64,000 nucleotides of DNA from Amyelois transitella. Taxonomy: Eukaryota > Arthropoda > Insecta > Lepidoptera > Pyralidae. The position numbers and the translations under genes are program-made. Below the pieces are notes generated by a model. That model did not search any database and was not told where the DNA came from. It saw only the letters and a program-made list of their open reading frames with translations. Each line of letters starts with the position of its first letter. Position 1 is the first letter of the stretch. The stretch covers positions 2,820,001 through 2,884,000 of the forward strand of contig NC_083530.1 in assembly GCF_032362555.1 (NCBI RefSeq), in the 5' to 3' direction. Positions 1 through 64,000 of this stretch are shown in pieces.

Positions 1-294
1 TAATTTATCTAATAATTTGATTTATTATGTAAATTATGAACCCATGGATGTCGTAAAAGGCGAATAAGGGAATAGGCTTATAAACTTCGGATTCCTCTTG
101 TAGGCGATGGGCTAGCAACCTGACACTATTTGAATCTCAATTCCATCATTTAACCATACAGGTGAACATGGCCTTTGATTTCTCAAAACTGCGGGCTCAG
201 TCTACCCCGCCAGTGATATAAACATGACTATATGTATACGTATATTTCAATTTAGACTAAAATGTTAACTAAATTCAATCTATCTCTATTACAG
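1..294. other. FAM98 intron (partial) with family A repeat fragment
   Basis: The window opens inside an intron. Positions 44-235 hold a forward family A copy lacking its 5' head: it starts at the CCCATGGATGTCGTAAAAGG block and runs to the ATATGTAT-type tail. The intron ends with TCTCTATTACAG at 283-294, a normal acceptor. The 5' exons of the gene lie upstream of the window. Confidence 0.75.
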
Positions 295-3200
295 CAAGAG
301 TCGCCCACTGCGAAAGATCTGAAGGAAATTCTCATTTCGCTGAAATTTAACAAACCTCCGCCTAATATCACACCTCAAATGTTGTTCACGAAGTTGGAAG
401 CTAAACTAAAGGACACACTGCAGAAAGAAGGTGAGACTCCCGGGTAGCATACCCGTGCAAAGCCGGGGTGGATCGCTAGTTTTATTTACGACATCCTTGG
501 GATATGGAGTGGTCTTTTTGTGTTTTATATTGGTGCTGAGAACCACTCAGCACAAAATAATTCAATAAATCCATCCTATATGGATGGATTATTGAATTAT
601 TCATCTCCCATGGATGTCGTAAAAGTCTTTCGAGACTGCTGGCTCTGTCTTTCCCTCCAGGTATTAGACGTGATTAAATGAATTCATTGATTTATTTACA
701 GGCGATCAATTAGTAGGCAAGCCGTTATACAACAAAGCGTTGACGGATAAAGATTGGAAGCAACTAGAAACTAATTTCACTGAGATGTTTGAAGAGTATA
801 GACTTAGAAGGGAAACCTTGATCACTAGACTGGAATGTACTATACAGAGTTTTGAGGTGAGCTACATTTATTTTTTTAGAATAAAATTGATTTATTCTCA
901 AAATTGGATACAAGGTATCACTTAATGACGTCACATCACTTAAATCTAATTATATCTACTACCGCTTCCAAAGCGCATGTGTTAAAGAAGCGGCGGAACA
1001 AACTACACTGCAGCATTTTCATCGGACGTCAATATACAAATATAGATCTCTTAAATCTTAATCGTTGACGAATGCACATTGTCTACATTGAAAAACATGC
1101 ATGAATGTAGAACTAGTTATTTCAATAGAATTTATTTCTTGTCCGTATCTCTAGTATCTCTTCTTCCTCCTAAAGTTAGTCTTGGTTACATCCTCAGCTA
1201 ACTGGAGAGTAGCCCGAGGTGTGTATTTGAAGTCAGATTTATACATGAAGCGATTCCCGTCTGATCTCCGCAACCTTTGCAGGGGAACTTAACCTGTATA
1301 GGATAATAGGATAATAGGTATATAATGGAGGACATCGTGGTCAGATATAATACCACTTAAATCTAGTAAATAAATTTCTTCATAGAGATTAGATCATACA
1401 TGGAATATTCTGATGAAAATATTGAATAATTTGGACAGAGCTCTTAGTCCGTCTTTTTACGCAAAAACAGCCCTGTTTTCTCTCTTTCCTGCTGAACATC
1501 TTGTGATAATATATATTTTATCTTTCAGTGGTCAGACCGCCTTAAAACGAAGAAGGACGTCATCCAATCAACGTATAGGCCCAAACGGGAACAGTTGAAA
1601 GTCAAGCCCAATGTGAAATTGTCAGACTTTTTAGCGGCACGCACTTCTCTGTTGCAAGTTGAGAAGACTTCCAGCGCGGCCGTTAGGAAGAATACTCAGA
1701 GTCAAGTGAACAAAGTTATCATTGGAACGGTAAGTGAATATAATATATATATTTTAATCTGTTAATACAAAAGTGCCTTGTGATCCCGGCACAAATAGGA
1801 AAAAAGAATAGTGACTAGTCCATTCTTTCCCATGGTTGTCGTAAAAGGCGACTAAGGGATAGGCTTATAAACTTGGGATTCTTCTTTTATGGCGTTGGGC
1901 TAGCAACCTGTCACGATTTGAATGTCAATTCCACCATTAAGCCATGCAGCTGAATGTGGCCTTTCAGTCTTTTCAAGACTGTTGGCTCTTTCTATCTCGT
2001 AAGAGATAAAGATTTGATTAATTTATAACTAGCTCTTGCCCGGGGCTTCGCTCCCATGGGAAAATATAAGCCTATGTTATTCCTAAAGGTCTATTCTATC
2101 CAAATTTCATTAGAATTTGTCCAGCGTAGCTGTCAAAGCAGAACAGATAAACAGACCTTCGCATTTATAATATAAAGTAAGAGATTTGTATATTTATTTA
2201 TTTGTACACAAAATAATATACAGGAGCATTTAATACAGTAATTGTAGTACTAAGGTGCTACTTATTTCAATAGAAATCTGTTACACATTCAAATGTGCGC
2301 ATATCCGAACGCAGGATGTACATTAGGGCCACCTACACGGACCTCTTGAAAATGATTATTCAGGATGTCAGCCATTACATAGACGCTACATGTTATTATA
2401 CTATTTATACAATAAATACAAAGAGTACATAAAATCAGTGTTCCTCATTGAGTACGCCCTTCCAATCTATACTAATATTATAAAGGTGAAGAGTTTGTTT
2501 GTTTGTTTGAACGCGCTAATCTCAGGAAGTACTGGTTCGAATTGAAAAATTCTTTTTGCGTTGAATAGGCCATTTATCGAGGAAGGCTTTAGGCTATATA
2601 ACATCATGCTGCAACTATAAGGAGCAAAGAAATAATGGAAAATGTGAAAAAAAAAGGGGAAAATTTTTCATCTTTGAGGGCTTCAATGATGCCCAAAATA
2701 ACTATTCCACGTGGACGAAGTTGCGGGCACAGCTATACACAATAAAATATCTTCCATTAGACCCACTATTTGAGTTATTTCGTTCCAGGTGCCCGACAGA
2801 GGCGGTAGACCTAACGAGCAACAGCCCCCACCACCGGAAATGCCTTCGTGGCAACAGCAGAGGGCGCCAGCGGTATGTAAACTCACATATTTCCGGCATG
2901 TACTTGAATGAACAGACTTATGTATGTGCATGAAGACATAGAAGTATGCAGAGACCGTGGCAAGTGGAAAGATGTAGTCTCTGCCTACCTTTTTGGGGAA
3001 AAGGTGTGATGTGTTTTGTATGTATGTGGGTATTTACATGACGCTAAGAGAGTTGTTTGATTGCAGCAATGTCTTATCTAAATTATCTCTTTCATTAAGG
3101 TTGTTAAAGTGGTGGTAATTTCTGTGTCAAATTTTGTCTAAATTGGTCCAGTATTTTTGGACAAATAGTTATTAAAAAAGTAAAGAATAAATAATATGGA

Positions 3201-5693
3201 TAAATTAAAAAAAAAACAATAACAAGGTATTTTTAACCACCGATATTACAATCTCAGTTTGGTAGCAACTGCCTTATAGCATTAAGTCCACCAATTGTAC
3301 ATTAATTTAGGTGTAATAAAGTTTAAATTAATATCTTTGAAACAGTTTTCAGGGAAAATATTTTTAGTCAAAATTGTTGTCATTTTTAACGTACCTACGT
3401 AAATAATAACTATTTTGACTAAAAATATTTTACTTATGTATATTTATTAAACTATTATCCAACCATTTTTTTAAATTTTGCCAGGTCATTTAGTGTTGCA
3501 CTATTAAGTTACCGATGCCATTTCAAAATACATTAGAAGAAGACAGGAATAAATGCTAATAATTTTTATGTAGTTGCTCAGAAAATTTTGAACGCCTGAG
3601 CACACCAAAAGCTGGTCAGAAGCAATGCAGTTTGAAAGAGTACCCACGCTAATTGTCAACAAGAAACTCTTCAAACTCTGCATATCAAATTACTTTCGAC
3701 TTATAAGTCGAATTAAAAAAAATACATTTGATATACTGTATACGTAAACATCATTGCTCTCGAAAAACAAAGAAACAAGACTTGCCATTTTCTAACGAAT
3801 GTCATCTGTCATCTCATAATTCCAATTGACAGTTTTTTAAGAAACAACACTAGATGCGTCATAGAATATCTAATTTTCTGTCACTCACACATGCGTAGAA
3901 TGCCGCCATTACGACGCTTCCCTTTTTTTTTTCAAATCACCCTACGTGTGCCTTTTTTCTACGTTTATGGAAACTTAATAAACTGGATGCAAAAGTGTTG
4001 GTAAGATTCAACGTTACAATACGTAGTGATGAATCTTATTTCGTTTTTTAGGGGGGTGGGCGAGGTGGCCGCGGAGGCGGGGCACCGCGCGGGGGCGAGC
4101 GCGGGCGCGGGGGCAGGGTGCAGGGGGGGTACAGCCACAGTGGGGGGGACCAGGCTAGGTAAGGATATACCTGTAAATTTTTTTTTAAATTAATCTGTAA
4201 CAAATGTGTGAAACAAAACTGATGCCTGTGCTTGGAAGATATTGCCGAATTCGAATTAACGATACGATTTCTAAAGGCCTGGAAACCATACATGTAGGTA
4301 CTTTTGTGTAATTTTGTAATGTACTCCTTTTTGAACAATAAAGCATTTATTTACTTACAATTTATTATTTACTAAGTAATTTTTTTCAGGCCCCAAACAA
4401 GCCCAGCGGCCTATAACCAGAATCGCAACTACCAAACCTACGAAGTCCCGCCGGGCGGTTACCATAATAACCATGGTTACGAACGCAACGGCGGTTACCA
4501 AGGGGGCGGTTACAAACAGGGCGGCTATGACAGCATGGGCGGTTATAACCAGCAAGGTTACAGTACCCAAAATCAAGGTGAGAATATATCTAAAACTGGG
4601 GTGAGTGATGAATGTGGATGATGCGAAAGAAGTATGCAGGGGTTGTGGCAATTGGAAGGATGTAGTCTCTGCCTATCCCAAAAAGGTGTGATTTATGTAA
4701 GTTTTGTGAGTCCAAAGTGAGTTTTTTGAAGACAAAACATCATCGGGACGTGGACATTTCTAAAAAAAAGGAGATTTAAATTGTTTATAACTTGTTTAAA
4801 CAAATAAAAGGATTTTGTTAAAAAGAGGAGGTTCATATTGTTTTTAAATTGTTTAAACAAATAAACTCACTCTCTCGTTTATAATATTAGTTTGGATATT
4901 GGGATAGTTGTTTGTAATATTAGAAGTTGTTAACCGCAGCTCATTAGGGTTAAACGTGAATTCCCACATTTCCCGGTCCCGTGGGATTTTCCATACAGAG
5001 GAAGGTTACTCCTAAAGGTGTTTGTACCTCTGTAGTTTTTTTAAGATTATTATATTATCATTATATATTTATCACTTTAAACATAATATTACGCGCGACG
5101 CATTTTTTATTGCGCGAAGAACTATCGCTGCCCTGCTTAACGTCATAATATAAAGCGAAACAATGATATCACTTATTGACGTGACATCACTTAAATGTAA
5201 TTATATCTATGTACATATATACTACTGCTTAGTACTATTGCTCTGTATCTTACGCGTCGCTTTTCCGCCGGCCGGGGTGATATGACGTATTTAGGATCGT
5301 GGATTTTTAAAACTTTTATTTTTTTCGTACTTTCTTAAATATAAACCGATATTTTTCTTTTAACGTTTTTAAATATCCTTTAGATGAGTACACTTAACAG
5401 TTAAATTTATGCAGTTGAATTAAAAGTCACCCTGTATTTTATTAGTAGTAGATAGTTTTTTGTTGTCAGGATTTCGCTCTTGAGGAATATATCGGGAATA
5501 AACTCGACTTGATTTTATTTTCTTTTAACTAGGCAACAGCGGCGGTTACAACAAGAACTACCAGTCGCAAGGCTACCAGGGCCAAGGCTATCAGAACCAA
5601 GGCTACCAGAACCAGAACCAAGGCTACGGCTATCAGAACGAGCACGACGACCGCGATCGTAGAGGCCGAGGCGGGTATAGAGGCAGACGTTGA
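295..5693 (+). CDS. FAM98: FAM98 family protein, 3' part (7 exons, C-terminal 343 aa)
   Basis: FAM98 proteins are RNA-binding subunits of the tRNA-splicing ligase complex (with RTCB and DDX1). Coding exons: 295-430, 702-856, 1529-1729, 2789-2872, 4052-4158, 4390-4577 and 5533-5693 (TGA 5691-5693). All have AG/GT borders, and the phases (1,0,0,0,2,1) join one frame. Recognised from conserved blocks: KPLYNKALTDKDW, the RRETLITRLECTIQSF stretch, WSDR, YRPKREQL, LSDFLAAR, INKV-like VNKVIIG, and VPDRGGRPNEQQPPPPEMP, which match vertebrate FAM98A in order. The C-terminus is low-complexity as in FAM98A: a GGGRGGRGGGAPRGG box, GGY repeats, GYQNQ repeats, and an acidic/arginine end (EHDDRDRRGRGGYRGRR). 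The gene is 5'-truncated by the window edge, so the start is not visible. Introns carry repeats from families A, B and D and RTE fragments. Identity is firm; exon ends are inferred by eye. Confidence 0.9.
476..680. repeat. Two family A pieces head to head around a hairpin
   Basis: 476-550 carries the 5' part of family A in reverse (ACGACATCCTTGGGATATGG and GTGCTGAGAACCACTCAGCAC). 601-680 carries family A forward but with a middle deletion (CATGGATGTCGTAAAAG joined to TCTTTCGAGACTGCTGGCTC). Between them, 556-601 is a near-perfect inverted repeat (AATAATTCAATAAATCCATC and its complement). It lies in the FAM98 intron 431-701. GTGCAAAGCCGGGGTGGATC at 453-472 is the end of a Helitron-like repeat. 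Confidence 0.6.
884..1055 (+). repeat. Family B interspersed repeat
   Basis: Contains CAAAATTGGATACAAGGTAT, a GACGTCACATCACTTAAATC block, CCGCTTCCAAAGCGCA, and ACACTGCAGCATTTTCATCG. The same order recurs at 17335-17460, 21047-21210, 23325-23530, 28120-28330, 30365-30490 and 31515-31620, and in reverse at 23080-23225, 35800-35890 and 56655-56800. In reverse copies the end reads TTTTGAAAATAAATCTATTC plus repeated ATTCT, which suggests a retroposon 3' tail. Confidence 0.7.
1183..1300 (-). repeat. Family C repeat (tRNA-like SINE), reverse copy
   Basis: GGTTACATCCTCAGCTAACT through GAAGCGATTCCCGTCTGATC and CCGCAACCTTTGCAGGGGAA. The reverse complement matches copies at 12528-12712, 38570-38740, 48640-48840 and 61010-61150. 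It lies in a FAM98 intron. Confidence 0.6.
1778..2018 (+). repeat. Family A copy in FAM98 intron
   Basis: Nearly full-length forward copy. The head is damaged (GTGATCCCGGCACAAATAGG), the body is complete, and the tail is lost after TAAGAGATAAAGATTTGATT. It follows the 1529-1729 exon by about 50 bp. Confidence 0.7.
2020..2185. repeat. Helitron-like repeat fragment
   Basis: Begins ACTAGCTCTTGCCCGGGGCTTCGCTCCCATGG and passes through CCAAATTTCATTAGAAT to GCATTTATAATATAAAGTAAG. The CTAG-CCCG-CTTCG start and the TTATAATAT end are the signature of non-autonomous lepidopteran Helitrons. Confidence 0.5.
2468..2730 (+). mobile_element. Family D, Lep1-like non-autonomous Helitron
   Basis: Starts TCTATACTAATATTATAAAG, continues with GAAGAGTTTGTTTGTTTG and CTGGTTCGAATTGAAAAATTC, and ends GACGAAGTTGCGGGCACAGCTA. 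Helitron-like: no terminal inverted repeat, TC start, CTAR-type end. Other copies: 7990-8251, 33167-33431 (+), 13984-14173, 25502-25670 and 36757-36986 (-), and a partial at 30795-30940. Confidence 0.65.
2939..3015 (+). repeat. RTE-like LINE, 5'-truncated 3' end
   Basis: Reads GAAGTATGCAGAGACCGTGG then CAAGTGGAAAGATGTAGTCT and a TTTGTATGTATG tail. It matches the 3' end of the full-length element at 45201-48544. Similar short 3' ends lie at 4594-4695, 14552-14672, 19845-20060, 21778-21880, 33572-33645, 49200-49425 and 51290-51365 (+), and 35172-35335 (-). Confidence 0.7.
3355..3431. repeat. Inverted repeat, 19-bp arms
   Basis: AAAATATTTTTAGTCAAAA at 3355-3373 is the exact reverse complement of 3413-3431, with a 39-nt spacer. 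It lies in the FAM98 intron 2873-4051; the rest of that intron (3016-4050) shows nothing else I can name. Confidence 0.55.
5236..5446 (+). repeat. Partial copy of the CAGGGTGAC-ended DNA element
   Basis: Begins in TACGCGTCGCTTTTCCGCC and ends GTCACCCTGTA. It is the 3' part of the element seen with both ends at 26636-27096. It sits in the last FAM98 intron (4578-5532). 5083-5165 in the same intron is a family G fragment (GCGCGACGC ... AACTATCGCTGCCC ... ACGTCATAATA). Confidence 0.55.
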
Positions 5694-5705
5694 TAGTCAA
5701 TAGAC

Positions 5706-6123
5706 TAGTGTTGCCGAAATATCGATAATCGATAATGTCGATTATCGATACTATCGATTATATACTCCATTTGTTTAGGTGCTTAGAGTACTTTCATTTA
5801 TAAGTCGCCTCGGAAGTATTAATTGCACGAAACGAATGAAAGCAATTGATGACCTTATTACAAGTACATTAAAGTTAAAATCCAAAAAAAAAACAAATTT
5901 CTCCTGCTATGACGCTCGTGATAGCGGCAATTCAGTTCGCTGGTTCAAATGGCCCGCTCCGATCGGAAACATTTTCAATAGAGAATTAACAAGATTTTTT
6001 AGCTTTATGCCTACCTAAACATCTGGAGTATACGTTATTGCGCGACGCAATACTATCGATAGTATTGTTTTCTCTCAAATTATCGTAAGTCTATCGATAG
6101 TTGACTGTCAAGCGGCAACACTA
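5706..6123. mobile_element. hAT-like MITE inserted next to the FAM98 stop codon
   Basis: 418 bp with terminal inverted repeats TAGTGTTGCCG (5706-5716) and CGGCAACACTA (6113-6123). Further in, TATACTCCA-TGTTTAGGT (5761 on) is inverted as ACCTAAACA-TGGAGTATA (6014 on). The 8 bp outside each end are CAATAGAC (5698-5705) and CAATAGTT (6124-6131), 6 of 8 identical. An 8-bp duplication and a YARNG-type end fit hAT. Both arms carry clustered TATCGATA words. It starts 12 bp after the TGA, so it must lie in the FAM98 3' UTR. No ORF inside is convincing. Confidence 0.65.
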
Positions 6124-6688
6124 CAATAGTTTATACACTCGGAATGTCCAATACGCAAAATGATATGTTAAAACAATAAGCGAAATGTCATTAGAGTATT
6201 TATAGTTCAAATCGATGTGAAACTTGATAAGACTTTAAATGATCGCAGAATTGTGCTTATCTTATTGAAAATTGATAGACTGTTTCGCCAAAAATAATAT
6301 ATAATCTGTATAGTATAGCTCTGATTCCATTGTGAGAAAATAGGGATCTATTTTTAAAGTAAATGACTTGTTGAAAACCGCAATATATTTATTGTATACC
6401 GATCGATTTGTTAACTCGTCTCGTTAAAAAAAATAGATCCTTATGTCCGTGATATTTAGGTACTTACGATATGACTTAGTGATTACATAAATAAGTCAAA
6501 AATACAGTCAGTCAGTCGGAAATAGGTTAAATTTGACATAGATATGCTTCCATTGTTAGCCTGACGTGATCTATACTTATAATAAATCTGTAGAGAGGTC
6601 AATTCTGTACATGGAATATTTTTTCAAAATAACTATCAGGGGGTGATTAGTGATCGATACTGATGCCAAAAATGCAATCAGTAAAATT

Positions 6689-6721
<33 letters not shown>

Positions 6722-7261
6722 ATGTTCTTTATAGAAACAAAAACTACTTGACAGATTTTAACGAAACTTGGTACAGTTATACTTCATACTCCTGAGCAGG
6801 TTATAGTATACTTTTCATTACGCTACAATCAAAAGGATCAGAGCAGTGAAAGGAAATGTTGGGAAAACGGGAGAAGTTACTTGATTTTATAAGCTTCCGT
6901 CGCGTGTGCAGCCTTAATGGTTAAAGATACAGCATAACCATGTACAACGGAAATATTCTACATAAAATTATTAAAAAAATATCCCAAGACAGCATAAGTC
7001 AATCTTTTATGGTTGACTCACAATAACACGTGTAATTCCTAATAGCTTAGCAGTTCGGAGATTTCTGATTATATTTCTTTACTCTGATGTTTATAATACC
7101 AATAACACTCACACTCATTCGTAATTCTTATAAATTAATATTACTTTTCAATAAAAAAAGAATCATCGAAATCGGTATAGAAACACCAAACTTACACGTG
7201 AAATAAAATACCGTAACAAGCCATCGCGCGTAACTACTGAATCATAATATAAGGATTATTT
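6124..7261. other. Intergenic, no gene seen
   Basis: AT-rich sequence between the MITE and the LINE remnant. It includes a (GTCT)n microsatellite at 6691-6722. No polyadenylation site for FAM98 could be assigned with confidence. Confidence 0.5.
6691..6722 (+). repeat. (TCTG)n microsatellite
   Basis: Eight tandem copies of TGTC/GTCT, 32 bp. This is the usual position for such tracts beside Helitron-like and SINE repeats in moths; the following ACTACTTGACAGATTTTAAC looks like such a repeat. Confidence 0.85.
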
Positions 7262-7870
7262 TTGCGTAACGGTTGCCGCCCTCGACGCGGCTAGCGGCGG
7301 CAGGGTATAAAAGGGGCAGGAGCCGAGCGCAAGCTTCATGACCAAGGCAGCCAGGGGGAGACTTCACGCAGTTCTCTCCTCCAGCCTCGCCCTGAGGACG
7401 AAGCTCAGGATCTACCAAACGTACGTCAGATCCCGCATTCTGCTCTGAAACCAACAGGAGAAGACTCAGAGCCCAAGAGAGCCAAAGTCTCAGAGCAGTC
7501 GTCGCTACGTGAGGAACTCGACGATTCTCAGGGACCTGAAGTGGGAGAACCTAGATATTCGAGAGGGCGGACGCGTCATCACACAGCCACCTGCGCGGCA
7601 TCGCGCCGCTCCACGCCCGCCCTCCGGGTCGTCGGGTGAAACCCTCCCCTCGCTGCCTTGCGGCAGACGTCGTCGACCAGTGACGACGCCGCCGCCGATG
7701 GGAACTCCCAGTGTATGAAGACGTGAAGACCCAGGCCGTCACGGCCGCCCCATCGACCTGCCTACAGTCGTAGGCAGCGATGATGTCATTAAAGAGGGCC
7801 AAAAGCCCTCACCAATCTACTCCGACTCCCTAAGGGAGTAAGGGAAGACCCGACGACGGCAAGATAGTAT
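7262..7870 (+). pseudogene. Jockey-type LINE reverse transcriptase C-terminal remnant
   Basis: A GC-rich island in AT-rich DNA. Around 7345-7448 one frame reads a serine-rich piece, then LRTKLRIYQTYVRSRILL and a stop. This is the typical thumb-region motif that follows the RT domain in jockey-clade elements (L-x-x-K-L-x-x-Y-x-x-Y-x-R). A shifted frame at 7506-7568 gives YVRNSTILRDLKWENLDIRE, the next conserved block. The change of frame and the stop show it is dead. The extreme 3' part has no recognisable coding sequence; it ends near a GGAAGACCCGACGACGGCA block. Confidence 0.6.
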
Positions 7871-10137
7871 TGCACAGGCGTTTCAACTTTATTTTCATTT
7901 ATTTTTCTTTTGTAAGTTGTAGGTACATATTTCTGGTTATAATTCTACTAGAATATTTTTTTTTAGTTTAAATAGGCACTTAGATTTATCTATACTAATA
8001 TTATAAAACTGAAGAGTTTGTTTGAATGTGCTAATCTTAAGAACTACTGGTTCGATTTGAAAGATTATTTTTGTGTTGAATAGACCATTTATCGAGGAAG
8101 GCTTTAGGCTATATAACGTCTAGCTGCAACTATTAGGAGCGAAGAAATAATGGAAAATGTGAAAAAAATCGGGGAAGGAGCATCCTTGAGGGCTTCAATG
8201 ATGCCCAAAATAACTATTCCACGCGGACGAAGTCGCAGGCACAGCTAGTAGTATAATAAAAATGTGTTAATAATAGTAAGCTTAAAGTCTGGGGGACTAT
8301 TTTTGAACTGAGCGACTTGGTCAAAACCAGTGAGATGAGTCGATTCTTCAATTGGCTTAAAAGTTTTCAACTAATGACGATTATACTTCAAGCATTGTTT
8401 TGATAATAGCACTCCAGACTTTATAAAGTAAGAAAATATCGAAAATGATCTGTGACATTTAAGTGAAAATAGAAACAGGTGATATGTAGTTACGAGTATA
8501 TCTGCCTTAATTAGCAATAAACAATATTGCAAGCAATACAAGACATATATAGTAAGATTACATATGGTACTTTATTGTTATGTATCAGAATATACCTTGT
8601 TGAATTTTAGCCCGTATAAATTTTGCTTTTTGGACATTCTGAGTATTTTTTTTTGTCTATTGTTATTCTCTTAGAATAAAGCGAGCGCAGGTTGCTAAGA
8701 ATAACAAAATTAAATCACATTTATATTTAAATTCATTAAAATTCGATACCGCTGTTGTATTCAAAAATTCATATATTTATATACATATATCCACGGATGT
8801 TTAGTCAATAAATTGTATTAAGTAACTAAGCTATGATTTTGGATTTTAAATTTTGAAGGTGAACAGTGGAGTCACTAGTTTCAAGATATTATTCTTTTTG
8901 TTTTGATTTTTTTGAGAAACCGAAAAATATTTGAGATTGGTATCGACAGTGTTGCAGAAAAAAAGAAAAAACAAACTTAAATGAACTCCAAAATAATATC
9001 AATATTTCGTTTAGAAACTGGTTGCTAATTGCTTATTGCGTTTATAATCTCAATAGCTTTGAGTGTAGGTATAAATAAACAAAATGTTTCATTATTTTTA
9101 CAAATTTGTATGTTTGTCTTATTTAAATAAAACTTTGATTGAAACATGAGTGATCTTTGATAGCTGTAAAAAATATGTTGATTTTTTTACTCATTTCAAG
9201 TGAAGTGCGAAAAACAAATCTTTTGTCGATCTCTTTATTATGATATGGTATTTGATATTAAATAATTACTTTTCGTGCAAAATTGTCTAGCTAATTTTAT
9301 GTGACATTGTAAGGTCTATTTCATTATTCGGTGACTATGTAAAAACCGACCGAGTTAGGAAATCTTAAAAGATAATCGCCATTTTTGGTGTACAAATAGA
9401 CCTTTAGTGACTTGCGTTTTTTTTTTTTAAATTATGCTTATCCTTAGAGCCAGTAATTTTTTTTATTAATTGTTGAAATGTTTCTAGAATTAAACAGAAA
9501 AGCACGTAAATCGATAGGACACGGAAGTGATTTTACATTGTAAGTGGCTAACCAGAATCTACCGTTTAATATATTTTTAATCCACTCTCGTTTGTTTTAT
9601 TTCAATTATTTATATGCTTCCTAAACACGTATCACGTCTTTATCCGTTACGGAGTAGACAGCATTAAGATGTCATTTTAAGTTGCCACCTCCAAAGTCGA
9701 ATGCTTACTCTATAAGGTTTCCCTTGATTGACTTTTACAATCTGTAAAAAAATGTAGCTGTTTAAGCTGGAAGCGAAAAAGTGGCGCACTTTTTCTTCCT
9801 TGCTTCCTTACCTACGTATATGGCATTTGGCATAATTGTTTTGTATGGTTTTCAACTGAGTAAAATGTAGATATGTAGGTATAGTGCATAAAACAAAAAT
9901 ATGAAATTTTCATCCACTTCATGATTCAAAACCCGTGTTGGTAATTGGCTTTATGGTCTACTATGCTATGCCAGAATTGTAAATGCTACATGCGAATGTC
10001 AATGTCAATAATGTCTTAGCAATATTTTCAAAACGGGTAAATAAGCACCATAATGCTTGTTTTCGTTGAACTGAACGATGCGGATTTTCATTAAATAAAT
10101 CATTTTTAAATTATATGCTTCTTAAAATTAAATAAAA
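7871..10137. other. Intergenic between LINE remnant and BUD13
   Basis: 7990-8251 is a forward family D Helitron-like copy (TCTATACTAATATTATAAAA to GGCACAGCTAGTA). 9620-9790 contains a decayed reverse family A (CACGTCTTTATCCGTTACGG). The rest is AT-rich. The BUD13 promoter should lie just before 10138 but I see no clear TATA or initiator. Confidence 0.5.
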
Positions 10138-13100
10138 ATGGGTACAAAAATAGACCAGAAAGCGTATTTGCAAAAGTATCTCAGCGGACCGTCGGGAGAT
10201 AAAAAGAAAAAGAAGAAAAAGGTGGTCAAAGGCAGAGGGTAAGTTAAGTCCAAATTATTTGCAATTTATGAGGCAGTTCAATAATCATTGCTAATTATAA
10301 TATTTTATTAATGTTTTCTGATAAGCCTTGTATAAAATTTTCAGGTTTAAGATAATAGATGACGATTTAGATCTAACGAAACTTAGGCCTTTAGAAGGGG
10401 ATGAGTTAGACGTATTTGACGAGGGAGAAGATGCGCCACAGATAGCTGGCATCATTGACGACAGGCCTGAGGAGTTGAAGAAACAGGAACAGTTCAAAAC
10501 AACAACTAAATGGAAAGTTATTAATCAAGTGAGTGCTATTTTCTTTAAACCCAAGTAGTTCACTAGAAAAGATTGCGTTGAAAATAAGTAATATTTCATA
10601 GCCTGTGCTTTTATTGTAATTTTTTTTAAGTGCAGTGAGTTCTTTGTTATTATTGCGTAAACTCCTTCTTTGAAGAGTCTCTCAAGGCTTAATAAAACAT
10701 TAAGCTGTATAACTTATTATTTTACACATGTACAACATTGTTTAATGCATGTTAAATTGGTTTTCATGACATGTATAGGTCTATATATATGTGGGAATGA
10801 AAGTAAAACAGTGTGGAATTATATCGTTAATCTTCTTATTTTATTAGACTTCTTAAAAACACATCTTATAACGTCTTACATAGTACCACAGACTCACTAT
10901 TCTATCTCTTAATGTTACCAACGTAAAAATAAGTAAGAGGTCAGCTAACAAAAAGGATTTAAATAAAAACAAAAAACAAAACTTCTCCCACATATATGTA
11001 TACAAACATGATATTAACCCCTTTTTGTCGTTTATTTCATGACCAAATTTAATGGAGAATCTCAATTCAATCATTAAGCTACAGCTGACCATGACCTTTC
11101 AGTCTTCAAGTCTGCTGTCTCAATTATTTGTATATATGTATATGTATTTATGTCTATGTTGGTAATTATAAAGTTACAATTACAAAAATTCTTACAGGAT
11201 GACGGTTTCAACAGCAAATTGCAAATAGAGGAAATAAAGAAAGATGTCAAAGAAGTTGAAAAAGAAAATGAACTTATATTCGGCAAAATGTATAGCGATT
11301 CGGAGGACGAGAAGAAAGATTCAGATGCGTCACCGCCAAGGAAGCAACACCATAAAAAGGGTAATGATAGTGATGCTAGTCCGCCAAGAAAGAGACAGCA
11401 TGATTCTGAGGTTTCACCTGCAAGAAAAGGACAAAAACATAAGGGAAAAAACACAAGTGATAGTGACGCTTGTCCGCCAAGAAAGAGGCAGCATGATTCT
11501 GAAGTTTCACCTGCAAGAAAGGGACGAAAACATAAGGGAAAACCCACAAGTGATAGTGATACTAGTCCTCCAAGAAAGAGACAAAATGACTCTGAGACCT
11601 CTAGAAAGAATAAAGATGTTGCATCTAAAAAGAGAAGTGATATAAAAAGACATGATAATGATTCAAATGCTTCACCAACAAGAGGAAAAATAAAAGGGAA
11701 AGACAATTCGAAAAGACCTAATTATGACAGCGACGTAAGTCCGCCTAGAAGAAGTCGAAAAGAGGACTCCGATGAATCACCTCCACGGAAGAGGCAAAAA
11801 GATAAAGGTGCTTCCTCTAAGAGACATCATAATGATGAGTATAGGAAAGATGATTCTGACGTGTCACCTCCTAGAAAAAATTATAAAGATAAAGCTGTTT
11901 CATCTAAAAAACATTATAAAGATAATGATTCTACAAGAAAAATTCATAAAGATTCCCGTAAAAGTCATTTAAATGACGATAATAGTAATACTAAAAATAA
12001 TACAGGTTATGACTCTGACTTATCACCACCGAGAAGACGTACTGAGAAGGTCAAAGAACGAAAGAGGCCCTCTCGGTGGGGTGATGCTGATGATGTCGAA
12101 ATTAAACGTGACTCTGCCAAATCTAAACAAAGATCAAGGTCCAAATCGCCAAAGAAATCTCAAGGGTATGACTCTGACCTCTCACCGCCAAGGAAGTCAC
12201 GAAAAGACTCACCGAAAAGGTCCCAAAAGTCAGATAAACAGAAACACAGAAGTCAAAATTCTGACTCAGATTTGTCGCCTCCTCCAAGGAATAGAAGAAA
12301 CAGCAAAGATAGAAAAAGGAAATCTGTCTCTTTCTCGCCACCTAGAAATGATAAAGACAGATATAGGAACAGTGATAGTCCACCGCCAACCAATAAGAAA
12401 ATGGCTAGGTAAGCGCTTTGATTGGTAAATTTTTTTTCATTCATTAATATGAGAAGTCTTTTTAAGACTGTTGGCTGTGTCTGCCCTGTAACGAATAACC
12501 ACTACATATATATTATTTATTAGAGTGTCAGTGGTTGAATTGGTAAAGTGTCAGTTAAAATGTTTGATGCACTTGAAGGCACAGGTTCAAATCTCGGCTA
12601 TGTACCAAATACTCTTATGGTGAGGGATCACGCAACTAGATGTGTAATCATGATGCAATACGGATAAAATGTTCCTCTTCAAAGGTTGCAGAGGTCAGGC
12701 GGGAGTCGCTTCGTGGTTCCCGGCACCAATACAAACAAGAATAGGACCACTCCATCTCTTTCCCATGGATGTCGTAAAAGGCGACTAAGGGATATGCTTA
12801 TAAAACTTGGGATTCATTTTAGGCGATGGGTTAGCAACCTGTTACTATTTAAATCTCAATTCTATCATTAAGCCAAATACATACATAAAATCAGGCTACT
12901 TTCCCGGAAGGGTAGGCAGAGAGTACACCTTTCCACGATCCTTGCATGCTTCAATCATTAATCAGTTACCACTATTAAATGTAATTCGCCAATTACAGGA
13001 CTCTAGAAGGCAAAATGGCGGGTTTACAGAACGCGGTGCAGTTGAGAGAGGAGAATGAACAATTTAGAAGGAAAGAAGATGAGGCATTTAAGAAGATGAC

Positions 13101-15663
13101 TGATGATGTGTCAGGGAGGAACGCGCGAGCCGTTTCGCGGAAAGGTACCTAACGGTTTTTTTAGACTGTTACACAGTAATATTATCAATATCCAATTACT
13201 GTTTCGTGATTTGTTATATTTCTTCTTATTTGAGTTTACAAACAAACATACATTTATAAGTTACACCGATGTATGATGCGAAAGTTAAATTTTTTTATGG
13301 CGCGAAAATATTTGAACGGTTGAGCCAATCAGAGCGCTCCATTTGAACTTGCGAACTGAACTGTCAGATATTATGAGCGAGACGTTTTTTTGGATTTTAA
13401 GTTTAATATACTTGTAATAAGGTTGTTATTTTATTGAGTTTTTATTCGGTTGCCGTGGGGTGACTTACAAAGTTTTAGTACTGTACGGCTAATGAACTCG
13501 AGATTCTTCTCGTAGTCACTATTTGAATAACAATAATGTCATTAAGGCATACAGCTGAACGTGGCCTTTCAGTATTTTCAAGTAAATTTCGAATTTTGTT
13601 CCGAAATTTCAACTCTTTTCCCATACTTTTTTTTGGCGGTAACACATTCTGTAGAACTACCCAGATCCGAACTTATACATACATATAAGCACGTCATTAT
13701 CCTTTACGGGGTAGACAGAGCCAATAGTCTCGAAATGAAGGCCTTAAAAAGCAAATTAATACGTGCCATTTTATTATTTCAATTGATGTGTGAAATGAAC
13801 TTTCCAGGCAAACGAGAGACATCGGAGGATAGGCAAAAACAGAGGGAGAAAGCGGAGAGGCAGAAAGAGTTGGATGAGAAATATAAGAAATGGAGCAAAG
13901 GGTGAGTTTTTTTTTCAAATTATTTGTATGAAAATTTATTGTGCAAATACATTCCATTCAAGTCAATTTATTTTATAAGATAACTAGCTGTGCCCGCGAC
14001 TTCGTCCGCGTGGAATAGTTATTTTGGGCATCATTGAAGCCCTCATGGATGAATAATTTACCCCGTTTTTTCCACACTTTCCATTATTTCTTCGCTCCTA
14101 ATAGTTGCAGTAGTTCCTGAGATTAGCGCGTTCAAACAAACAAACTCTTCAGCTTTATAATATTAGTATAGATAATACCTAAATGTGTTTTACCTTTCAT
14201 TATTGTATTTGTTTGTATTTCTACCATTTTCTACGAAGACCACATCAACCAGCCGCATCTCGTTAGATAGATAGATAAAACTCTTTATTGCACCATAAGA
14301 GTAAAACATACAAAACAACACAAAGCAGATATAGATGGTACAAAGGCGGGGCAGAGCAAGATAAATAAATGTTTGAACATAATAAAATACATACAGAATA
14401 TATATCTATATATAATACATATAAATACATACAAATACGCATAAATACAGATAAGTACATAATAATAACACATACTTTGGATAGAGTAGAAAGATAATGA
14501 GACCTAACGAGATTTTTGAAACTATTAATAGTCTGAATTATATTATTATTAATGAGTTATGAATGTGGATGAAGCGAAGGAAATATGCAGAGATCGTGGC
14601 AAGTGGAAAGAGGTAGTCTCTGCCTACCCCTCCGGGAAAGAGGCGTGATTTTATGTATGTATGTATGTATGTTAATAGTCTGGGCTTTCCTGATATCGAC
14701 AGGGAGAGCATTCCATAGACGGACAGCTTGTACAGTAAAAGAGTGGGAGTAAAAATTGGTGTTGGATGTCGTTACCAGTATTAATGAACAAAAACACACA
14801 TTTTTTTTTATGTCCAGTATAAAACAAGTGGAGGCGCAAGAAGCCCGCGTGCAGGATTATCTCCACGAAGCGTCCAAACCTTTGGCTCGCCACAAAGACG
14901 ACAGGGATTTGGAAGCGACATTGAAAGACGTAGAAAGAGACGGCGATCCCATGTTGAAGTACATACGGGAGAAGAAGAGGGAGAGGGGAGAGTTGGGACC
15001 AGGTGAGGATTTTTTTTAACTTAACAGGGTTTCATTTTTAATTAGACATATCGGTTCGAATACCAACTCGAGAGACTATTTTCGAAATTTATGTACATTA
15101 GTTGGAATACTACGTGCCGTGTGGTTCCCGGCATCATTGTAAAAAGAATAGGACCACTCCATCTCTTTCCCATGGTTGTCGTAAAAGGATTCTTTTTTTA
15201 GGCGATGGGCAAGCAACCTGTGTCTATTTGAATCTCAATTCTATCTCAATTCAGTCTCGAAAACACTGATTGGCCACGTTCGGCTGCATGGCTTGAAGAT
15301 TCAAATAGTGGCAGGTTGCTAGCGTATCGCCTAAAAGAAGAAACCCAAGTTTATTAGCATCTACCCCTTAGTCGCCCTTTGACGGACATATTATCTTCTT
15401 TCTTCTATGTGAATATCTTATAAGTGAAACCTTTTTTGTATGGGAGAAAATAAAGATTATTTATTATTATTTATTTATTATTTGTTACAGAAAAACCGAC
15501 ATACAAAGGTAGTTTCCCGCCGAACCGTTTCAACATCCGGCCCGGATACCGTTGGGACGGCGTCGACCGTTCCAACGGTTACGAGAAGAAATACTTTGAA
15601 ACACAGAGCAAGAAGAAGGCTCAAGCGGAAGAGGCGTATAAATGGAGCACTGAAGACCTGTGA
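10138..15663 (+). CDS. Bud13: BUD13 homolog, RES splicing complex (697 aa, 7 exons)
   Basis: BUD13 belongs to the retention-and-splicing (RES) complex of the activated spliceosome. Coding exons: 10138-10238, 10345-10528, 11198-12408, 12999-13144, 13808-13901, 14818-15002 and 15491-15663 (TGA 15661-15663). All are AG/GT bounded and in one frame (2094 nt). The N-terminus [19 protein letters not shown], then [10 protein letters not shown] and [14 protein letters not shown], match BUD13. Exon 3 is a long serine/arginine-like insert with about 14 tandem DSDxSPPRK units ([27 protein letters not shown]). The conserved C-terminus follows: [56 protein letters not shown] and the end [11 protein letters not shown]. 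The start is the first ATG, fixed by family homology. Introns hold family A, C and D repeats. The gene is complete and convergent with the micro-exon gene. Confidence 0.93.
12528..12712 (+). repeat. Family C SINE with tRNA-like head
   Basis: The head GTCAGTGGTTGAATTGGTAA resembles a Pol III A box and GGTTCAAATCT a B box, 54 bp apart. It continues to GGTTGCAGAGGTCAGGCGGG and AGTCGCTTCG, the shared family C body. A family A copy (12712-12900) starts directly at its end. A second tRNA-like head with GGTTCGAATCC lies at 41068-41150. Confidence 0.5.
12712..12900 (+). repeat. Family A copy, 3' truncated, in BUD13 intron 3
   Basis: TGGTTCCCGGCACCAATACA to TATCATTAAGCCAAATACAT. The 3' third is replaced by a reverse RTE-like end (ATAAAATCAGGCTACTTTCC, GGTAGGCAGAGAG) up to about 12950. 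Confidence 0.65.
13984..14173 (-). mobile_element. Family D Helitron-like copy in BUD13 intron 5
   Basis: Reverse copy, CTAGCTGTGCCCGCGACTTC to CTTTATAATATTAGTATAGA, with an internal deletion. It is followed at 14270-14480 by AT-rich sequence with a run of CATATAAATACATACAAATA words, and at 14552-14672 by an RTE 3' end with a (TATG)n tail. Confidence 0.65.
15116..15375. repeat. Two partial family A copies, opposite orientation
   Basis: 15116-15262 is forward (GTGTGGTTCCCGGCATCATT on). 15255-15375 is reverse (CAGTCTCGAAAACACTGATT to CTTAGTCGCCCTTTGACGGA). They face each other in the last BUD13 intron, 115 bp before the terminal exon. Confidence 0.65.
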
Positions 15664-15801
15664 TCATGTTTTGTGGTACCTTGTGGTGTAGTGGTTTGAT
15701 TATGATCGTCTGCGCCCGTAGCGTCGCAAGCGCGATGCCGTTTTTATCGCGCGATTAAACTATCGCTGTCCTTGTTTCACGTCATAATGGAAAGCGGAAC
15801 A

Positions 15802-16065
15802 TACACATACATACATACATAGGGTCACGTCTTTATCCCTTGCGGGATAGACAGAGCCAACAGTCTAGAAAAGACTGAATGGCCACGTTCACCTATTTGG
15901 CTTAACGATAGAATTGAGATTCAACTAGTGACAGGTTGCTAGCCCTTCGCCTTAAAAAGAATCCCAAGTTTGTAAGCCTATCCCTTAGTCGTCTTTTACC
16001 ACATCCATGGGAAAGAGATGGAGTGGTCCTATTCTTTTTTGTATTGGTGCCGGGAACCACACGGC
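15802..16065 (-). mobile_element. Family A, full length, with 10-bp target duplication
   Basis: Flanked by identical AAGCGGAACA at 15792-15801 and 16066-16075. Reads in reverse from a CATA-repeat tail (with CACGTCTTTATCCCTTGCGG) to CCGGGAACCACACGGC. It interrupts a family G element, whose halves rejoin as one sequence across it. Confidence 0.85.
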
Positions 16066-17721
16066 AAGCGGAACAGCGATAGATTTGACGGTGACTGGGG
16101 TTCGATCCACGGTAAGGTCGGGGAAGGATCGTTTTCAGATTGTGCTGGTTCTTTGATGTTTGTGTAAAGTCCATTTCTCTAATTAAAAAAAATAAATAAT
16201 TTTGGTGCATCTTTTAGTTGATAAATAAATTTTTGAATTTTATTATAGTAAATAGCAAAAGTTATGTCTGTTATTTCATTTTGCTTTTATTTTCATAATT
16301 ATAAATTAATTTAAAAATGTTATTTAGTGACTAAAGAAATGGACTGTACATCATATACAATCATGTCTTCATTCCTTACGTAGACATAATACGTGCGTTA
16401 CGTTGATATAGACATAGAGTAGATAAAGCTTTTTTTTCAAGACTGAAAGGCCACGTTCAGCTGTATGGCTTAATGACAGAATTGAGATTCAAATAGTGAC
16501 AGGTTGCTTGCCCATCGCCTAAAAGAAGACTCCCAAGTTTCAGCCATTCCCTTGATTGACTTTTAAAATCCGCACGGGAAGAGAAACAGATGGCAGACGC
16601 TATGTTTATTCTTCTGCGGCTGAATGTTTAGTGTTTAAAACAAATATAACAACTGTAGTATGACTCATTCATTGCATAATAAATCATTCATTCATTCATT
16701 CATTCGTTACCAGACCAGCATGGAAGCTTATCATCGTATTGGGTTCGATTCTCGGTCAAGGTTGAGGAGGAAATATATATTCTTAAGATTGAACTGAGTC
16801 TTCGATTTTTATTTAAGAAACTTATTAGACTTTTGTCTGTGATTTTGTTCCAATGGAAATTTCTAGGAACAAAAATAAACAACTGAATAACTTTATGTAC
16901 CTAACTTAACGTTTACTATAAAATAGTCTGAACTATCCTTAATATCTCTGTTATAACTTTGCTCTTTTATAAATAAAAATATTCTTTGTATATTAAATGT
17001 AGTTTTGAGGTAATATATGTAATTGTAAAATGTTGACTTTTATAAACCCTATATTAATATTAAATTCATTCGGATAGTCTTATAAAGTTACAAAGATATG
17101 AATGAACGAACAATTACTTTTTAGCACACTTTTCCCCGAAGCTTAGATGGTATGGATATTAAATTAGTGAATTATGTATTTAAAACTATTCAATATGGTT
17201 ACATCAATTTGTCAAGCGAAATTAAAAACGTTGTACAGTGGGCTACATAGAAAAGAATACTAGCTTCGTAATCTAGATGTAGGTATAGACGCAAAGGTGG
17301 TATAATTTTCTATGTGGATCACTTTCCTTTTCTAGAATAGAATAGATTTATTTTCAAAATTGGATACAAGGTATCACTTATTGACGTCACATCACTTAAA
17401 TCTAATTATAACTACTACCGCTTCCAAAGCGCACGTGTAGAAGAAGCGGCGGTTTCTGTAGGTACCTTTATGAATAAGTAAATATGTCTACTAATACATA
17501 ATAAATGTTTGCAACATTCGAAAAGGTAAATATGAAGATCTGGTATATAAATTGAACACCTTGTTGGACTCATGTCATGCAAATTAAAATTATATACAGT
17601 CATACGCCACAATGTTTATTTTTCTGTGTATATAGATATTGAGATTTCTACGGAATCATGTTGTGAGTAAAATAAATGTATTTAAATTCTTGGCAGTCTT
17701 TTATGTTGTAATACAGACATA

Positions 17722-17965
17722 AATATATATAGTTACGTCCATATCCCTTGCGGGGTAGACAAAGCCAACAGACTAGAAAAGACTGTAAGGCAACGTTCGG
17801 TAAATGGCTTTATGATGGAATTGAGATTCAAATCGTGACAGGTTGATAGCCCATCGCCTATAAGAGAATTCCTCAGACTACACCTTAGTCATCTTATATG
17901 AAATCGATGGGAAAAATATGGAGTGGTCCTATTGTAATATGCCGGGAACCACACGGCATATACAT
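17722..17965 (-). repeat. Family A copy, reverse, decayed
   Basis: TTACGTCCATATCCCTTGCG to ATGCCGGGAACCACACGGCA. Several point changes (ATCGTGACAGGTTGATAGCC) mark it as older than the duplication-flanked copies. Confidence 0.7.
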
Positions 17966-18232
17966 ATTTAGACATATCAACGTATAGCCCAAACCTCGGG
18001 GTCTAGAGAGTTTAGTTGTTTAGCATGAAGGTTCCATGTAGTTTAGGGCTGCACAAAGATAATTTTTCAAAATTACCGCAGATAAGAATATTCAAGGGAT
18101 TATTCGTTTAACGCGGATATACTTTAGTTACTTTGTAATTCATATTTCTAACAAGTTTCCTTTCGAAAATAGGTTTCTACCCAATAAGGAAAATAAATAA
18201 AACAAAATAATCAATTGCTTGCTACTTAAAAA

Positions 18233-18238
18233 TTTATT
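18233..18238 (-). terminator. Polyadenylation signal AATAAA of the micro-exon gene
   Basis: TTTATT on the plus strand, i.e. AATAAA on the minus strand, 276 nt after the stop codon. It is the first canonical signal in a sequence with no repeat insertion between it and the last exon. The 3' UTR holds several TTGCAATT-like words. Confidence 0.5.
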
Positions 18239-18513
18239 TGAATATAATTAAACATAAGGTCCATATTCATTGCGTTGTCGTAAGTAGAGTAAAATGTGAG
18301 TGTGGTATTACATTTGCAATTTCATTCATAGGAACAAATTTTAATTTTGGAACGAATAATGCAATTACATTTGTAAAATAAAATTCGATTTCAGAACTTT
18401 GTCAAATGCAATTTTAAAATTGTAAATACATTAGTATTATGTAATTTGGAATCGGAACTACTTTTGCAATTGTAGTACATAATATATTCGTTGGGTAACA
18501 TTTGATTTTGGAA

Positions 18514-21500
18514 TTACTTTTTATATTCTTGGTGTTGATTATCTTCCTCATCGAGTTGTTGTTGTTGCTGACGCTGTGGAATAAAAAAAAAATATTGTTT
18601 TTTTTTTGTCACAAAGCGGTTGCAAAGGCTATTTGATAAATCCTAATAAAAGTTAGATACTATAAAATTAAATATTTAAAAAATGGTTTATTATACTTTG
18701 TGCAGGTAAAATTCCAAAAGGACAACAATATGTTAATTTTGTTCACCCAGGTGATATCAAATAGATATATGATATGTGACTTAGGTGCACAGGGTTAAAT
18801 TATAAGTCACTGGAAATTTTCTTTAGTAAACTAAAAATTATTTTTGATGTGGGCGTTGAAAAGAAAAAAAAAACCATAGGTATTTTCCGACTGCAATTAG
18901 TATAAACCTTATGGTAAGACTCATATTTTGTTACAAAAAACATTTAATTAAAGATATAAACGTACTCTTCGAATTGTCCTCCTTTTTGTCAAGTTGGTTA
19001 AAAAGGAGTACCTAAGTACAGTTTTTATAATGAATATTCTCCCTAAAAAGCCTTATCGTCTCGGTTAACCCCCCTATGAACATTTATGTAACAGGCAGTC
19101 GCTTTGCACTATAAAAAGGATCACTTCATCTAATTTCCGTGGATATCTCAAGAAGCATTTAGAAGTAGTTGCATTAGTTTAAAGGGTTTATTTCCAAATT
19201 AGTATTTCTGTCACAAGAGGTCACTTGTGCAGCCTTTTGAGTGATGCAGCTTTACTTTGTTAAGTCCACTGTTAACAAGGTCACGGGAGTCAGACGGGAA
19301 TCTCGTAGTGTGACCTGACTTACCCACTCCTGTCAACGTAGCATTGCACGCGCGACGCCGTTTTTATCGCGCGAAAAACTGTAGCTATCCCGTTTCACGT
19401 GAAAATAAAAAGTGAAACAGCTATAGTTTTTCGCGCGATAACCTGACCTTGGACTCCTCACAAGAGACGACACAACCAGGATAACGCTAAGAGACTAACG
19501 CTAACAAACACCATATGAGGTGGTCACGAGTATAGTATGGTTGAGCTTTTACCTTATCCCATTCCTATTAAGTTTTTTTAATAACATTCATAAACGTGAG
19601 CAAAATGCTCTACGCGCGAGTGCCCGTGTAATTTCTAGAGGCTCGGGTGCTGGCGGGTTAATAATTGGAAAGAATATAAAGTGAAAGGTAGAGAAAGGGG
19701 AATGCTTAGATCTGAATAGATTATATCAAATTCAAATTCAAACTTTCATTTGCATAATATGAGTACAACAAGGTATTAAATATCAATATCAAGTTAATAA
19801 ATAAAGTAAGTTATTCTTTAATATCAAGTTGACTAAACCAATATACAAGGAGTGTGTGGATTGGAAGGTCAAGACGAACGTACCTTGATCAAATACTGAC
19901 CGTCCTAGTCAGGTCATGAGTGCCCTAAACCGATAAAGTTACATGAAGAGAGTTATAAATGTAAACGATGCGAAAGAAGCATGTGGGGATCGTGGCAAGT
20001 GGAAATATCTAGTCTCTGTCTACCACTCTGGGAAAGAGGTGTGATTTTATGTAGGTATACATGTATTTTTTTAATCCGTTAATTACTTACCAGCTGGTAA
20101 AGCACCTACAAAAGAAATGCACATTAAAGGTTTTTTGTAAATTAAATTAACCAATAATCAAATTCTTAAGAGATTTTCTTACTAGGTATATTCTCGGGAT
20201 GATGAATTGAATTGAATTGTTGCTAATCGGCGAGGTCGAAAAGTAAATTAACACTTACTCGATTCAGATCAGGGCGTCTTTGATTCAACTGTAATTTGAA
20301 TTGAAACAGAAAATAAGTGTGGAAGCTGACGACGATCGTAATCAAGAGTTATTCCAATATTGACATACATACATATGGTTACGTCTATATCCCTTGCGGG
20401 GTAGACAGAGCCAACAGTCTTGAAAAGACTGAGTGGCCACGTTCAGCTGTCTGGCTTGATGATAGAATTGAGATTCAAATAGTGGCAGGTTGCTAGCCTG
20501 TCACCTAAAAGAAGAATCCCAAGTTTATAAACATATCCCTTAGTCGCCTTTTACGACATCCATGGGAAAGAGATGGAGGATTTCAAGACTGTTGGCTCTG
20601 TCTGCCCCGCAAGGGATATAGACGTGACTATATGTATGTATGTATTCACACAGCATGTTTGTACGATTAAACTGAGTAGATTTAAAAAAAACATAGGTAT
20701 TGTAATAAGCGATTTTTTTTCAGACCACACGGCTTATCAACTAATTTGTTAAAAGGGTAAATTTCTTTTACACTAAATTTTTATTTCACCTTGTAAAGAA
20801 AGAGCTTTGCAAACGAATAATAAAATCGAAAAAAAATGAACTCATTTTCTCTACTGGTAGTAGAGGAAGATAATAATAAAATAATCGAATCATTTTCGTT
20901 AATTATTTTTCAATGAAAGTAAGTAACGGATGATTTTTCTATTTAATAAGACTCACTTGCAAACTTTGGTGGCCGTGCTGTTGGTACTGAAAACAGAATT
21001 ATAAGCTAGCTATTTAAGAATAATCATATTATTTTACAAAATCAAATTCAAATTCAAATTTTTTATTCTATATCGCTTAATAATTGTCGAAAAGTTTCGT
21101 TTCACAACATTGGTTGACGTCAAATAAATTATTTAAAATAAAGTTTACTGCCGCTTCCAAAGCGTTAGTGCAGAAGAAGCGGTAACAAACTGCACTGCAG
21201 CATTCAAATGTTAATTAAGTACGTACAACAATGTTTATTATCTTCACCCGGGCGATATCGCCCACATAGATACCTACACAGATTGAAATGAACCCAACAA
21301 TTACGTAATTTATAAGTTACAGAATATTTTAATTTAATATTGATTTAATTTTATCTGCTTATTTAATTTTATTGAAAATTGTATATGGATCTTTATTGTC
21401 TGAAATAAATGAATTTTATTTATTTATTTTACTTATAGATTAAACAAAAGTATAATTTTAAGATTCCTCCTTTTCCTCTTGGCTATAGGCCCGGTTACAT

Positions 21501-24500
21501 CCTCGCCACTCTGGAGAGGAACCTGGAGTATGTTTTAATTTTAAGATAGACTAGATAAGGTAAAAAAAAATAGAATTATAAGCTCGGTATATAACAATAA
21601 TAAATAATGCGGAAATTAAAATAATATTATAAAAAAGAAAATGCTCATTTAATAGTATAGAATAGATTATTAGCCATTATTAAATATTTTTGGAGTGAAG
21701 AGTTATAATTATTTAGTAATATATTTAATTGTTAAATGTACCTAAGTACTTTTGAAATAATCACCGAGCTTGCATGAAGTGAGTTATGAATGTGGAGGTA
21801 GCGACAAAAGTATGCAGGTATCGTGGCAAGTGGAAGGATGAAGTCTCTGCCTACCCCTCCGGGATAGAGGGGTGATTAGGTAGTATAGGTTCCTTTGGAT
21901 TTGAAACTCACCAGTCTCTGCCTGTCATCATAACGGTTCGTCAACCTGTTGTGGAGCTAAACAGAAAATGTTATTTTTTAAACAGAACATGTTATTTTTT
22001 AAAATGAATACACTTAAAATACACATTCCCATCGTAAAAGGTGACTAAGGGAAAGGCTAATTAACTTAGTATTTTTCTTGCAGGCGATGGGCTAGCAACC
22101 TGTCACTATTTGAATCTCAATTCCATCATTTAGCCATGCAGCTGAACGTGACCTTTCAGTTTTTTCAAGACTGTTGGTTCTGTCTACCACACAAGGATAT
22201 AGACGTGACTATATGTAAGTATGTATGTATATCTTACAACCTTAACAATAAATATATATGAAATATCCGACAAAATGGTTCTTTTAGTAAATTATATAAG
22301 CTTTTCAAATGTTGCTAAGATTAGACGAATAGTTAAATAATGCTTTTCTGTATTGAGTTTTTTAAATTTCCTATTTAAAATAACTAGCTTTTGCGCGAAG
22401 CTTAGCTTCCGTGGGAATAACTAGAAAAAACTATCCTAATGTTTGAAGGTTTTGTATGTCTGTGCCATATATCATTAAAACTGTTCAGTACTTTTAGAAT
22501 GTTATCGTTCACACAAAATAAAAACATTAACTTTTTTCATATATTTGTACTTATAAATATATAATCTGTTTGTAAGTTTAAAAAAAAGTTGAACGTATAG
22601 GTACATTCAAAATATACCTATAGGAAATTGTCATAAATCCATCAGATTACTTACATCTGAATATCTGTGTTGATAATTATCATTTCTGTCATCTAACAGA
22701 GTCTGAAAACAAAAATATGTATTAATGCATGTAGGTAGATACATCGTTAAAAAATATGATTATAAAGCATTTTCCGAGGGTTAAGAAAACTTTATAATGA
22801 TACTAGAGGCCGCCCGCGACTTCGTCCGCATGGAAACCCTATCAATCCCGCGGGAACTCTGGGATAAAAAGTAGCCTATGTGTTATTCTGGGTCTTCAGG
22901 TACCTACATACCAAATTTCATGGTAATCGGTTCAGTAGTTTTTGCGTGAAAGAGTAACAAACATCCATACAAACTTTCGCCTTTATAATAGTAGTAGGAT
23001 GTATAGTTCTACATTTATTCATGTTTTTTAATGCAGACAATGTCCATGATTTAGATTTAAAAGATCTTTATTTGTTTATTGACGTCCGATGAAAATGCTG
23101 CAGTGTAGTTTGTTCCGCCGCTTCTTCGACACATGCGCTTTGGAAGCGGTGGTAGTTATAATTAGATTAAAGTGATGTGACGTCAATAAGTGATACCTTG
23201 TATCCAATTTTGAAAATAAATCTATTCTATTCTACGAGTATTCTATTCTATAGATGGGGTCAAAATGTTCTCCAGTGGAGACCTGGTACCGGAAAGCGGA
23301 GTAGTAGGACGGCTCCTCGCGAGATTCAAATTCAAATTCAAAATTTTTATTCATTACTATAGGATAACAGTATCCTTAATAATTAATATATCGCTTAATA
23401 ATTGTCAAAACGTATGGTTTAACAATATTGGTTGACGTCAAATAAATTACTTAAAACTAAGTTTACTGCCGCTTCCAAGGCGTCAGTGCAGAAGAAGCGG
23501 TAACAAAGTGCACTGCAGCATTTTCTTCAACAACGTCAACTTCACAATATTAATTAAACTTAGAATATAATGTGGACGAGAGAATACATTGTTCAGATTT
23601 GTATATTTATGAGATTTAATATTGAAAATATATATATATATTGAGATGAACTGATGACCTGGTGAAGTTCGCTGGGAAATGTTGGAAGCAGGCCGCCTCC
23701 AATGTAGAAGTTATTGAAAGAGGCCTATGTTCAGTAGTGGACGTAAAATAACTTGCCACGATCCCTGCATACATATAATCACGTCTATATCCCTAGCGCG
23801 GTAGACAGAGCCAACAGTCTTGAAAAGACTGATAGACCACGTTCAGCTATTTGGCTTTAAGATAGAATTGAGATTCAAATAGGGACAGGTTGCTAGCCCA
23901 TCGCCTAAAAGAAGAATACCAAGTTTATAAGCCTACCCCTTAGTCGCCTTTTACGACATCCATGGTAGAGAGATGGAGTGGTCCTTTTCTTTTTCTATTG
24001 GTGCCGGGAACCACACGGCATCCCTGCATACTTACTTCGTTCATTCGATATTCAAAACTCTCTCCATACCAGCTCGGTGGTTTAAAGTATTCTTGACCTG
24101 ACCTTTCGCCGGAACGTTGATAAAGGGGACATAAATTAATTTTGGATGTATGTACCTGGTGATCTAGATTCGATCTATCCTGATATAAAGCCTGTAATTC
24201 TTGCTGCAAATATTGTAACTGCAAAAAAAGAAAAAATGAGCAGAACTATTTCTGTACAATTTTTTGAATTAATGTTTTTTTTTTCACACGAACTTTTAAT
24301 GTTCTATATCAAATTGTCAAGATTTGATAATTGATCCAAAAGTTAAATATCATCGATGTTTCTCTCAATTTTATTTCCTCTTCTAATTCTAATATAATGC
24401 TTATCTTCCATATTTTGTGATATTAATATTTAGGTATATTATATACTAGAGGCCGCCCGCGACTTCGTCCGCATGGAAACCCTATCAATCCCGCGGGAAC

Positions 24501-27500
24501 TCTGGGATAAAAAGTAGCCTATGTGTTATTCTGGGTCTTCAGCTACCTACATACCAAATTTCATGGTAATCGGTTTAGTAGTTTTTGCGTGAAAGAGTAA
24601 CAAACATCCATACAAACTTTCGCCTTTATAATAGTAGTAGGATATTGTGTATTTACTATTGTAAGGTGAAAAGCACCCAATGTTATTCTTTAGGCTCCTA
24701 ACTATACATACATATGTACAATCTTTCATGCAAATAGGTTCAGTGGTTAGGACGTGAAAGACAAACAAACAACTACACATCTACAAGTATATACATATAA
24801 TAAAACAGTAAAAATATTTTGTCTGTACATTTAGTATTTTGAATGAAATGGATAATTTTATTTTAAACTTTTTGTTTGTCTGTCTGTATCTGACTGTATG
24901 ATCAAGATTCAACTCGAAATTTACGCGGACGAAGTCGCGGGCAGCATCTAGTTTATAATAATACTAAGTATGGTTTTACCTCTCTGTCTTGATCCAGTTG
25001 GTGTTGGTAACGTTGTTGCTGAAAAATATACAAACATACATACATATTTATACATTATTATTTGAATCTCAATTCCATCATTGAGCCATACAGCTGAATT
25101 TGTCCTGGTGGCTTTCAGTCTTCAGTCAGTCTTTCCAAGGCTGTTGGCCCTGTCTACCCCGCAAGGGGTATAGACATGATATATATACTGTATGTATTCA
25201 GTCTAATCAATGCATTTTAAATGTAAATAAGTACTTAATGAAGTACGTATTATTTACTATTTATAAGACTTCGCAGCCGTTGGAATTTTGGAAATAGCCT
25301 AAGTAATACACGAAGATGTAGTCTGTTTGTGTGACTTATTTCATCAACATCGATCGAGCGGTTTTGAGTTTATCACTATAAACAAAATAAATATTTTTTT
25401 AATTTTTTTTTGTATAAAAATTAACTTTTAAAACATCCCCACTTACTTGATGGCGGTCAGACCCATAATGTAGCTGCAAAAAAAAAACAAATATTAAATA
25501 ACTAGCTGTTCCCGCGACTTCGTCCGCGTGGAATAGTTATTTTGGGCATCATTGAAGCCCTCAAGGATGAATAATTTTCCCAGATTTTTTTTCACATTCT
25601 CCTTTATTTCTTCGCTCCTTATTATTGCAGCGTGATGTTATATAGCCTAAACCCTTCCTCAAATCAAAGCTATCACTGTACTTAGTATTTAAATTCAGCC
25701 TGATACATTCAGCATTTTTAATGTAAATAAGTACTTAGTATTTCTACTATGAGACTTCGTCCAAGGCTTCGTTACCAGTGGGATTTCCAGTAATAAATGA
25801 AGTCTATGTTAAAAAAACAATAAAAAAATGAATAAAAAAATGTTGCATAATAATATTACCTCATTATCACGATCCAAAAGATGATGTTGTTGGTGTTGCT
25901 AAAAAGATATATAATTTTATTATTTAAACTTAATTACTCAAACAAAAGATATCTATTTCGAAGGAATATGTTGGCAATATTTCCCTTTCCCGTGGGAAAC
26001 AGTAACTTATGTTACTCTAAGGAGGCTATTCTATATCTGTGCCAAGTTTCGCCAAAATCGGTCGCGTAGTTTCTGAGCTTCTCATTACAAACAAAAATAC
26101 AAAAACATAGCATAACATCGTCTAGTCTCTTTCCGTGACTAATTTCATCAAAATCGGTAAAGCAGTTAGGCACGAGAATAAAATCTCTACTTACTTGACG
26201 GCGATCAGAACCATATTGGTGTTGCAGGTGCAGCTGTAAATAAAAAAAAATTATTATAAGGCCCAATCAATTACTTATACTTATTAACTTAACTTATTAG
26301 CAATTCTTGTATATATGTATATAATCAGGATCTCGGAAACGGCTCCAAACGATTTTCATGCAAGTTACAGATTAGTGGCTTTTCGGCTCAAGGAATCGAT
26401 TTATCAAGGTCCTAGGTTCGAGAAAAGCTCGGTACCCAAGATATATAAACATTTTAAAAACCGCGTTTTAAGAAAATATATCAGCGCCATCTCAGGTAGA
26501 CCGAGCAAAGCTCGGTCAACCGGGTTCTTTATAGCCTGTGCCTGCGGCTTCAACTACGTGTAAAATACCTTCTAAGTTCTTCTCAGGGCATGACGAGAAA
26601 CGAACTTTCTTAAACGACGAGAAACGAAATTTATACAGGGTGACATTTAAAACAACTGCATCCTTTTAAACATAGACTATACCCATGCTTCTGAGCCGTT
26701 TGAGCCCATTTTTATTTAAATTAAATGTCATCATTTTCACATTTAAAAAGTCTCAAAAACTACGTCACACGCTTTATTAAAGACCAATAACTACAAAAAG
26801 AAATTAAAACTAAACATGTAAATAAATTATTTTTCTAGTATCAAGATCAAGTAAAGTACAGAGTTGTCGAGATCGCTCAGCTGAATGAATTGTGTCGTTG
26901 ACCTCTGAATCTTACGTGTCGCTTTTCCGCCGGCCGGGGTGATATAACGTATTTATGATCGTGGATTTTGATACTTTTATTTTTATTTTTACTTTCTGAA
27001 ATATGAACCGATATTTTTCTTTTAACGTTTTTAAATATCCTTTAGATGAATACACTTAACAGTTAAATTTATGCAGTTGAATTGAAAGTCACCCTGTATA
27101 ACAATTTTACCTCATTATCCCGATCCAAAAGATGATGTTGTTGGTGTTGCTAAAAAAGATATAAAACAAAATTACTCAAACAAAAGATGTCTATTTCGAA
27201 GAAATATGTTGGCAATATTTCCCTTTCCCGTGGGAAACAGTAACTTATGTTACTCTAAGGAGACTATTCTATATCTGTGCCAAGTTTCGCCAGTGTCGGT
27301 CCCGTAGTTACAGAGTTTCTCGATACAAACAAAATACAAAAACAATATGTTATAAGTATAGATAAATATTGATTAAGTCATAGCATAGCATCATCTTTTA
27401 ATTAAATTTGTATTTACTACGTTGTAATACCTCTTTTGATTTTTTTATATCATAAATTTAAATGCTGAACGTGGTCTTTCAGTGTATAAGTGATAATAAT

Positions 27501-30500
27501 GTATTTATGTATTTGGTAATTGCTGGAACATAGTGTTTTTATCTTACATGGTATTCTCGGTCTTGTTCATGATGAACAATAAACGTCACGATCCGCAACA
27601 GTGAGGAAGAGGATACCATCTTAACGATATTATTTATTTTGTAATCAAAGCTACATACATATCTCTGTACTTAGTACTATTTACATTTAGAATAATACAT
27701 TCAGCATTTTAAAAGTAAATAAGTGCTTAGTATTTCTACTATAATACTTTGACCAAGGCTTTGTATCCGGTGGGATTTCCAGTAATAAATGAAGCCTATG
27801 TTACAGATGAAGTTTGAATCTGTTCCTGTGACTAATTTCATCAAAATCGGACAAGCAGTTTTGTAACCAATTTTTTTATAAACAATTTTAAACAAAACAA
27901 TAATTTTGGAAGTTATTTATTAACAACAATAATAAAAATAATGGCACGACAATATAATCTCTACTTACTTGACGGCGGTCAGAACCATATTGGTGCTGCA
28001 GATGCAGCTGTCAAAAATAAAAAAAAAAACAATTATAAGGCCCAATCAATTATATACTTACTAACTTAACAATATTATAAATTAATATATTTATTTTATA
28101 GCTTACGCCTTCGGCTTCAACTCAAATTCAAATTCAATATTGTTATTCATTATTATAGGATACTTCATATCGCTTAATAATTGTCAAATCTTTTGGTTTC
28201 ACAACATTGGTTGACGTCAAATAAATTACTTAAAACTGAGTTTACTGTCGCTTCTAAGGCGTTAGTGCAGAAGAAGCGGTAACAAACTGCACTGCAGCAT
28301 TTACATCAACAACGTCAACTTCACAAATATCCAAACTTAGAATAGAATGTGGAAGAGAGAATAAATTGCTTCGTGCTAAATACCTCTTAAGTTCTTCTCA
28401 GGGCATGACGAGACACGAACTTTCTGTGATTGTTCTGGGTCTTGGATGTTTATCTATTTATACATACATACATACATATGGTCACGTCTATATTCCTTGC
28501 GGGGTAGACAGAGCCAACAGTCATGAAAAGACCGAAAGGCCAAGTTCAGCTAATTAGCTTAATGATAGAATTGAGATTCAAATAGTGACAGGTTGCTAAC
28601 CCATCGTCTAAAATAGAATCCCAAGTTTGTAAGCCTATCCCTTAGTCGCCTTTAACGACATCCATGGGAAAGAGATGGAGTGGTCCTATTATATTTCGTA
28701 TTGGTGCCGGTTATCTATTTATCATAAAAAATAGTATCGTTAAGTTGGTATTTCGTTACACAAGTTTCAAACTTACTTCGTGCTTACTCAATCAGTGTAA
28801 TCTGCCCCATATATAGAAACATATACATATTTTCAATTTATATAATAATTTTACCTCATTATCCCGATCCAAAAGATGATGTTGTTGGTGTTGCTAAAAA
28901 AGATTAAAAAACTTTATGATTTAAACAACTACTCAAACAAAAGACGTCTTTTTCGAAGGAATATGTTGGCAATATTTCCCATTCCCGTGGGAAACAGTAA
29001 CTTATGTTACTCTAAGGAGAATATTCTACATCTGTGCCAAGTTTCGCCAAAATCTTTTGCCAGCAATCATGCAATCAATCAATCGCCAGTTTTGAGCTTA
29101 ATTGCTTTAAATTAAACGAAACAATAATTAAAAAAATAATGGCACAAGAATCAAGTCTCTACTTACTTGATGGCGGTCAGAACCATATTGGTGCGGTAGG
29201 TGCAGCTGTCAAAAAAAAAAAAAACAATTAAGAGGCCATATTAATTTACGAACTTAACGATATTATAAATTTTAAAATTAATATGTTGTACTTATATACT
29301 TAATAGCTTACTAATTAATTCTATCCCTAAGCCAAACAGCTGAGCGTGGCTTATCAGTCTTTTCAAGACTGGTGGCTCTGTCTACTCCGCTTGGGATATA
29401 AACGTGATCATATGAATGTATGTAATTTACGGCTTTAACTACGTGCTTAATAAGTTTATATAGTAAATTATGTAAAACTCTTTGAATTCGATTCTTTCGA
29501 GAGTTTCTTGTATTTACTAAACTACGATGCTTCTGAACTGCATTGAAATTTATTTGCCAGGGTATGATGGAAAACGAACTTTTTCTATTTGGCGTAGGTC
29601 TTTTTGATGTTCATTTTTTTATTTTATTATTATTGTATGAAAGATCTTACAAAACATTAAGTTGGTATTAACTTAGCATAGCGAAACCACTAATGATTGA
29701 GATTACACTAAGAATTAAGTTAACGTCAATTAATCATATTGTATTACATAGAAGAAGAAAAATAACCAAGAATTGGACAAATACATATGTTTTTTTATTA
29801 TTTGGTCGCTTATTAATTATGGTTATGACAATATACATTTTTAAGGGAACTAAGGAAATGCTCTTTAAGTTTATATTTTATGTTTTTTGGCAATATATTT
29901 ACATAAGTACTTAATGATTGAGTATTATATTGTTAAATTAGTATCCCGTAACACCAGTTTCGAACTTACTTCGAGGCTTACTTAATCTGTGTAATCTGTC
30001 CCTTATATTATATTTAATTTAAATAATAATTTTACCTCATTATCGCGGTCTAAAAGATGATGTTGTTGGTGTTGCTAAATAAAGATAATCATTATTAATT
30101 GCGTCATCTATTAATTATATTAGTTTTAAATTAGGTTTTATTGCCTTTTTTTATTTCGGTATTTTTTTTAATATCATAAAAATTTATATACCATACAGCT
30201 GAACGTGGCCTTTCAGTATAGAATATATATATATATTGTATTTCATGTTTTTGGTAACTGCAAGAACATAGTGTTTTGTCCTACCTGGTAATCTCGGTCT
30301 AAGTCATGATGAAGCTGTAGAAAAATGAAAAATATATAAAGGTATTTGGTTGTTACTTACCAAAAAGGACAAAAACATCACTTAATGACAACAAAAGTCA
30401 TAATTAAATCTACTACCGCTTCTAAAGCGCAAGTGAAGAAAAAGCGGCGGAACAAACTACACGGCGTCATTTTCTCCGGATGTCAAGTTACGAATACATG

Positions 30501-33500
30501 TTAAATTTGAACCGTGGACGAATATTGTTTCCATTAAAACATAATGAATAAATGGGAATAATAATGTACTTAAACAATATAATATTCAAATCACTATATT
30601 GCATTTTCTGTGCCTTTAGAAATATTTAATAAAAAAACAATAATAAAAAAAAAATGGCACGAGAATAAATCTCTACTTACTTGATGGCGGTCAGAACCAT
30701 ATTGGTGCTGTAGATGTAGCTGCGAAAATAAAAAAAACAATTATAAGGCCAAATCAATTATACACTTACTAACTTAACGATATTATAAATTTAATATAAT
30801 ATTATAAAGCTGAAGGGTTTGTTTGTTTTAACGCGCTAATCTCAGGAACTACTGGTTGAAATTGAAAAAAAATATCGAGGAAGGCTATAAAACATAACGC
30901 TGCAACTATTAGAAGTAAAGAAATAAAGGAAAAAGTAAAGAAATAAAGGAAACTGCGATGCTTTTGAACTTCTTTGAAATTTATTCGCCAGGGCATGATG
31001 GGTAACAAACTTTTTCTAATTGGACTGGATTTTGTATGTTTATTTTTTAATAATTTAATCGTTTAGTTAGTATTATATCGTTAAGTTAGTATCTCGTAAC
31101 ACCGGTTTCGAACTAACTTCGAGGCTTACTCAATCTGTGTAATCTGTCCCTTATATTATATGTACTTTAAATAATAATTTTACCTCATTCTCCCGGTTCA
31201 AAAGATGATGTTGTTGGTGTTGCTAAATAAATATATTAATAATTAATTATATTAGTTTTAAATTAGATTTTATTTCCTCTTTTTATTTCGATATTTTTTT
31301 TTAATATCATAAATTTATATGCCGTACAGCTAAACGTGGCCTTTCAGTGTAGAAGTGATTAATGTATTTCATGTTTTTGGTAACTGCCAGAACATAGGGT
31401 TTTGTCCTACCTGATAATCTCGGTCTAATTCATGATGAAGCTGTAGAAAAATGAAAAATATATATTTGGTTGGTACTATTCAATATAAAGAAAATAGGAC
31501 AGCTTTTAAAAAAAAAACACTTAATGACGTCAACACAAGTTATAATTAAATCTACTGCCGCTTCCAAAGCGCAAGTGTAGAAGAAGCGGCGGAACAAACT
31601 ACACGGCGTCATTTTCTCCGGATGTCAATTAACAAATACAGGGTGACTTTTAATTCAACTGCATAAATTTAACTGTTAAGTGTACTAAAGGATACTAAAA
31701 ACGTTAAAAGAAAAATATCGGTTCATATTTTAGAAAGTACGAAATAAAATAAAAGTCTCAAAATCCACGATCCTAAATACGTAATATCATCTCGGCCGGC
31801 GGAAAGATCCTGTTAACTTATTTATCCCATTCTATTCCTGAAGGTATTATGTAAATAGTTTTCAGTATTCCTCAGCTCAGCTATTTTTTAACATTTTAAG
31901 CATATTATTATTTTTTTTTAAATCACCTGATGATCGTAGTCCCGATGAAGTTGCTAAAAAATATAAAATATTTTTTTTTATTTTGAACACTTTAAATATT
32001 CACACAAATATAGTCTATATATAACTCAAGTGCTTTTTTCACTGCGATTTAGTTTTCAAAATGTTAATTATCCATTCAAGGAGGTTCTTAAAATGTAAGA
32101 CTTTTCTTTAAAATCTTAATTTTATTAACTGACGACTAATCGTCATCGTGATAATGTTGCTGTTGATTAAAAAGGGTTATGTAAAAAAATCTTATTCTAT
32201 ACATAAAATCAAACTGTAACTGACCAATGTCTGTATATGAAAGATATAAATTATAAAAGTTTGTACTCGTATCACACGATAAAGTGCTCAGTTTTTTATA
32301 GGTGTTATGCTTATTGTAATTCAAAATCTGGTATAGGTAAGAATATTTCTCCCCTCACCCCACTTAAGGGGCAACACTTGCTTTTTTACATTATGGTAAT
32401 TATTTTATTATTTTTATTACCCCAAGCTCTAGTGAAAAAAATTCATTACAATCGATCTACTTTTTCGAATTTGTTATTTACCAACAAAAACCTAAATGTT
32501 TTCTCTTTAATAATATTTTTAATAATTTTATTTATTGAAAATTAATTTGAATTCTGAATAATAAGATTTACGGAAGAAAATAGTTAATAATTTTTTTTCT
32601 ACATTTATTAGACCCTTGATATGAAATTATTATTTGGTGATATGAAAAAAATTACTAACATTTCTATTATGGGGAGTAAAACTGATTGTTACTAACGACT
32701 TGACTATTTAAACTTTACCTATTTGTGAAATCTGTACTTTTTATTTTTGTCACCATGTAAAATTATGAAATTAGGTACACATCTATCGAAAATCATATCT
32801 TTATGTCTGTTTGTCGAATTTTCATTTGCTTATATTTTTACAGCAGTTAGGTTTCTATGAAAAATAAAGAAAAAAAAATTGAAAAAATGTTTCTACACTC
32901 GGTTTATCAGCTGATCGGTCTAAGTATGGGAAAAAATTTTTTTTTTATAAATACTGACCTGCGGCCGGAGCCGTTGCGACTGCTGATACTAGAAAATAAA
33001 ATCAATCAATCAATCATTAATCAGTTTCCTAATTAATATTATAAATGCGAAAGTCAGTTTGTTTGTTACCTCTTTACGGGTTATCTACTGAATTAATCTT
33101 CTTAAAATTATAAATAAATAATTAAATATATATATATAATAAGTTTGTTTATGTTTATGCAAATCTATACTAATATTATAAAGTTGAAGAGTTTGTTTGT
33201 TTGAACGCCCTAATCTCAGGAATTACTGGTTCGAATTGTAAAATTCTTTTTGTGTTGAATAGACCATTTATCGAGGAAGGATTAAGGCTATATAACATCA
33301 CGCTGCAACTATTATGAGCGAAGAAATAATAGAAAATGTGAAAAAAAACGTGGGATATTATTCATCCTTGAGGTCTTCAATGATGCCCAAAATAACTATT
33401 TCACGCGGACGAAGTCGCGGGCAAAGCTAGTATAAAAATAAACAAATACTTACAAGATGTTGTTGTTGTTGTTGTTGATGCTGTTGAAGACTCTGTAATT

Positions 33501-36500
33501 GTTGTTGTAAAATTTATTTATTTATGTGAGTAATAAAGTATGTAAATTATTTATTGTCCAATAAAAAAAAATCACATGTAGCCTCTGCCTACCCCTCCGG
33601 GAAAAAGGCGTGATTTTGTGTATGTGTGTGTGTGTGTGTTGAAATGTTTGAAAGAGGGTTTTCTGAGGTACGTTTATATCTGTTTATGTTACCTGTGTGA
33701 ACCCGGGGCGGGTCGCTGGTAAATCATTACATAGTATAAAACAAAGTCGCTATTATAGTCTGTTTGTCTGTATGCTTAAATCTTTAAAATTACGCAACGG
33801 ATTTTGATGCGGTTTTTTGTAACACGTAGAGTGATTCAAGAGGAAGATTTTTATGTTTAATTTTTTTCGAATTTTGCACCCGTGCGAAGCCGGGGCGGGT
33901 CGCTAGTAAATAAATAAATAAATAACTCACTGGTAGTAATTCAAGCTGCTGGGCTAGCTGGTCATATTGTCGAGACTGAAATTATAAGGCATTTGATCAT
34001 TATATTATTATTACTTCAATATTTTTTTAAATAAGAAAGTAGCTTTTAAACGTGTTTTTTTATAAGTAATTTTACGTCATTACACGTAGGTACTCCTATT
34101 GAAATATTTAGTTTTACATTTATTGCCGTGTGGTTCCCGGCACCAATACAAAAAATAATGGGGCTACTCCATCTCTTTCACATGGATGTCGTAAAAGGCG
34201 ACAAAGGGATACCTTGCAAAGTAGGGATTTTTTTAGGCGATGGCCTTGCAACCTGTCACTATTTGAATCTCAATTCTATCATTAAGCCAAATAGCTGAAC
34301 GTGGCCATTCAGTCTTTTCAAGACTGTTGGCTCTGTCTACCCTGCAAGGGATATATACGTGACCATATGTATGTATGTATATTATGACAAACAATCATGG
34401 GAAAGGCTTAAGAACTTTGGATTATTCTACAGAGCGATCGGCTAGCACTATTTAATTTAATCTCAATTCCATAACAGCTGAACGTGGCCTATAAATCTTT
34501 TAAAGTCTTTTGGCTCTATCTGCCCCGTCAGTGATAAAGATGTATGTATTTGGACATCAGAATAAATATGTGGGCTTATGAACATTTACATTCACAGTGC
34601 TGTGTGGTTCCCAGCACCAATATAAAAAAGAATAGGACCATTCCATCTCATTTCTCGTGGATGTCGTAAGAGGCGACAAAGGGATAGGCGGTTAAAATTG
34701 GGATTCTTATTTTAGGCGATGGGCTAGCAAACTGTCGCTATTTGAATCTCAATTCTATCATTAAGCCAAATAGCTGAACGTCGGCCTGTCAGTCTCTTCA
34801 GGACTGTTGGCCCTGTTGGGATATAGACGTAACTATATGTTTGTATGTATGTATGAACATTTAATAACATATTAATGCTGTGATGTACCGAAGTTCGCGC
34901 AGGTACTATAGTCTATTGCAGCTAATGTCACGTCATGAGTTCTAGGGCAGTCCTCAAGATGGCTTCTACAACCACGTTCACCTCAAGATGAAATTGAGAG
35001 TCAAATATCTAGCGACAGGTTGTTAGCCCATTACCTATATGAAAAATCCCAAGTTTATGAGCCCTTAGTCGCCTTTTACGACAGCCACTAAAAAGATACG
35101 GAGTCGTACTTATTGCAAGTAAATCAATTAATGTAGAGCTCCCGACTTCTACGTCAATATACCTATATTATTATACATACATAAAATCACGCCTCTTTCC
35201 CGGAGGGGTAGGCAGAGACTACCTCTTTCCACTTGCCACGATCTCTGCATATTTCCTTTGCTTCATCCACATTCATAACTCTCTTCATGCAAGCTCGGCG
35301 GTTTCGGGTACTTTATTATTATACCTTACATAAATTGACAATTCCCTTACCCGCAGCGCATGACTTTCCTCATCATGATCCTCATCATCGTCCCGGCGAT
35401 CATCTTGATCATCGTGATCATCTTGTCTGGAAAATAAAGCGTATCTATTTATTCATTTTCTGTCCAACCAAATTATTTCTCCGGCATGACATTCTTAATT
35501 GCCATTCATTATATTTATGTACATATATATATTACGAAATATGTGTTACTCATACATACGTTCATACATATAATCACGTCTATATCCTTGCGGGGTAGAC
35601 AGAGACAAAAGTCTTGAAAAGACTCATTGGCCACGTTCAACTAATTCGCTCAGTGATAGAATTGAGATTCAAATAGTGACAGGTTGCTAGCACATCGCCT
35701 AAAAGAAGAATCCCAAGATATCCCTTAGTCGCGAGTGGTGACAGTGTCTACATAGTATTAATATGCATGGTCTAGCGAAGAAGACAGTAAAAGGATGTAA
35801 GATGAAGAAAATGCTGCAGTGCTTCTTCTACACGGCTTTGAAACGGCTTTGGAAGCGGCAGTAACTTAGTTTTAAGTAATTTATTTGCCGTCAACCGTGT
35901 TGCCGTGTTGAGAAACCAGAAGATATGACAATAATCAAGTTTTGATTATTGTCATATCTTATTGTCATATAATTGATGTTGAAATGCCTCTAAAATGAAT
36001 TAAAAGAAAATGTAAGTAATTTAAAAAAAATATATATAATTATTTTTCATCAAAGTATTGATAGACTATCTACATACACTATCAGACACTATGTTACTTC
36101 AATTGCTGAGTAAAAATGCATACCCTTGCCTTAAATGGTCCTTTTGTCTGCTTTGGTGTTGCTGCTCCCTTTGGTAATTCTGTAACAAAAAAAAAAACAA
36201 ATTTATGGTAAAAAGGTTTTATATCTCGTTGTGCCCCTCTGATTTGGCAAAAATGGGCTGATAATAGTTTTTAGTGGGTATGATGATTCGAGCTCGACCG
36301 CCGCAAAGGAAAGCTTTTCCGCCAGGCTATATATATTATGCCTCTTGGATAGGGCGGCCAGCAACTGGGCTGATGGCTTTTAACAACAAGGTTCAAGACA
36401 CAGGCGCGCTGAGTAGCCAGATAATATTGTTGTGGAATGCCTTGCGATCCCAGGCTCCCCCTTAAAATGGCAAGAAGGGCTCACGGAGGTGTTTTAGTTG

Positions 36501-39500
36501 GTAGATGGATTTGGCGTTTCGAAAAAGGCGAGGTGTACCCAGGGAAGCGCGACGTGAGAGACGATGTTGAGTCGGAGGTTGTATTTATGCTACTCTGAAT
36601 GACTAACTCTTCGCTGCTATTGGCGGAGCGCGTCGCATTCTTTGCTGGGATTGGCTGATGGCGTGTGACGTAAGAGATGTCGCCACAATTACATATGTCA
36701 TGCGAAAATCCCTTGTAGGCATCGAAGCTCAAATACTGATCAGCCTTTTATAAGTAACTAGCTGTGCCCGCGACTTCGTCCGCGTAGAATAGTTATTTTG
36801 GGCATCATTGAAGCTCTCAAGGATGAATAATTTTCCCCGTTTTTTTCACAAATTACATTATTTCTTTGCTCTTTATTAGTTGCAGCGTGATAACGCAAAA
36901 AAAATTTTTTTTCGAACCAGATGTTCCTGAGATTAGCGCGTTCAAACAAATAAACAAACTCTTCAGCTTTATAATATTAGTATAGGGTTAAATAGTTTTA
37001 ATAACAATTTAGTTTTTATTGTGCAAGCTTAGCTTAGATAAGTGAACCACAAGCCTTAGAATGTCAGAGCAACAACAAAATATCAAACAAGATAGTTTTA
37101 AAAGTCTGACTACGTTGTATCAAAATTCTTTTAACCTGGCAGGCGACTCTTATTATCAGTTTTAACATTTAAAACATAAAACGACATAAAATATACACAT
37201 TTATTTTTGTTTTTTATATCAATTTATATCTAGATGGGTTATGTTTCCAACCGTATTTATAACGTAAGCACTTATATTATAAGCTTGTTTCTGTAAAGGT
37301 CCCATAGAAATCGAAATTATGACAAATCCGTTAATTTGATTAGACACGACATCCCAATTCGTTTTTTTACACACAGACAGACAATTACTTACATACGAGT
37401 CCACTAGATCGGCAAGTTTACTAAGCAGTTTCTGAGGGATGTTAAAATTTCCTTTAACTAACACTTTCCACAACATTTCTGACATATTTTTATTTGACAC
37501 AAGCTTTTACCCGCGACTTGGATCGCATTAGATAGTTTTTTGACCAGATTTTATGATTGTTTAATACGACGCCTTTTACGACATCCATAGTAAAGAGATG
37601 GGGGGGGGGGAGTCCTTTTCTTCTTCTTTCTGGGATTCTTCTTTTATGTGATGGGCTAGCAACTTGTCTCTACCTATCTCAATTCTATCATTAAGCCAAA
37701 CAGCTTAACGTGGCCAGTATTTCAAGACTGCTAGTTCTGTCTACCCCGCAAGGGATATAGACGTGATTATATGAATGAATGAATGATTAATACGACGCAC
37801 ATATAATACATTATAATCGGCCCACACGGAAAAGTATTTTTTACCATAGGAATGTGTTGTTTTCTCATGATTAAAAATAGATGTCCCTTTCCAGGTCTAA
37901 AATTTATCTACATACCAAATTTCATCTAAATCAGTTCAATAGTTTCAGACAGACAGACTTGCTTTTACTTTAAAAATATTAGTAAATTTTAATAAAGCAT
38001 GGATTATTTTGACGTTATTAGTATTAAAAAGGACCCTACTTTTTCATAATTAAAAATTTAACATACTAAGAAAGCTTTACTTGGTAAAAAATTTTTTTTA
38101 TTTGTATAAGATATTTTAAAATAATGATTTTCCTATAATACTTTTGGTTTAAAAACACTTCCACCCGAAAAAATTACATCATTATTTTTTATAAACCGTA
38201 GTGTTGTTTTCGTGTGAAAATTAGGAACTGCGAGAAATTAATAATTTCAGATTTTTACTCCTATAAATAATAGTTATGGGTAAAAAAACACTCTAATTAG
38301 CCTTTTTAGTAATTAAAGCAAAAGTTTTATAATGTAAGTAAAGTATAAAACATTTATGTATATGCGCCGTATGGTTCAAAGAAAGAATAGGATCTCTCCA
38401 TCTCTTCCCCTATGGATGTCGTAAAAGGCGATTAAGGGATATGTTTATATACTTGGCATTCTTATTTAAGGCGATGGGTTAGCACTGCCCCTGTCACTAT
38501 TTGAATCTCAATTCTATCATTAAGCCAAACAGCTGAACGTCGCCTATCAGTCTCCCCTTAGGTTCCTCTGCAAAGATTGCGGAGGTCAGATGGGAGTCGC
38601 TTCGTGTAAAAACCTGACTCGCCTAATCCAGGATCCATGGTCAAAGGCAAACCCTGGGCCCTCCAACTTCCAAAGTAATGAGAATGCAACCGGAACTAAA
38701 GCCAGGAGGAAGTAAAAGACTATTCTTTCCAGAAATTCACACGTGAGCGAATCCCTGGCCAGAAATCTGAATGTTTTATTCATAGAATTTATTATATTAT
38801 AGTGCCGTGTGGTTCCCGGCACCAATGCAAAAAAGAATAGGATCACTCCATCTCTTTCCCATGGATGTCGTGGAAGGCGACTGAGGGATACGCTTACAAA
38901 CTTGGGATTCTTTTCTCAGGCGATGGGCTAGCAACCTGTCACTATTTGGATCTCAATAATATCAACAAGCCAAATAGCTGAACGTGGCCGATCAGTCTTT
39001 TCAAGACTGTTGGCTCTGTCTACCCCACAAGGGATATAGACGTGATCATATGTATGTACGTAGAATTTATTGACTAGATTTTTTTAATTAACTATAGTAA
39101 CAGTAACAAGAGTTTTTTTTTTTTGGTAAATTATATACGTTTTAACTTTACCTGTCTTAAATCATCGTTTTCATCTTTGTCGACCACCTGGAATTAATTA
39201 TAAAAATTAGAAAAAATAAGAAAATATGCTTAAAATTACTTAGTTTTTTATTTATTTAAAACTTTATTGCACGAAATGTGGTTTCGTGTGGTTCCCGGCA
39301 CCAATACAAAAAAGAACAGGACCACTCCATCTCTTACCCATGGATGTCGTAAAAGCCGACTAAGGGGTAGGCTTATAAACTTGGGATTCTTTTTTAGGCG
39401 ACAGGCTAGCAACCTGTCTCTATTTGAATCTCAATTCTATCATTAAGCCAAAAAGCTGAACGTGGCCTTTCAGTCTTTTCAAGACTGTAGGCTCTGTCTA

Positions 39501-40491
39501 CCCCGCAAGGGATAAAGACGTGATTATATGTATGTATAGTACAAAGGTGCTACTTATTTCAAAAGAAATCTTGTTAAAAGAATAATTGTTTAATGATTAT
39601 TATTTACTTACGCTCAAATTGACGCTCTGAAGTCGCCTTCGTGTGTCAGGTTGCGGCTGTAACTGCGCCTGCGCCTGCAACTGTGACTGCAACTCTGACT
39701 GTAAGTCTGTCTGCAACTGCGACTGGAAAAAATCAACATACAAACATACATAATTTGTAAATTAAATTTTAGTTTTTAGTTTTCTTTTTTCTTTCTTTTT
39801 ATAAGTAGTTTTAGTACATACATACATACATATCGTCACGTCTATGTCCCTTGCGGGGTAGACAGAGCCAACAGTCTTGTAAATACTGAATGGCCACGTT
39901 CAGCTATTTGGCTTTAAGATAGAATTGAGATTCAAATAGTGACAAGTTGCTAGCCCATTGCCTAAAAAGAATCTCAAGTTTGTAAGTCTATCCCTTGGTC
40001 GCCTTTTACGACATCAATGGGAAAGAGATGGAGTGGTCCTATTCTTTTTTGTATTGGTGCCGTGAACCACACAGCCACGGTTTATAAGTAGTTTTAGTTT
40101 TAATTTGATTTAATTGCAAGCATACATACATCCATACATATAAACAGGTCTGTATTTTTTACCGAGCCGTGTGGCACATCACCAATAGAAAAAATAATAG
40201 GACCACTCCATCTCTTTCCAATGAACGTCGTAAAAGGCGACTAAGGAATAGGCTTAAAAACTTGGGATTCTTCTGCAGGCGATGGACTAGCAACCTGTCA
40301 CTATTAAAATCTCAATTCCATCATTAACCCATTCGGCTAAACGAGACCGCCTTTCAGTCTTTTCAAGACTGTTGGCTATGTCTACCACGTACGGGATAAA
40401 GACGTGATAAATGAATAAAAATATGAAGAAAACTTACCGGCAAGCAGGCCACTGATGCTATGGTCACACAAAGAAGTGCTAAAACCCTCAT
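18514..40491 (-). CDS. Secreted Gln/His-rich protein from a micro-exon gene (28 coding exons, ~408 aa)
   Basis: I do not recognise the family. Exons, 5' to 3' on minus: 40438-40491, 39612-39722, 39152-39187, 36124-36179, 35351-35426, 33931-33975, 33454-33492, 32959-32988, 31927-31953, 31411-31440, 31184-31222, 30681-30719, 30285-30314, 30036-30074, 29167-29205, 28855-28893, 27969-28007, 27111-27149, 26195-26233, 25860-25898, 25447-25473, 24980-25018, 24156-24218, 22655-22702, 21912-21956, 20957-20986, 20259-20288, 18514-18573. Each has AG and GT borders; every length is a multiple of 3 except the pair 56+76, so all introns are phase 0 but one (phase 2). Exon 1 is a signal peptide, MRVLALLCVTIASVACLP. 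The mature part has no cysteine: Q-rich (SQLQTDLQSELQSQ), an acidic block (GQDDHDDQDDRRDDDEDHDE), a poly-Q exon, then repeats, ending DEEDNQHQEYKK. The chain is probably disordered. Two further exons and an alternative last exon are listed separately. Confidence 0.82.
19364..19441. repeat. Family G palindromic element
   Basis: TTATCGCGCGAAAAACTGTA (19364 on) is inverted at 19419-19441 with one mismatch over 23 bp; the stem continues with GTTTCAC and GTGAAAC. Diverged relatives at 5083-5165, 15718-15801/16066-16095 and 56860-56932. It lies in the last intron of the micro-exon gene. 19260-19335 beside it is family C. Confidence 0.65.
19845..20060 (+). repeat. RTE-like 3' end, about 215 bp
   Basis: AGTGTGTGGATTGGAAGGTC (the GVGRPRRTYLDQ region, mutated) through GATCGTGGCAAGTGGAAATA to AAGAGGTGTGATTTTATGTA. 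Inserted in the last intron of the micro-exon gene, antisense to that gene. Confidence 0.7.
20091..20105 (-). CDS. Candidate 15-nt micro-exon (VLYQL)
   Basis: On the minus strand, TTTCTTTTGTAG precedes GTGCTTTACCAGCTG and GTAAGTAATT follows. Both splice sites are near consensus, the length is 5 codons and the phase is 0, which fits between the exons at 20259-20288 and 18514-18573. At this size chance is possible, so it is left out of the 408-aa count. Confidence 0.5.
20370..20640. repeat. Family A reverse copy joined to a forward 3' end
   Basis: 20370-20578 runs in reverse from a CATACATA tail to CATGGGAAAGAGATGGAG. It then switches to forward TTTCAAGACTGTTGGCTCTG at 20580 and ends with a (TATG)n tail at 20640. 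Either one element sits within another, or a hairpin-type rearrangement occurred. Confidence 0.65.
22022..22240 (+). repeat. Family A copy, head missing
   Basis: CCCATCGTAAAAGGTGACTA to GACGTGACTATATGTAAGTA with a short tail. In the intron between the exons at 22655-22702 and 21912-21956. Confidence 0.65.
22803..23000 (+). mobile_element. Family E Helitron-like repeat
   Basis: CTAGAGGCCGCCCGCGACTT to CCTTTATAATAGTAGTAGGA. A near-identical copy is at 24445-24645, an older one at 44024-44215, and a reverse one at 57596-57805. The near identity of the first two suggests recent spread or local duplication. Confidence 0.65.
23240..23760 (+). pseudogene. Jockey-type LINE 3' remnant split by family B
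   Basis: 23250-23325 reads like the integration-end motif W..RPGTGKRS (TGGAGACCTGGTACCGGAAA). 23650-23755 continues with the expected LVKFAGKCWKQAA and a region ending near TGGACG. Between them sits a family B insertion with repeated ATTCAAATTCAAATTCAA at its start (about 23325-23580). Stops and frame changes show it is dead. Confidence 0.5.
23772..24020 (-). mobile_element. Family A, full length, with 10-bp target duplication
   Basis: TCCCTGCATA occurs at 23762-23771 and 24021-24030. The target was a reverse RTE 3' fragment (AACTTGCCACGATCCCTGCA on the left, CATACTTACTTCGTTCATTC on the right, to about 24120), so family A inserted after that RTE copy. Confidence 0.85.
26636..27096. mobile_element. 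Tc1/mariner-like MITE, TA-flanked
   Basis: The ends are CAGGGTGAC and GTCACCCTG flanked by TA. Homology of the inverted ends extends about 30 bp inwards (CAACTGCAT on both arms). Its 3' half matches 5236-5446 and, in reverse, 31635-31812. It cuts a tRNA-derived SINE remnant (CAGGGCATGACGAGAAACGA at 26584) in an A-to-B intron of the micro-exon gene. Confidence 0.55.
27548..27577 (-). pseudogene. Decayed C-type micro-exon
   Basis: The minus strand reads CATCATGAACAAGACCGAGA and ATACCAT followed by a good donor GTAAGAT, and aligns with the C exons at 30285-30314 and 31411-31440. The acceptor is destroyed: the expected AG-CTT is TT-GTT, and no AG lies just upstream. In phase 0, loss of this exon keeps the frame. 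Confidence 0.7.
28462..28710 (-). mobile_element. Family A inside a SINE, 12-bp target duplication
   Basis: TTATCTATTTAT at 28450-28461 and 28711-28722. The host is the tRNA-derived SINE whose body is at 28383-28450 and whose tail continues at 28723-28810. The family A copy starts at CCGGCACCAATACG (slightly 5' short) and ends in a (TATG)n tail. Confidence 0.88.
29555..30020 (+). repeat. Decayed tRNA-derived SINE in an A-to-B intron
   Basis: CAGGGTATGATGGAAAACGA (29559) gives the SINE body and TCGTAACACCAG-type TATCCCGTAACACCAGTTTC (29941) its tail, separated by about 330 bp of other sequence. Orthologous positions in the other module copies: 26583-26611, 28383-28810 and 30990-31160. Confidence 0.6.
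32136..32159 (-). CDS. Candidate alternative terminal exon of the micro-exon gene
   Basis: On minus, CCCTTTTTTAATCAACAG or similar pyrimidine-rich sequence precedes CAACATTATCACGATGAC and GATTAG. In phase 0 this reads QHYHDDD then a stop. AATAAA follows at 32121-32126, 10 nt after the stop. It lies between the exons at 32959-32988 and 31927-31953. If used, it would end the protein before the C-A-B array. It may instead be a dead exon. Confidence 0.4.
   Translation of the reverse strand, partial: QHYHDDD
33167..33431 (+). mobile_element. Family D Helitron-like copy
   Basis: TCTATACTAATATTATAAAG to GCGGGCAAAGCTAG. It ends 23 bp before the poly-Q exon (33454-33492). 33740-33908 downstream is family F (ends GAAGCCGGGGCGGGTCGCTA; reverse copy at 58015-58200). 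Confidence 0.65.
34132..34855 (+). repeat. Family A cluster: 34132-34380 and 34600-34855
   Basis: Two nearly full-length forward copies from GCCGTGTGGTTCCCGGCACC-like heads to TATG tails, with a badly decayed third between them (34385-34550). A partial reverse copy follows at 34930-35100. All lie in the intron between the exons at 35351-35426 and 33931-33975. Confidence 0.7.
35172..35335 (-). repeat. RTE-like 3' end, reverse
   Basis: CATACATAAAATCACGCCTC to AGCTCGGCGGTTTCGGGTAC, almost identical to 45217-45355 of the full-length element, so a recent 5'-truncated insertion. It stops 16 bp short of the acidic exon (35351-35426). Confidence 0.8.
35562..35735 (-). repeat. Family A copy, 5' truncated
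   Basis: CATACATATAATCACGTCTA to CCCAAGATATCCCTTAGTCG. Followed by a short reverse family B at 35800-35890. Confidence 0.65.
35920..35960. repeat. Perfect 19-bp hairpin
   Basis: AAGATATGACAATAATCAA, a 3-nt loop, then its exact complement. It is followed by another ATTGTCATAT. In an intron of the micro-exon gene. Confidence 0.75.
36265..36740. repeat. Unclassified GC-richer island, probable transposon fragment
   Basis: About 480 bp of clearly higher GC than its surroundings, inside the intron upstream of 36124-36179. Plus-strand frames read NNKVQDTGALSSQ and, out of phase, GVLVGRWIWRFEKGEVYPG, which look like decayed coding sequence of some element. A Helitron-like family D copy starts at 36757. 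Confidence 0.35.
37393..37431 (-). CDS. Candidate 39-nt micro-exon (KLLSKLADLVDSY)
   Basis: On minus, TTTTAACATCCCTCAG precedes 39 nt in phase 0 and GTAAGTAATTG follows. Length and phase fit the 3-kb gap between the exons at 39152-39187 and 36124-36179. The composition is leucine-rich and unlike the other exons, so support is weaker. Confidence 0.4.
37565..37785. repeat. Family A, rearranged copy
   Basis: A reverse head piece (CGCCTTTTACGACATCCATA, 37571) joins a forward 3' part (GGGATTCTTCTTTTATGTGA to GACGTGATTATATGAATGAA). A G run lies at 37602-37611. Confidence 0.55.
38366..39062 (+). repeat. Family A copies 38366-38565 and 38803-39062 flanking family C
   Basis: The first copy loses its 3' end where family C begins (38570-38740: GGTTCCTCTGCAAAGATTGC, GGAGTCGCTTCGTGTAAAAA, AGGATCCATGGTCAAAGGCA). 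The second is full length with a GCCGTGTGGTTCCCGGCACC head and a TATG tail, and ends 90 bp before the exon at 39152-39187. Confidence 0.7.
39282..39540 (+). repeat. Family A copy, full length
   Basis: TTTCGTGTGGTTCCCGGCAC to GACGTGATTATATGTATGTA. Between micro-exons 3 and 2. Confidence 0.75.
39816..40080 (-). mobile_element. Family A with 18-bp target duplication
   Basis: TTTATAAGTAGTTTTAGT at 39798-39815 and 40081-40098, identical. It is the longest target duplication seen here and lies in intron 1 of the micro-exon gene. A forward family A follows at 40161-40415, which ends about 20 bp before the donor of exon 1. Confidence 0.85.
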
Positions 40492-40640
40492 TTTTCCAAG
40501 AATTGAACTACGCCATCCACTCCGCACGTATCGTTTTTAAAGCGATTTTTCGTACGCGTATCGAATCGCTTTTAATTTGTCACTAGTCGATTATTAAGTG
40601 TGTAATTTGATACAAAACTCGATTAGGTATACTCATGCGG
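40492..40640 (-). promoter_or_regulatory. Possible core promoter of the micro-exon gene
   Basis: Upstream of the signal-peptide ATG the minus strand has CTTTAAAAACG (40533-40542), a TATA-like word about 45 nt before the ATG, preceded by repeated AAGCGATT and TACGCGTACG words. The region lacks interspersed repeats, unlike the DNA on either side. This is inference only. Confidence 0.25.
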
Positions 40641-43600
40641 CTTTTTAATTAGTATATGCATGTTTTGATTATAAATTCGACACAGTTTTGTCGTTTTCGT
40701 CGTGCCGTGTGGTTCCCGGCACCAAATTAAAAGGAATAGGACCAATCCATCTCTTTCCCAAGGATGTCGTAAAAGGCGACTAAGGAACAGGCTTAAAAAC
40801 TTCGGATTCTTTTTAAGGCATTGGGCTAGCAACCTGTCACTATTTGAATCTCAATTCTATCATTAAGCCAAATAGCTGTTAATAATAATTTTAAGAGTGG
40901 GTATGAAAAATAGATGTCGGCCGATTCTCGGACTTACTCAATATGCTCACAAAATTTCATGACAATCGGTCAAGCCGTTTCGGAGGAGTACGGAAACAAA
41001 CATTGTGACACGAGAATTTTATGTATAAGATGTATCCATAATATAATTTTGTCGTTACTCTGAGTCCATCAGTGGTTCAGTAGTTAAAGTATCCGGATCA
41101 AAAGCGTGTTTGTACCATGGTGGATAGGTTCGAATCCCACCGTCGCCATACGTACAGTTTCTGAGTCAGTTGTATTGTTCCTACGTCGTGGGAAAACATC
41201 GCACTTTTAGACAATAAAACTAAAGTGGTCTCCGAAACTTTAGAATAGATACATACATACATATATGTCTTATCTTATATATAGGTAATCACGTCTCCAT
41301 CCCCTGCGGGGTAGACAGAGACAACAGCCAGGAAAAGACTGATAGGCCACGCTGTTTGGCTTGATGATAGAATAGAGACTCAAATAGTGACAGGTTGCAA
41401 GCCTATCGCCTAAAAGAAGAATCCCAAGTTAATAAGCCTGCCCCTTAGTCGCCTTTTACAACATCCATGCGAAAGAGATAGAGTGGTCCTATTCTTTTTT
41501 TTGTATGTATGTGTAAGTATCTATTGTACACCTTCTTTTGTTAAGTGGGTTTAAACTGACTGTTAAAACCAGGGACACGTACGGAACACATTTAAGGGGC
41601 CCGTTAAAACGACATTTATGAGTAAGTACTAATGGCGTTCTCAAGGGGGCGTCAGTTTTAATTACTGTCTCTGTGTTAAATGCCTTTATGTTATGCTATA
41701 TGTAAATAGGAAAAGCATTGTCGGGAAATTTTTGGAACTAGCTGATGCCTGCGGCTTCGTTTGCGGGGCTGAACGATTTTTGTTAAGATTTCATGTCTAT
41801 ATTTTTTATTATTGGTTCAGTATGACTCTGTAATAAAGTTCTCAATAGAAAATACTCATCAGGCTGAAATATTTTTAAAGGATAAAATTTAACAAATTAC
41901 AAAAAGCCTTTCTTAATTTGTTAAATTTTAGCTGAACCATCATGCTTCTCAACGTGTGTGTAGTGGATAGATGTAGTCTCAACGTGGGCCTTTCAGTCTT
42001 ATCGGGACCGTAGGCTCTGTCTACACCGTAGGGGTTTCTACATCGACAGATATAATATTTTTATGCATATAATAAATGTTTTTCACCCATGTTCACATAT
42101 GTCACTTTTATTGTCTTGAATTATTGCGAATGAATTCTATTATGCAAATAAAAGTTTGAATTTGAATATTTATGTTTGTACATCATAAAAAAAGTTTAAA
42201 GACGTAAAACCAGCCTGTATGTCTGTTTAAAATTTAAAATAAATGGAACGCAGCAAAATCGGTACATGAGGGCGCGTCGGGAACGATCGGCCGTCGCCTA
42301 GCAACCGTCTCCTAGCACAGAGCAACTAGCAATATACAGAGTAGACTGGCTGGTTATACTAGAATATAAGTTGTTCACCTCAAACTGAGACCTTGCGAAC
42401 ACTTTAATTTTTTTTACTAAATTGTTAATATCTCAAAAACTAGTAAACCCATTTTGATTCCCAACGAATTTAAAAATTCTATTGACTGATCCTAAATACA
42501 ATATGTTGCATTAAAATCAGACCAACAGTTCAAAAAGTTATCGCGTTACAAACATACATACAAAAATGAGTTTTCGCCAAAACCTCACTCGCACCGCTGG
42601 CTCGGTCTATGACATTACCTAAATGCTATATTATGTTTGTTTCCCTTTCACAAAAAGACAACTTAACGAATTGAAATAAAAATTTACAGCAAAGCATAAC
42701 TTAAACCTCAGAATCACATATAAACTACAATTTACTTGAAAGCAAAGTCGCAGGCGGATGCTAGTACATAGTCTATTATATTTTATAGTCTGCTATTTTT
42801 TACCTCCTGGCGTTAGTGTCGGTTACATCCTCACCTCTCTCGAGAAGTGTCTGGGACGACCCTTTTTGGTCTTGGATACAAATATAGTCTATAATTAAGG
42901 ACTTAACCTAGTTACAGTAACGACATTGAGGATACACTTGATAAATTCTCCCTGTCATCTGCCTCTTTTCCATTGAATATTGTAAAAGGTGAGGTAAGGA
43001 AATAGGCATGATCATATAATCAAGATTTTATCTCGATCTAAATATCTCCCGGCGTTGACCGGGACTGACTGATTGTGAAAATGTTTTTCTTTTTGATTCT
43101 TAAAATAAGGGAATTACTAATTACGTAATGTGTATTCCAGTCAAGATAACGACACTCCATCTCGATAGAGAAAGATAGAGAAAAGGCGAAGACATATTCT
43201 TAGTCAACGTTAGTGAATACGCCCGCTGGTCATTGGTTAATTTAAATTCCGTGTCTTTCATAGATTGATGTCAATTGATATAACTGTGATTTGATTGGTT
43301 GAATTGGTCGTGATTAAGCGTGACTAATTTGTGTTACTTATTAGTTTGTTTTTAGTTTTAGTTTTGAGACATTGATTTTTTTCGATCGTGGCTCAGTTAA
43401 AAAGAAATTTTCCCTTTTCCTCCACAAATGGAAAGAGCGGTTTGAAATTATTACAATTTTAAGGAAAGCTACCTTTATGAATACAATTGCTAAATTAAAT
43501 GATATTTATTGTTTTTCTTCCTTCTGGCTTGAGTCCTGGTTGCATCCTCACCATTCTGGAGAGGAGGTATGATTTTGCCCGTGGCCCATGGTTTGGGTAA

Positions 43601-45200
43601 GTCAAATTTTTACACGAAGCTAATCCCATCTGACCTCCGCAACTTTTGCAGGAGAATCCCGTTTTTGATCGATCATGGTTACATATCTAGTTTACTTATT
43701 TATTATCACGTATTAATTAGTGTTTTTTAAGATGTATGTATGTGGACTCTGTATACATTTGCCATTACTACTCTACACTCCGTTCAGACATCGCGTCGCC
43801 AAAGCGTGAATTCTCCCCCTACCAATAGATTCGATGAAATACTGTCGCTTTTGTATCGTTTTCTCAATGTCTGAAATATACATATTATTAAATGATTAAT
43901 ATCAACATCGTTTTGCACCGATCACACCAGCCTGATGTTTATCTTTTTGAAAAAAAAAGAAATTACGTTTATTTGGAATTTTATTGGTTTATATTTTATT
44001 TTATTGTCAAATTATTTACTCACTAAAGGCCGCCCACGACATCGTCTGCGTGGAATCAATCCCGCGGGAACTCCGGGATAAAAAGTCGAAGCCTATATGT
44101 TATTCTGGGTCTTCATCTACCTATATACCAAATTTCATCGTAATCGGTTTCGTAGTTTTTGCGTGATAGAGTAACTAACACCCATACTGACATCCTCACA
44201 AACTTTCGAATTTACCTACCTGGAAAATTTAATAAAAAGCCTTGGACCTACTTCTGTATGACTAGTGTGTCCAATTTTGTCAAAATCATTCCCTTAGGTA
44301 TATAGTTTTTAGTTTAATTGTTATATACAAAGATAAAAACCGTGTGGTTCCCGGCATATTAATATAATAGCAGCACCTCTATTCAATTGCCGTCTGTCCG
44401 TATGTATGTATGTAGGTATGTATGAGAAGTAAAATGAATAAAATAATAAAAAAAAATTGAGGTCAATGTACTCAACTCTACCAATAAGAAGCCTTTTAAA
44501 AATATAATAAGAAAACTTGAAAGGAACCTTTTAGGATTAAGGGTAATTTATTATTACTCATACGTATTAGAGCACTTTCTTGCCGTTTATAGTTGAATTC
44601 GTTAGTGCCGTGTGGTTCCCGGCACTAATGGAATAAAGAATAGGACTCTTTCCCATGGATTTCGTAAAAGGCAATAAACACAAAGGCTTATAAACTTGGG
44701 ATTCTTTTTTTAGGCGATGGGCCAGCAACCTGTCACTATTTGAATCTCAATTCTATCAGCTAAACGTGGCCTATTATTGGTCTTTTCGAGGCTCTTGGCT
44801 CTGTCTACCTCGTAAGATTCTCTCGGAACATAGTACAGGCAGTGATATCATAATTTTATTTGCTCACATTCTCCTGAGATGTGATTTTATTGTTATATAT
44901 TATTTTGGACCTGATAAACATTATGTACCGTGCGGTTCCCGGCATTATAGATTAGGAACACTCCATCTCATTCACATGAATGTGGTAAAAGGCGACTAAG
45001 GGATGGGTTAGGCTGGTTATGGCTGGCAACCTGTAATTTGAATATCAAATTTATCATTTAACCAAACAGCTGAATGTGACCAATCAGTGTTTTCAAAACT
45101 GTTGGCTCTGTCTACCCCGCAAGGAATATAGACGTGATAATATGTATGTATTTTAACAGAGGGTTTATAAGTTGGACCGGCTGCCTGTATATAAAAGATA
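40641..45200. other. Repeat-rich region upstream of the micro-exon gene
   Basis: Family A: 40703-40880 (+), 41275-41505 (-), 44606-44815 (+), 44928-45155 (+). A tRNA-like SINE head with GGTTCGAATCCCACC lies at 41068-41150. Helitron-like ends (CTAGCTGATGCCTGCGGCTT at 41739, GTCGCAGGCGGATGCTAGTA at 42748) point outwards from each other. Family C in reverse: 42805-42890 and 43520-43680. Family E: 44024-44215. I see no protein gene. Confidence 0.55.
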
Positions 45201-48200
45201 CATACATACATACATACATACATAAAATCACGCCTCTTTCCCGGAGGGGTAGGCAGAGACTACCTCTTTCCACTTGCCACGATCTCTGCATACTTCTTTC
45301 GCTTCGTCCACATTCATAACTCTCTTCATACAAGCTCGGCGGTTTCGGGTACTTTTGACCTGACCCTTTACCAGGACGTCCTTAATTTGATCAAGATACG
45401 TTCGTCTAGGTCTTCCCACTCCGACCTTTCCCTCCACACTCTCCTTGTATATCTGCTTAGTCAACCTGCTTTCATTCATCCTCTCCACATGACCGAACCA
45501 TCTTAACATACCCTTTTCTATTCCTGTAACTACATCTTCTTTCACATCACAACATTCCCTTATCACGCTGTTCCTTATCCTGTCACTCAATTTCACACCC
45601 ATCATACTCCTTAACGCTCTCATTTCCACTGCATTTATTCTGCTTTCATGCTTCTTTTGCCATACCCAACTTTCACTCCCATACATTAATGTCGGGACCA
45701 ACACGCCCCTGTGCACAGCCAGTCGAGCCTTTTTGGATAGTTTCTGACTGCTCATAAAGGCATGCAAAGCTCCATTCACCATGTTCCCCGCGTTCACTCT
45801 CCTTTCAATATCACTATCATACTTGCCATCTGATGTAAACTTTGATCCTAGATATACAAACTCTTTCACTTGCTCCACTTTTTCTCCTCCAATCAAAATA
45901 TTACATGCTGTCATTTCTTTCTCCATTTCAAAAACCAGTGTTTTAGTTTTACTTACGTTCACTTTCATTCCTTTCTCTTTTAAAGCTTCATGCATACAGT
46001 TTACCATCTCCTGTAACTCCTCCGCTGATGACGCCAGTATAACCTGATCGTCGGCATAGAGCAGACATTTGACGAGTAACTCATTCATCCTTAATCCACT
46101 TTTAGACTCTTTCAAATCTGTCAAACAGCTATCCATAAATAGGTTGAACAGCCACGGTGACGCAACACATCCTTGCCTAACGCCTTTCTCAATCTTAAAC
46201 CACTCAGTGTGCGCTCCGTTTATCCTGACACAAGCACTCGAATCCTCATATAAGGATTTCAGTGCTCGTATTAAGAGACTGCTCACCCCATGCATAGAAA
46301 GTGCTGACCACAATTCATTCCTCTCAACTCTGTCATAGGCCTTTTCCAGATCTACGAATGTGCAATAGACTTTTTGACTCTTGGCCAAAAACTTTTCGGC
46401 TATGCACCGCAAGGAAAAGACCTGATCAGTACATCCCATTCCCTTTCGAAATCCCGCTTGAGCATCCCATATTTTGTCATCAGTTTCATTCCTGACTCTA
46501 TTAATCAATACCTTAGCATACAATTTGCCGACGACGCTAAGCAGGCTTATACCACGATAATTTTTGCAGTCCAGCTGTGACCCTTTTCCTTTGTAAAGTG
46601 GCACGATAACAGCCTTACACCAATCTTTTGGTACTCGGCCGCTTCTCCAACACAAATTGAAAAGGCAGTACAACTGACTAGCTACTACGCCTTTTCCTGC
46701 TTTAAGCATCTCGACCGACACTCTATCACACCCAGCAGCCTTTCCCGCTTTCATACTCTTAAGTGCTTCCACAATTTCGAACATTTCAATTTCGCCTTCC
46801 ATCTCATTCTCTTTTTCTTCGCTATAGCAGAAATCTTTCTTATTTCCTTCCTTTTTTTCAAATAAACTTTCAAAATAGTCCTTCCATATCTTTAGTACAC
46901 ATTCTTCTCCTTTCACAACGCTACCATCCTGGCATCTGATCCTAGTCAGCTCTCTGGTTATAGTATTTCCTCGGGCTGACCTTACGGATTTCCAGAATAC
47001 TTTCAGATTTGACTGAAAGTCTTCTGATAGCCTTTTATCAAAATCCTCTTTATACTCTTCTTTCTTTCTAATCACAGCTTTCTTAACCAAATCTTTCATT
47101 TTCTTATATTCCTTACGTGCTTCATTCACATCTTCATCTATAACCTCTTGCATTCTTAAGTTAGCTTTTGCTGCTAACAAATCCAGCCATGCTTTCTTCT
47201 TTAATCGCACAAGTTCTTGCACATCTTTACTCATCCACGCATTTTTGTGATTTTTTCCTTTCCTTCTTCTACTTACACCACACACTTCAACAGCTACTTC
47301 CACAATTCTTTCTTTAAATTCCTTCCATCCATCTTCAATATCGCTCATTTCCTCTAAATCTTCAAATTCATCCTTCAGTCTATTAATATACTTCTTACCT
47401 ACATCCATATCTTGCAAATTTTCTACTTTTACTCTTTCCAAAGCGCTGGTTTGCTCCCTTACCCTGTGCCGCCAGCGATTGAAGATACCCCTTATCCGGG
47501 ATATCACCAGTAAATGGTCCGAGTCAATGCCAGCACCGCGATATGCACGGGTATCCAGCACTTTGTTCTTCAATCTTTCATCTACAATCACAAAGTCTAT
47601 CATACTTTTTAAAATACCTTCCACTCTTGTGTAGGTGTGGATCTCTTTATGTTGAAACATTGAGTTCGACACAAAAAGATCCCACTCTAGACAAATTTCT
47701 AATACACTTCTTCCATTATCATTCACCTTTTCGTCACCAAACGCACCAAGCACCTTTTCATATCCATCACGCTTTACACCCACCCATCCATTAAAATCAC
47801 CTAACATAATAATCTTCTCATTTGGCTTGGTAACTTTCAATACTTCTCTTACACTATTCCAGAACTCCTCGTTTTCGCTTTTTGCTGATGTTGTACCCCT
47901 CGAACCCACATCCCAAGGTGCATAAACACCTAGAACGAAGATCCGAGTGATTCCAACTTTCAGCCTAATCCATAGAAGACGAGGGCTGACACACTCATAC
48001 TCATTCACGCACTCAGCCATTCGTGCAGAAAGAATTAGACCGACCCCTTGACAGCCTCGGCTGGTACTGGAAATTCCAGACCAATACGCCGTGTAAGGGC
48101 CGTGCTGCGTCGCGTCGCATCCTTTCCGCTTCGTTTCATTCACGCACAACACATCCAAACGTCTTTCATCCATCATCTGGCATACTTCCTCAATCTTATC

Positions 48201-48544
48201 CTTCATTCCTCCTCTTACATTCATCGTCGCAAAGCGGCTTTCAGCAGACCGCATACCGCTCCCGCCGGGAACGAGACGTGATGGGGTGCGGACACCATCG
48301 CCGCCATCTAGGTGCTCTTTCAAAAAATTTGCATCCATGCGATTCCCACGAGACGCTAGGGAAAAATTTTGTCCGCCCCAGCAGAGCCCCGCATGCCAGG
48401 GTAAAGGCTAGCCATTACCTGGGGGTCGCCCAACCCCATGGCGGAAGTGGCACGCTCGAGACTAGGCTCGCCCCTAGCCATGCATCCATCGGCGCGGCAG
48501 ACCTTAGATTGGCAGGGATTTACATTAAAGAGGAATCCCAAGTC
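45201..48544 (-). mobile_element. Full-length RTE-like LINE
   Basis: 3344 bp flanked by an identical 9-bp duplication, TAAAAGATA, at 45192-45200 and 48545-48553. The 3' end (low coordinate) is a run of CATA units; the 5' end is GACTTGGGATTCCTC in element orientation. There is about 205 bp of 5' leader and a single long ORF. One ORF, ~3.3 kb and a short tandem-repeat tail instead of poly(A) fit RTE-type elements. Perfect duplications and an intact ORF indicate a recent, perhaps still active, insertion. Confidence 0.88.
45228..48338 (-). CDS. RTE-like LINE ORF: endonuclease plus reverse transcriptase (1036 aa)
   Basis: It copies element RNA into a nicked genomic target. The N-terminal apurinic-type endonuclease spans about 35-285: ATMNVRGG, VNETK with the metal-binding Glu near 68, MLGDFNGWVG (Asp 181), IDFVIVDE, and DSDHLLV (catalytic His near 275). 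The reverse transcriptase spans about 525-860: PLYKGKGSQLDCKNYRGISL, AGFRKGMGCTDQ, FVDLEKAYDRVE (661-672), KGVRQGCVASPWLFN, and LLYADDQVILASS with the YADD site at 761-764. The C-terminal part has GRPRRTYLDQIKD and a [20 protein letters not shown] end, which recurs as the scattered 3' fragments. There is no stop or frameshift. The first Met (MDANFLKEHLDGG) is taken as start; the true start could be a later Met. All key residues are present. Confidence 0.93.
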   Translation of the reverse strand: MDANFLKEHLDGGDGVRTPSRLVPGGSGMRSAESRFATMNVRGGMKDKIEEVCQMMDERRLDVLCVNETKRKGCDATQHGPYTAYWSGISSTSRGCQGVGLILSARMAECVNEYECVSPRLLWIRLKVGITRIFVLGVYAPWDVGSRGTTSAKSENEEFWNSVREVLKVTKPNEKIIMLGDFNGWVGVKRDGYEKVLGAFGDEKVNDNGRSVLEICLEWDLFVSNSMFQHKEIHTYTRVEGILKSMIDFVIVDERLKNKVLDTRAYRGAGIDSDHLLVISRIRGIFNRWRHRVREQTSALERVKVENLQDMDVGKKYINRLKDEFEDLEEMSDIEDGWKEFKERIVEVAVEVCGVSRRRKGKNHKNAWMSKDVQELVRLKKKAWLDLLAAKANLRMQEVIDEDVNEARKEYKKMKDLVKKAVIRKKEEYKEDFDKRLSEDFQSNLKVFWKSVRSARGNTITRELTRIRCQDGSVVKGEECVLKIWKDYFESLFEKKEGNKKDFCYSEEKENEMEGEIEMFEIVEALKSMKAGKAAGCDRVSVEMLKAGKGVVASQLYCLFNLCWRSGRVPKDWCKAVIVPLYKGKGSQLDCKNYRGISLLSVVGKLYAKVLINRVRNETDDKIWDAQAGFRKGMGCTDQVFSLRCIAEKFLAKSQKVYCTFVDLEKAYDRVERNELWSALSMHGVSSLLIRALKSLYEDSSACVRINGAHTEWFKIEKGVRQGCVASPWLFNLFMDSCLTDLKESKSGLRMNELLVKCLLYADDQVILASSAEELQEMVNCMHEALKEKGMKVNVSKTKTLVFEMEKEMTACNILIGGEKVEQVKEFVYLGSKFTSDGKYDSDIERRVNAGNMVNGALHAFMSSQKLSKKARLAVHRGVLVPTLMYGSESWVWQKKHESRINAVEMRALRSMMGVKLSDRIRNSVIRECCDVKEDVVTGIEKGMLRWFGHVERMNESRLTKQIYKESVEGKVGVGRPRRTYLDQIKDVLVKGQVKSTRNRRACMKRVMNVDEAKEVCRDRGKWKEVVSAYPSGKEA

Positions 48545-49919
48545 TAAAAGATAGGTAAATATTTTAATGATATTTTAATAAAAAAAGGACGAGAGAGACC
48601 GTCGCGAAGAAACCTGCACATTCAGGCAACTGGACGTGTAACCATGATCCAATACGGGTTTGGGTTCCCCTGCAAAGGATTCGGAGTTCAGGCGTGAATC
48701 GCTTCGTGTATAAACCCGAATCACCCAATCCAAGATGCACGATCAAAGGCGTACCCAGGGCTCCTCTCCAGAGCCTGGGCTTCTTTCCAGACCCTGGGCT
48801 TCTTCTTCACCAGAGTGGTGAGGATGCAAGCGAAGCCAGAAAAATGATGATATGTATTTATAACAACTTACTTCTAATTGTTTGACGTTTATTAATATTT
48901 CGAAGCTATTTCGTAGCAAGTTCTACGAAGTCCGTAGACCTGCTACAAATGTGCTACGACAGAATTTTTTGTATTTATTTATGACTAGCGATGCGACCCA
49001 GCTTCGCACGAGTAGCATTTTATAGATACATAAACTTTCCTTAGAAAACTCTCGTCCAATTTGACCACGATTCTGGATGGTTTAAGTCAGGTTTTAACAC
49101 GAAGCAATTCCCGTCTAACCTCCTCAACCTATCGCAAGTAATCAAAATATGTTATTACCAACTTAGTTATCATGTTAAGTCCAGCAAATATACAAAAGGA
49201 ATGGGACTGTTGAAGTGGGAAAGCCTAGACGAACGTACCTTGATCAAATCGGAGACGTTCTAGCAAAAGGTCAGGTCAAGAGTACCCGAAACCTCTTATG
49301 GATGTGGATGAAGCGAAAGAAATGGGCCGGGTTCGTGGTAAGTGGAGTGTTTCGTGAGTTCGTGGAGTGGAAGATCTCTGCCTACCCCTCCGGGAAAGAG
49401 GTGATGTATGTAAGTATATTGTTCTAAGCAAGTAAAAAAACCACAATGCTCCTCATGTCTATATATGGAATAGTCTTTAGCCCGGCCCTATATTGACCTT
49501 TGTTTCATTAATTCTACGTTCGGCGACCCCTATCAATTTCGTGTCAAATTCTTGTCTTCAGGGAGATGCGTTTAGGAATGGGATCAAGCATAGATATATA
49601 TCAGAATAGATAAGGCAAGGAACGGTGCCGTGTGGTTCCCAGCACTTTAGACTAGGACTATTTCATATGTTTCTCACGGATGTCGTAAAAGGCGACTGAA
49701 GAAATTACCTTTCCCTTGATTGACTTTTACAATTGCATATCGTAACGGGAAGAGAAGCAGCTGGTACACAATATGATGCTTCTTTGCTACCAACCCAACA
49801 TAGAATATATATTTTTTCAACATAGAAGATAGACTTTGCATACTTTTTAGGTATCCAATTTTGAGAAATAAATTATAACTGTTATGGTAAGTTAGTTACT
49901 ATTTTATTAATACGATATG

Positions 49920-49955
49920 ATGTTATGATATGATAACCCTATCATATCATAACAT
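49920..49955. repeat. Perfect 16-bp hairpin
   Basis: ATGTTATGATATGATA, a 4-nt ACCC loop, then its exact complement TATCATATCATAACAT. Confidence 0.8.
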
Positions 49956-50228
49956 TCAAAAGCAAATGGGTATCTCTTGGTCATGTAACATGTTCATCGT
50001 CATTACCACCAGGTGAGATGGAAGACAAATGCCTATTCCGATATTAAATAAAAAAAAGTTCCATGAACGTTGGGATAACGAATCGAAAATCCCAGGAATT
50101 CTATTTACCGGTAAATACCGGATTCCAATCGAATTTTTGCTCGACTGATTTTGAAAATAAACCCCGCATCCTTTGATGAATTCACGCTCGGCCGAAGTAA
50201 GGCGAACTACACATTATTCGATTTTTGA

Positions 50229-50470
50229 AGGCCTCTGTGGCGCAGCGGTAGTGCGTTGACTGCGATAAAGTAGGTCCCGGGTTAGAATCCCGGGCATGAC
50301 GAGAAACAAACGTTTTGCTGTTCGGTTTAGGTCTTGGATGCTTATCTTTATAAGTATTTATTATAAAATATAGTATCAGTGAATTAGTATCTCGTAACAC
50401 AAGTCTTGAACTTATTTCGAGGCAAACTTAAATCTGTGTAATTTGTCTTGTATGCATATATTTTTTTTAA
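50229..50470 (+). repeat. tRNA-derived SINE
   Basis: The head CTCTGTGGCGCAGCGGTAGT (A box) and GGTTAGAATCCCGGG (B box) look like a diverged tRNA. The body has GGTCTTGGATGCTTATC and the tail CTCGTAACACAAGTCTTGAA with TTCGAGGCAAACT. A second complete copy is at 63512-63735; 62568-62765 and 63758-63890 are 5'-truncated. Confidence 0.8.
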
Positions 50471-51740
50471 ATTAATTTATTGTCAAGAGTAAGTCCGCTT
50501 TACGCGATGAATCCCGGTATATTTCCTACGCGTGGAAATGCCGAGTAATTCCCAGTTCGCCTTAACTGCACTTTTAGAGCACTTAACGAATCTACTCGCC
50601 AAATTTCAAATCTGTCAGTTAATCGCTCAGTCAGTGGCCTTTGTTATGTGCATAGATTCATCTAATTAAAATATTGTAATTTGATTTTGTCTCTATAAAT
50701 TTTCAATGAGGTCAGTAGATTCTGTGTCTGTGTCTTTAATAACATTGTAAAATTTTCTTTAAATTGACAATTTTTCATTTAAATTTTACATGTGACCCGT
50801 CAACTGCTAGTCTATTGTAAGTGAAGTCATATTCCTAATTCAAAAGTTGCCTGGAAGATATACCTTTAAGTGATAAGGTCGCCTATTTTAAGATGTTTTA
50901 ACATAGATGTGAATTTGGTATAATTTATCGTGGTATAAAAAGAGTAATTGTATTGTACGAGTATGTGTCGTTTGCAAATTGAATCAAATCTACTATGATT
51001 TGGTAACTCTTCAGATATCCATTGGAATCGTCCTAACACGATGCTTATAAAACTTCCTATACCAATAAAAATCTTTTGATATAAATAAATAAATAATAAA
51101 TTCTCCGGTCCATAGAAAACTCAGTAAATCAGTAAAGTATATGGTTCCCCTAAACGTAGATGTTTTGTATGCGACGAGACTCAGCGTTTTACTAACGTGA
51201 TTTCACCTTAACGATGAGATATGAGAGCGGAATTTAAACGATTAGATTTTTATATTTCATCTCGCTTTTATCCGTCATCTTACCCTTGGCGAGGTCAGGT
51301 CAAGAGTACCTTTAACCGACGAGTTTGCATGAAAAGATAATGAAGCGAAAGAAGTACGCAGGAATTGTATATAAGTTTATATACCTTGCGGGGTAGACAT
51401 TCATTAGTTTACGGGGTTTCCATCATTAAACCCTATAGCTGTGTGACTTAATGATAATGGAATTGAATTTTTAACTTAAATTTTTATTGTGCCTTAAGGC
51501 CGTGCGCTGCGTTAAGCGGGTGCACGGCGCGGGCACCCGCGCGGCGTGATGTTTCATGTAAATTCATAGAGCAGCGCTGCGTAAAGGCGGAACGCCCGTC
51601 ACACGCGGCGCGGGCGACGGGGGTACGCTCGCGTGTCCGTGCGACGGAGCACGCGAGCGGAGATGTTTCTAGAAAATCAGTGAGCGCCGCTGCGTTATCC
51701 GTGTCGCACGCGCCGTGCTTGTACAATCAAGTTGATAAAC

Positions 51741-53783
51741 ATGAGTGATATTGATACGGAACGTGTTATTTTAGAAGTGCAATGTCGCCCCGCTTTATGG
51801 GATCTGTCTAACAACTTGTATAAAGACAGGGATGCGCGTCAAGCTGCATGGCTCGAGATTTGTAAAGAATTATACGAAAATTATGAGGACTTCAGTGACA
51901 CAGAAAAAAAGTCAACAGGTAAATTCTTACTTTTTATTATGACTTTATAAATTTATTTACTACATAATTATTTACTTCTTTCATTTATTAAGGTGGGTAC
52001 AGACTATATAACATAACATGTTATACGACATTGCTATATAACAAGTTTCAGATAATGTGGACACTGAATGATATAAAACATGTTAAAATAACATGTAATA
52101 TGTTACATAGTCTGTACCCACCTTTAGGCTTAGTAAACATTTTGTATTTACTTATGTTAATTGTTATTTAACTATTGTATTGTGACCTCTTCACGAGCAA
52201 ATTTTTTTTAACTTAAGTAAATAATCAATAAATACAGCGATCTTGCCACGATACCTTACCGTTTGTGGCAAAGTAATCAGCGAACTGATCTCGTATTGTA
52301 TACGAGTTTCTTTGAACTAGCCCAAATCCATTTGTGATATCGCGGATATGGCGGGGTGTTATGACAACATCGCTGATATTACCGAATCCGTCTCTTTTTC
52401 GTACAAAATTATGCATTATACAAATTGCTTTTATGAAACAAATGGCATGTTCTCTAGAAACGTTAAGTGGACGATGAAGTATTCGAAACTTATTGGCCAT
52501 TATTCCAAAGGTTGATTCAATGTAACGTCTAGCTCTTGACAATCTATAATTAAATATTTTCTTTCTATGATCCATTGCAATAGCCCGCGCATATGGTCGC
52601 ATAAGATGTGTAGACAGTCCAAACGCTTCATCTCCAACTATGACGTATGGCACTGGTGTGGTAGCTGCAGTATTGGTTGGTTTATTATTTTGTAGCACTG
52701 GCAATGATTTTGGAGGAGGAATATCTAATAGCTCATCCTGCATCTGTTGAAATAAAGTGCTGTTGGTGAAAACTGAAGAGTCAGATTCTTTACCTTGTAT
52801 TCCAACATTTATGTAGGTGAATTCATAGTTTGCGTTACACATTGCAAGCAAGACAATGGAATAGTAATGTTTGTAATTGTAGTAAAGTGATCCGCTGTGA
52901 GGTGGTCTTATAATCCGTATATGTTTTCCATCTACAGCACCTAAACAGTTAGGAAAATTTGTGTTGCTTAAAAAGCCTTCTGCTATGTCTTCCCATCGCA
53001 TACGTGTAAATACTGGTATACATTCTTCTTTCAGTCTTTGCCATATAATTTGACAGACATCATTAACAATTTTTCGGATGGTAGATTGTCCCGCATGGTA
53101 CGCCAAGTGCATATCCACGAAAGTATGTCCACTTACTAAGTACCTGTGAAAAATACAAAATTATTTTTTAAGTATGTATTATTTTTCATTTTTCAGAAAA
53201 AAAAATACAAGCGCGATGGAAAACCGCGAGAGATTGCTATACGAAAGTCAAAGCTAGTAACAAGAAACTTAAGTCTGGTTCTGGTGCTAAAAAAGGAAAA
53301 GGGTACAGCTATTATAATATTATGACTTTTCTGGACTCTAACAAAAGAGTAGAAGGACAAGAATCTTTGGAAAATTCTCAGGACGACTCTTCGGGTCATA
53401 CAAGTACACTTGAATTGTCCCAACACCCAATAGTTGACACTAGTGAGGTGTTAATACCTGAGACCAGTACATCTGGAAATGAAAATGACACAGCAAGCAG
53501 AGAAACGCAAAAACAATCAAAGCGTAAAAAGGCGTCGTCGCCGACTCCTTTTGAAATACAATTATTACAATCCATACAACACAAAAAGGACGAAGAAAAT
53601 GATGAAGACTTGTCATTTTTTAAATCTATTATGCCAAACATAAAAAAATTGTCTACATATCAAAAATTATTGTTTCGATCAAAGGTATTAAACTTATTAA
53701 TTGACATTGAAAAAGAAAATGTTATTACATTGGAGGATTTATCGAACATCGTACTGACAAATGACACTCAAGCAGAACATTAA
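51741..53783 (+). CDS. Harbinger-encoded MADF/Myb-like protein (254 aa, 2 exons)
   Basis: In PIF/Harbinger elements a second protein of this type binds the transposon ends and helps bring the transposase to DNA. Exons 51741-51918 and 53197-53783 join in phase 1. The MADF domain spans about residues 7-95: a start like ERVILEVQCRPALWD, then AAWLEICKEL, IQARWKTARDCYTKV, and SGSGAKKGKGYSYYNIMTFL. The rest is polar (SEVLIPETSTSGNEND), then a lysine patch and a C-terminal helix LSFFKSIMPNIKKLSTYQKL, which resembles the BESS-like tail of MADF proteins. ATG 51741 (MSDIDTERV) is the first in frame after the splice-free 5' part. Its intron holds transposase exon 2 on the other strand and a 133-bp MITE. 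Confidence 0.8.
51991..52123. mobile_element. 133-bp MITE with TTA target duplication inside the Harbinger element
   Basis: Ends AGGTGGGTACAGACTAT and ATAGTCTGTACCCACCT-type inverted repeats; TTA at 51988-51990 and 52124-52126. Inner arms share AACATGTTA/TAACATGT words. The 3-bp TTA duplication fits a Harbinger-mobilised MITE, but the end sequence differs from that of the host element. Confidence 0.75.
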
Positions 53784-54409
53784 TCCTATTATCAATTATT
53801 TACTGCATTTATACTCTATTTGAAGAAAGACAAAGATTGGAAGTAGCCTTATAATATTGTTAATTATGATAATTACAATGACTGTGATTTTGATTTACTT
53901 TACGTATGTACCTACACTACCAAATTGTTATACTTAGTTCTCATTAAAGTAATTGTAGATTAAAATATTGTTAATTATAATAAGTGATAAATCCAATCAC
54001 TGTGATTTTACTGTTACTTATGATTATGATAAGTCCAATAACTGATTTGGTTGTATACATGCGTGATCTTGACTGACAAAATAAAAATATTTTATATCAA
54101 GAAAAACATTTTATTTACTTACCTTGCCGTTATTGCCAACCTCTCTATTGGTAATATAATTGATACACTTCTTACTTTTAGAGTATTAGCACTATGTTTC
54201 AAATATGGTTCAAGTTTCGAAAATAATTCATCAAATGTAGACGTTGACATTTTAAAATACTTAAAAAATCTCCTCTCATCTTCTCTTAATAGCGTAAACT
54301 TGGTTACAAATTCTCCACACAACATTCTGGACGAGACATATGGGCTGATTGGCTGCCGCTGTTGTCTACGTCGTCTTTTGGCTAGGTAGTATATCAACAA
54401 ATAATCCAT
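52225..54409 (-). CDS. PIF/Harbinger DDE transposase (401 aa, 2 exons)
   Basis: Nuclease that cuts and pastes the element (HARBI1-like, DDE_Tnp_4 fold). Exons, minus: 54123-54409 and 52225-53143; the GCAAG/GTAAG donor and TTTTTCACAG acceptor join as codon AG|G. The N-terminal part reads SPYVSSRMLCGEF and LREDERRFFKYF, with a helix-turn-helix-like STFDELFSKLEPYL. The catalytic triad is visible: LGAVDGKHIRI (Asp 167), YVIVGDEAFGL (Asp 267) and RRYIESTFGIM (Glu 305). A typical end, CFIKAICIMHNFVRKRDG, follows. Length is normal. The start ATG 54409 (MDYLLIYYLAKRRRR) is the first one after a stretch that overlaps the terminal repeats. The intron contains MADF exon 2 on the opposite strand. Confidence 0.88.
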
Positions 54410-54929
54410 TATGAATCGACTGTACACCCGCACGTCTAAAATTGTACTGGCGGCGCTGCGTTTAGCGGGAGGTCGTTGCGGATACCCGCGACGGGCTATT
54501 TGTCCGCGACGGAGCACGACGCGGATGCCCGCGACGGATGCCCGCGTCGGATGCCCGCGCCGTGCACCCGCTTAACGCAGCGCACGGCCTTAATGTTTAA
54601 AACGTATTCTAAATAATTTTTTAAATTAAAAAAAAAATCATGTCAATAAAAATCTGTATTATAATAGTAATCCCAAAGATTTATTACTATCCTATAAACT
54701 CTAATTTCCAAGCCTTTCATTTCGATTCGCCAAATATATTAAAAATAATCAATACGCAACTTCAGAAAAAAAAACGGGACAAAAGAGCGAAATCACTTCA
54801 TAAAAATCATATGTCATTTCCGTACGCGACTGTACAAACAAATATCGCATACAATGCGCGAATATCTTTAGGACTTTGCAAATACTTATAGATAAGGGGA
54901 CGTGTATAGAAAATGTCATTATAATAAAA

Positions 54930-55146
54930 GGACCAAGGTGGGGTGTATTCTGGTGGCGTATATCTTTGTGGGCACGCGATTTCAGTGCTATCTAGTGCCT
55001 CGGGCCAGACGCTCGCGTTCGCTGGCGGCCATTTTGAAAACCGCGCGTTCCATTTTCAAATAATTCCATGTGCGTTTGTGAATAATATTCGAAATTTCAA
55101 TTGTTATTTTGTGTGTGAGTGTACTTTGAGTGTAATTTTTTACAAG
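54930..55146 (+). promoter_or_regulatory. Possible promoter and non-coding first exon
   Basis: A CpG-richer, repeat-free stretch with CGCTCGCGTTCGCTGGCGGC followed by CCATTTTGAAAACCGCGCGT (a YY1-like GGCGGCCATTTT word), then AT-rich sequence ending at a strong donor-like GTAAGTATATTG (55148 on). No coding start follows nearby, so a gene using it would have a long first intron reaching beyond what I can read. Inference only. Confidence 0.25.
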
Positions 55147-58100
55147 TTGTAAGTATATTGTTTTGTGGTTATTTATAGCTTTTGTTTGATTTAGATTTAC
55201 TATTAATAGAAAGGACTTGATGCAAGAAAAAGTGGACGGATAAAAATACCATTTCAGTATTTTATCTACCTAAATAAAAATTATAAATCTGGACAACAAA
55301 ACAAACGAAATAATATTTTGTTAGTGGATATAGGAAATCAAATATTTCAAAATTGTCATTACCTACAAAAAAGTGTGTTTGCCAGCAGAATCGTGTCATA
55401 TATAATTATGCGTGTATCACTTCAGACCTCGTCTTGCTATCAGGCTAATTAACGTCAAACTCACTCAATTCATTAAAAAAAGTATATACAATATTTATCT
55501 ATCTCCTTAGGGAGAGGATGTAACTAAGACTTTCGCCAGGAACAATTTTAAATCTAAGCATTGGAGTACTAAGTATATATATTCTCTAATCATAATCCTT
55601 AACCTTTCTATAAATATTACATACATATCACGTATCAATCCTTTATAGGGTTGCCTATAAAGGATATCCTTTAACAGTCTTGAAAAGGCTGAAAAGCCAC
55701 AGAACTGAGATTCAAATAGACACAGGATAATAGCCTATCGCCTAAAAAAATCCCAAGTTTATTAGCCACTCCTTTTATTGACATTTACAGCCTTCACGGT
55801 AAGAGAAACTGCTAGCACACACTATGAAAATTATAACTAAGTTTATATTCAATAAAGATTATTGGGTAAAAATAGACTCTATATTATCACAAGCTAAAAG
55901 AGATTTTATTTTATTATAGATATTTACTATTTTTTACGTCTTTGAGGTAGCATTCAAGCGATCATATGTTCAACAGGCCGATTTAAGGTCAGCCTCGGGC
56001 CACATTATACTTAGCACAGTAGATTACTAAGGTAGAGACAAAACACTTATGGTATCGTTAAGTTAGTATCACATAACACAAATCTCGAACATTCTATGAG
56101 GCTGTCTCAATATGTGTAATTTTCCCTGTACATTTTTATTTAATGTCTAACACATTCATTCTTACTTCCTAGCTAGCTGAATGTGCTCTGTCTATTATTT
56201 TTATATAAGCAGAAACTATGTAATTTTGTTTCTTATGTTGTTATCGTTCTCAAAGTTTTTTGTGTATATAAATTAGTAAATAAGTTAATAAAACAAAATA
56301 TATACAACTTCATCATTATTATTCATCACAGTAAAAACGAAAGCTTCCGTAGGATTTGCTTAGTAACTGTATTCTTTTATAGGTGGCACTAAATTCACGC
56401 AGGTTAAGTTAGGGGTAAAAGCTAGTTCGCTATAAGACAGAATCTTATTAGGGCAAATTCGCTCCATAGTAGAAGTACAGTTAAATCGAAGACCAAGCTT
56501 TGTCTCTGTATTATTTTTCCTCTATGCCCCACTAGTTGTCCTTCACAAAGCTGTGCCTGCTGTTTTTCTCACGATGCTTTCATTGTCTTTCCTTGATAAA
56601 TTCAGACTGAAGGTAAAACTATATACAAGTTTAATGTTATAACATTTTGTATTAGTCCTATGAAAATGCTGCAGTGTAGTTTGTTCCGCCGCTTCTTCTA
56701 CACATGCGCTTTGGAAGCGGTAGTAGTTATAATTAGATTTAAGTTATGTGACGTCAATAAGTGATACCTTGTATCCAATTTTGAAAATAAATCTATTCTA
56801 TTCTTTTCTATTAAAAACACGCCCGGTACTTAAAAGAACTACATCTCTTTCTTGTCTGTCGCGAAAATCTATCTCTGTCCCATTTTATGGCATAATAAAA
56901 AGCTAAACAGCTATAGTTTTTCGCACGATTACTACGGGGACAGGCTGCGTGTTATGCCTGGGGAACCACACGATAGACCACGTTAAGTCAGAGGTTGTAA
57001 GAAGAGTAGTAACGCCAGATCCTGAAGGTACTTTGCGATTTAGGATTTTCACGTACCGTAGCATTTATATTTCCATACCATGACCCAAGTTTGAGTCTAT
57101 CAACAGAGTCATGGAGGTCAGACAAAATTCACTCCCATTAATTGTCTAACTTGCCCTGAACTTAGCAGTGTATGAATATGCTGGAATCAATATATTTTTC
57201 CTCACCGTAAAATGTCATCGCAAGATATATATGACTTTTGGCTCTGTCTACCCTGAAAGTAATACAGTTGTGTAGACCATTGTATTTAGCGCGACACGAA
57301 CTTTCGACTCGGAACGAAAGCCCGTGTTACTTTCTCCGAAATCTTATAACGTATACATACTTATTTTTCTTTGTAAAATCCGACCCTTAGCGATGGCTGC
57401 AAAGCTTCAGTTAAAAGCTTGTGTATCGAAAAGCTATTAATATCTTCATTAACACTTGCAAAGTCGTTGGTACGTGAGATCCTAAGTTTGCGATTGGAAA
57501 ACTTGAAAGCCTCAAAGTGAACTTTCGTATTTATGATGTCATTTATGTGAGAAAAGTTAGCGTTTGCATACATACATATTATCACGTCTTTATCCTACTA
57601 ATATTATAAATGCGAAAGTTTGTGAGTACGTCATGATGTCAGTATAGATGTTTATTACTCTTTCACGCAAAAACTACTAAACCGATTACGATAAAATTTG
57701 GTATGTATGTATCTGAAGATCCAGAATAACATATAGGCTACTTGATTCCGGAGTTCTCGTGGGATTGATTTCACGCGGACGAAGTCGCGGGCGGTCTCTA
57801 GTACTATAATATGGCAGAGTCAACAGACTTAAAGGCCACATTTAACTGTATAGCTTTATTGCTGGAATTGAGATTCAAAAAGTGATAGGTTGACGACTCA
57901 TCATTGACGCCTACAAGGAGAATCCCAAGTTCATTATTCATTTATTTTGATTTTTATAATCTGTACTTACTGGCCGACAAACGTTGTTTTTGCCATATCA
58001 ATAATTTATAAGTAACTAGCGACCCGCCCCGGCTTCGCACGGGTGCAAAATTATAAATGTTATTATACATAAAAACCTTCCTCTTGAATCACTCTACCTG

Positions 58101-58650
58101 TTACAAAAAACCGCATCAAAATCCGTTGCGTTATTTTAAAGATTTAAGCATACAGACAAACAGACTAAAATAGCGACTTTGTTTTATACTATGTAGTGAT
58201 TTCTAGTTAAAAAAAATGTTAAGGGTCCACAACCCTTATCACTAAGGGTTATGAAAAATAGATGATGGCCGAATCTCAGACCTACTCAATATGCTCACAG
58301 AATTTCATGAGAATCGGTCAAGCTGAAACAAACAAGGAGGGTGTCGACAAGATATCATCGCTTAGCTTTGATTGCAACAAGGGATTTAATCCCGGGTTCA
58401 GCTCCGAGCCCTTCCAGACTTCCCGCCTTATCCCTTGTCAATCCAACTGACAAATGTTCAACTTGTCAACGAGTGCAAACTTTACTTGGGAAGAACTTAG
58501 TGATTTTTTTCTCTTAAAAATTCGTTACTTATTCCTTTCTCATTTTGGCTTTAATGTCTTGTTGTTAATGAATGAAAGTATTCAAGAAAATGTGACCCCA
58601 TCAGGCAAATTAAGGTCAAACGCACTCAAATTAGCATTAAATTTAATGAA
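55147..58650. other. No protein gene seen; scattered repeats
   Basis: Family A trace, reverse, 55630-55800; SINE tail 56040-56135; family B reverse 56655-56800; family G 56860-56932; family C 57090-57190; family E reverse 57596-57805; degraded family A 57815-57925; family F Helitron-like reverse 58015-58200. 55200-55620 is AT-rich with nothing recognised. Confidence 0.5.
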
Positions 58651-58653
58651 AAT

Positions 58654-59190
58654 TGCCGTGTGGTTCCCGGCACCAATACAAAAAAGAATAGAACCACTTT
58701 ATCTCTTTCCCATGGATGTCGTAAAAGGCGACTAAGGGATAGGGTTACAAACTTGGGATTCCTTTTTAGGCGATGGGCTAGCAACTTAGTATAGTGACTA
58801 CTATTTGAATCTCAATTCTATAATTAAGCCAAATAGCTGAACGTGGCCATTCAGTCCTTTCAAGACTGTTGGCTCTGTCTACCCAGCAAGGGATATAGAC
58901 GTGACCAAATGTATGTATGTATTTAATAAAAAAAATGTCGTGTGGTTTCTGGTACTTTATAATAGTTCCCCACCACTCTACATCTTACCCATGGATATGG
59001 ATTTCGTAAAGGGCGACTAAGTGCCAGTTGCTTCTCTTCATATGTAGATTGTAAAAGGCAATAAGAGGAAAGGCTTATAAATGCGGATGTGCTAGCAACC
59101 TGTCATTGTCTAAGTCTTAATCTGATCGTAACATTTCGTTGGTTTTGTCTACCCCGTAATTAATATAGACGTGATTATATGTATGTATGT
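58654..59190 (+). repeat. Family A copies 58654-58920 and 58935-59190
   Basis: The first is full length (GCCGTGTGGTTCCCGGCACC to a TATG tail) with approximate flanking TTTAATGAAAA and TTTAATAAAAA, a likely target duplication. The second is old and rearranged (GTCGTGTGGTTTCTGGTACT to GACGTGATTATATGTATGTA). Confidence 0.7.
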
Positions 59191-59751
59191 ATTATATTAT
59201 GAATTGGTGATCCAAACCAATACTCTATCCCGTCCACTCTATCACTTTCCTCTTGAAATTCTGTTAAAAATTTATTTATTTGTGATATTATTCTGTTTTT
59301 GCTAAAACCACTAGGCTTATATGAGTATCATACGAGTATGTCCTCTTTTTACTTGTCCCATATAATCATGTCAATCATAAGTTCGCCTCGACTCGCCCAA
59401 ATGGCAAAATAATGAAAGCGTAGAAGAGATGCTGCGTAATTTATTTATTTTATTCCACAAAACCAAAGACACAAAGAATACGAGGAAGTTTAATCATAAC
59501 ATAACAACGTCTTTATCTCATGCGGGGTAAACAGAGACAACAATCATCAAAAGACTGAAAGGCCACGTTCAGTTGTTTGGTTAAGGTTTTTTTTAAAATT
59601 ATTATTATGCCTAATAACAGTTAATTAATCGTTTGTAAAATTATTGGTTTTGTATACTTTAGTTGTTGACAGAGCCAACAGTCTGAAAGAGACTGATAGG
59701 CCACGTTCAGCTTTTTGGCTTACAATTTCTGAGTAACCTAAACATCTGTTC

Positions 59752-59944
59752 CGGTTGGGCGCATTATGTCCAATTCGCAAAATGTCCAATTGTCCAGTAC
59801 GCAATTGGTCCAGTTCGCATTTGGTCCAAGTTCGCAATTAGTCCAATTCGCGATTGGTCAAGGCAACTGGACCAATTTTGAACTGGACCAAATGCGAACT
59901 GGACAATTGGACATTTTGCGAATTGGACATAATGCGCCCAACCG
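59752..59944. mobile_element. 193-bp fold-back MITE with 8-bp target duplication
   Basis: Perfect ATCTGTTC at 59744-59751 and 59945-59952. The ends CGGTTGGGCGCATTATGTCC and the inverted copy match for about 45 bp. The inside is built from short related words (CCAATTCGCAAAATGTCC, AATTGGTCCAGTTCGCA). It inserted just beyond a reverse family A trace (59660-59720). An 8-bp duplication would suit hAT or P-type transposases; the end sequence does not settle it. Confidence 0.8.
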
Positions 59945-60329
59945 ATCTGTTCTCTCTATAGTTTACACTCAAACAGTTTTCGTGCAAAAACATTGTGTTA
60001 TGAGCATAGCGTGACTTATTTGGCAAATGTGGTATGCCCTATGAATTATGATAGGTACCTACATATCGTTGTAAACACCGAATGACATATTCACAGAGTA
60101 AGTTTAAACCGGTGTTATGGACTGAAATATCAATAATTGTATCTATAATTTACCAATCAATTCGGTGAGAAAATATTTTTTTCGTATGCATTTATGTTTT
60201 TAACTCAATAACTTTCGAAGCGCTGATCTGATTTTGATATAATTAAAAAAAGCATATAGGATCAATTAATATAATTTTTACGTTCATAGGACATGCAAAT
60301 TGGTTAAGTTCGTTTTTGAGATACACATA

Positions 60330-60480
60330 CACACACATAATCATGTCTATCTCCCTTGCGGGGTAGACAGCGCCAATAGAGGTAGACAGAGTCTTGAAAG
60401 GACTGATAAGCCACGTTCAGCTGTTTGGCTGTTAGAATAGAGATTCAGATAGTGACTTATAGGGATACCATAGCCTAATT
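60330..60480 (-). repeat. Family A, reverse, partly duplicated 3' end
   Basis: AATCATGTCTATCTCCCTTG, GCGGGGTAGACAGCGCC, then a second GGTAGACAGAGTCTTGAAAG, showing a small internal duplication; it fades after GATTCAGATAGTGACTTATA. Confidence 0.55.
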
Positions 60481-60669
60481 ACTTAATAACTTTTTCATTT
60501 GTGTCTAAACCAAATTGTAATCAAATAAACTGCTGTATAATGTCTGCTCCGAAAAAGAATTTTCGAGATTAGGTTCATGGAGAGAGCGATACATATTTGA
60601 ACATTCTGTAAATAATACAGTTATTATTTTACTTCTGTAAGTAACAGTATTAATCCTATGAGATTTTTG

Positions 60670-60920
60670 TGCCGTGTGGTTCCCGGCACTAATAAAAAAA
60701 AAGAATAGGACCACTCTATCTCGTTCTCATGGATGTCGTATAAGGTGACTAAGGGATAGGCCTATAAACTTGGGATTCTTCTTTTAGGCGATGGGCTATC
60801 AACCTGTCACTATTTTAATCTCAACTCTATCATTACTAAGCCAATCAGCTGAACGTGGCCTATCAGTATTTTCAAGACTGTTGGCTTTGTCTACCCCGCA
60901 CGTGATTATATGTATGTATG
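60670..60920 (+). repeat. Family A copy, full length
   Basis: GCCGTGTGGTTCCCGGCACT to CCGCACGTGATTATATGTAT, with a short deletion in the AAGGGATATAGA block. Family C follows at 61010-61150. Confidence 0.7.
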
Positions 60921-61464
60921 ACAATTTTGTATTTCTCTAGTTTCTTTCTCGTATTTTGTAACTTGTGTTACATTTAAATAACTGGATGTGTTACTATTAT
61001 CCAATACGTGTTTGGTTCCTTTGCAAGGTAACGGAGGTCAGACGGAAGTCGCTTAGTGTGAAAACCAGACTTACCCAATACAAGATCATGGTCATAGACA
61101 GACCCCAGGTTCCTCTTCAGAGAGATGAGATTACAACTGGCATTTAACTCCCGGACTCCTCTCTGGAGAGATTCGGAATAAATGCAGAGAAGATGAAAAT
61201 CAAAACTTGTCTTTCGTAGTCGCGTAAATAAAGTAGCTACAAACTTGTTCATTCACAGAGAGTGGAGTGCAGAAAAGTAGTGTATTGAATAAAACAGTTG
61301 TTACTAGCTTGGAAGCTTTCATTGTATTGTTTGTCGGCCGAGCCTTAGGAAAAAGAGAAGAGTTATAAAATATTCTACTCGGGTCTTCACCCTCGTGGGG
61401 ATTATGACATAGAAAACTAGGCTCTGTTTCTATTTAAGGTCTAGATTATTGATCAAATATACAA

Positions 61465-61680
61465 ACATATAATCACGTCTGTATCCTTTGCCGGGTGGAC
61501 AGGGCTAACAGTCTTGAAAAGACTATTAGGCCACGTTTAACTTTTTGGCTAAGTGATGGAATTGAAATTCAAATAGTGACAGGCTGCTAGTCTATGCCTT
61601 AGTTGCCTTATAAAATATCCATGGTAAAGAGATGGAGTGGTCTTGTTCTTTTTTTTATTAGTGCCGGAAACCACACGGCA
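61465..61680 (-). repeat. Family A copy, reverse
   Basis: AATCACGTCTGTATCCTTTG to GTGCCGGAAACCACACGGCA, with a deletion in the GCGACTAAGG block. Confidence 0.7.
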
Positions 61681-61689
61681 ACGGTAACG

Positions 61690-63110
61690 ATCATTCAAAT
61701 ACGCTGTGAAAAATTCACCCTATATAGCTACATACATACAAACATTGCAAGTAAAATAAATGCTTGTAAAAATATCAAATACAGAACCTTTTTTTTTTAT
61801 TCGATTAAAGATATAATCCCGCTGGATTTGCGGGATGGTGGATTTAATTTCCCGTCGAATGAGGCGAGTTTTCATTTATTAAAATTCATTTTTCATCCCA
61901 TAGGAGTTAAATTTCGAATGGATTGTTGCAAAATTCTAATATAGAATTGTATTGTTTGTTGGTTAAAATTTTCATTTTTGGACGGATGTTTTTATCAATG
62001 AATGCGAGAGTTATGTATTTTATTTGACAATATTTTTTTTATTTTTGACTCCAAATCTGCTAACCTGATTTGGATGAAACTTTTTAGTAGGTAATGTAGA
62101 TTAAACATCGAAATGAACACATAGGCTACAAATTATATCAAGTAACATTTTATTTCCAAAAAAACTCATAAAATAGACCGATTTTTATGAAATTTATCAG
62201 AGAAATAAAAGTGCTTTAGAAAGCCTAGAAAGGCTAGCCTTAAGGCTACTTTGATTTTTGGGAATTCCCATGAACCTCTATTCATGGTCCTTAATAAAGA
62301 ATAAAACTATTTTTAGGAACTAATCACATAGACTAAGGCATCTCATTTTTCCACCATTTTTATTCCACATTAACCCCTTTATAAAATTTATCCAATTCAA
62401 CGGTTTTACTCTTCCTTGGTCGTCCCTACGTCTTTTGACGCTCAGCGGGATTGAATCGATGACTCGATATATCAGAAAGTGACTAACTAGCTCCCGCATG
62501 CAGTTTCGAATATAGTTTATTTTTAACCAGTAGGAACAGACAAAAATCCGTACCATCATATTTTCCCGGGTTCGAATCCCGGCCAGGGCAAGATGAGAAA
62601 CGAACTTTTTCTAATTGGCCTGGGTCTTGGATGTTTATCTATAGAAGTATTTATTATAAAACATAGTATCATTTAGTAAGAATCTCGTAACACAAGTTTC
62701 GAACTTACTTCGAGGTTAACTCAATCTGTCTAATTTGTCCCGTATATATTTGTTTATCGATATTGTCCCGAGTGTTTTTTTAAATGAGGTAATTCATCAA
62801 AATTTTTCACTGCATTGTTTAAAAGTAAGAAAGGGACAGAATGTCACCAAATAAAATGGCTATGATAAATACTCGTACACGGAGAGACGAAAATTACAAC
62901 TCAATTTTTTTTCCAATTGGCTACGGAACCAATAAAAGTTAAAGTTCGATTTGTTACATTTTCGTTTGGCGGTAAAAAAAATACTGCCTCCAATACTTGA
63001 AGCCAAATGTAAACACTGAAAAATTAAGCATGGCACGTTTTATGGCTGCGTCGTAAACGGCCCCGTATAACCTTGTTTTTAAGGAAAAGCGCGGCCATAT
63101 TGGAATTTAA
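61690..63110. other. No gene seen
   Basis: AT-rich sequence with a 5'-truncated tRNA-SINE at 62568-62765 that begins at its B box (CCCGGGTTCGAATCCCGG). 62880-63110 is repeat-free but has no ORF or clear promoter signature. Confidence 0.45.
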
Positions 63111-63120
63111 CTCAAAAGTT

Positions 63121-63380
63121 TAAACATACATACATATGGTCACGTCTATATCCCTTGCGGGGTAGACAGGGCCACCAGTCTTGAAAAGACTGAACGGCCA
63201 CGTTTAGCTATTTGGCTTAATGATAGAATTGAGATTCAAATAGTGACAGGTTGCTAGCCCATCGCCTAAAAAAGAATCCCAAGTTTGTAAGCCTATCCCT
63301 TAGTCACCTTTTACGACATCCATGGGAAAGAGACAGAGTGGTTCTATTCTTTTTTGTATTGGTGCCGAGAACCACACGGC
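63121..63380 (-). mobile_element. Family A, full length, with near-perfect 11-bp duplication
   Basis: ACTCAAAAGTT (63110-63120) and ACTCAAAGGTT (63381-63391), one difference. The complete structure, CATA tail to GAGAACCACACGGC, makes it a good reference copy. Confidence 0.8.
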
Positions 63381-63511
63381 ACTCAAAGGTTGCCTGGTTG
63401 AGAAGAAAAATCATAGTATGTGCTATCTCTTTCTCTTCCGTGGAGTTTATGAAAGTCTGGAAGGTTTATAATGTTGTGTTTCATTTTAAATCTTTCGTTT
63501 ATTCGAATCCT

Positions 63512-63890
63512 CTGTGGCGCAGCGGTAGTGCGCTTGTCTGTGGCACTGGAGGTCCTGGTTTGAATCCTGGCAAGTGCATGATGAGAATCGAACTTTCTCT
63601 GATTGGTCTGGGTCTTGGATGTTTATCTATAAGTATTTATTATAAAATATAGTATGGTTGAGTTAGTATCTCGTAACACAAGTTTCGAACTTACTTCGAG
63701 GCTAACTCAATCAGTGTAATTTGTCCTGTATATATTTATTTATATTTATATTTATTTAGATTATCATGGGGCTAGAATGTTTATGTATATACATAAGTAT
63801 TTAATATAAAATCATTTTATCGTTGAGTTGGTATCTGGCACAAGTCTCGAACTTACTTTGAGGCTAACCTAATCGGTGGTATCTATTCCG
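63512..63890 (+). repeat. tRNA-derived SINE and a second SINE tail
   Basis: 63512-63735: CTCTGTGGCGCAGCGGTAGT head, GGTTTGAATCC B box, and the GGGTCTTGGATGTTTATCTA body, to a TATATTTATTTATATTT tail. 63758-63890 repeats only the 3' half (GTTGAGTTGGTATCTGGCAC, TTTGAGGCTAACC). The window then ends in a family A (CATACATA) trace at 63985-64000. Confidence 0.78.
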
Positions 63891-64000
63891 CATATATTTA
63901 TTTATTTATGTCAATTAATAATTATATAATCCAGCTAACCTAAACGTAACGTTTCCAGTCTTGTGGCTATTGGCTGAAAGACTACATACATACATACATA

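Follow-up and report, generated by a model that had tools for sequence, protein, structure and literature searches.

A likely lepidopteran micro-exon gene for a secreted, glutamine-rich repetitive protein

On the minus strand of a window of moth or butterfly DNA (the whole stretch analysed, 64,000 nt), a chain of micro-exons is, judged from its sequence, almost surely a real gene. Our preferred reading is a single-copy lepidopteran gene whose 29 coding exons would specify a secreted, hydrophilic, probably disordered structural protein of 413 amino acids, rich in Gln, Leu, Asp, His and Arg; we regard this as very probable, a grading that covers the gene and the kind of product and excludes the tissue. 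The likeliest site is the silk (labial) gland, where the product may belong to the glue or coat of the silk, an assignment by analogy that we hold at a little under an even chance. The preliminary description of this DNA had proposed that it holds a lepidopteran micro-exon gene whose secreted product is rich in Gln and His. The exon chain, frame and composition support that proposal, and its lepidopteran origin is supported by chorion-family genes in the same genome, chorion being a lepidopteran family.

The coding chain runs from 40491 to 18514. Exact matching of its exons together with their flanks joins all 29 into a single 413-aa frame, with GT-AG borders throughout and, over 22 kb, no frameshift and no stop until the chain ends. 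The coding sequence measures 1,242 nt across 21,978 bp, in line with the 1.2 kb over 22 kb first estimated. Where a signal-peptide exon and at least 27 further exons had been reported, with AG and GT borders and one continuous frame, we count 28 further exons in the main chain. One additional, stop-terminated candidate of 24 nt lies at 32159-32136. Exons range from 15 to 111 nt, and 23 of the 27 internal ones are no longer than 51 nt; the earlier range of 27-111 nt was right at its upper end but not at its lower, the shortest exon being 15 nt (20105-20091). The product had similarly been put at about 408 aa, close in size, though the joined length is 413 aa. The AATAAA described beyond the stop was located at 18238-18233, 275 nt after it.

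The 28 introns measure 153-2,972 nt, and 27 are in phase 0. The exception joins exon 4 (56 nt), which ends in phase 2, to exon 5 (76 nt), which begins in it; 26 of 27 internal exons start in phase 0 and one in phase 2. The phase-0 design noted earlier thus holds except at this junction, and the suggestion that any set of inner exons could be skipped without a frame change fails there, because exons 4 and 5 must be both retained or both dropped. The introns also hold transposon copies, and the surrounding region is AT-rich and transposon-filled; an Rfam search gave a single match, tRNA-like, at 63508. The features are listed here in the order of the chain; unless stated, exons rest on exact placement and composition, and module units A, B and C on placement and repeat comparison.

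40535..40541, minus: TATA-like TTTAAAA, 50 nt upstream of the ATG, implying a short 5'UTR (consensus match only)
40438..40491, minus: exon 1, 54 nt, MRVLALLCVTIASVACLP, signal-peptide-like (by eye); donor GTAAGT (exact placement)
39612..39722, minus: exon 2, 111 nt, rich in Gln/Leu
39152..39187, minus: exon 3, 36 nt
36124..36179, minus: exon 4, 56 nt, phase-2 donor
35351..35426, minus: exon 5, 76 nt, phase-2 acceptor, rich in Asp/His
33931..33975, minus: exon 6, 45 nt
33454..33492, minus: exon 7, 39 nt, weak pyrimidine tract (6/14)
32959..32988, minus: exon 8, 30 nt
32136..32159, minus: candidate exon 9, 24 nt, QHYHDDD + stop, outside the main chain (placement and composition)
31927..31953, minus: exon 10, 27 nt
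31411..31440, minus: exon 11, 30 nt, unit A
31184..31222, minus: exon 12, 39 nt, unit B
30681..30719, minus: exon 13, 39 nt, unit C
30285..30314, minus: exon 14, 30 nt, unit A
30036..30074, minus: exon 15, 39 nt, unit B
29167..29205, minus: exon 16, 39 nt, unit C
28855..28893, minus: exon 17, 39 nt, unit B
27969..28007, minus: exon 18, 39 nt, unit C
27548..27577, minus: relic exon of unit A, its acceptor AG gone (repeat comparison)
27111..27149, minus: exon 19, 39 nt, unit B
26195..26233, minus: exon 20, 39 nt, unit C
25860..25898, minus: exon 21, 39 nt, unit B
25447..25473, minus: exon 22, 27 nt, unit C in shortened form (exact placement)
24980..25018, minus: exon 23, 39 nt, possibly a divergent B-like unit (placement, composition, pairwise alignment)
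24156..24218, minus: exon 24, 63 nt
22655..22702, minus: exon 25, 48 nt
21912..21956, minus: exon 26, 45 nt
20957..20986, minus: exon 27, 30 nt
20259..20288, minus: exon 28, 30 nt
20091..20105, minus: exon 29, 15 nt, VLYQL (weakest composition fit, top 3.2%)
18514..18573, minus: exon 30, 60 nt, terminal, TAA at its end
18345-18340, minus: ATTAAA, also downstream of the stop (motif match)
18233..18238, minus: AATAAA, 275 nt 3' of the stop (motif match)

As far as sequence controls can tell, the chain is in excess of chance expectation. A stringent filter, devised after the exons were known and recovering 12 of the 27 internal exons exactly, required an open phase-0 stretch of 15-120 nt between a strong acceptor and a strong donor. 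On the minus strand of the gene region it returned 14 candidates that do not overlap: 12 exact exons, exon 19 with a later donor, and one outside the chain. The plus strand of the region gave one candidate, 50 first-order Markov shuffles gave a mean of 1.54 and a maximum of 5, and 58 overlapping 22-kb strand-windows clear of the gene gave 0-8. A composition score trained on the same exons was applied to 1,100 loose candidates from both strands of 224 kb, and its 34 highest values all belong to this gene. With the score trained on exons 11-22, 17 other stretches, held out, each fell in the top 0.04-3.2% of length-matched background, although composition may have contributed to their selection, since these exons were originally chosen by eye.

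The middle of the gene consists of tandem A-B-C blocks of 30-, 39- and 39-nt phase-0 exons, and on sequence comparison it evidently grew by tandem duplication of this block, with exons lost later. The encoded peptide likewise bears an evident purifying pattern. Across 17 pairs of repeated exons, 35 differences are silent and 16 change an amino acid; pN/pS is 0.10 in the proposed frame versus 12.3 and 2.3 in the other two, values that rest on 51 differences in short pieces and on non-independent pairs, and that gene conversion could blur. Variable columns number 1, 2 and 11 at codon positions 1, 2 and 3. Repeated exons are 85-100% identical, compared with 45-96% in the alignable part of their 150-nt flanks. 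In the relic unit-A exon, which has lost its acceptor, 4-5 of 10 codons are changed, more than in the repeated exons. Common descent of all exons was considered and not upheld: the single-copy exons resemble the module in composition. Of 51 pairwise alignment tests, uncorrected, those of A with B and of exon 23 alone gave p about 0.01-0.02, and those of exons 2 and 30 about 0.05.

The predicted protein, with 395 residues beyond exon 1, contains 93 Gln, 52 Asp, 47 His, 20 Tyr and 4 Lys, and is rich overall in Gln, Leu, Asp, His and Arg. Phe and Trp are absent, and both Cys fall within exon 1, leaving none after the signal peptide. A GRAVY of -2.0 and a position on the disordered side of the Uversky boundary suggest that the chain is probably disordered. 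Its computed net charge moves from about -22 at pH 7 to +22 at pH 5. A coiled coil was rejected: Leu periodicity in 500 shuffles gave p 0.03 (period 3.5), 0.03 (3.25) and 0.93 (3.6), and the signal is not firm, because the values of 0.03 were drawn from seven periods and two residue sets.

A Pfam search of the protein found no domain. Protein searches returned nothing at E <= 0.001 among the best 7,986 candidates by shared words, nothing at E <= 10 in a second search of the best 7,986 so chosen, and nothing at E <= 10 among 25 candidates scored in a third. A PDB sequence search gave two matches (E about 0.45), each to cytochrome b-c1 subunit 6, which are taken as chance. Within its own genome, the protein gave 16 matches at E <= 10: nine in the gene itself, six on one stop-holding tract of C27 and one at E 9.97. 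A DNA search with the module (40 of 458 candidates scored) gave 44 matches, eight in the locus and 36 outside it that are restricted to the module's intron. No similar gene lies within about 80 kb on either side, and none was found elsewhere in the genome among the candidates scored; a single-copy gene is the best reading. An open-access literature search listed, among its matches, no paper on micro-exon genes of Lepidoptera.

Schistosome micro-exon genes (MEGs) and aphid bicycle genes had been offered as parallels; the anatomy of the former stands, and the latter are ruled out by gene structure. In the accessible parts of the MEG literature, these 35 genes combine a signal peptide with 10-20 tiny exons, the majority of them multiples of 3 in length and in a few cases one or two out of phase, with introns of 0.1-5 kb and with a hydrophobic or aromatic motif after the signal peptide; exons are mostly 15 nt, and MEG 2.1 is hydrophobic, its studied isoforms being disordered (PMC10526429, PMC10399815). 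The structural traits given there (a signal peptide, long introns, and exons of 6-81 bp that are largely multiples of 3) are found here, with introns of up to 2,972 nt and one exon, at 111 nt, outside the range. The hydrophobic/aromatic motif is missing from a protein that lacks Phe and Trp. Unlike MEGs, this is one gene in another phylum, its exons mostly 27-48 nt and its product very hydrophilic. Aphid bicycle and megacycle genes share with it an insect host, secretion and many micro-exons nearly all of one phase; as far as the excerpted sources describe them, their internal exons start in phase 2, and they form families with CYC motifs or saposin-like folds, although Cys-less bicycle proteins exist (PMC9168663, PMC13041983). 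The present single gene is unlike them in its phase-0 exon starts, and it has no Cys after the signal peptide. The published bicycle gene-structure classifier returned eta -108.3 (p about 9e-48, cut-off 0.72), rising to -23.2 without its phase terms and to +9.5 with all 27 internal exons set to phase 2. Exon phase and the classifier together rule out a bicycle gene. Neural microexons of the SRRM4/RBFOX type have UGC before the acceptor and UGCAUG after the donor. Here 13 of 29 exons have a TGC in the 100 nt before them, where the region's rate predicts about 16, and two have a TGCATG in the 150 nt after them, where about one is expected; that programme was rejected.

Lepidopteran silk mucin 1 and similar proteins, from the same insect order, are a nearer parallel than MEG or bicycle genes in the portions of PMC9684489 available. 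Those portions report, for Yponomeuta cagnagella, a sericin 1 with 28.9% Gln, GRAVY -1.725 and pI 6.46; a mucin 2 with 17.1% Gln, GRAVY -1.271 and 24-25 exons; a mucin 1 with 32 exons, entire exons being duplicated; and GRAVY values of -1.09 to -2.13 for four sericins and two mucins (PMC9684489). They also report small silk-gland peptide 1 (Ssp1), silk-gland specific, with 58 aa, six exons and 20.7% Gln (PMC9684489). Gln is the major residue in our protein, as in sericin 1, mucin 2 and Ssp1; strong hydrophilicity is shared with sericin 1 and the mucins, numerous exons with the mucins, and exon duplication with mucin 1. The silk-coat traits of repetition, great hydrophilicity and one dominant polar residue appear here as tandem exon repeats and 93 Gln among 413 residues. 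The differences are also clear. Exons average about 306 nt in mucin 1 and 118 nt in mucin 2 (length over exon number), against 42 nt here; the Cys motifs of mucin 1 and sericin 1 (CXCYCZ and CXCY) are absent; and Ssp1, whose exons come closest in size, lacks the hydrophilic character (GRAVY -0.04; PMC9684489). In the present protein, Asp, His and Leu accompany Gln. Seroins, antimicrobial lepidopteran silk-gland proteins, are also modular, with isoforms from alternative splicing, but the part of PMC6405961 consulted describes a different module make-up, one module rich in charged residues and one a proline-containing linker; their genes in Y. cagnagella have 3-10 exons (accessible text of PMC9684489).

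Nearly all units are phase-0 exons, so gain or loss of an exon should alter protein length without breaking the protein, and the gene would lengthen or shorten in whole exon units. The product may act through bulk physical chemistry instead of a fold: Gln would give hydration and hydrogen bonding, Leu and Tyr weak contacts, and the charges of His, Asp and Arg could respond to pH, possibly with metal ions. Splicing is probably mostly constitutive. As a guess from donors alone, A and B would be the exons likeliest to be skipped, their donors matching U1 at 7/9 and 6/9 positions versus 8/9 for C.

How far splicing diversifies the product bears on two other readings. Candidate exon 9 could be an alternative terminal exon, giving a 156-aa form beside a 413-aa form that skips it, or a dead cassette. 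Its acceptor is good, it keeps the frame, its composition is in the top 0.06%, and an AATAAA lies at 32126-32121, 9 nt past its stop. Such a motif arises within 40 nt by chance in 10.5% of cases in the gene region, however, and a GTCAGT two bases 3' of the stop fits a dead cassette too. We consider two overlapping products possible but not favoured; they would be compatible with the preferred gene model. It is unlikely that the gene is instead a secreted generator of variation in the manner of MEGs, its phase-0 exons skipped combinatorially to yield, for example, saliva proteins facing plant defence or seminal-fluid proteins. The signal-like first exon, the prevalence of phase 0 and the weaker A and B donors would suit that role, as would the account, in the available part of PMC10526429, of MEG exons mostly in multiples of 3 and isoforms made mainly by central-exon splicing. 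Against it, the copies are purifying and not diversifying in pattern, no gene family appeared among the genomic candidates scored, and, the repeated exons being nearly identical, skipping would alter length more than sequence.

Secreted hydrophilic low-complexity proteins are also found outside the silk gland, and the same gene might well serve a spermatophore or accessory gland, egg coat, cuticle or peritrophic matrix, a reading to which we give real but minority weight. Gln-rich chains might there be cross-linked, or Asp/His-rich stretches might bind calcium or other metals. The abundance of Gln, Tyr, His and Asp and the pH-dependent charge fit; but four Lys in 413 residues leave few in-chain partners for Gln-Lys cross-linking, and the lack of a Pfam domain means no chitin-binding domain. 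A recently dead pseudogene, its exons still bearing the mark of past selection, is very improbable. Certainly pN/pS among duplicates reflects history and not the present, one exon (the unit-A relic) is dead, and exon 9 may be; yet the 29 exons keep every border and their frame over 22 kb. That there is no gene, only chance open stretches or repeat-derived sequence, draws on the intronic transposon copies and on how common simple splice consensus sites are, and it is contradicted by selection that is specific to the frame and by the results from shuffles, adjacent windows and held-out composition; we give it almost no credence.

Returning to the preferred gene model, Lepidoptera may own an overlooked kind of micro-exon gene. 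It would encode a repetitive polymer for secretion and adjust the length and charge pattern of that polymer through gain, loss and perhaps skipping of phase-0 micro-exons; a terminal exon would also switch the product between 156 and 413 aa. We offer this generalization tentatively and consider it rather doubtful. Gene predictors would easily miss such genes, so more may exist in moth genomes. If transcribed, the gene would clearly illustrate, in nature, a protein polymer growing by micro-exon duplication and not by repeats within an exon, with live copies and a dead one next to each other. It would then also extend micro-exon gene design to a silk-making order, show how such genes escape annotation, and make it possible to test directly how a secreted material is tuned by units the size of an exon. 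Vertebrate caseins and other secretory calcium-binding phosphoproteins also place numerous short phase-0 exons behind an exon for the signal peptide; these secreted, Gln-rich and disordered proteins lengthen by duplicating exons. They share the short phase-0 exon design with the gene described here, in a different lineage.

We read the whole minus strand from 41000 to 17800 and placed every exon by exact match with its borders. The main chain of the micro-exon gene has 29 exons: a first, 27 internal and a last. Internal exons span 15-111 nt (mean 41.8, median 39), and 23 of the 27 are no longer than 51 nt; the 28 introns span 153-2,972 nt (median 682.5). The coding sequence thus comes to 1,242 nt over 21,978 bp. 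The landmarks of the gene are as follows.

TTTAAAA, 50 nt upstream of the ATG: TATA-like by consensus match
Exon 1, minus strand, 54 nt: signal-peptide-like start MRVLALLCVTIASVACLP, judged by eye
32159-32136, minus strand: candidate exon 9, outside the main chain; good acceptor, QHYHDDD then a stop
27577-27548, minus strand: dead A exon; acceptor AG lost, donor-like GTAAGA retained
Last exon, minus strand, 60 nt: TAA end at 18514
AATAAA: 275 nt downstream of the stop of the main chain

The preliminary description had proposed at least 28 exons of 27-111 nt with AG and GT borders. The exon number and the borders (GT and AG in 28 of 28 introns) hold; the lower size limit falls to 15 nt. Its single continuous frame is confirmed, running through 413 residues to the TAA with AATAAA beyond. 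It had also supposed that a uniform phase 0 would let any set of inner exons be skipped. Phase 0 is found in 27 of 28 introns, but exons 4 and 5 are joined across a phase-2 intron, so these two can be kept or lost only together.

Exons 11-22 consist of three recurring types, A (30 nt), B (39 nt) and C (39 nt). Along the gene the units run A-B-C, A-B-C, B-C, (dead A)-B-C, B-short C and then exon 23, which is perhaps a B-like unit. The two live A exons differ from each other in the amino acid of one codon, and the dead A exon departs from them in 4 or 5 of its 10. The order of units and the dead A therefore indicate tandem duplication of exon units with loss of some. The remaining exons resemble the units in composition. 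Of 51 shuffling tests, uncorrected, p reached 0.01-0.02 only for A versus B and for exon 23, with exons 2 and 30 at about 0.05; they do not show that all exons descend from one.

Four lines of evidence agree that the micro-exon gene exceeds chance. A strict splice-and-frame filter, which used no protein composition and was written after the exons had been seen, returned 14 candidates on the gene strand, 12 of them exactly exons, and one on the opposite strand. Fifty Markov shuffles gave a mean of 1.54 and a maximum of 5; 58 overlapping 22-kb strand-windows off the gene, drawn from up to 80 kb either side of the window, gave 0-8 each. The filter is harsh, recovering exactly just 12 of the 27 internal exons. 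Among 17 within-type exon pairs, which are non-independent where they share a type, 35 differences are silent and 16 change an amino acid (pN/pS 0.10, versus 12.3 and 2.3 in the other two frames). Variable columns fall 1, 2 and 11 times at codon positions 1, 2 and 3, and repeated exons are 85-100% identical, versus 45-96% in the alignable part of their 150-nt flanks.

Composition points the same way. A score trained on exons 11-22 only was applied to 17 other stretches, namely exons 2-10 (counting candidate exon 9) and exons 23-30; against length-matched open AG..GT stretches, all of them ranked within the top 0.04-3.2%. The combined p is 5e-32 if the stretches are independent, and the exons were first chosen by eye, a choice that composition may have steered. 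With overlapping training and test sets, a second score put its top 34 of 1,100 loose candidates (224 kb) all within the gene (up to 24.9, versus 5.1 for the best outside) and recovered 24 of 27 internal exons. It missed exons 4, 5 and 7, two through phase and one through a weak acceptor.

Candidate exon 9 may end an alternative product of 156 aa, or it may be a dead cassette. Its stop is followed 9 nt later by an AATAAA; the chance of one within 40 nt in this region is 10.5%.

The predicted protein contains 93 Gln, 62 Leu, 52 Asp, 47 His, 42 Arg and 4 Lys, and its two Cys both lie within exon 1. After exon 1 the chain has a GRAVY of -2.0, is placed with disordered chains by the Uversky plot, and passes from a computed charge of +21.8 at pH 5 to -21.7 at pH 7. 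No Pfam domain was found in it, a PDB sequence search returned no relative of note, and a protein-collection search gave none among the candidates scored; as that collection may lack lepidopteran proteins, the missing relatives are weak evidence of novelty.

The preliminary description drew parallels with aphid bicycle genes and schistosome micro-exon genes (MEGs). The former fails: bicycle genes, according to PMC9168663, have internal exons in phase 2 and about 17 exons on average, and the bicycle classifier gave a clear no (eta -108 with the published coefficients, -23 even without phase terms). The latter survives in anatomy. According to PMC10526429 and PMC10399815, MEGs share short exons mostly divisible by three, long introns, a signal peptide, one or two out-of-phase exons in a few cases and, in the isoforms studied, disorder. 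The motif after the signal peptide and the family structure described there are, however, absent here. If its exons are skipped, the micro-exon gene may work like a MEG. Of the nine donor positions that can pair with U1, C exons match 8, A exons 7 and B exons 6, so that skipping should be sought first at A and B. The exons showed no sign of the neural microexon code, and among the matches listed from the open-access PMC literature no paper dealt with lepidopteran micro-exon genes.

We read the product as a secreted hydrophilic structural polymer. Its composition tentatively suggests a silk glue or coat protein as the most likely role. Parallels exist within the same insect order: according to PMC9684489, Yponomeuta cagnagella offers sericin 1 (Gln 28.9%, GRAVY -1.725), mucin 2 (Gln 17.1%, 24-25 exons), mucin 1, in which entire exons are duplicated, and the silk-gland-specific Ssp1, with 58 residues from 6 exons and Gln 20.7%. 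Unlike our product, Ssp1 is not hydrophilic (GRAVY -0.04). The Cys motifs of mucin 1 and sericin 1 are missing, which disfavours membership of either. Lepidopteran silk proteins use alternative splicing, as described for seroins in PMC6405961.

The gene looks single-copy within reach of exon-by-exon searches of the genome (327 Mb in 33 contigs; window at C26:2820001-2884000). A whole-genome protein search (E up to 10) gave 16 matches: 9 in the gene, 6 on one tract of contig C27 with in-frame stops, and 1 at E 9.97. DNA of a module (exons 20-21) had 8 matches in this locus and 36 more elsewhere, which cover its intron alone, a dispersed repeat (40 of 458 candidates scored). A dispersed repeat with at least 136 whole-genome matches has two inverted copies at 39815-40075 (intron 1) and 39285-39537 (intron 2). 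The introns tolerate such insertions and the micro-exons remain intact.

Two neighbours mark the position for orthologue searches.

256-922, continuing upstream in the stretch L028, plus strand: DUF2465 (FAM98) gene
15454-15660, plus strand: Bud13 domain of BUD13, which runs towards the 3' end of the micro-exon gene

Chorion_1, a lepidopteran family, has 16 matches in the genome, all above the cut-off and 15 on contig C28, and none in 14 control genomes, consistent with the earlier assignment to Lepidoptera. A dense cluster at G000:C28:1512795-1577089 holds 14 chorion-family matches on both strands. Within the window, an open 1,036-aa frame at 45228-48338 (minus) encodes a reverse transcriptase domain (RVT_1 E 3.8e-41) together with an endonuclease domain; this LINE-type element coincides with a strong GC-skew dip at 44-48 kb. 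A DDE_Tnp_4 transposase at 52225-53118 (minus) adjoins a BESS-motif protein at 53322-53783 (plus), an arrangement characteristic of a PIF/Harbinger element. In another stretch, at L034:4578-6378 (minus), a tandem repeat with 373 bp spacing contains five related open frames, three of 109 aa. A tRNA-like match at 63508-63578 (plus; Rfam 30.8 bits, gathering 29) is perhaps a tRNA-derived SINE.
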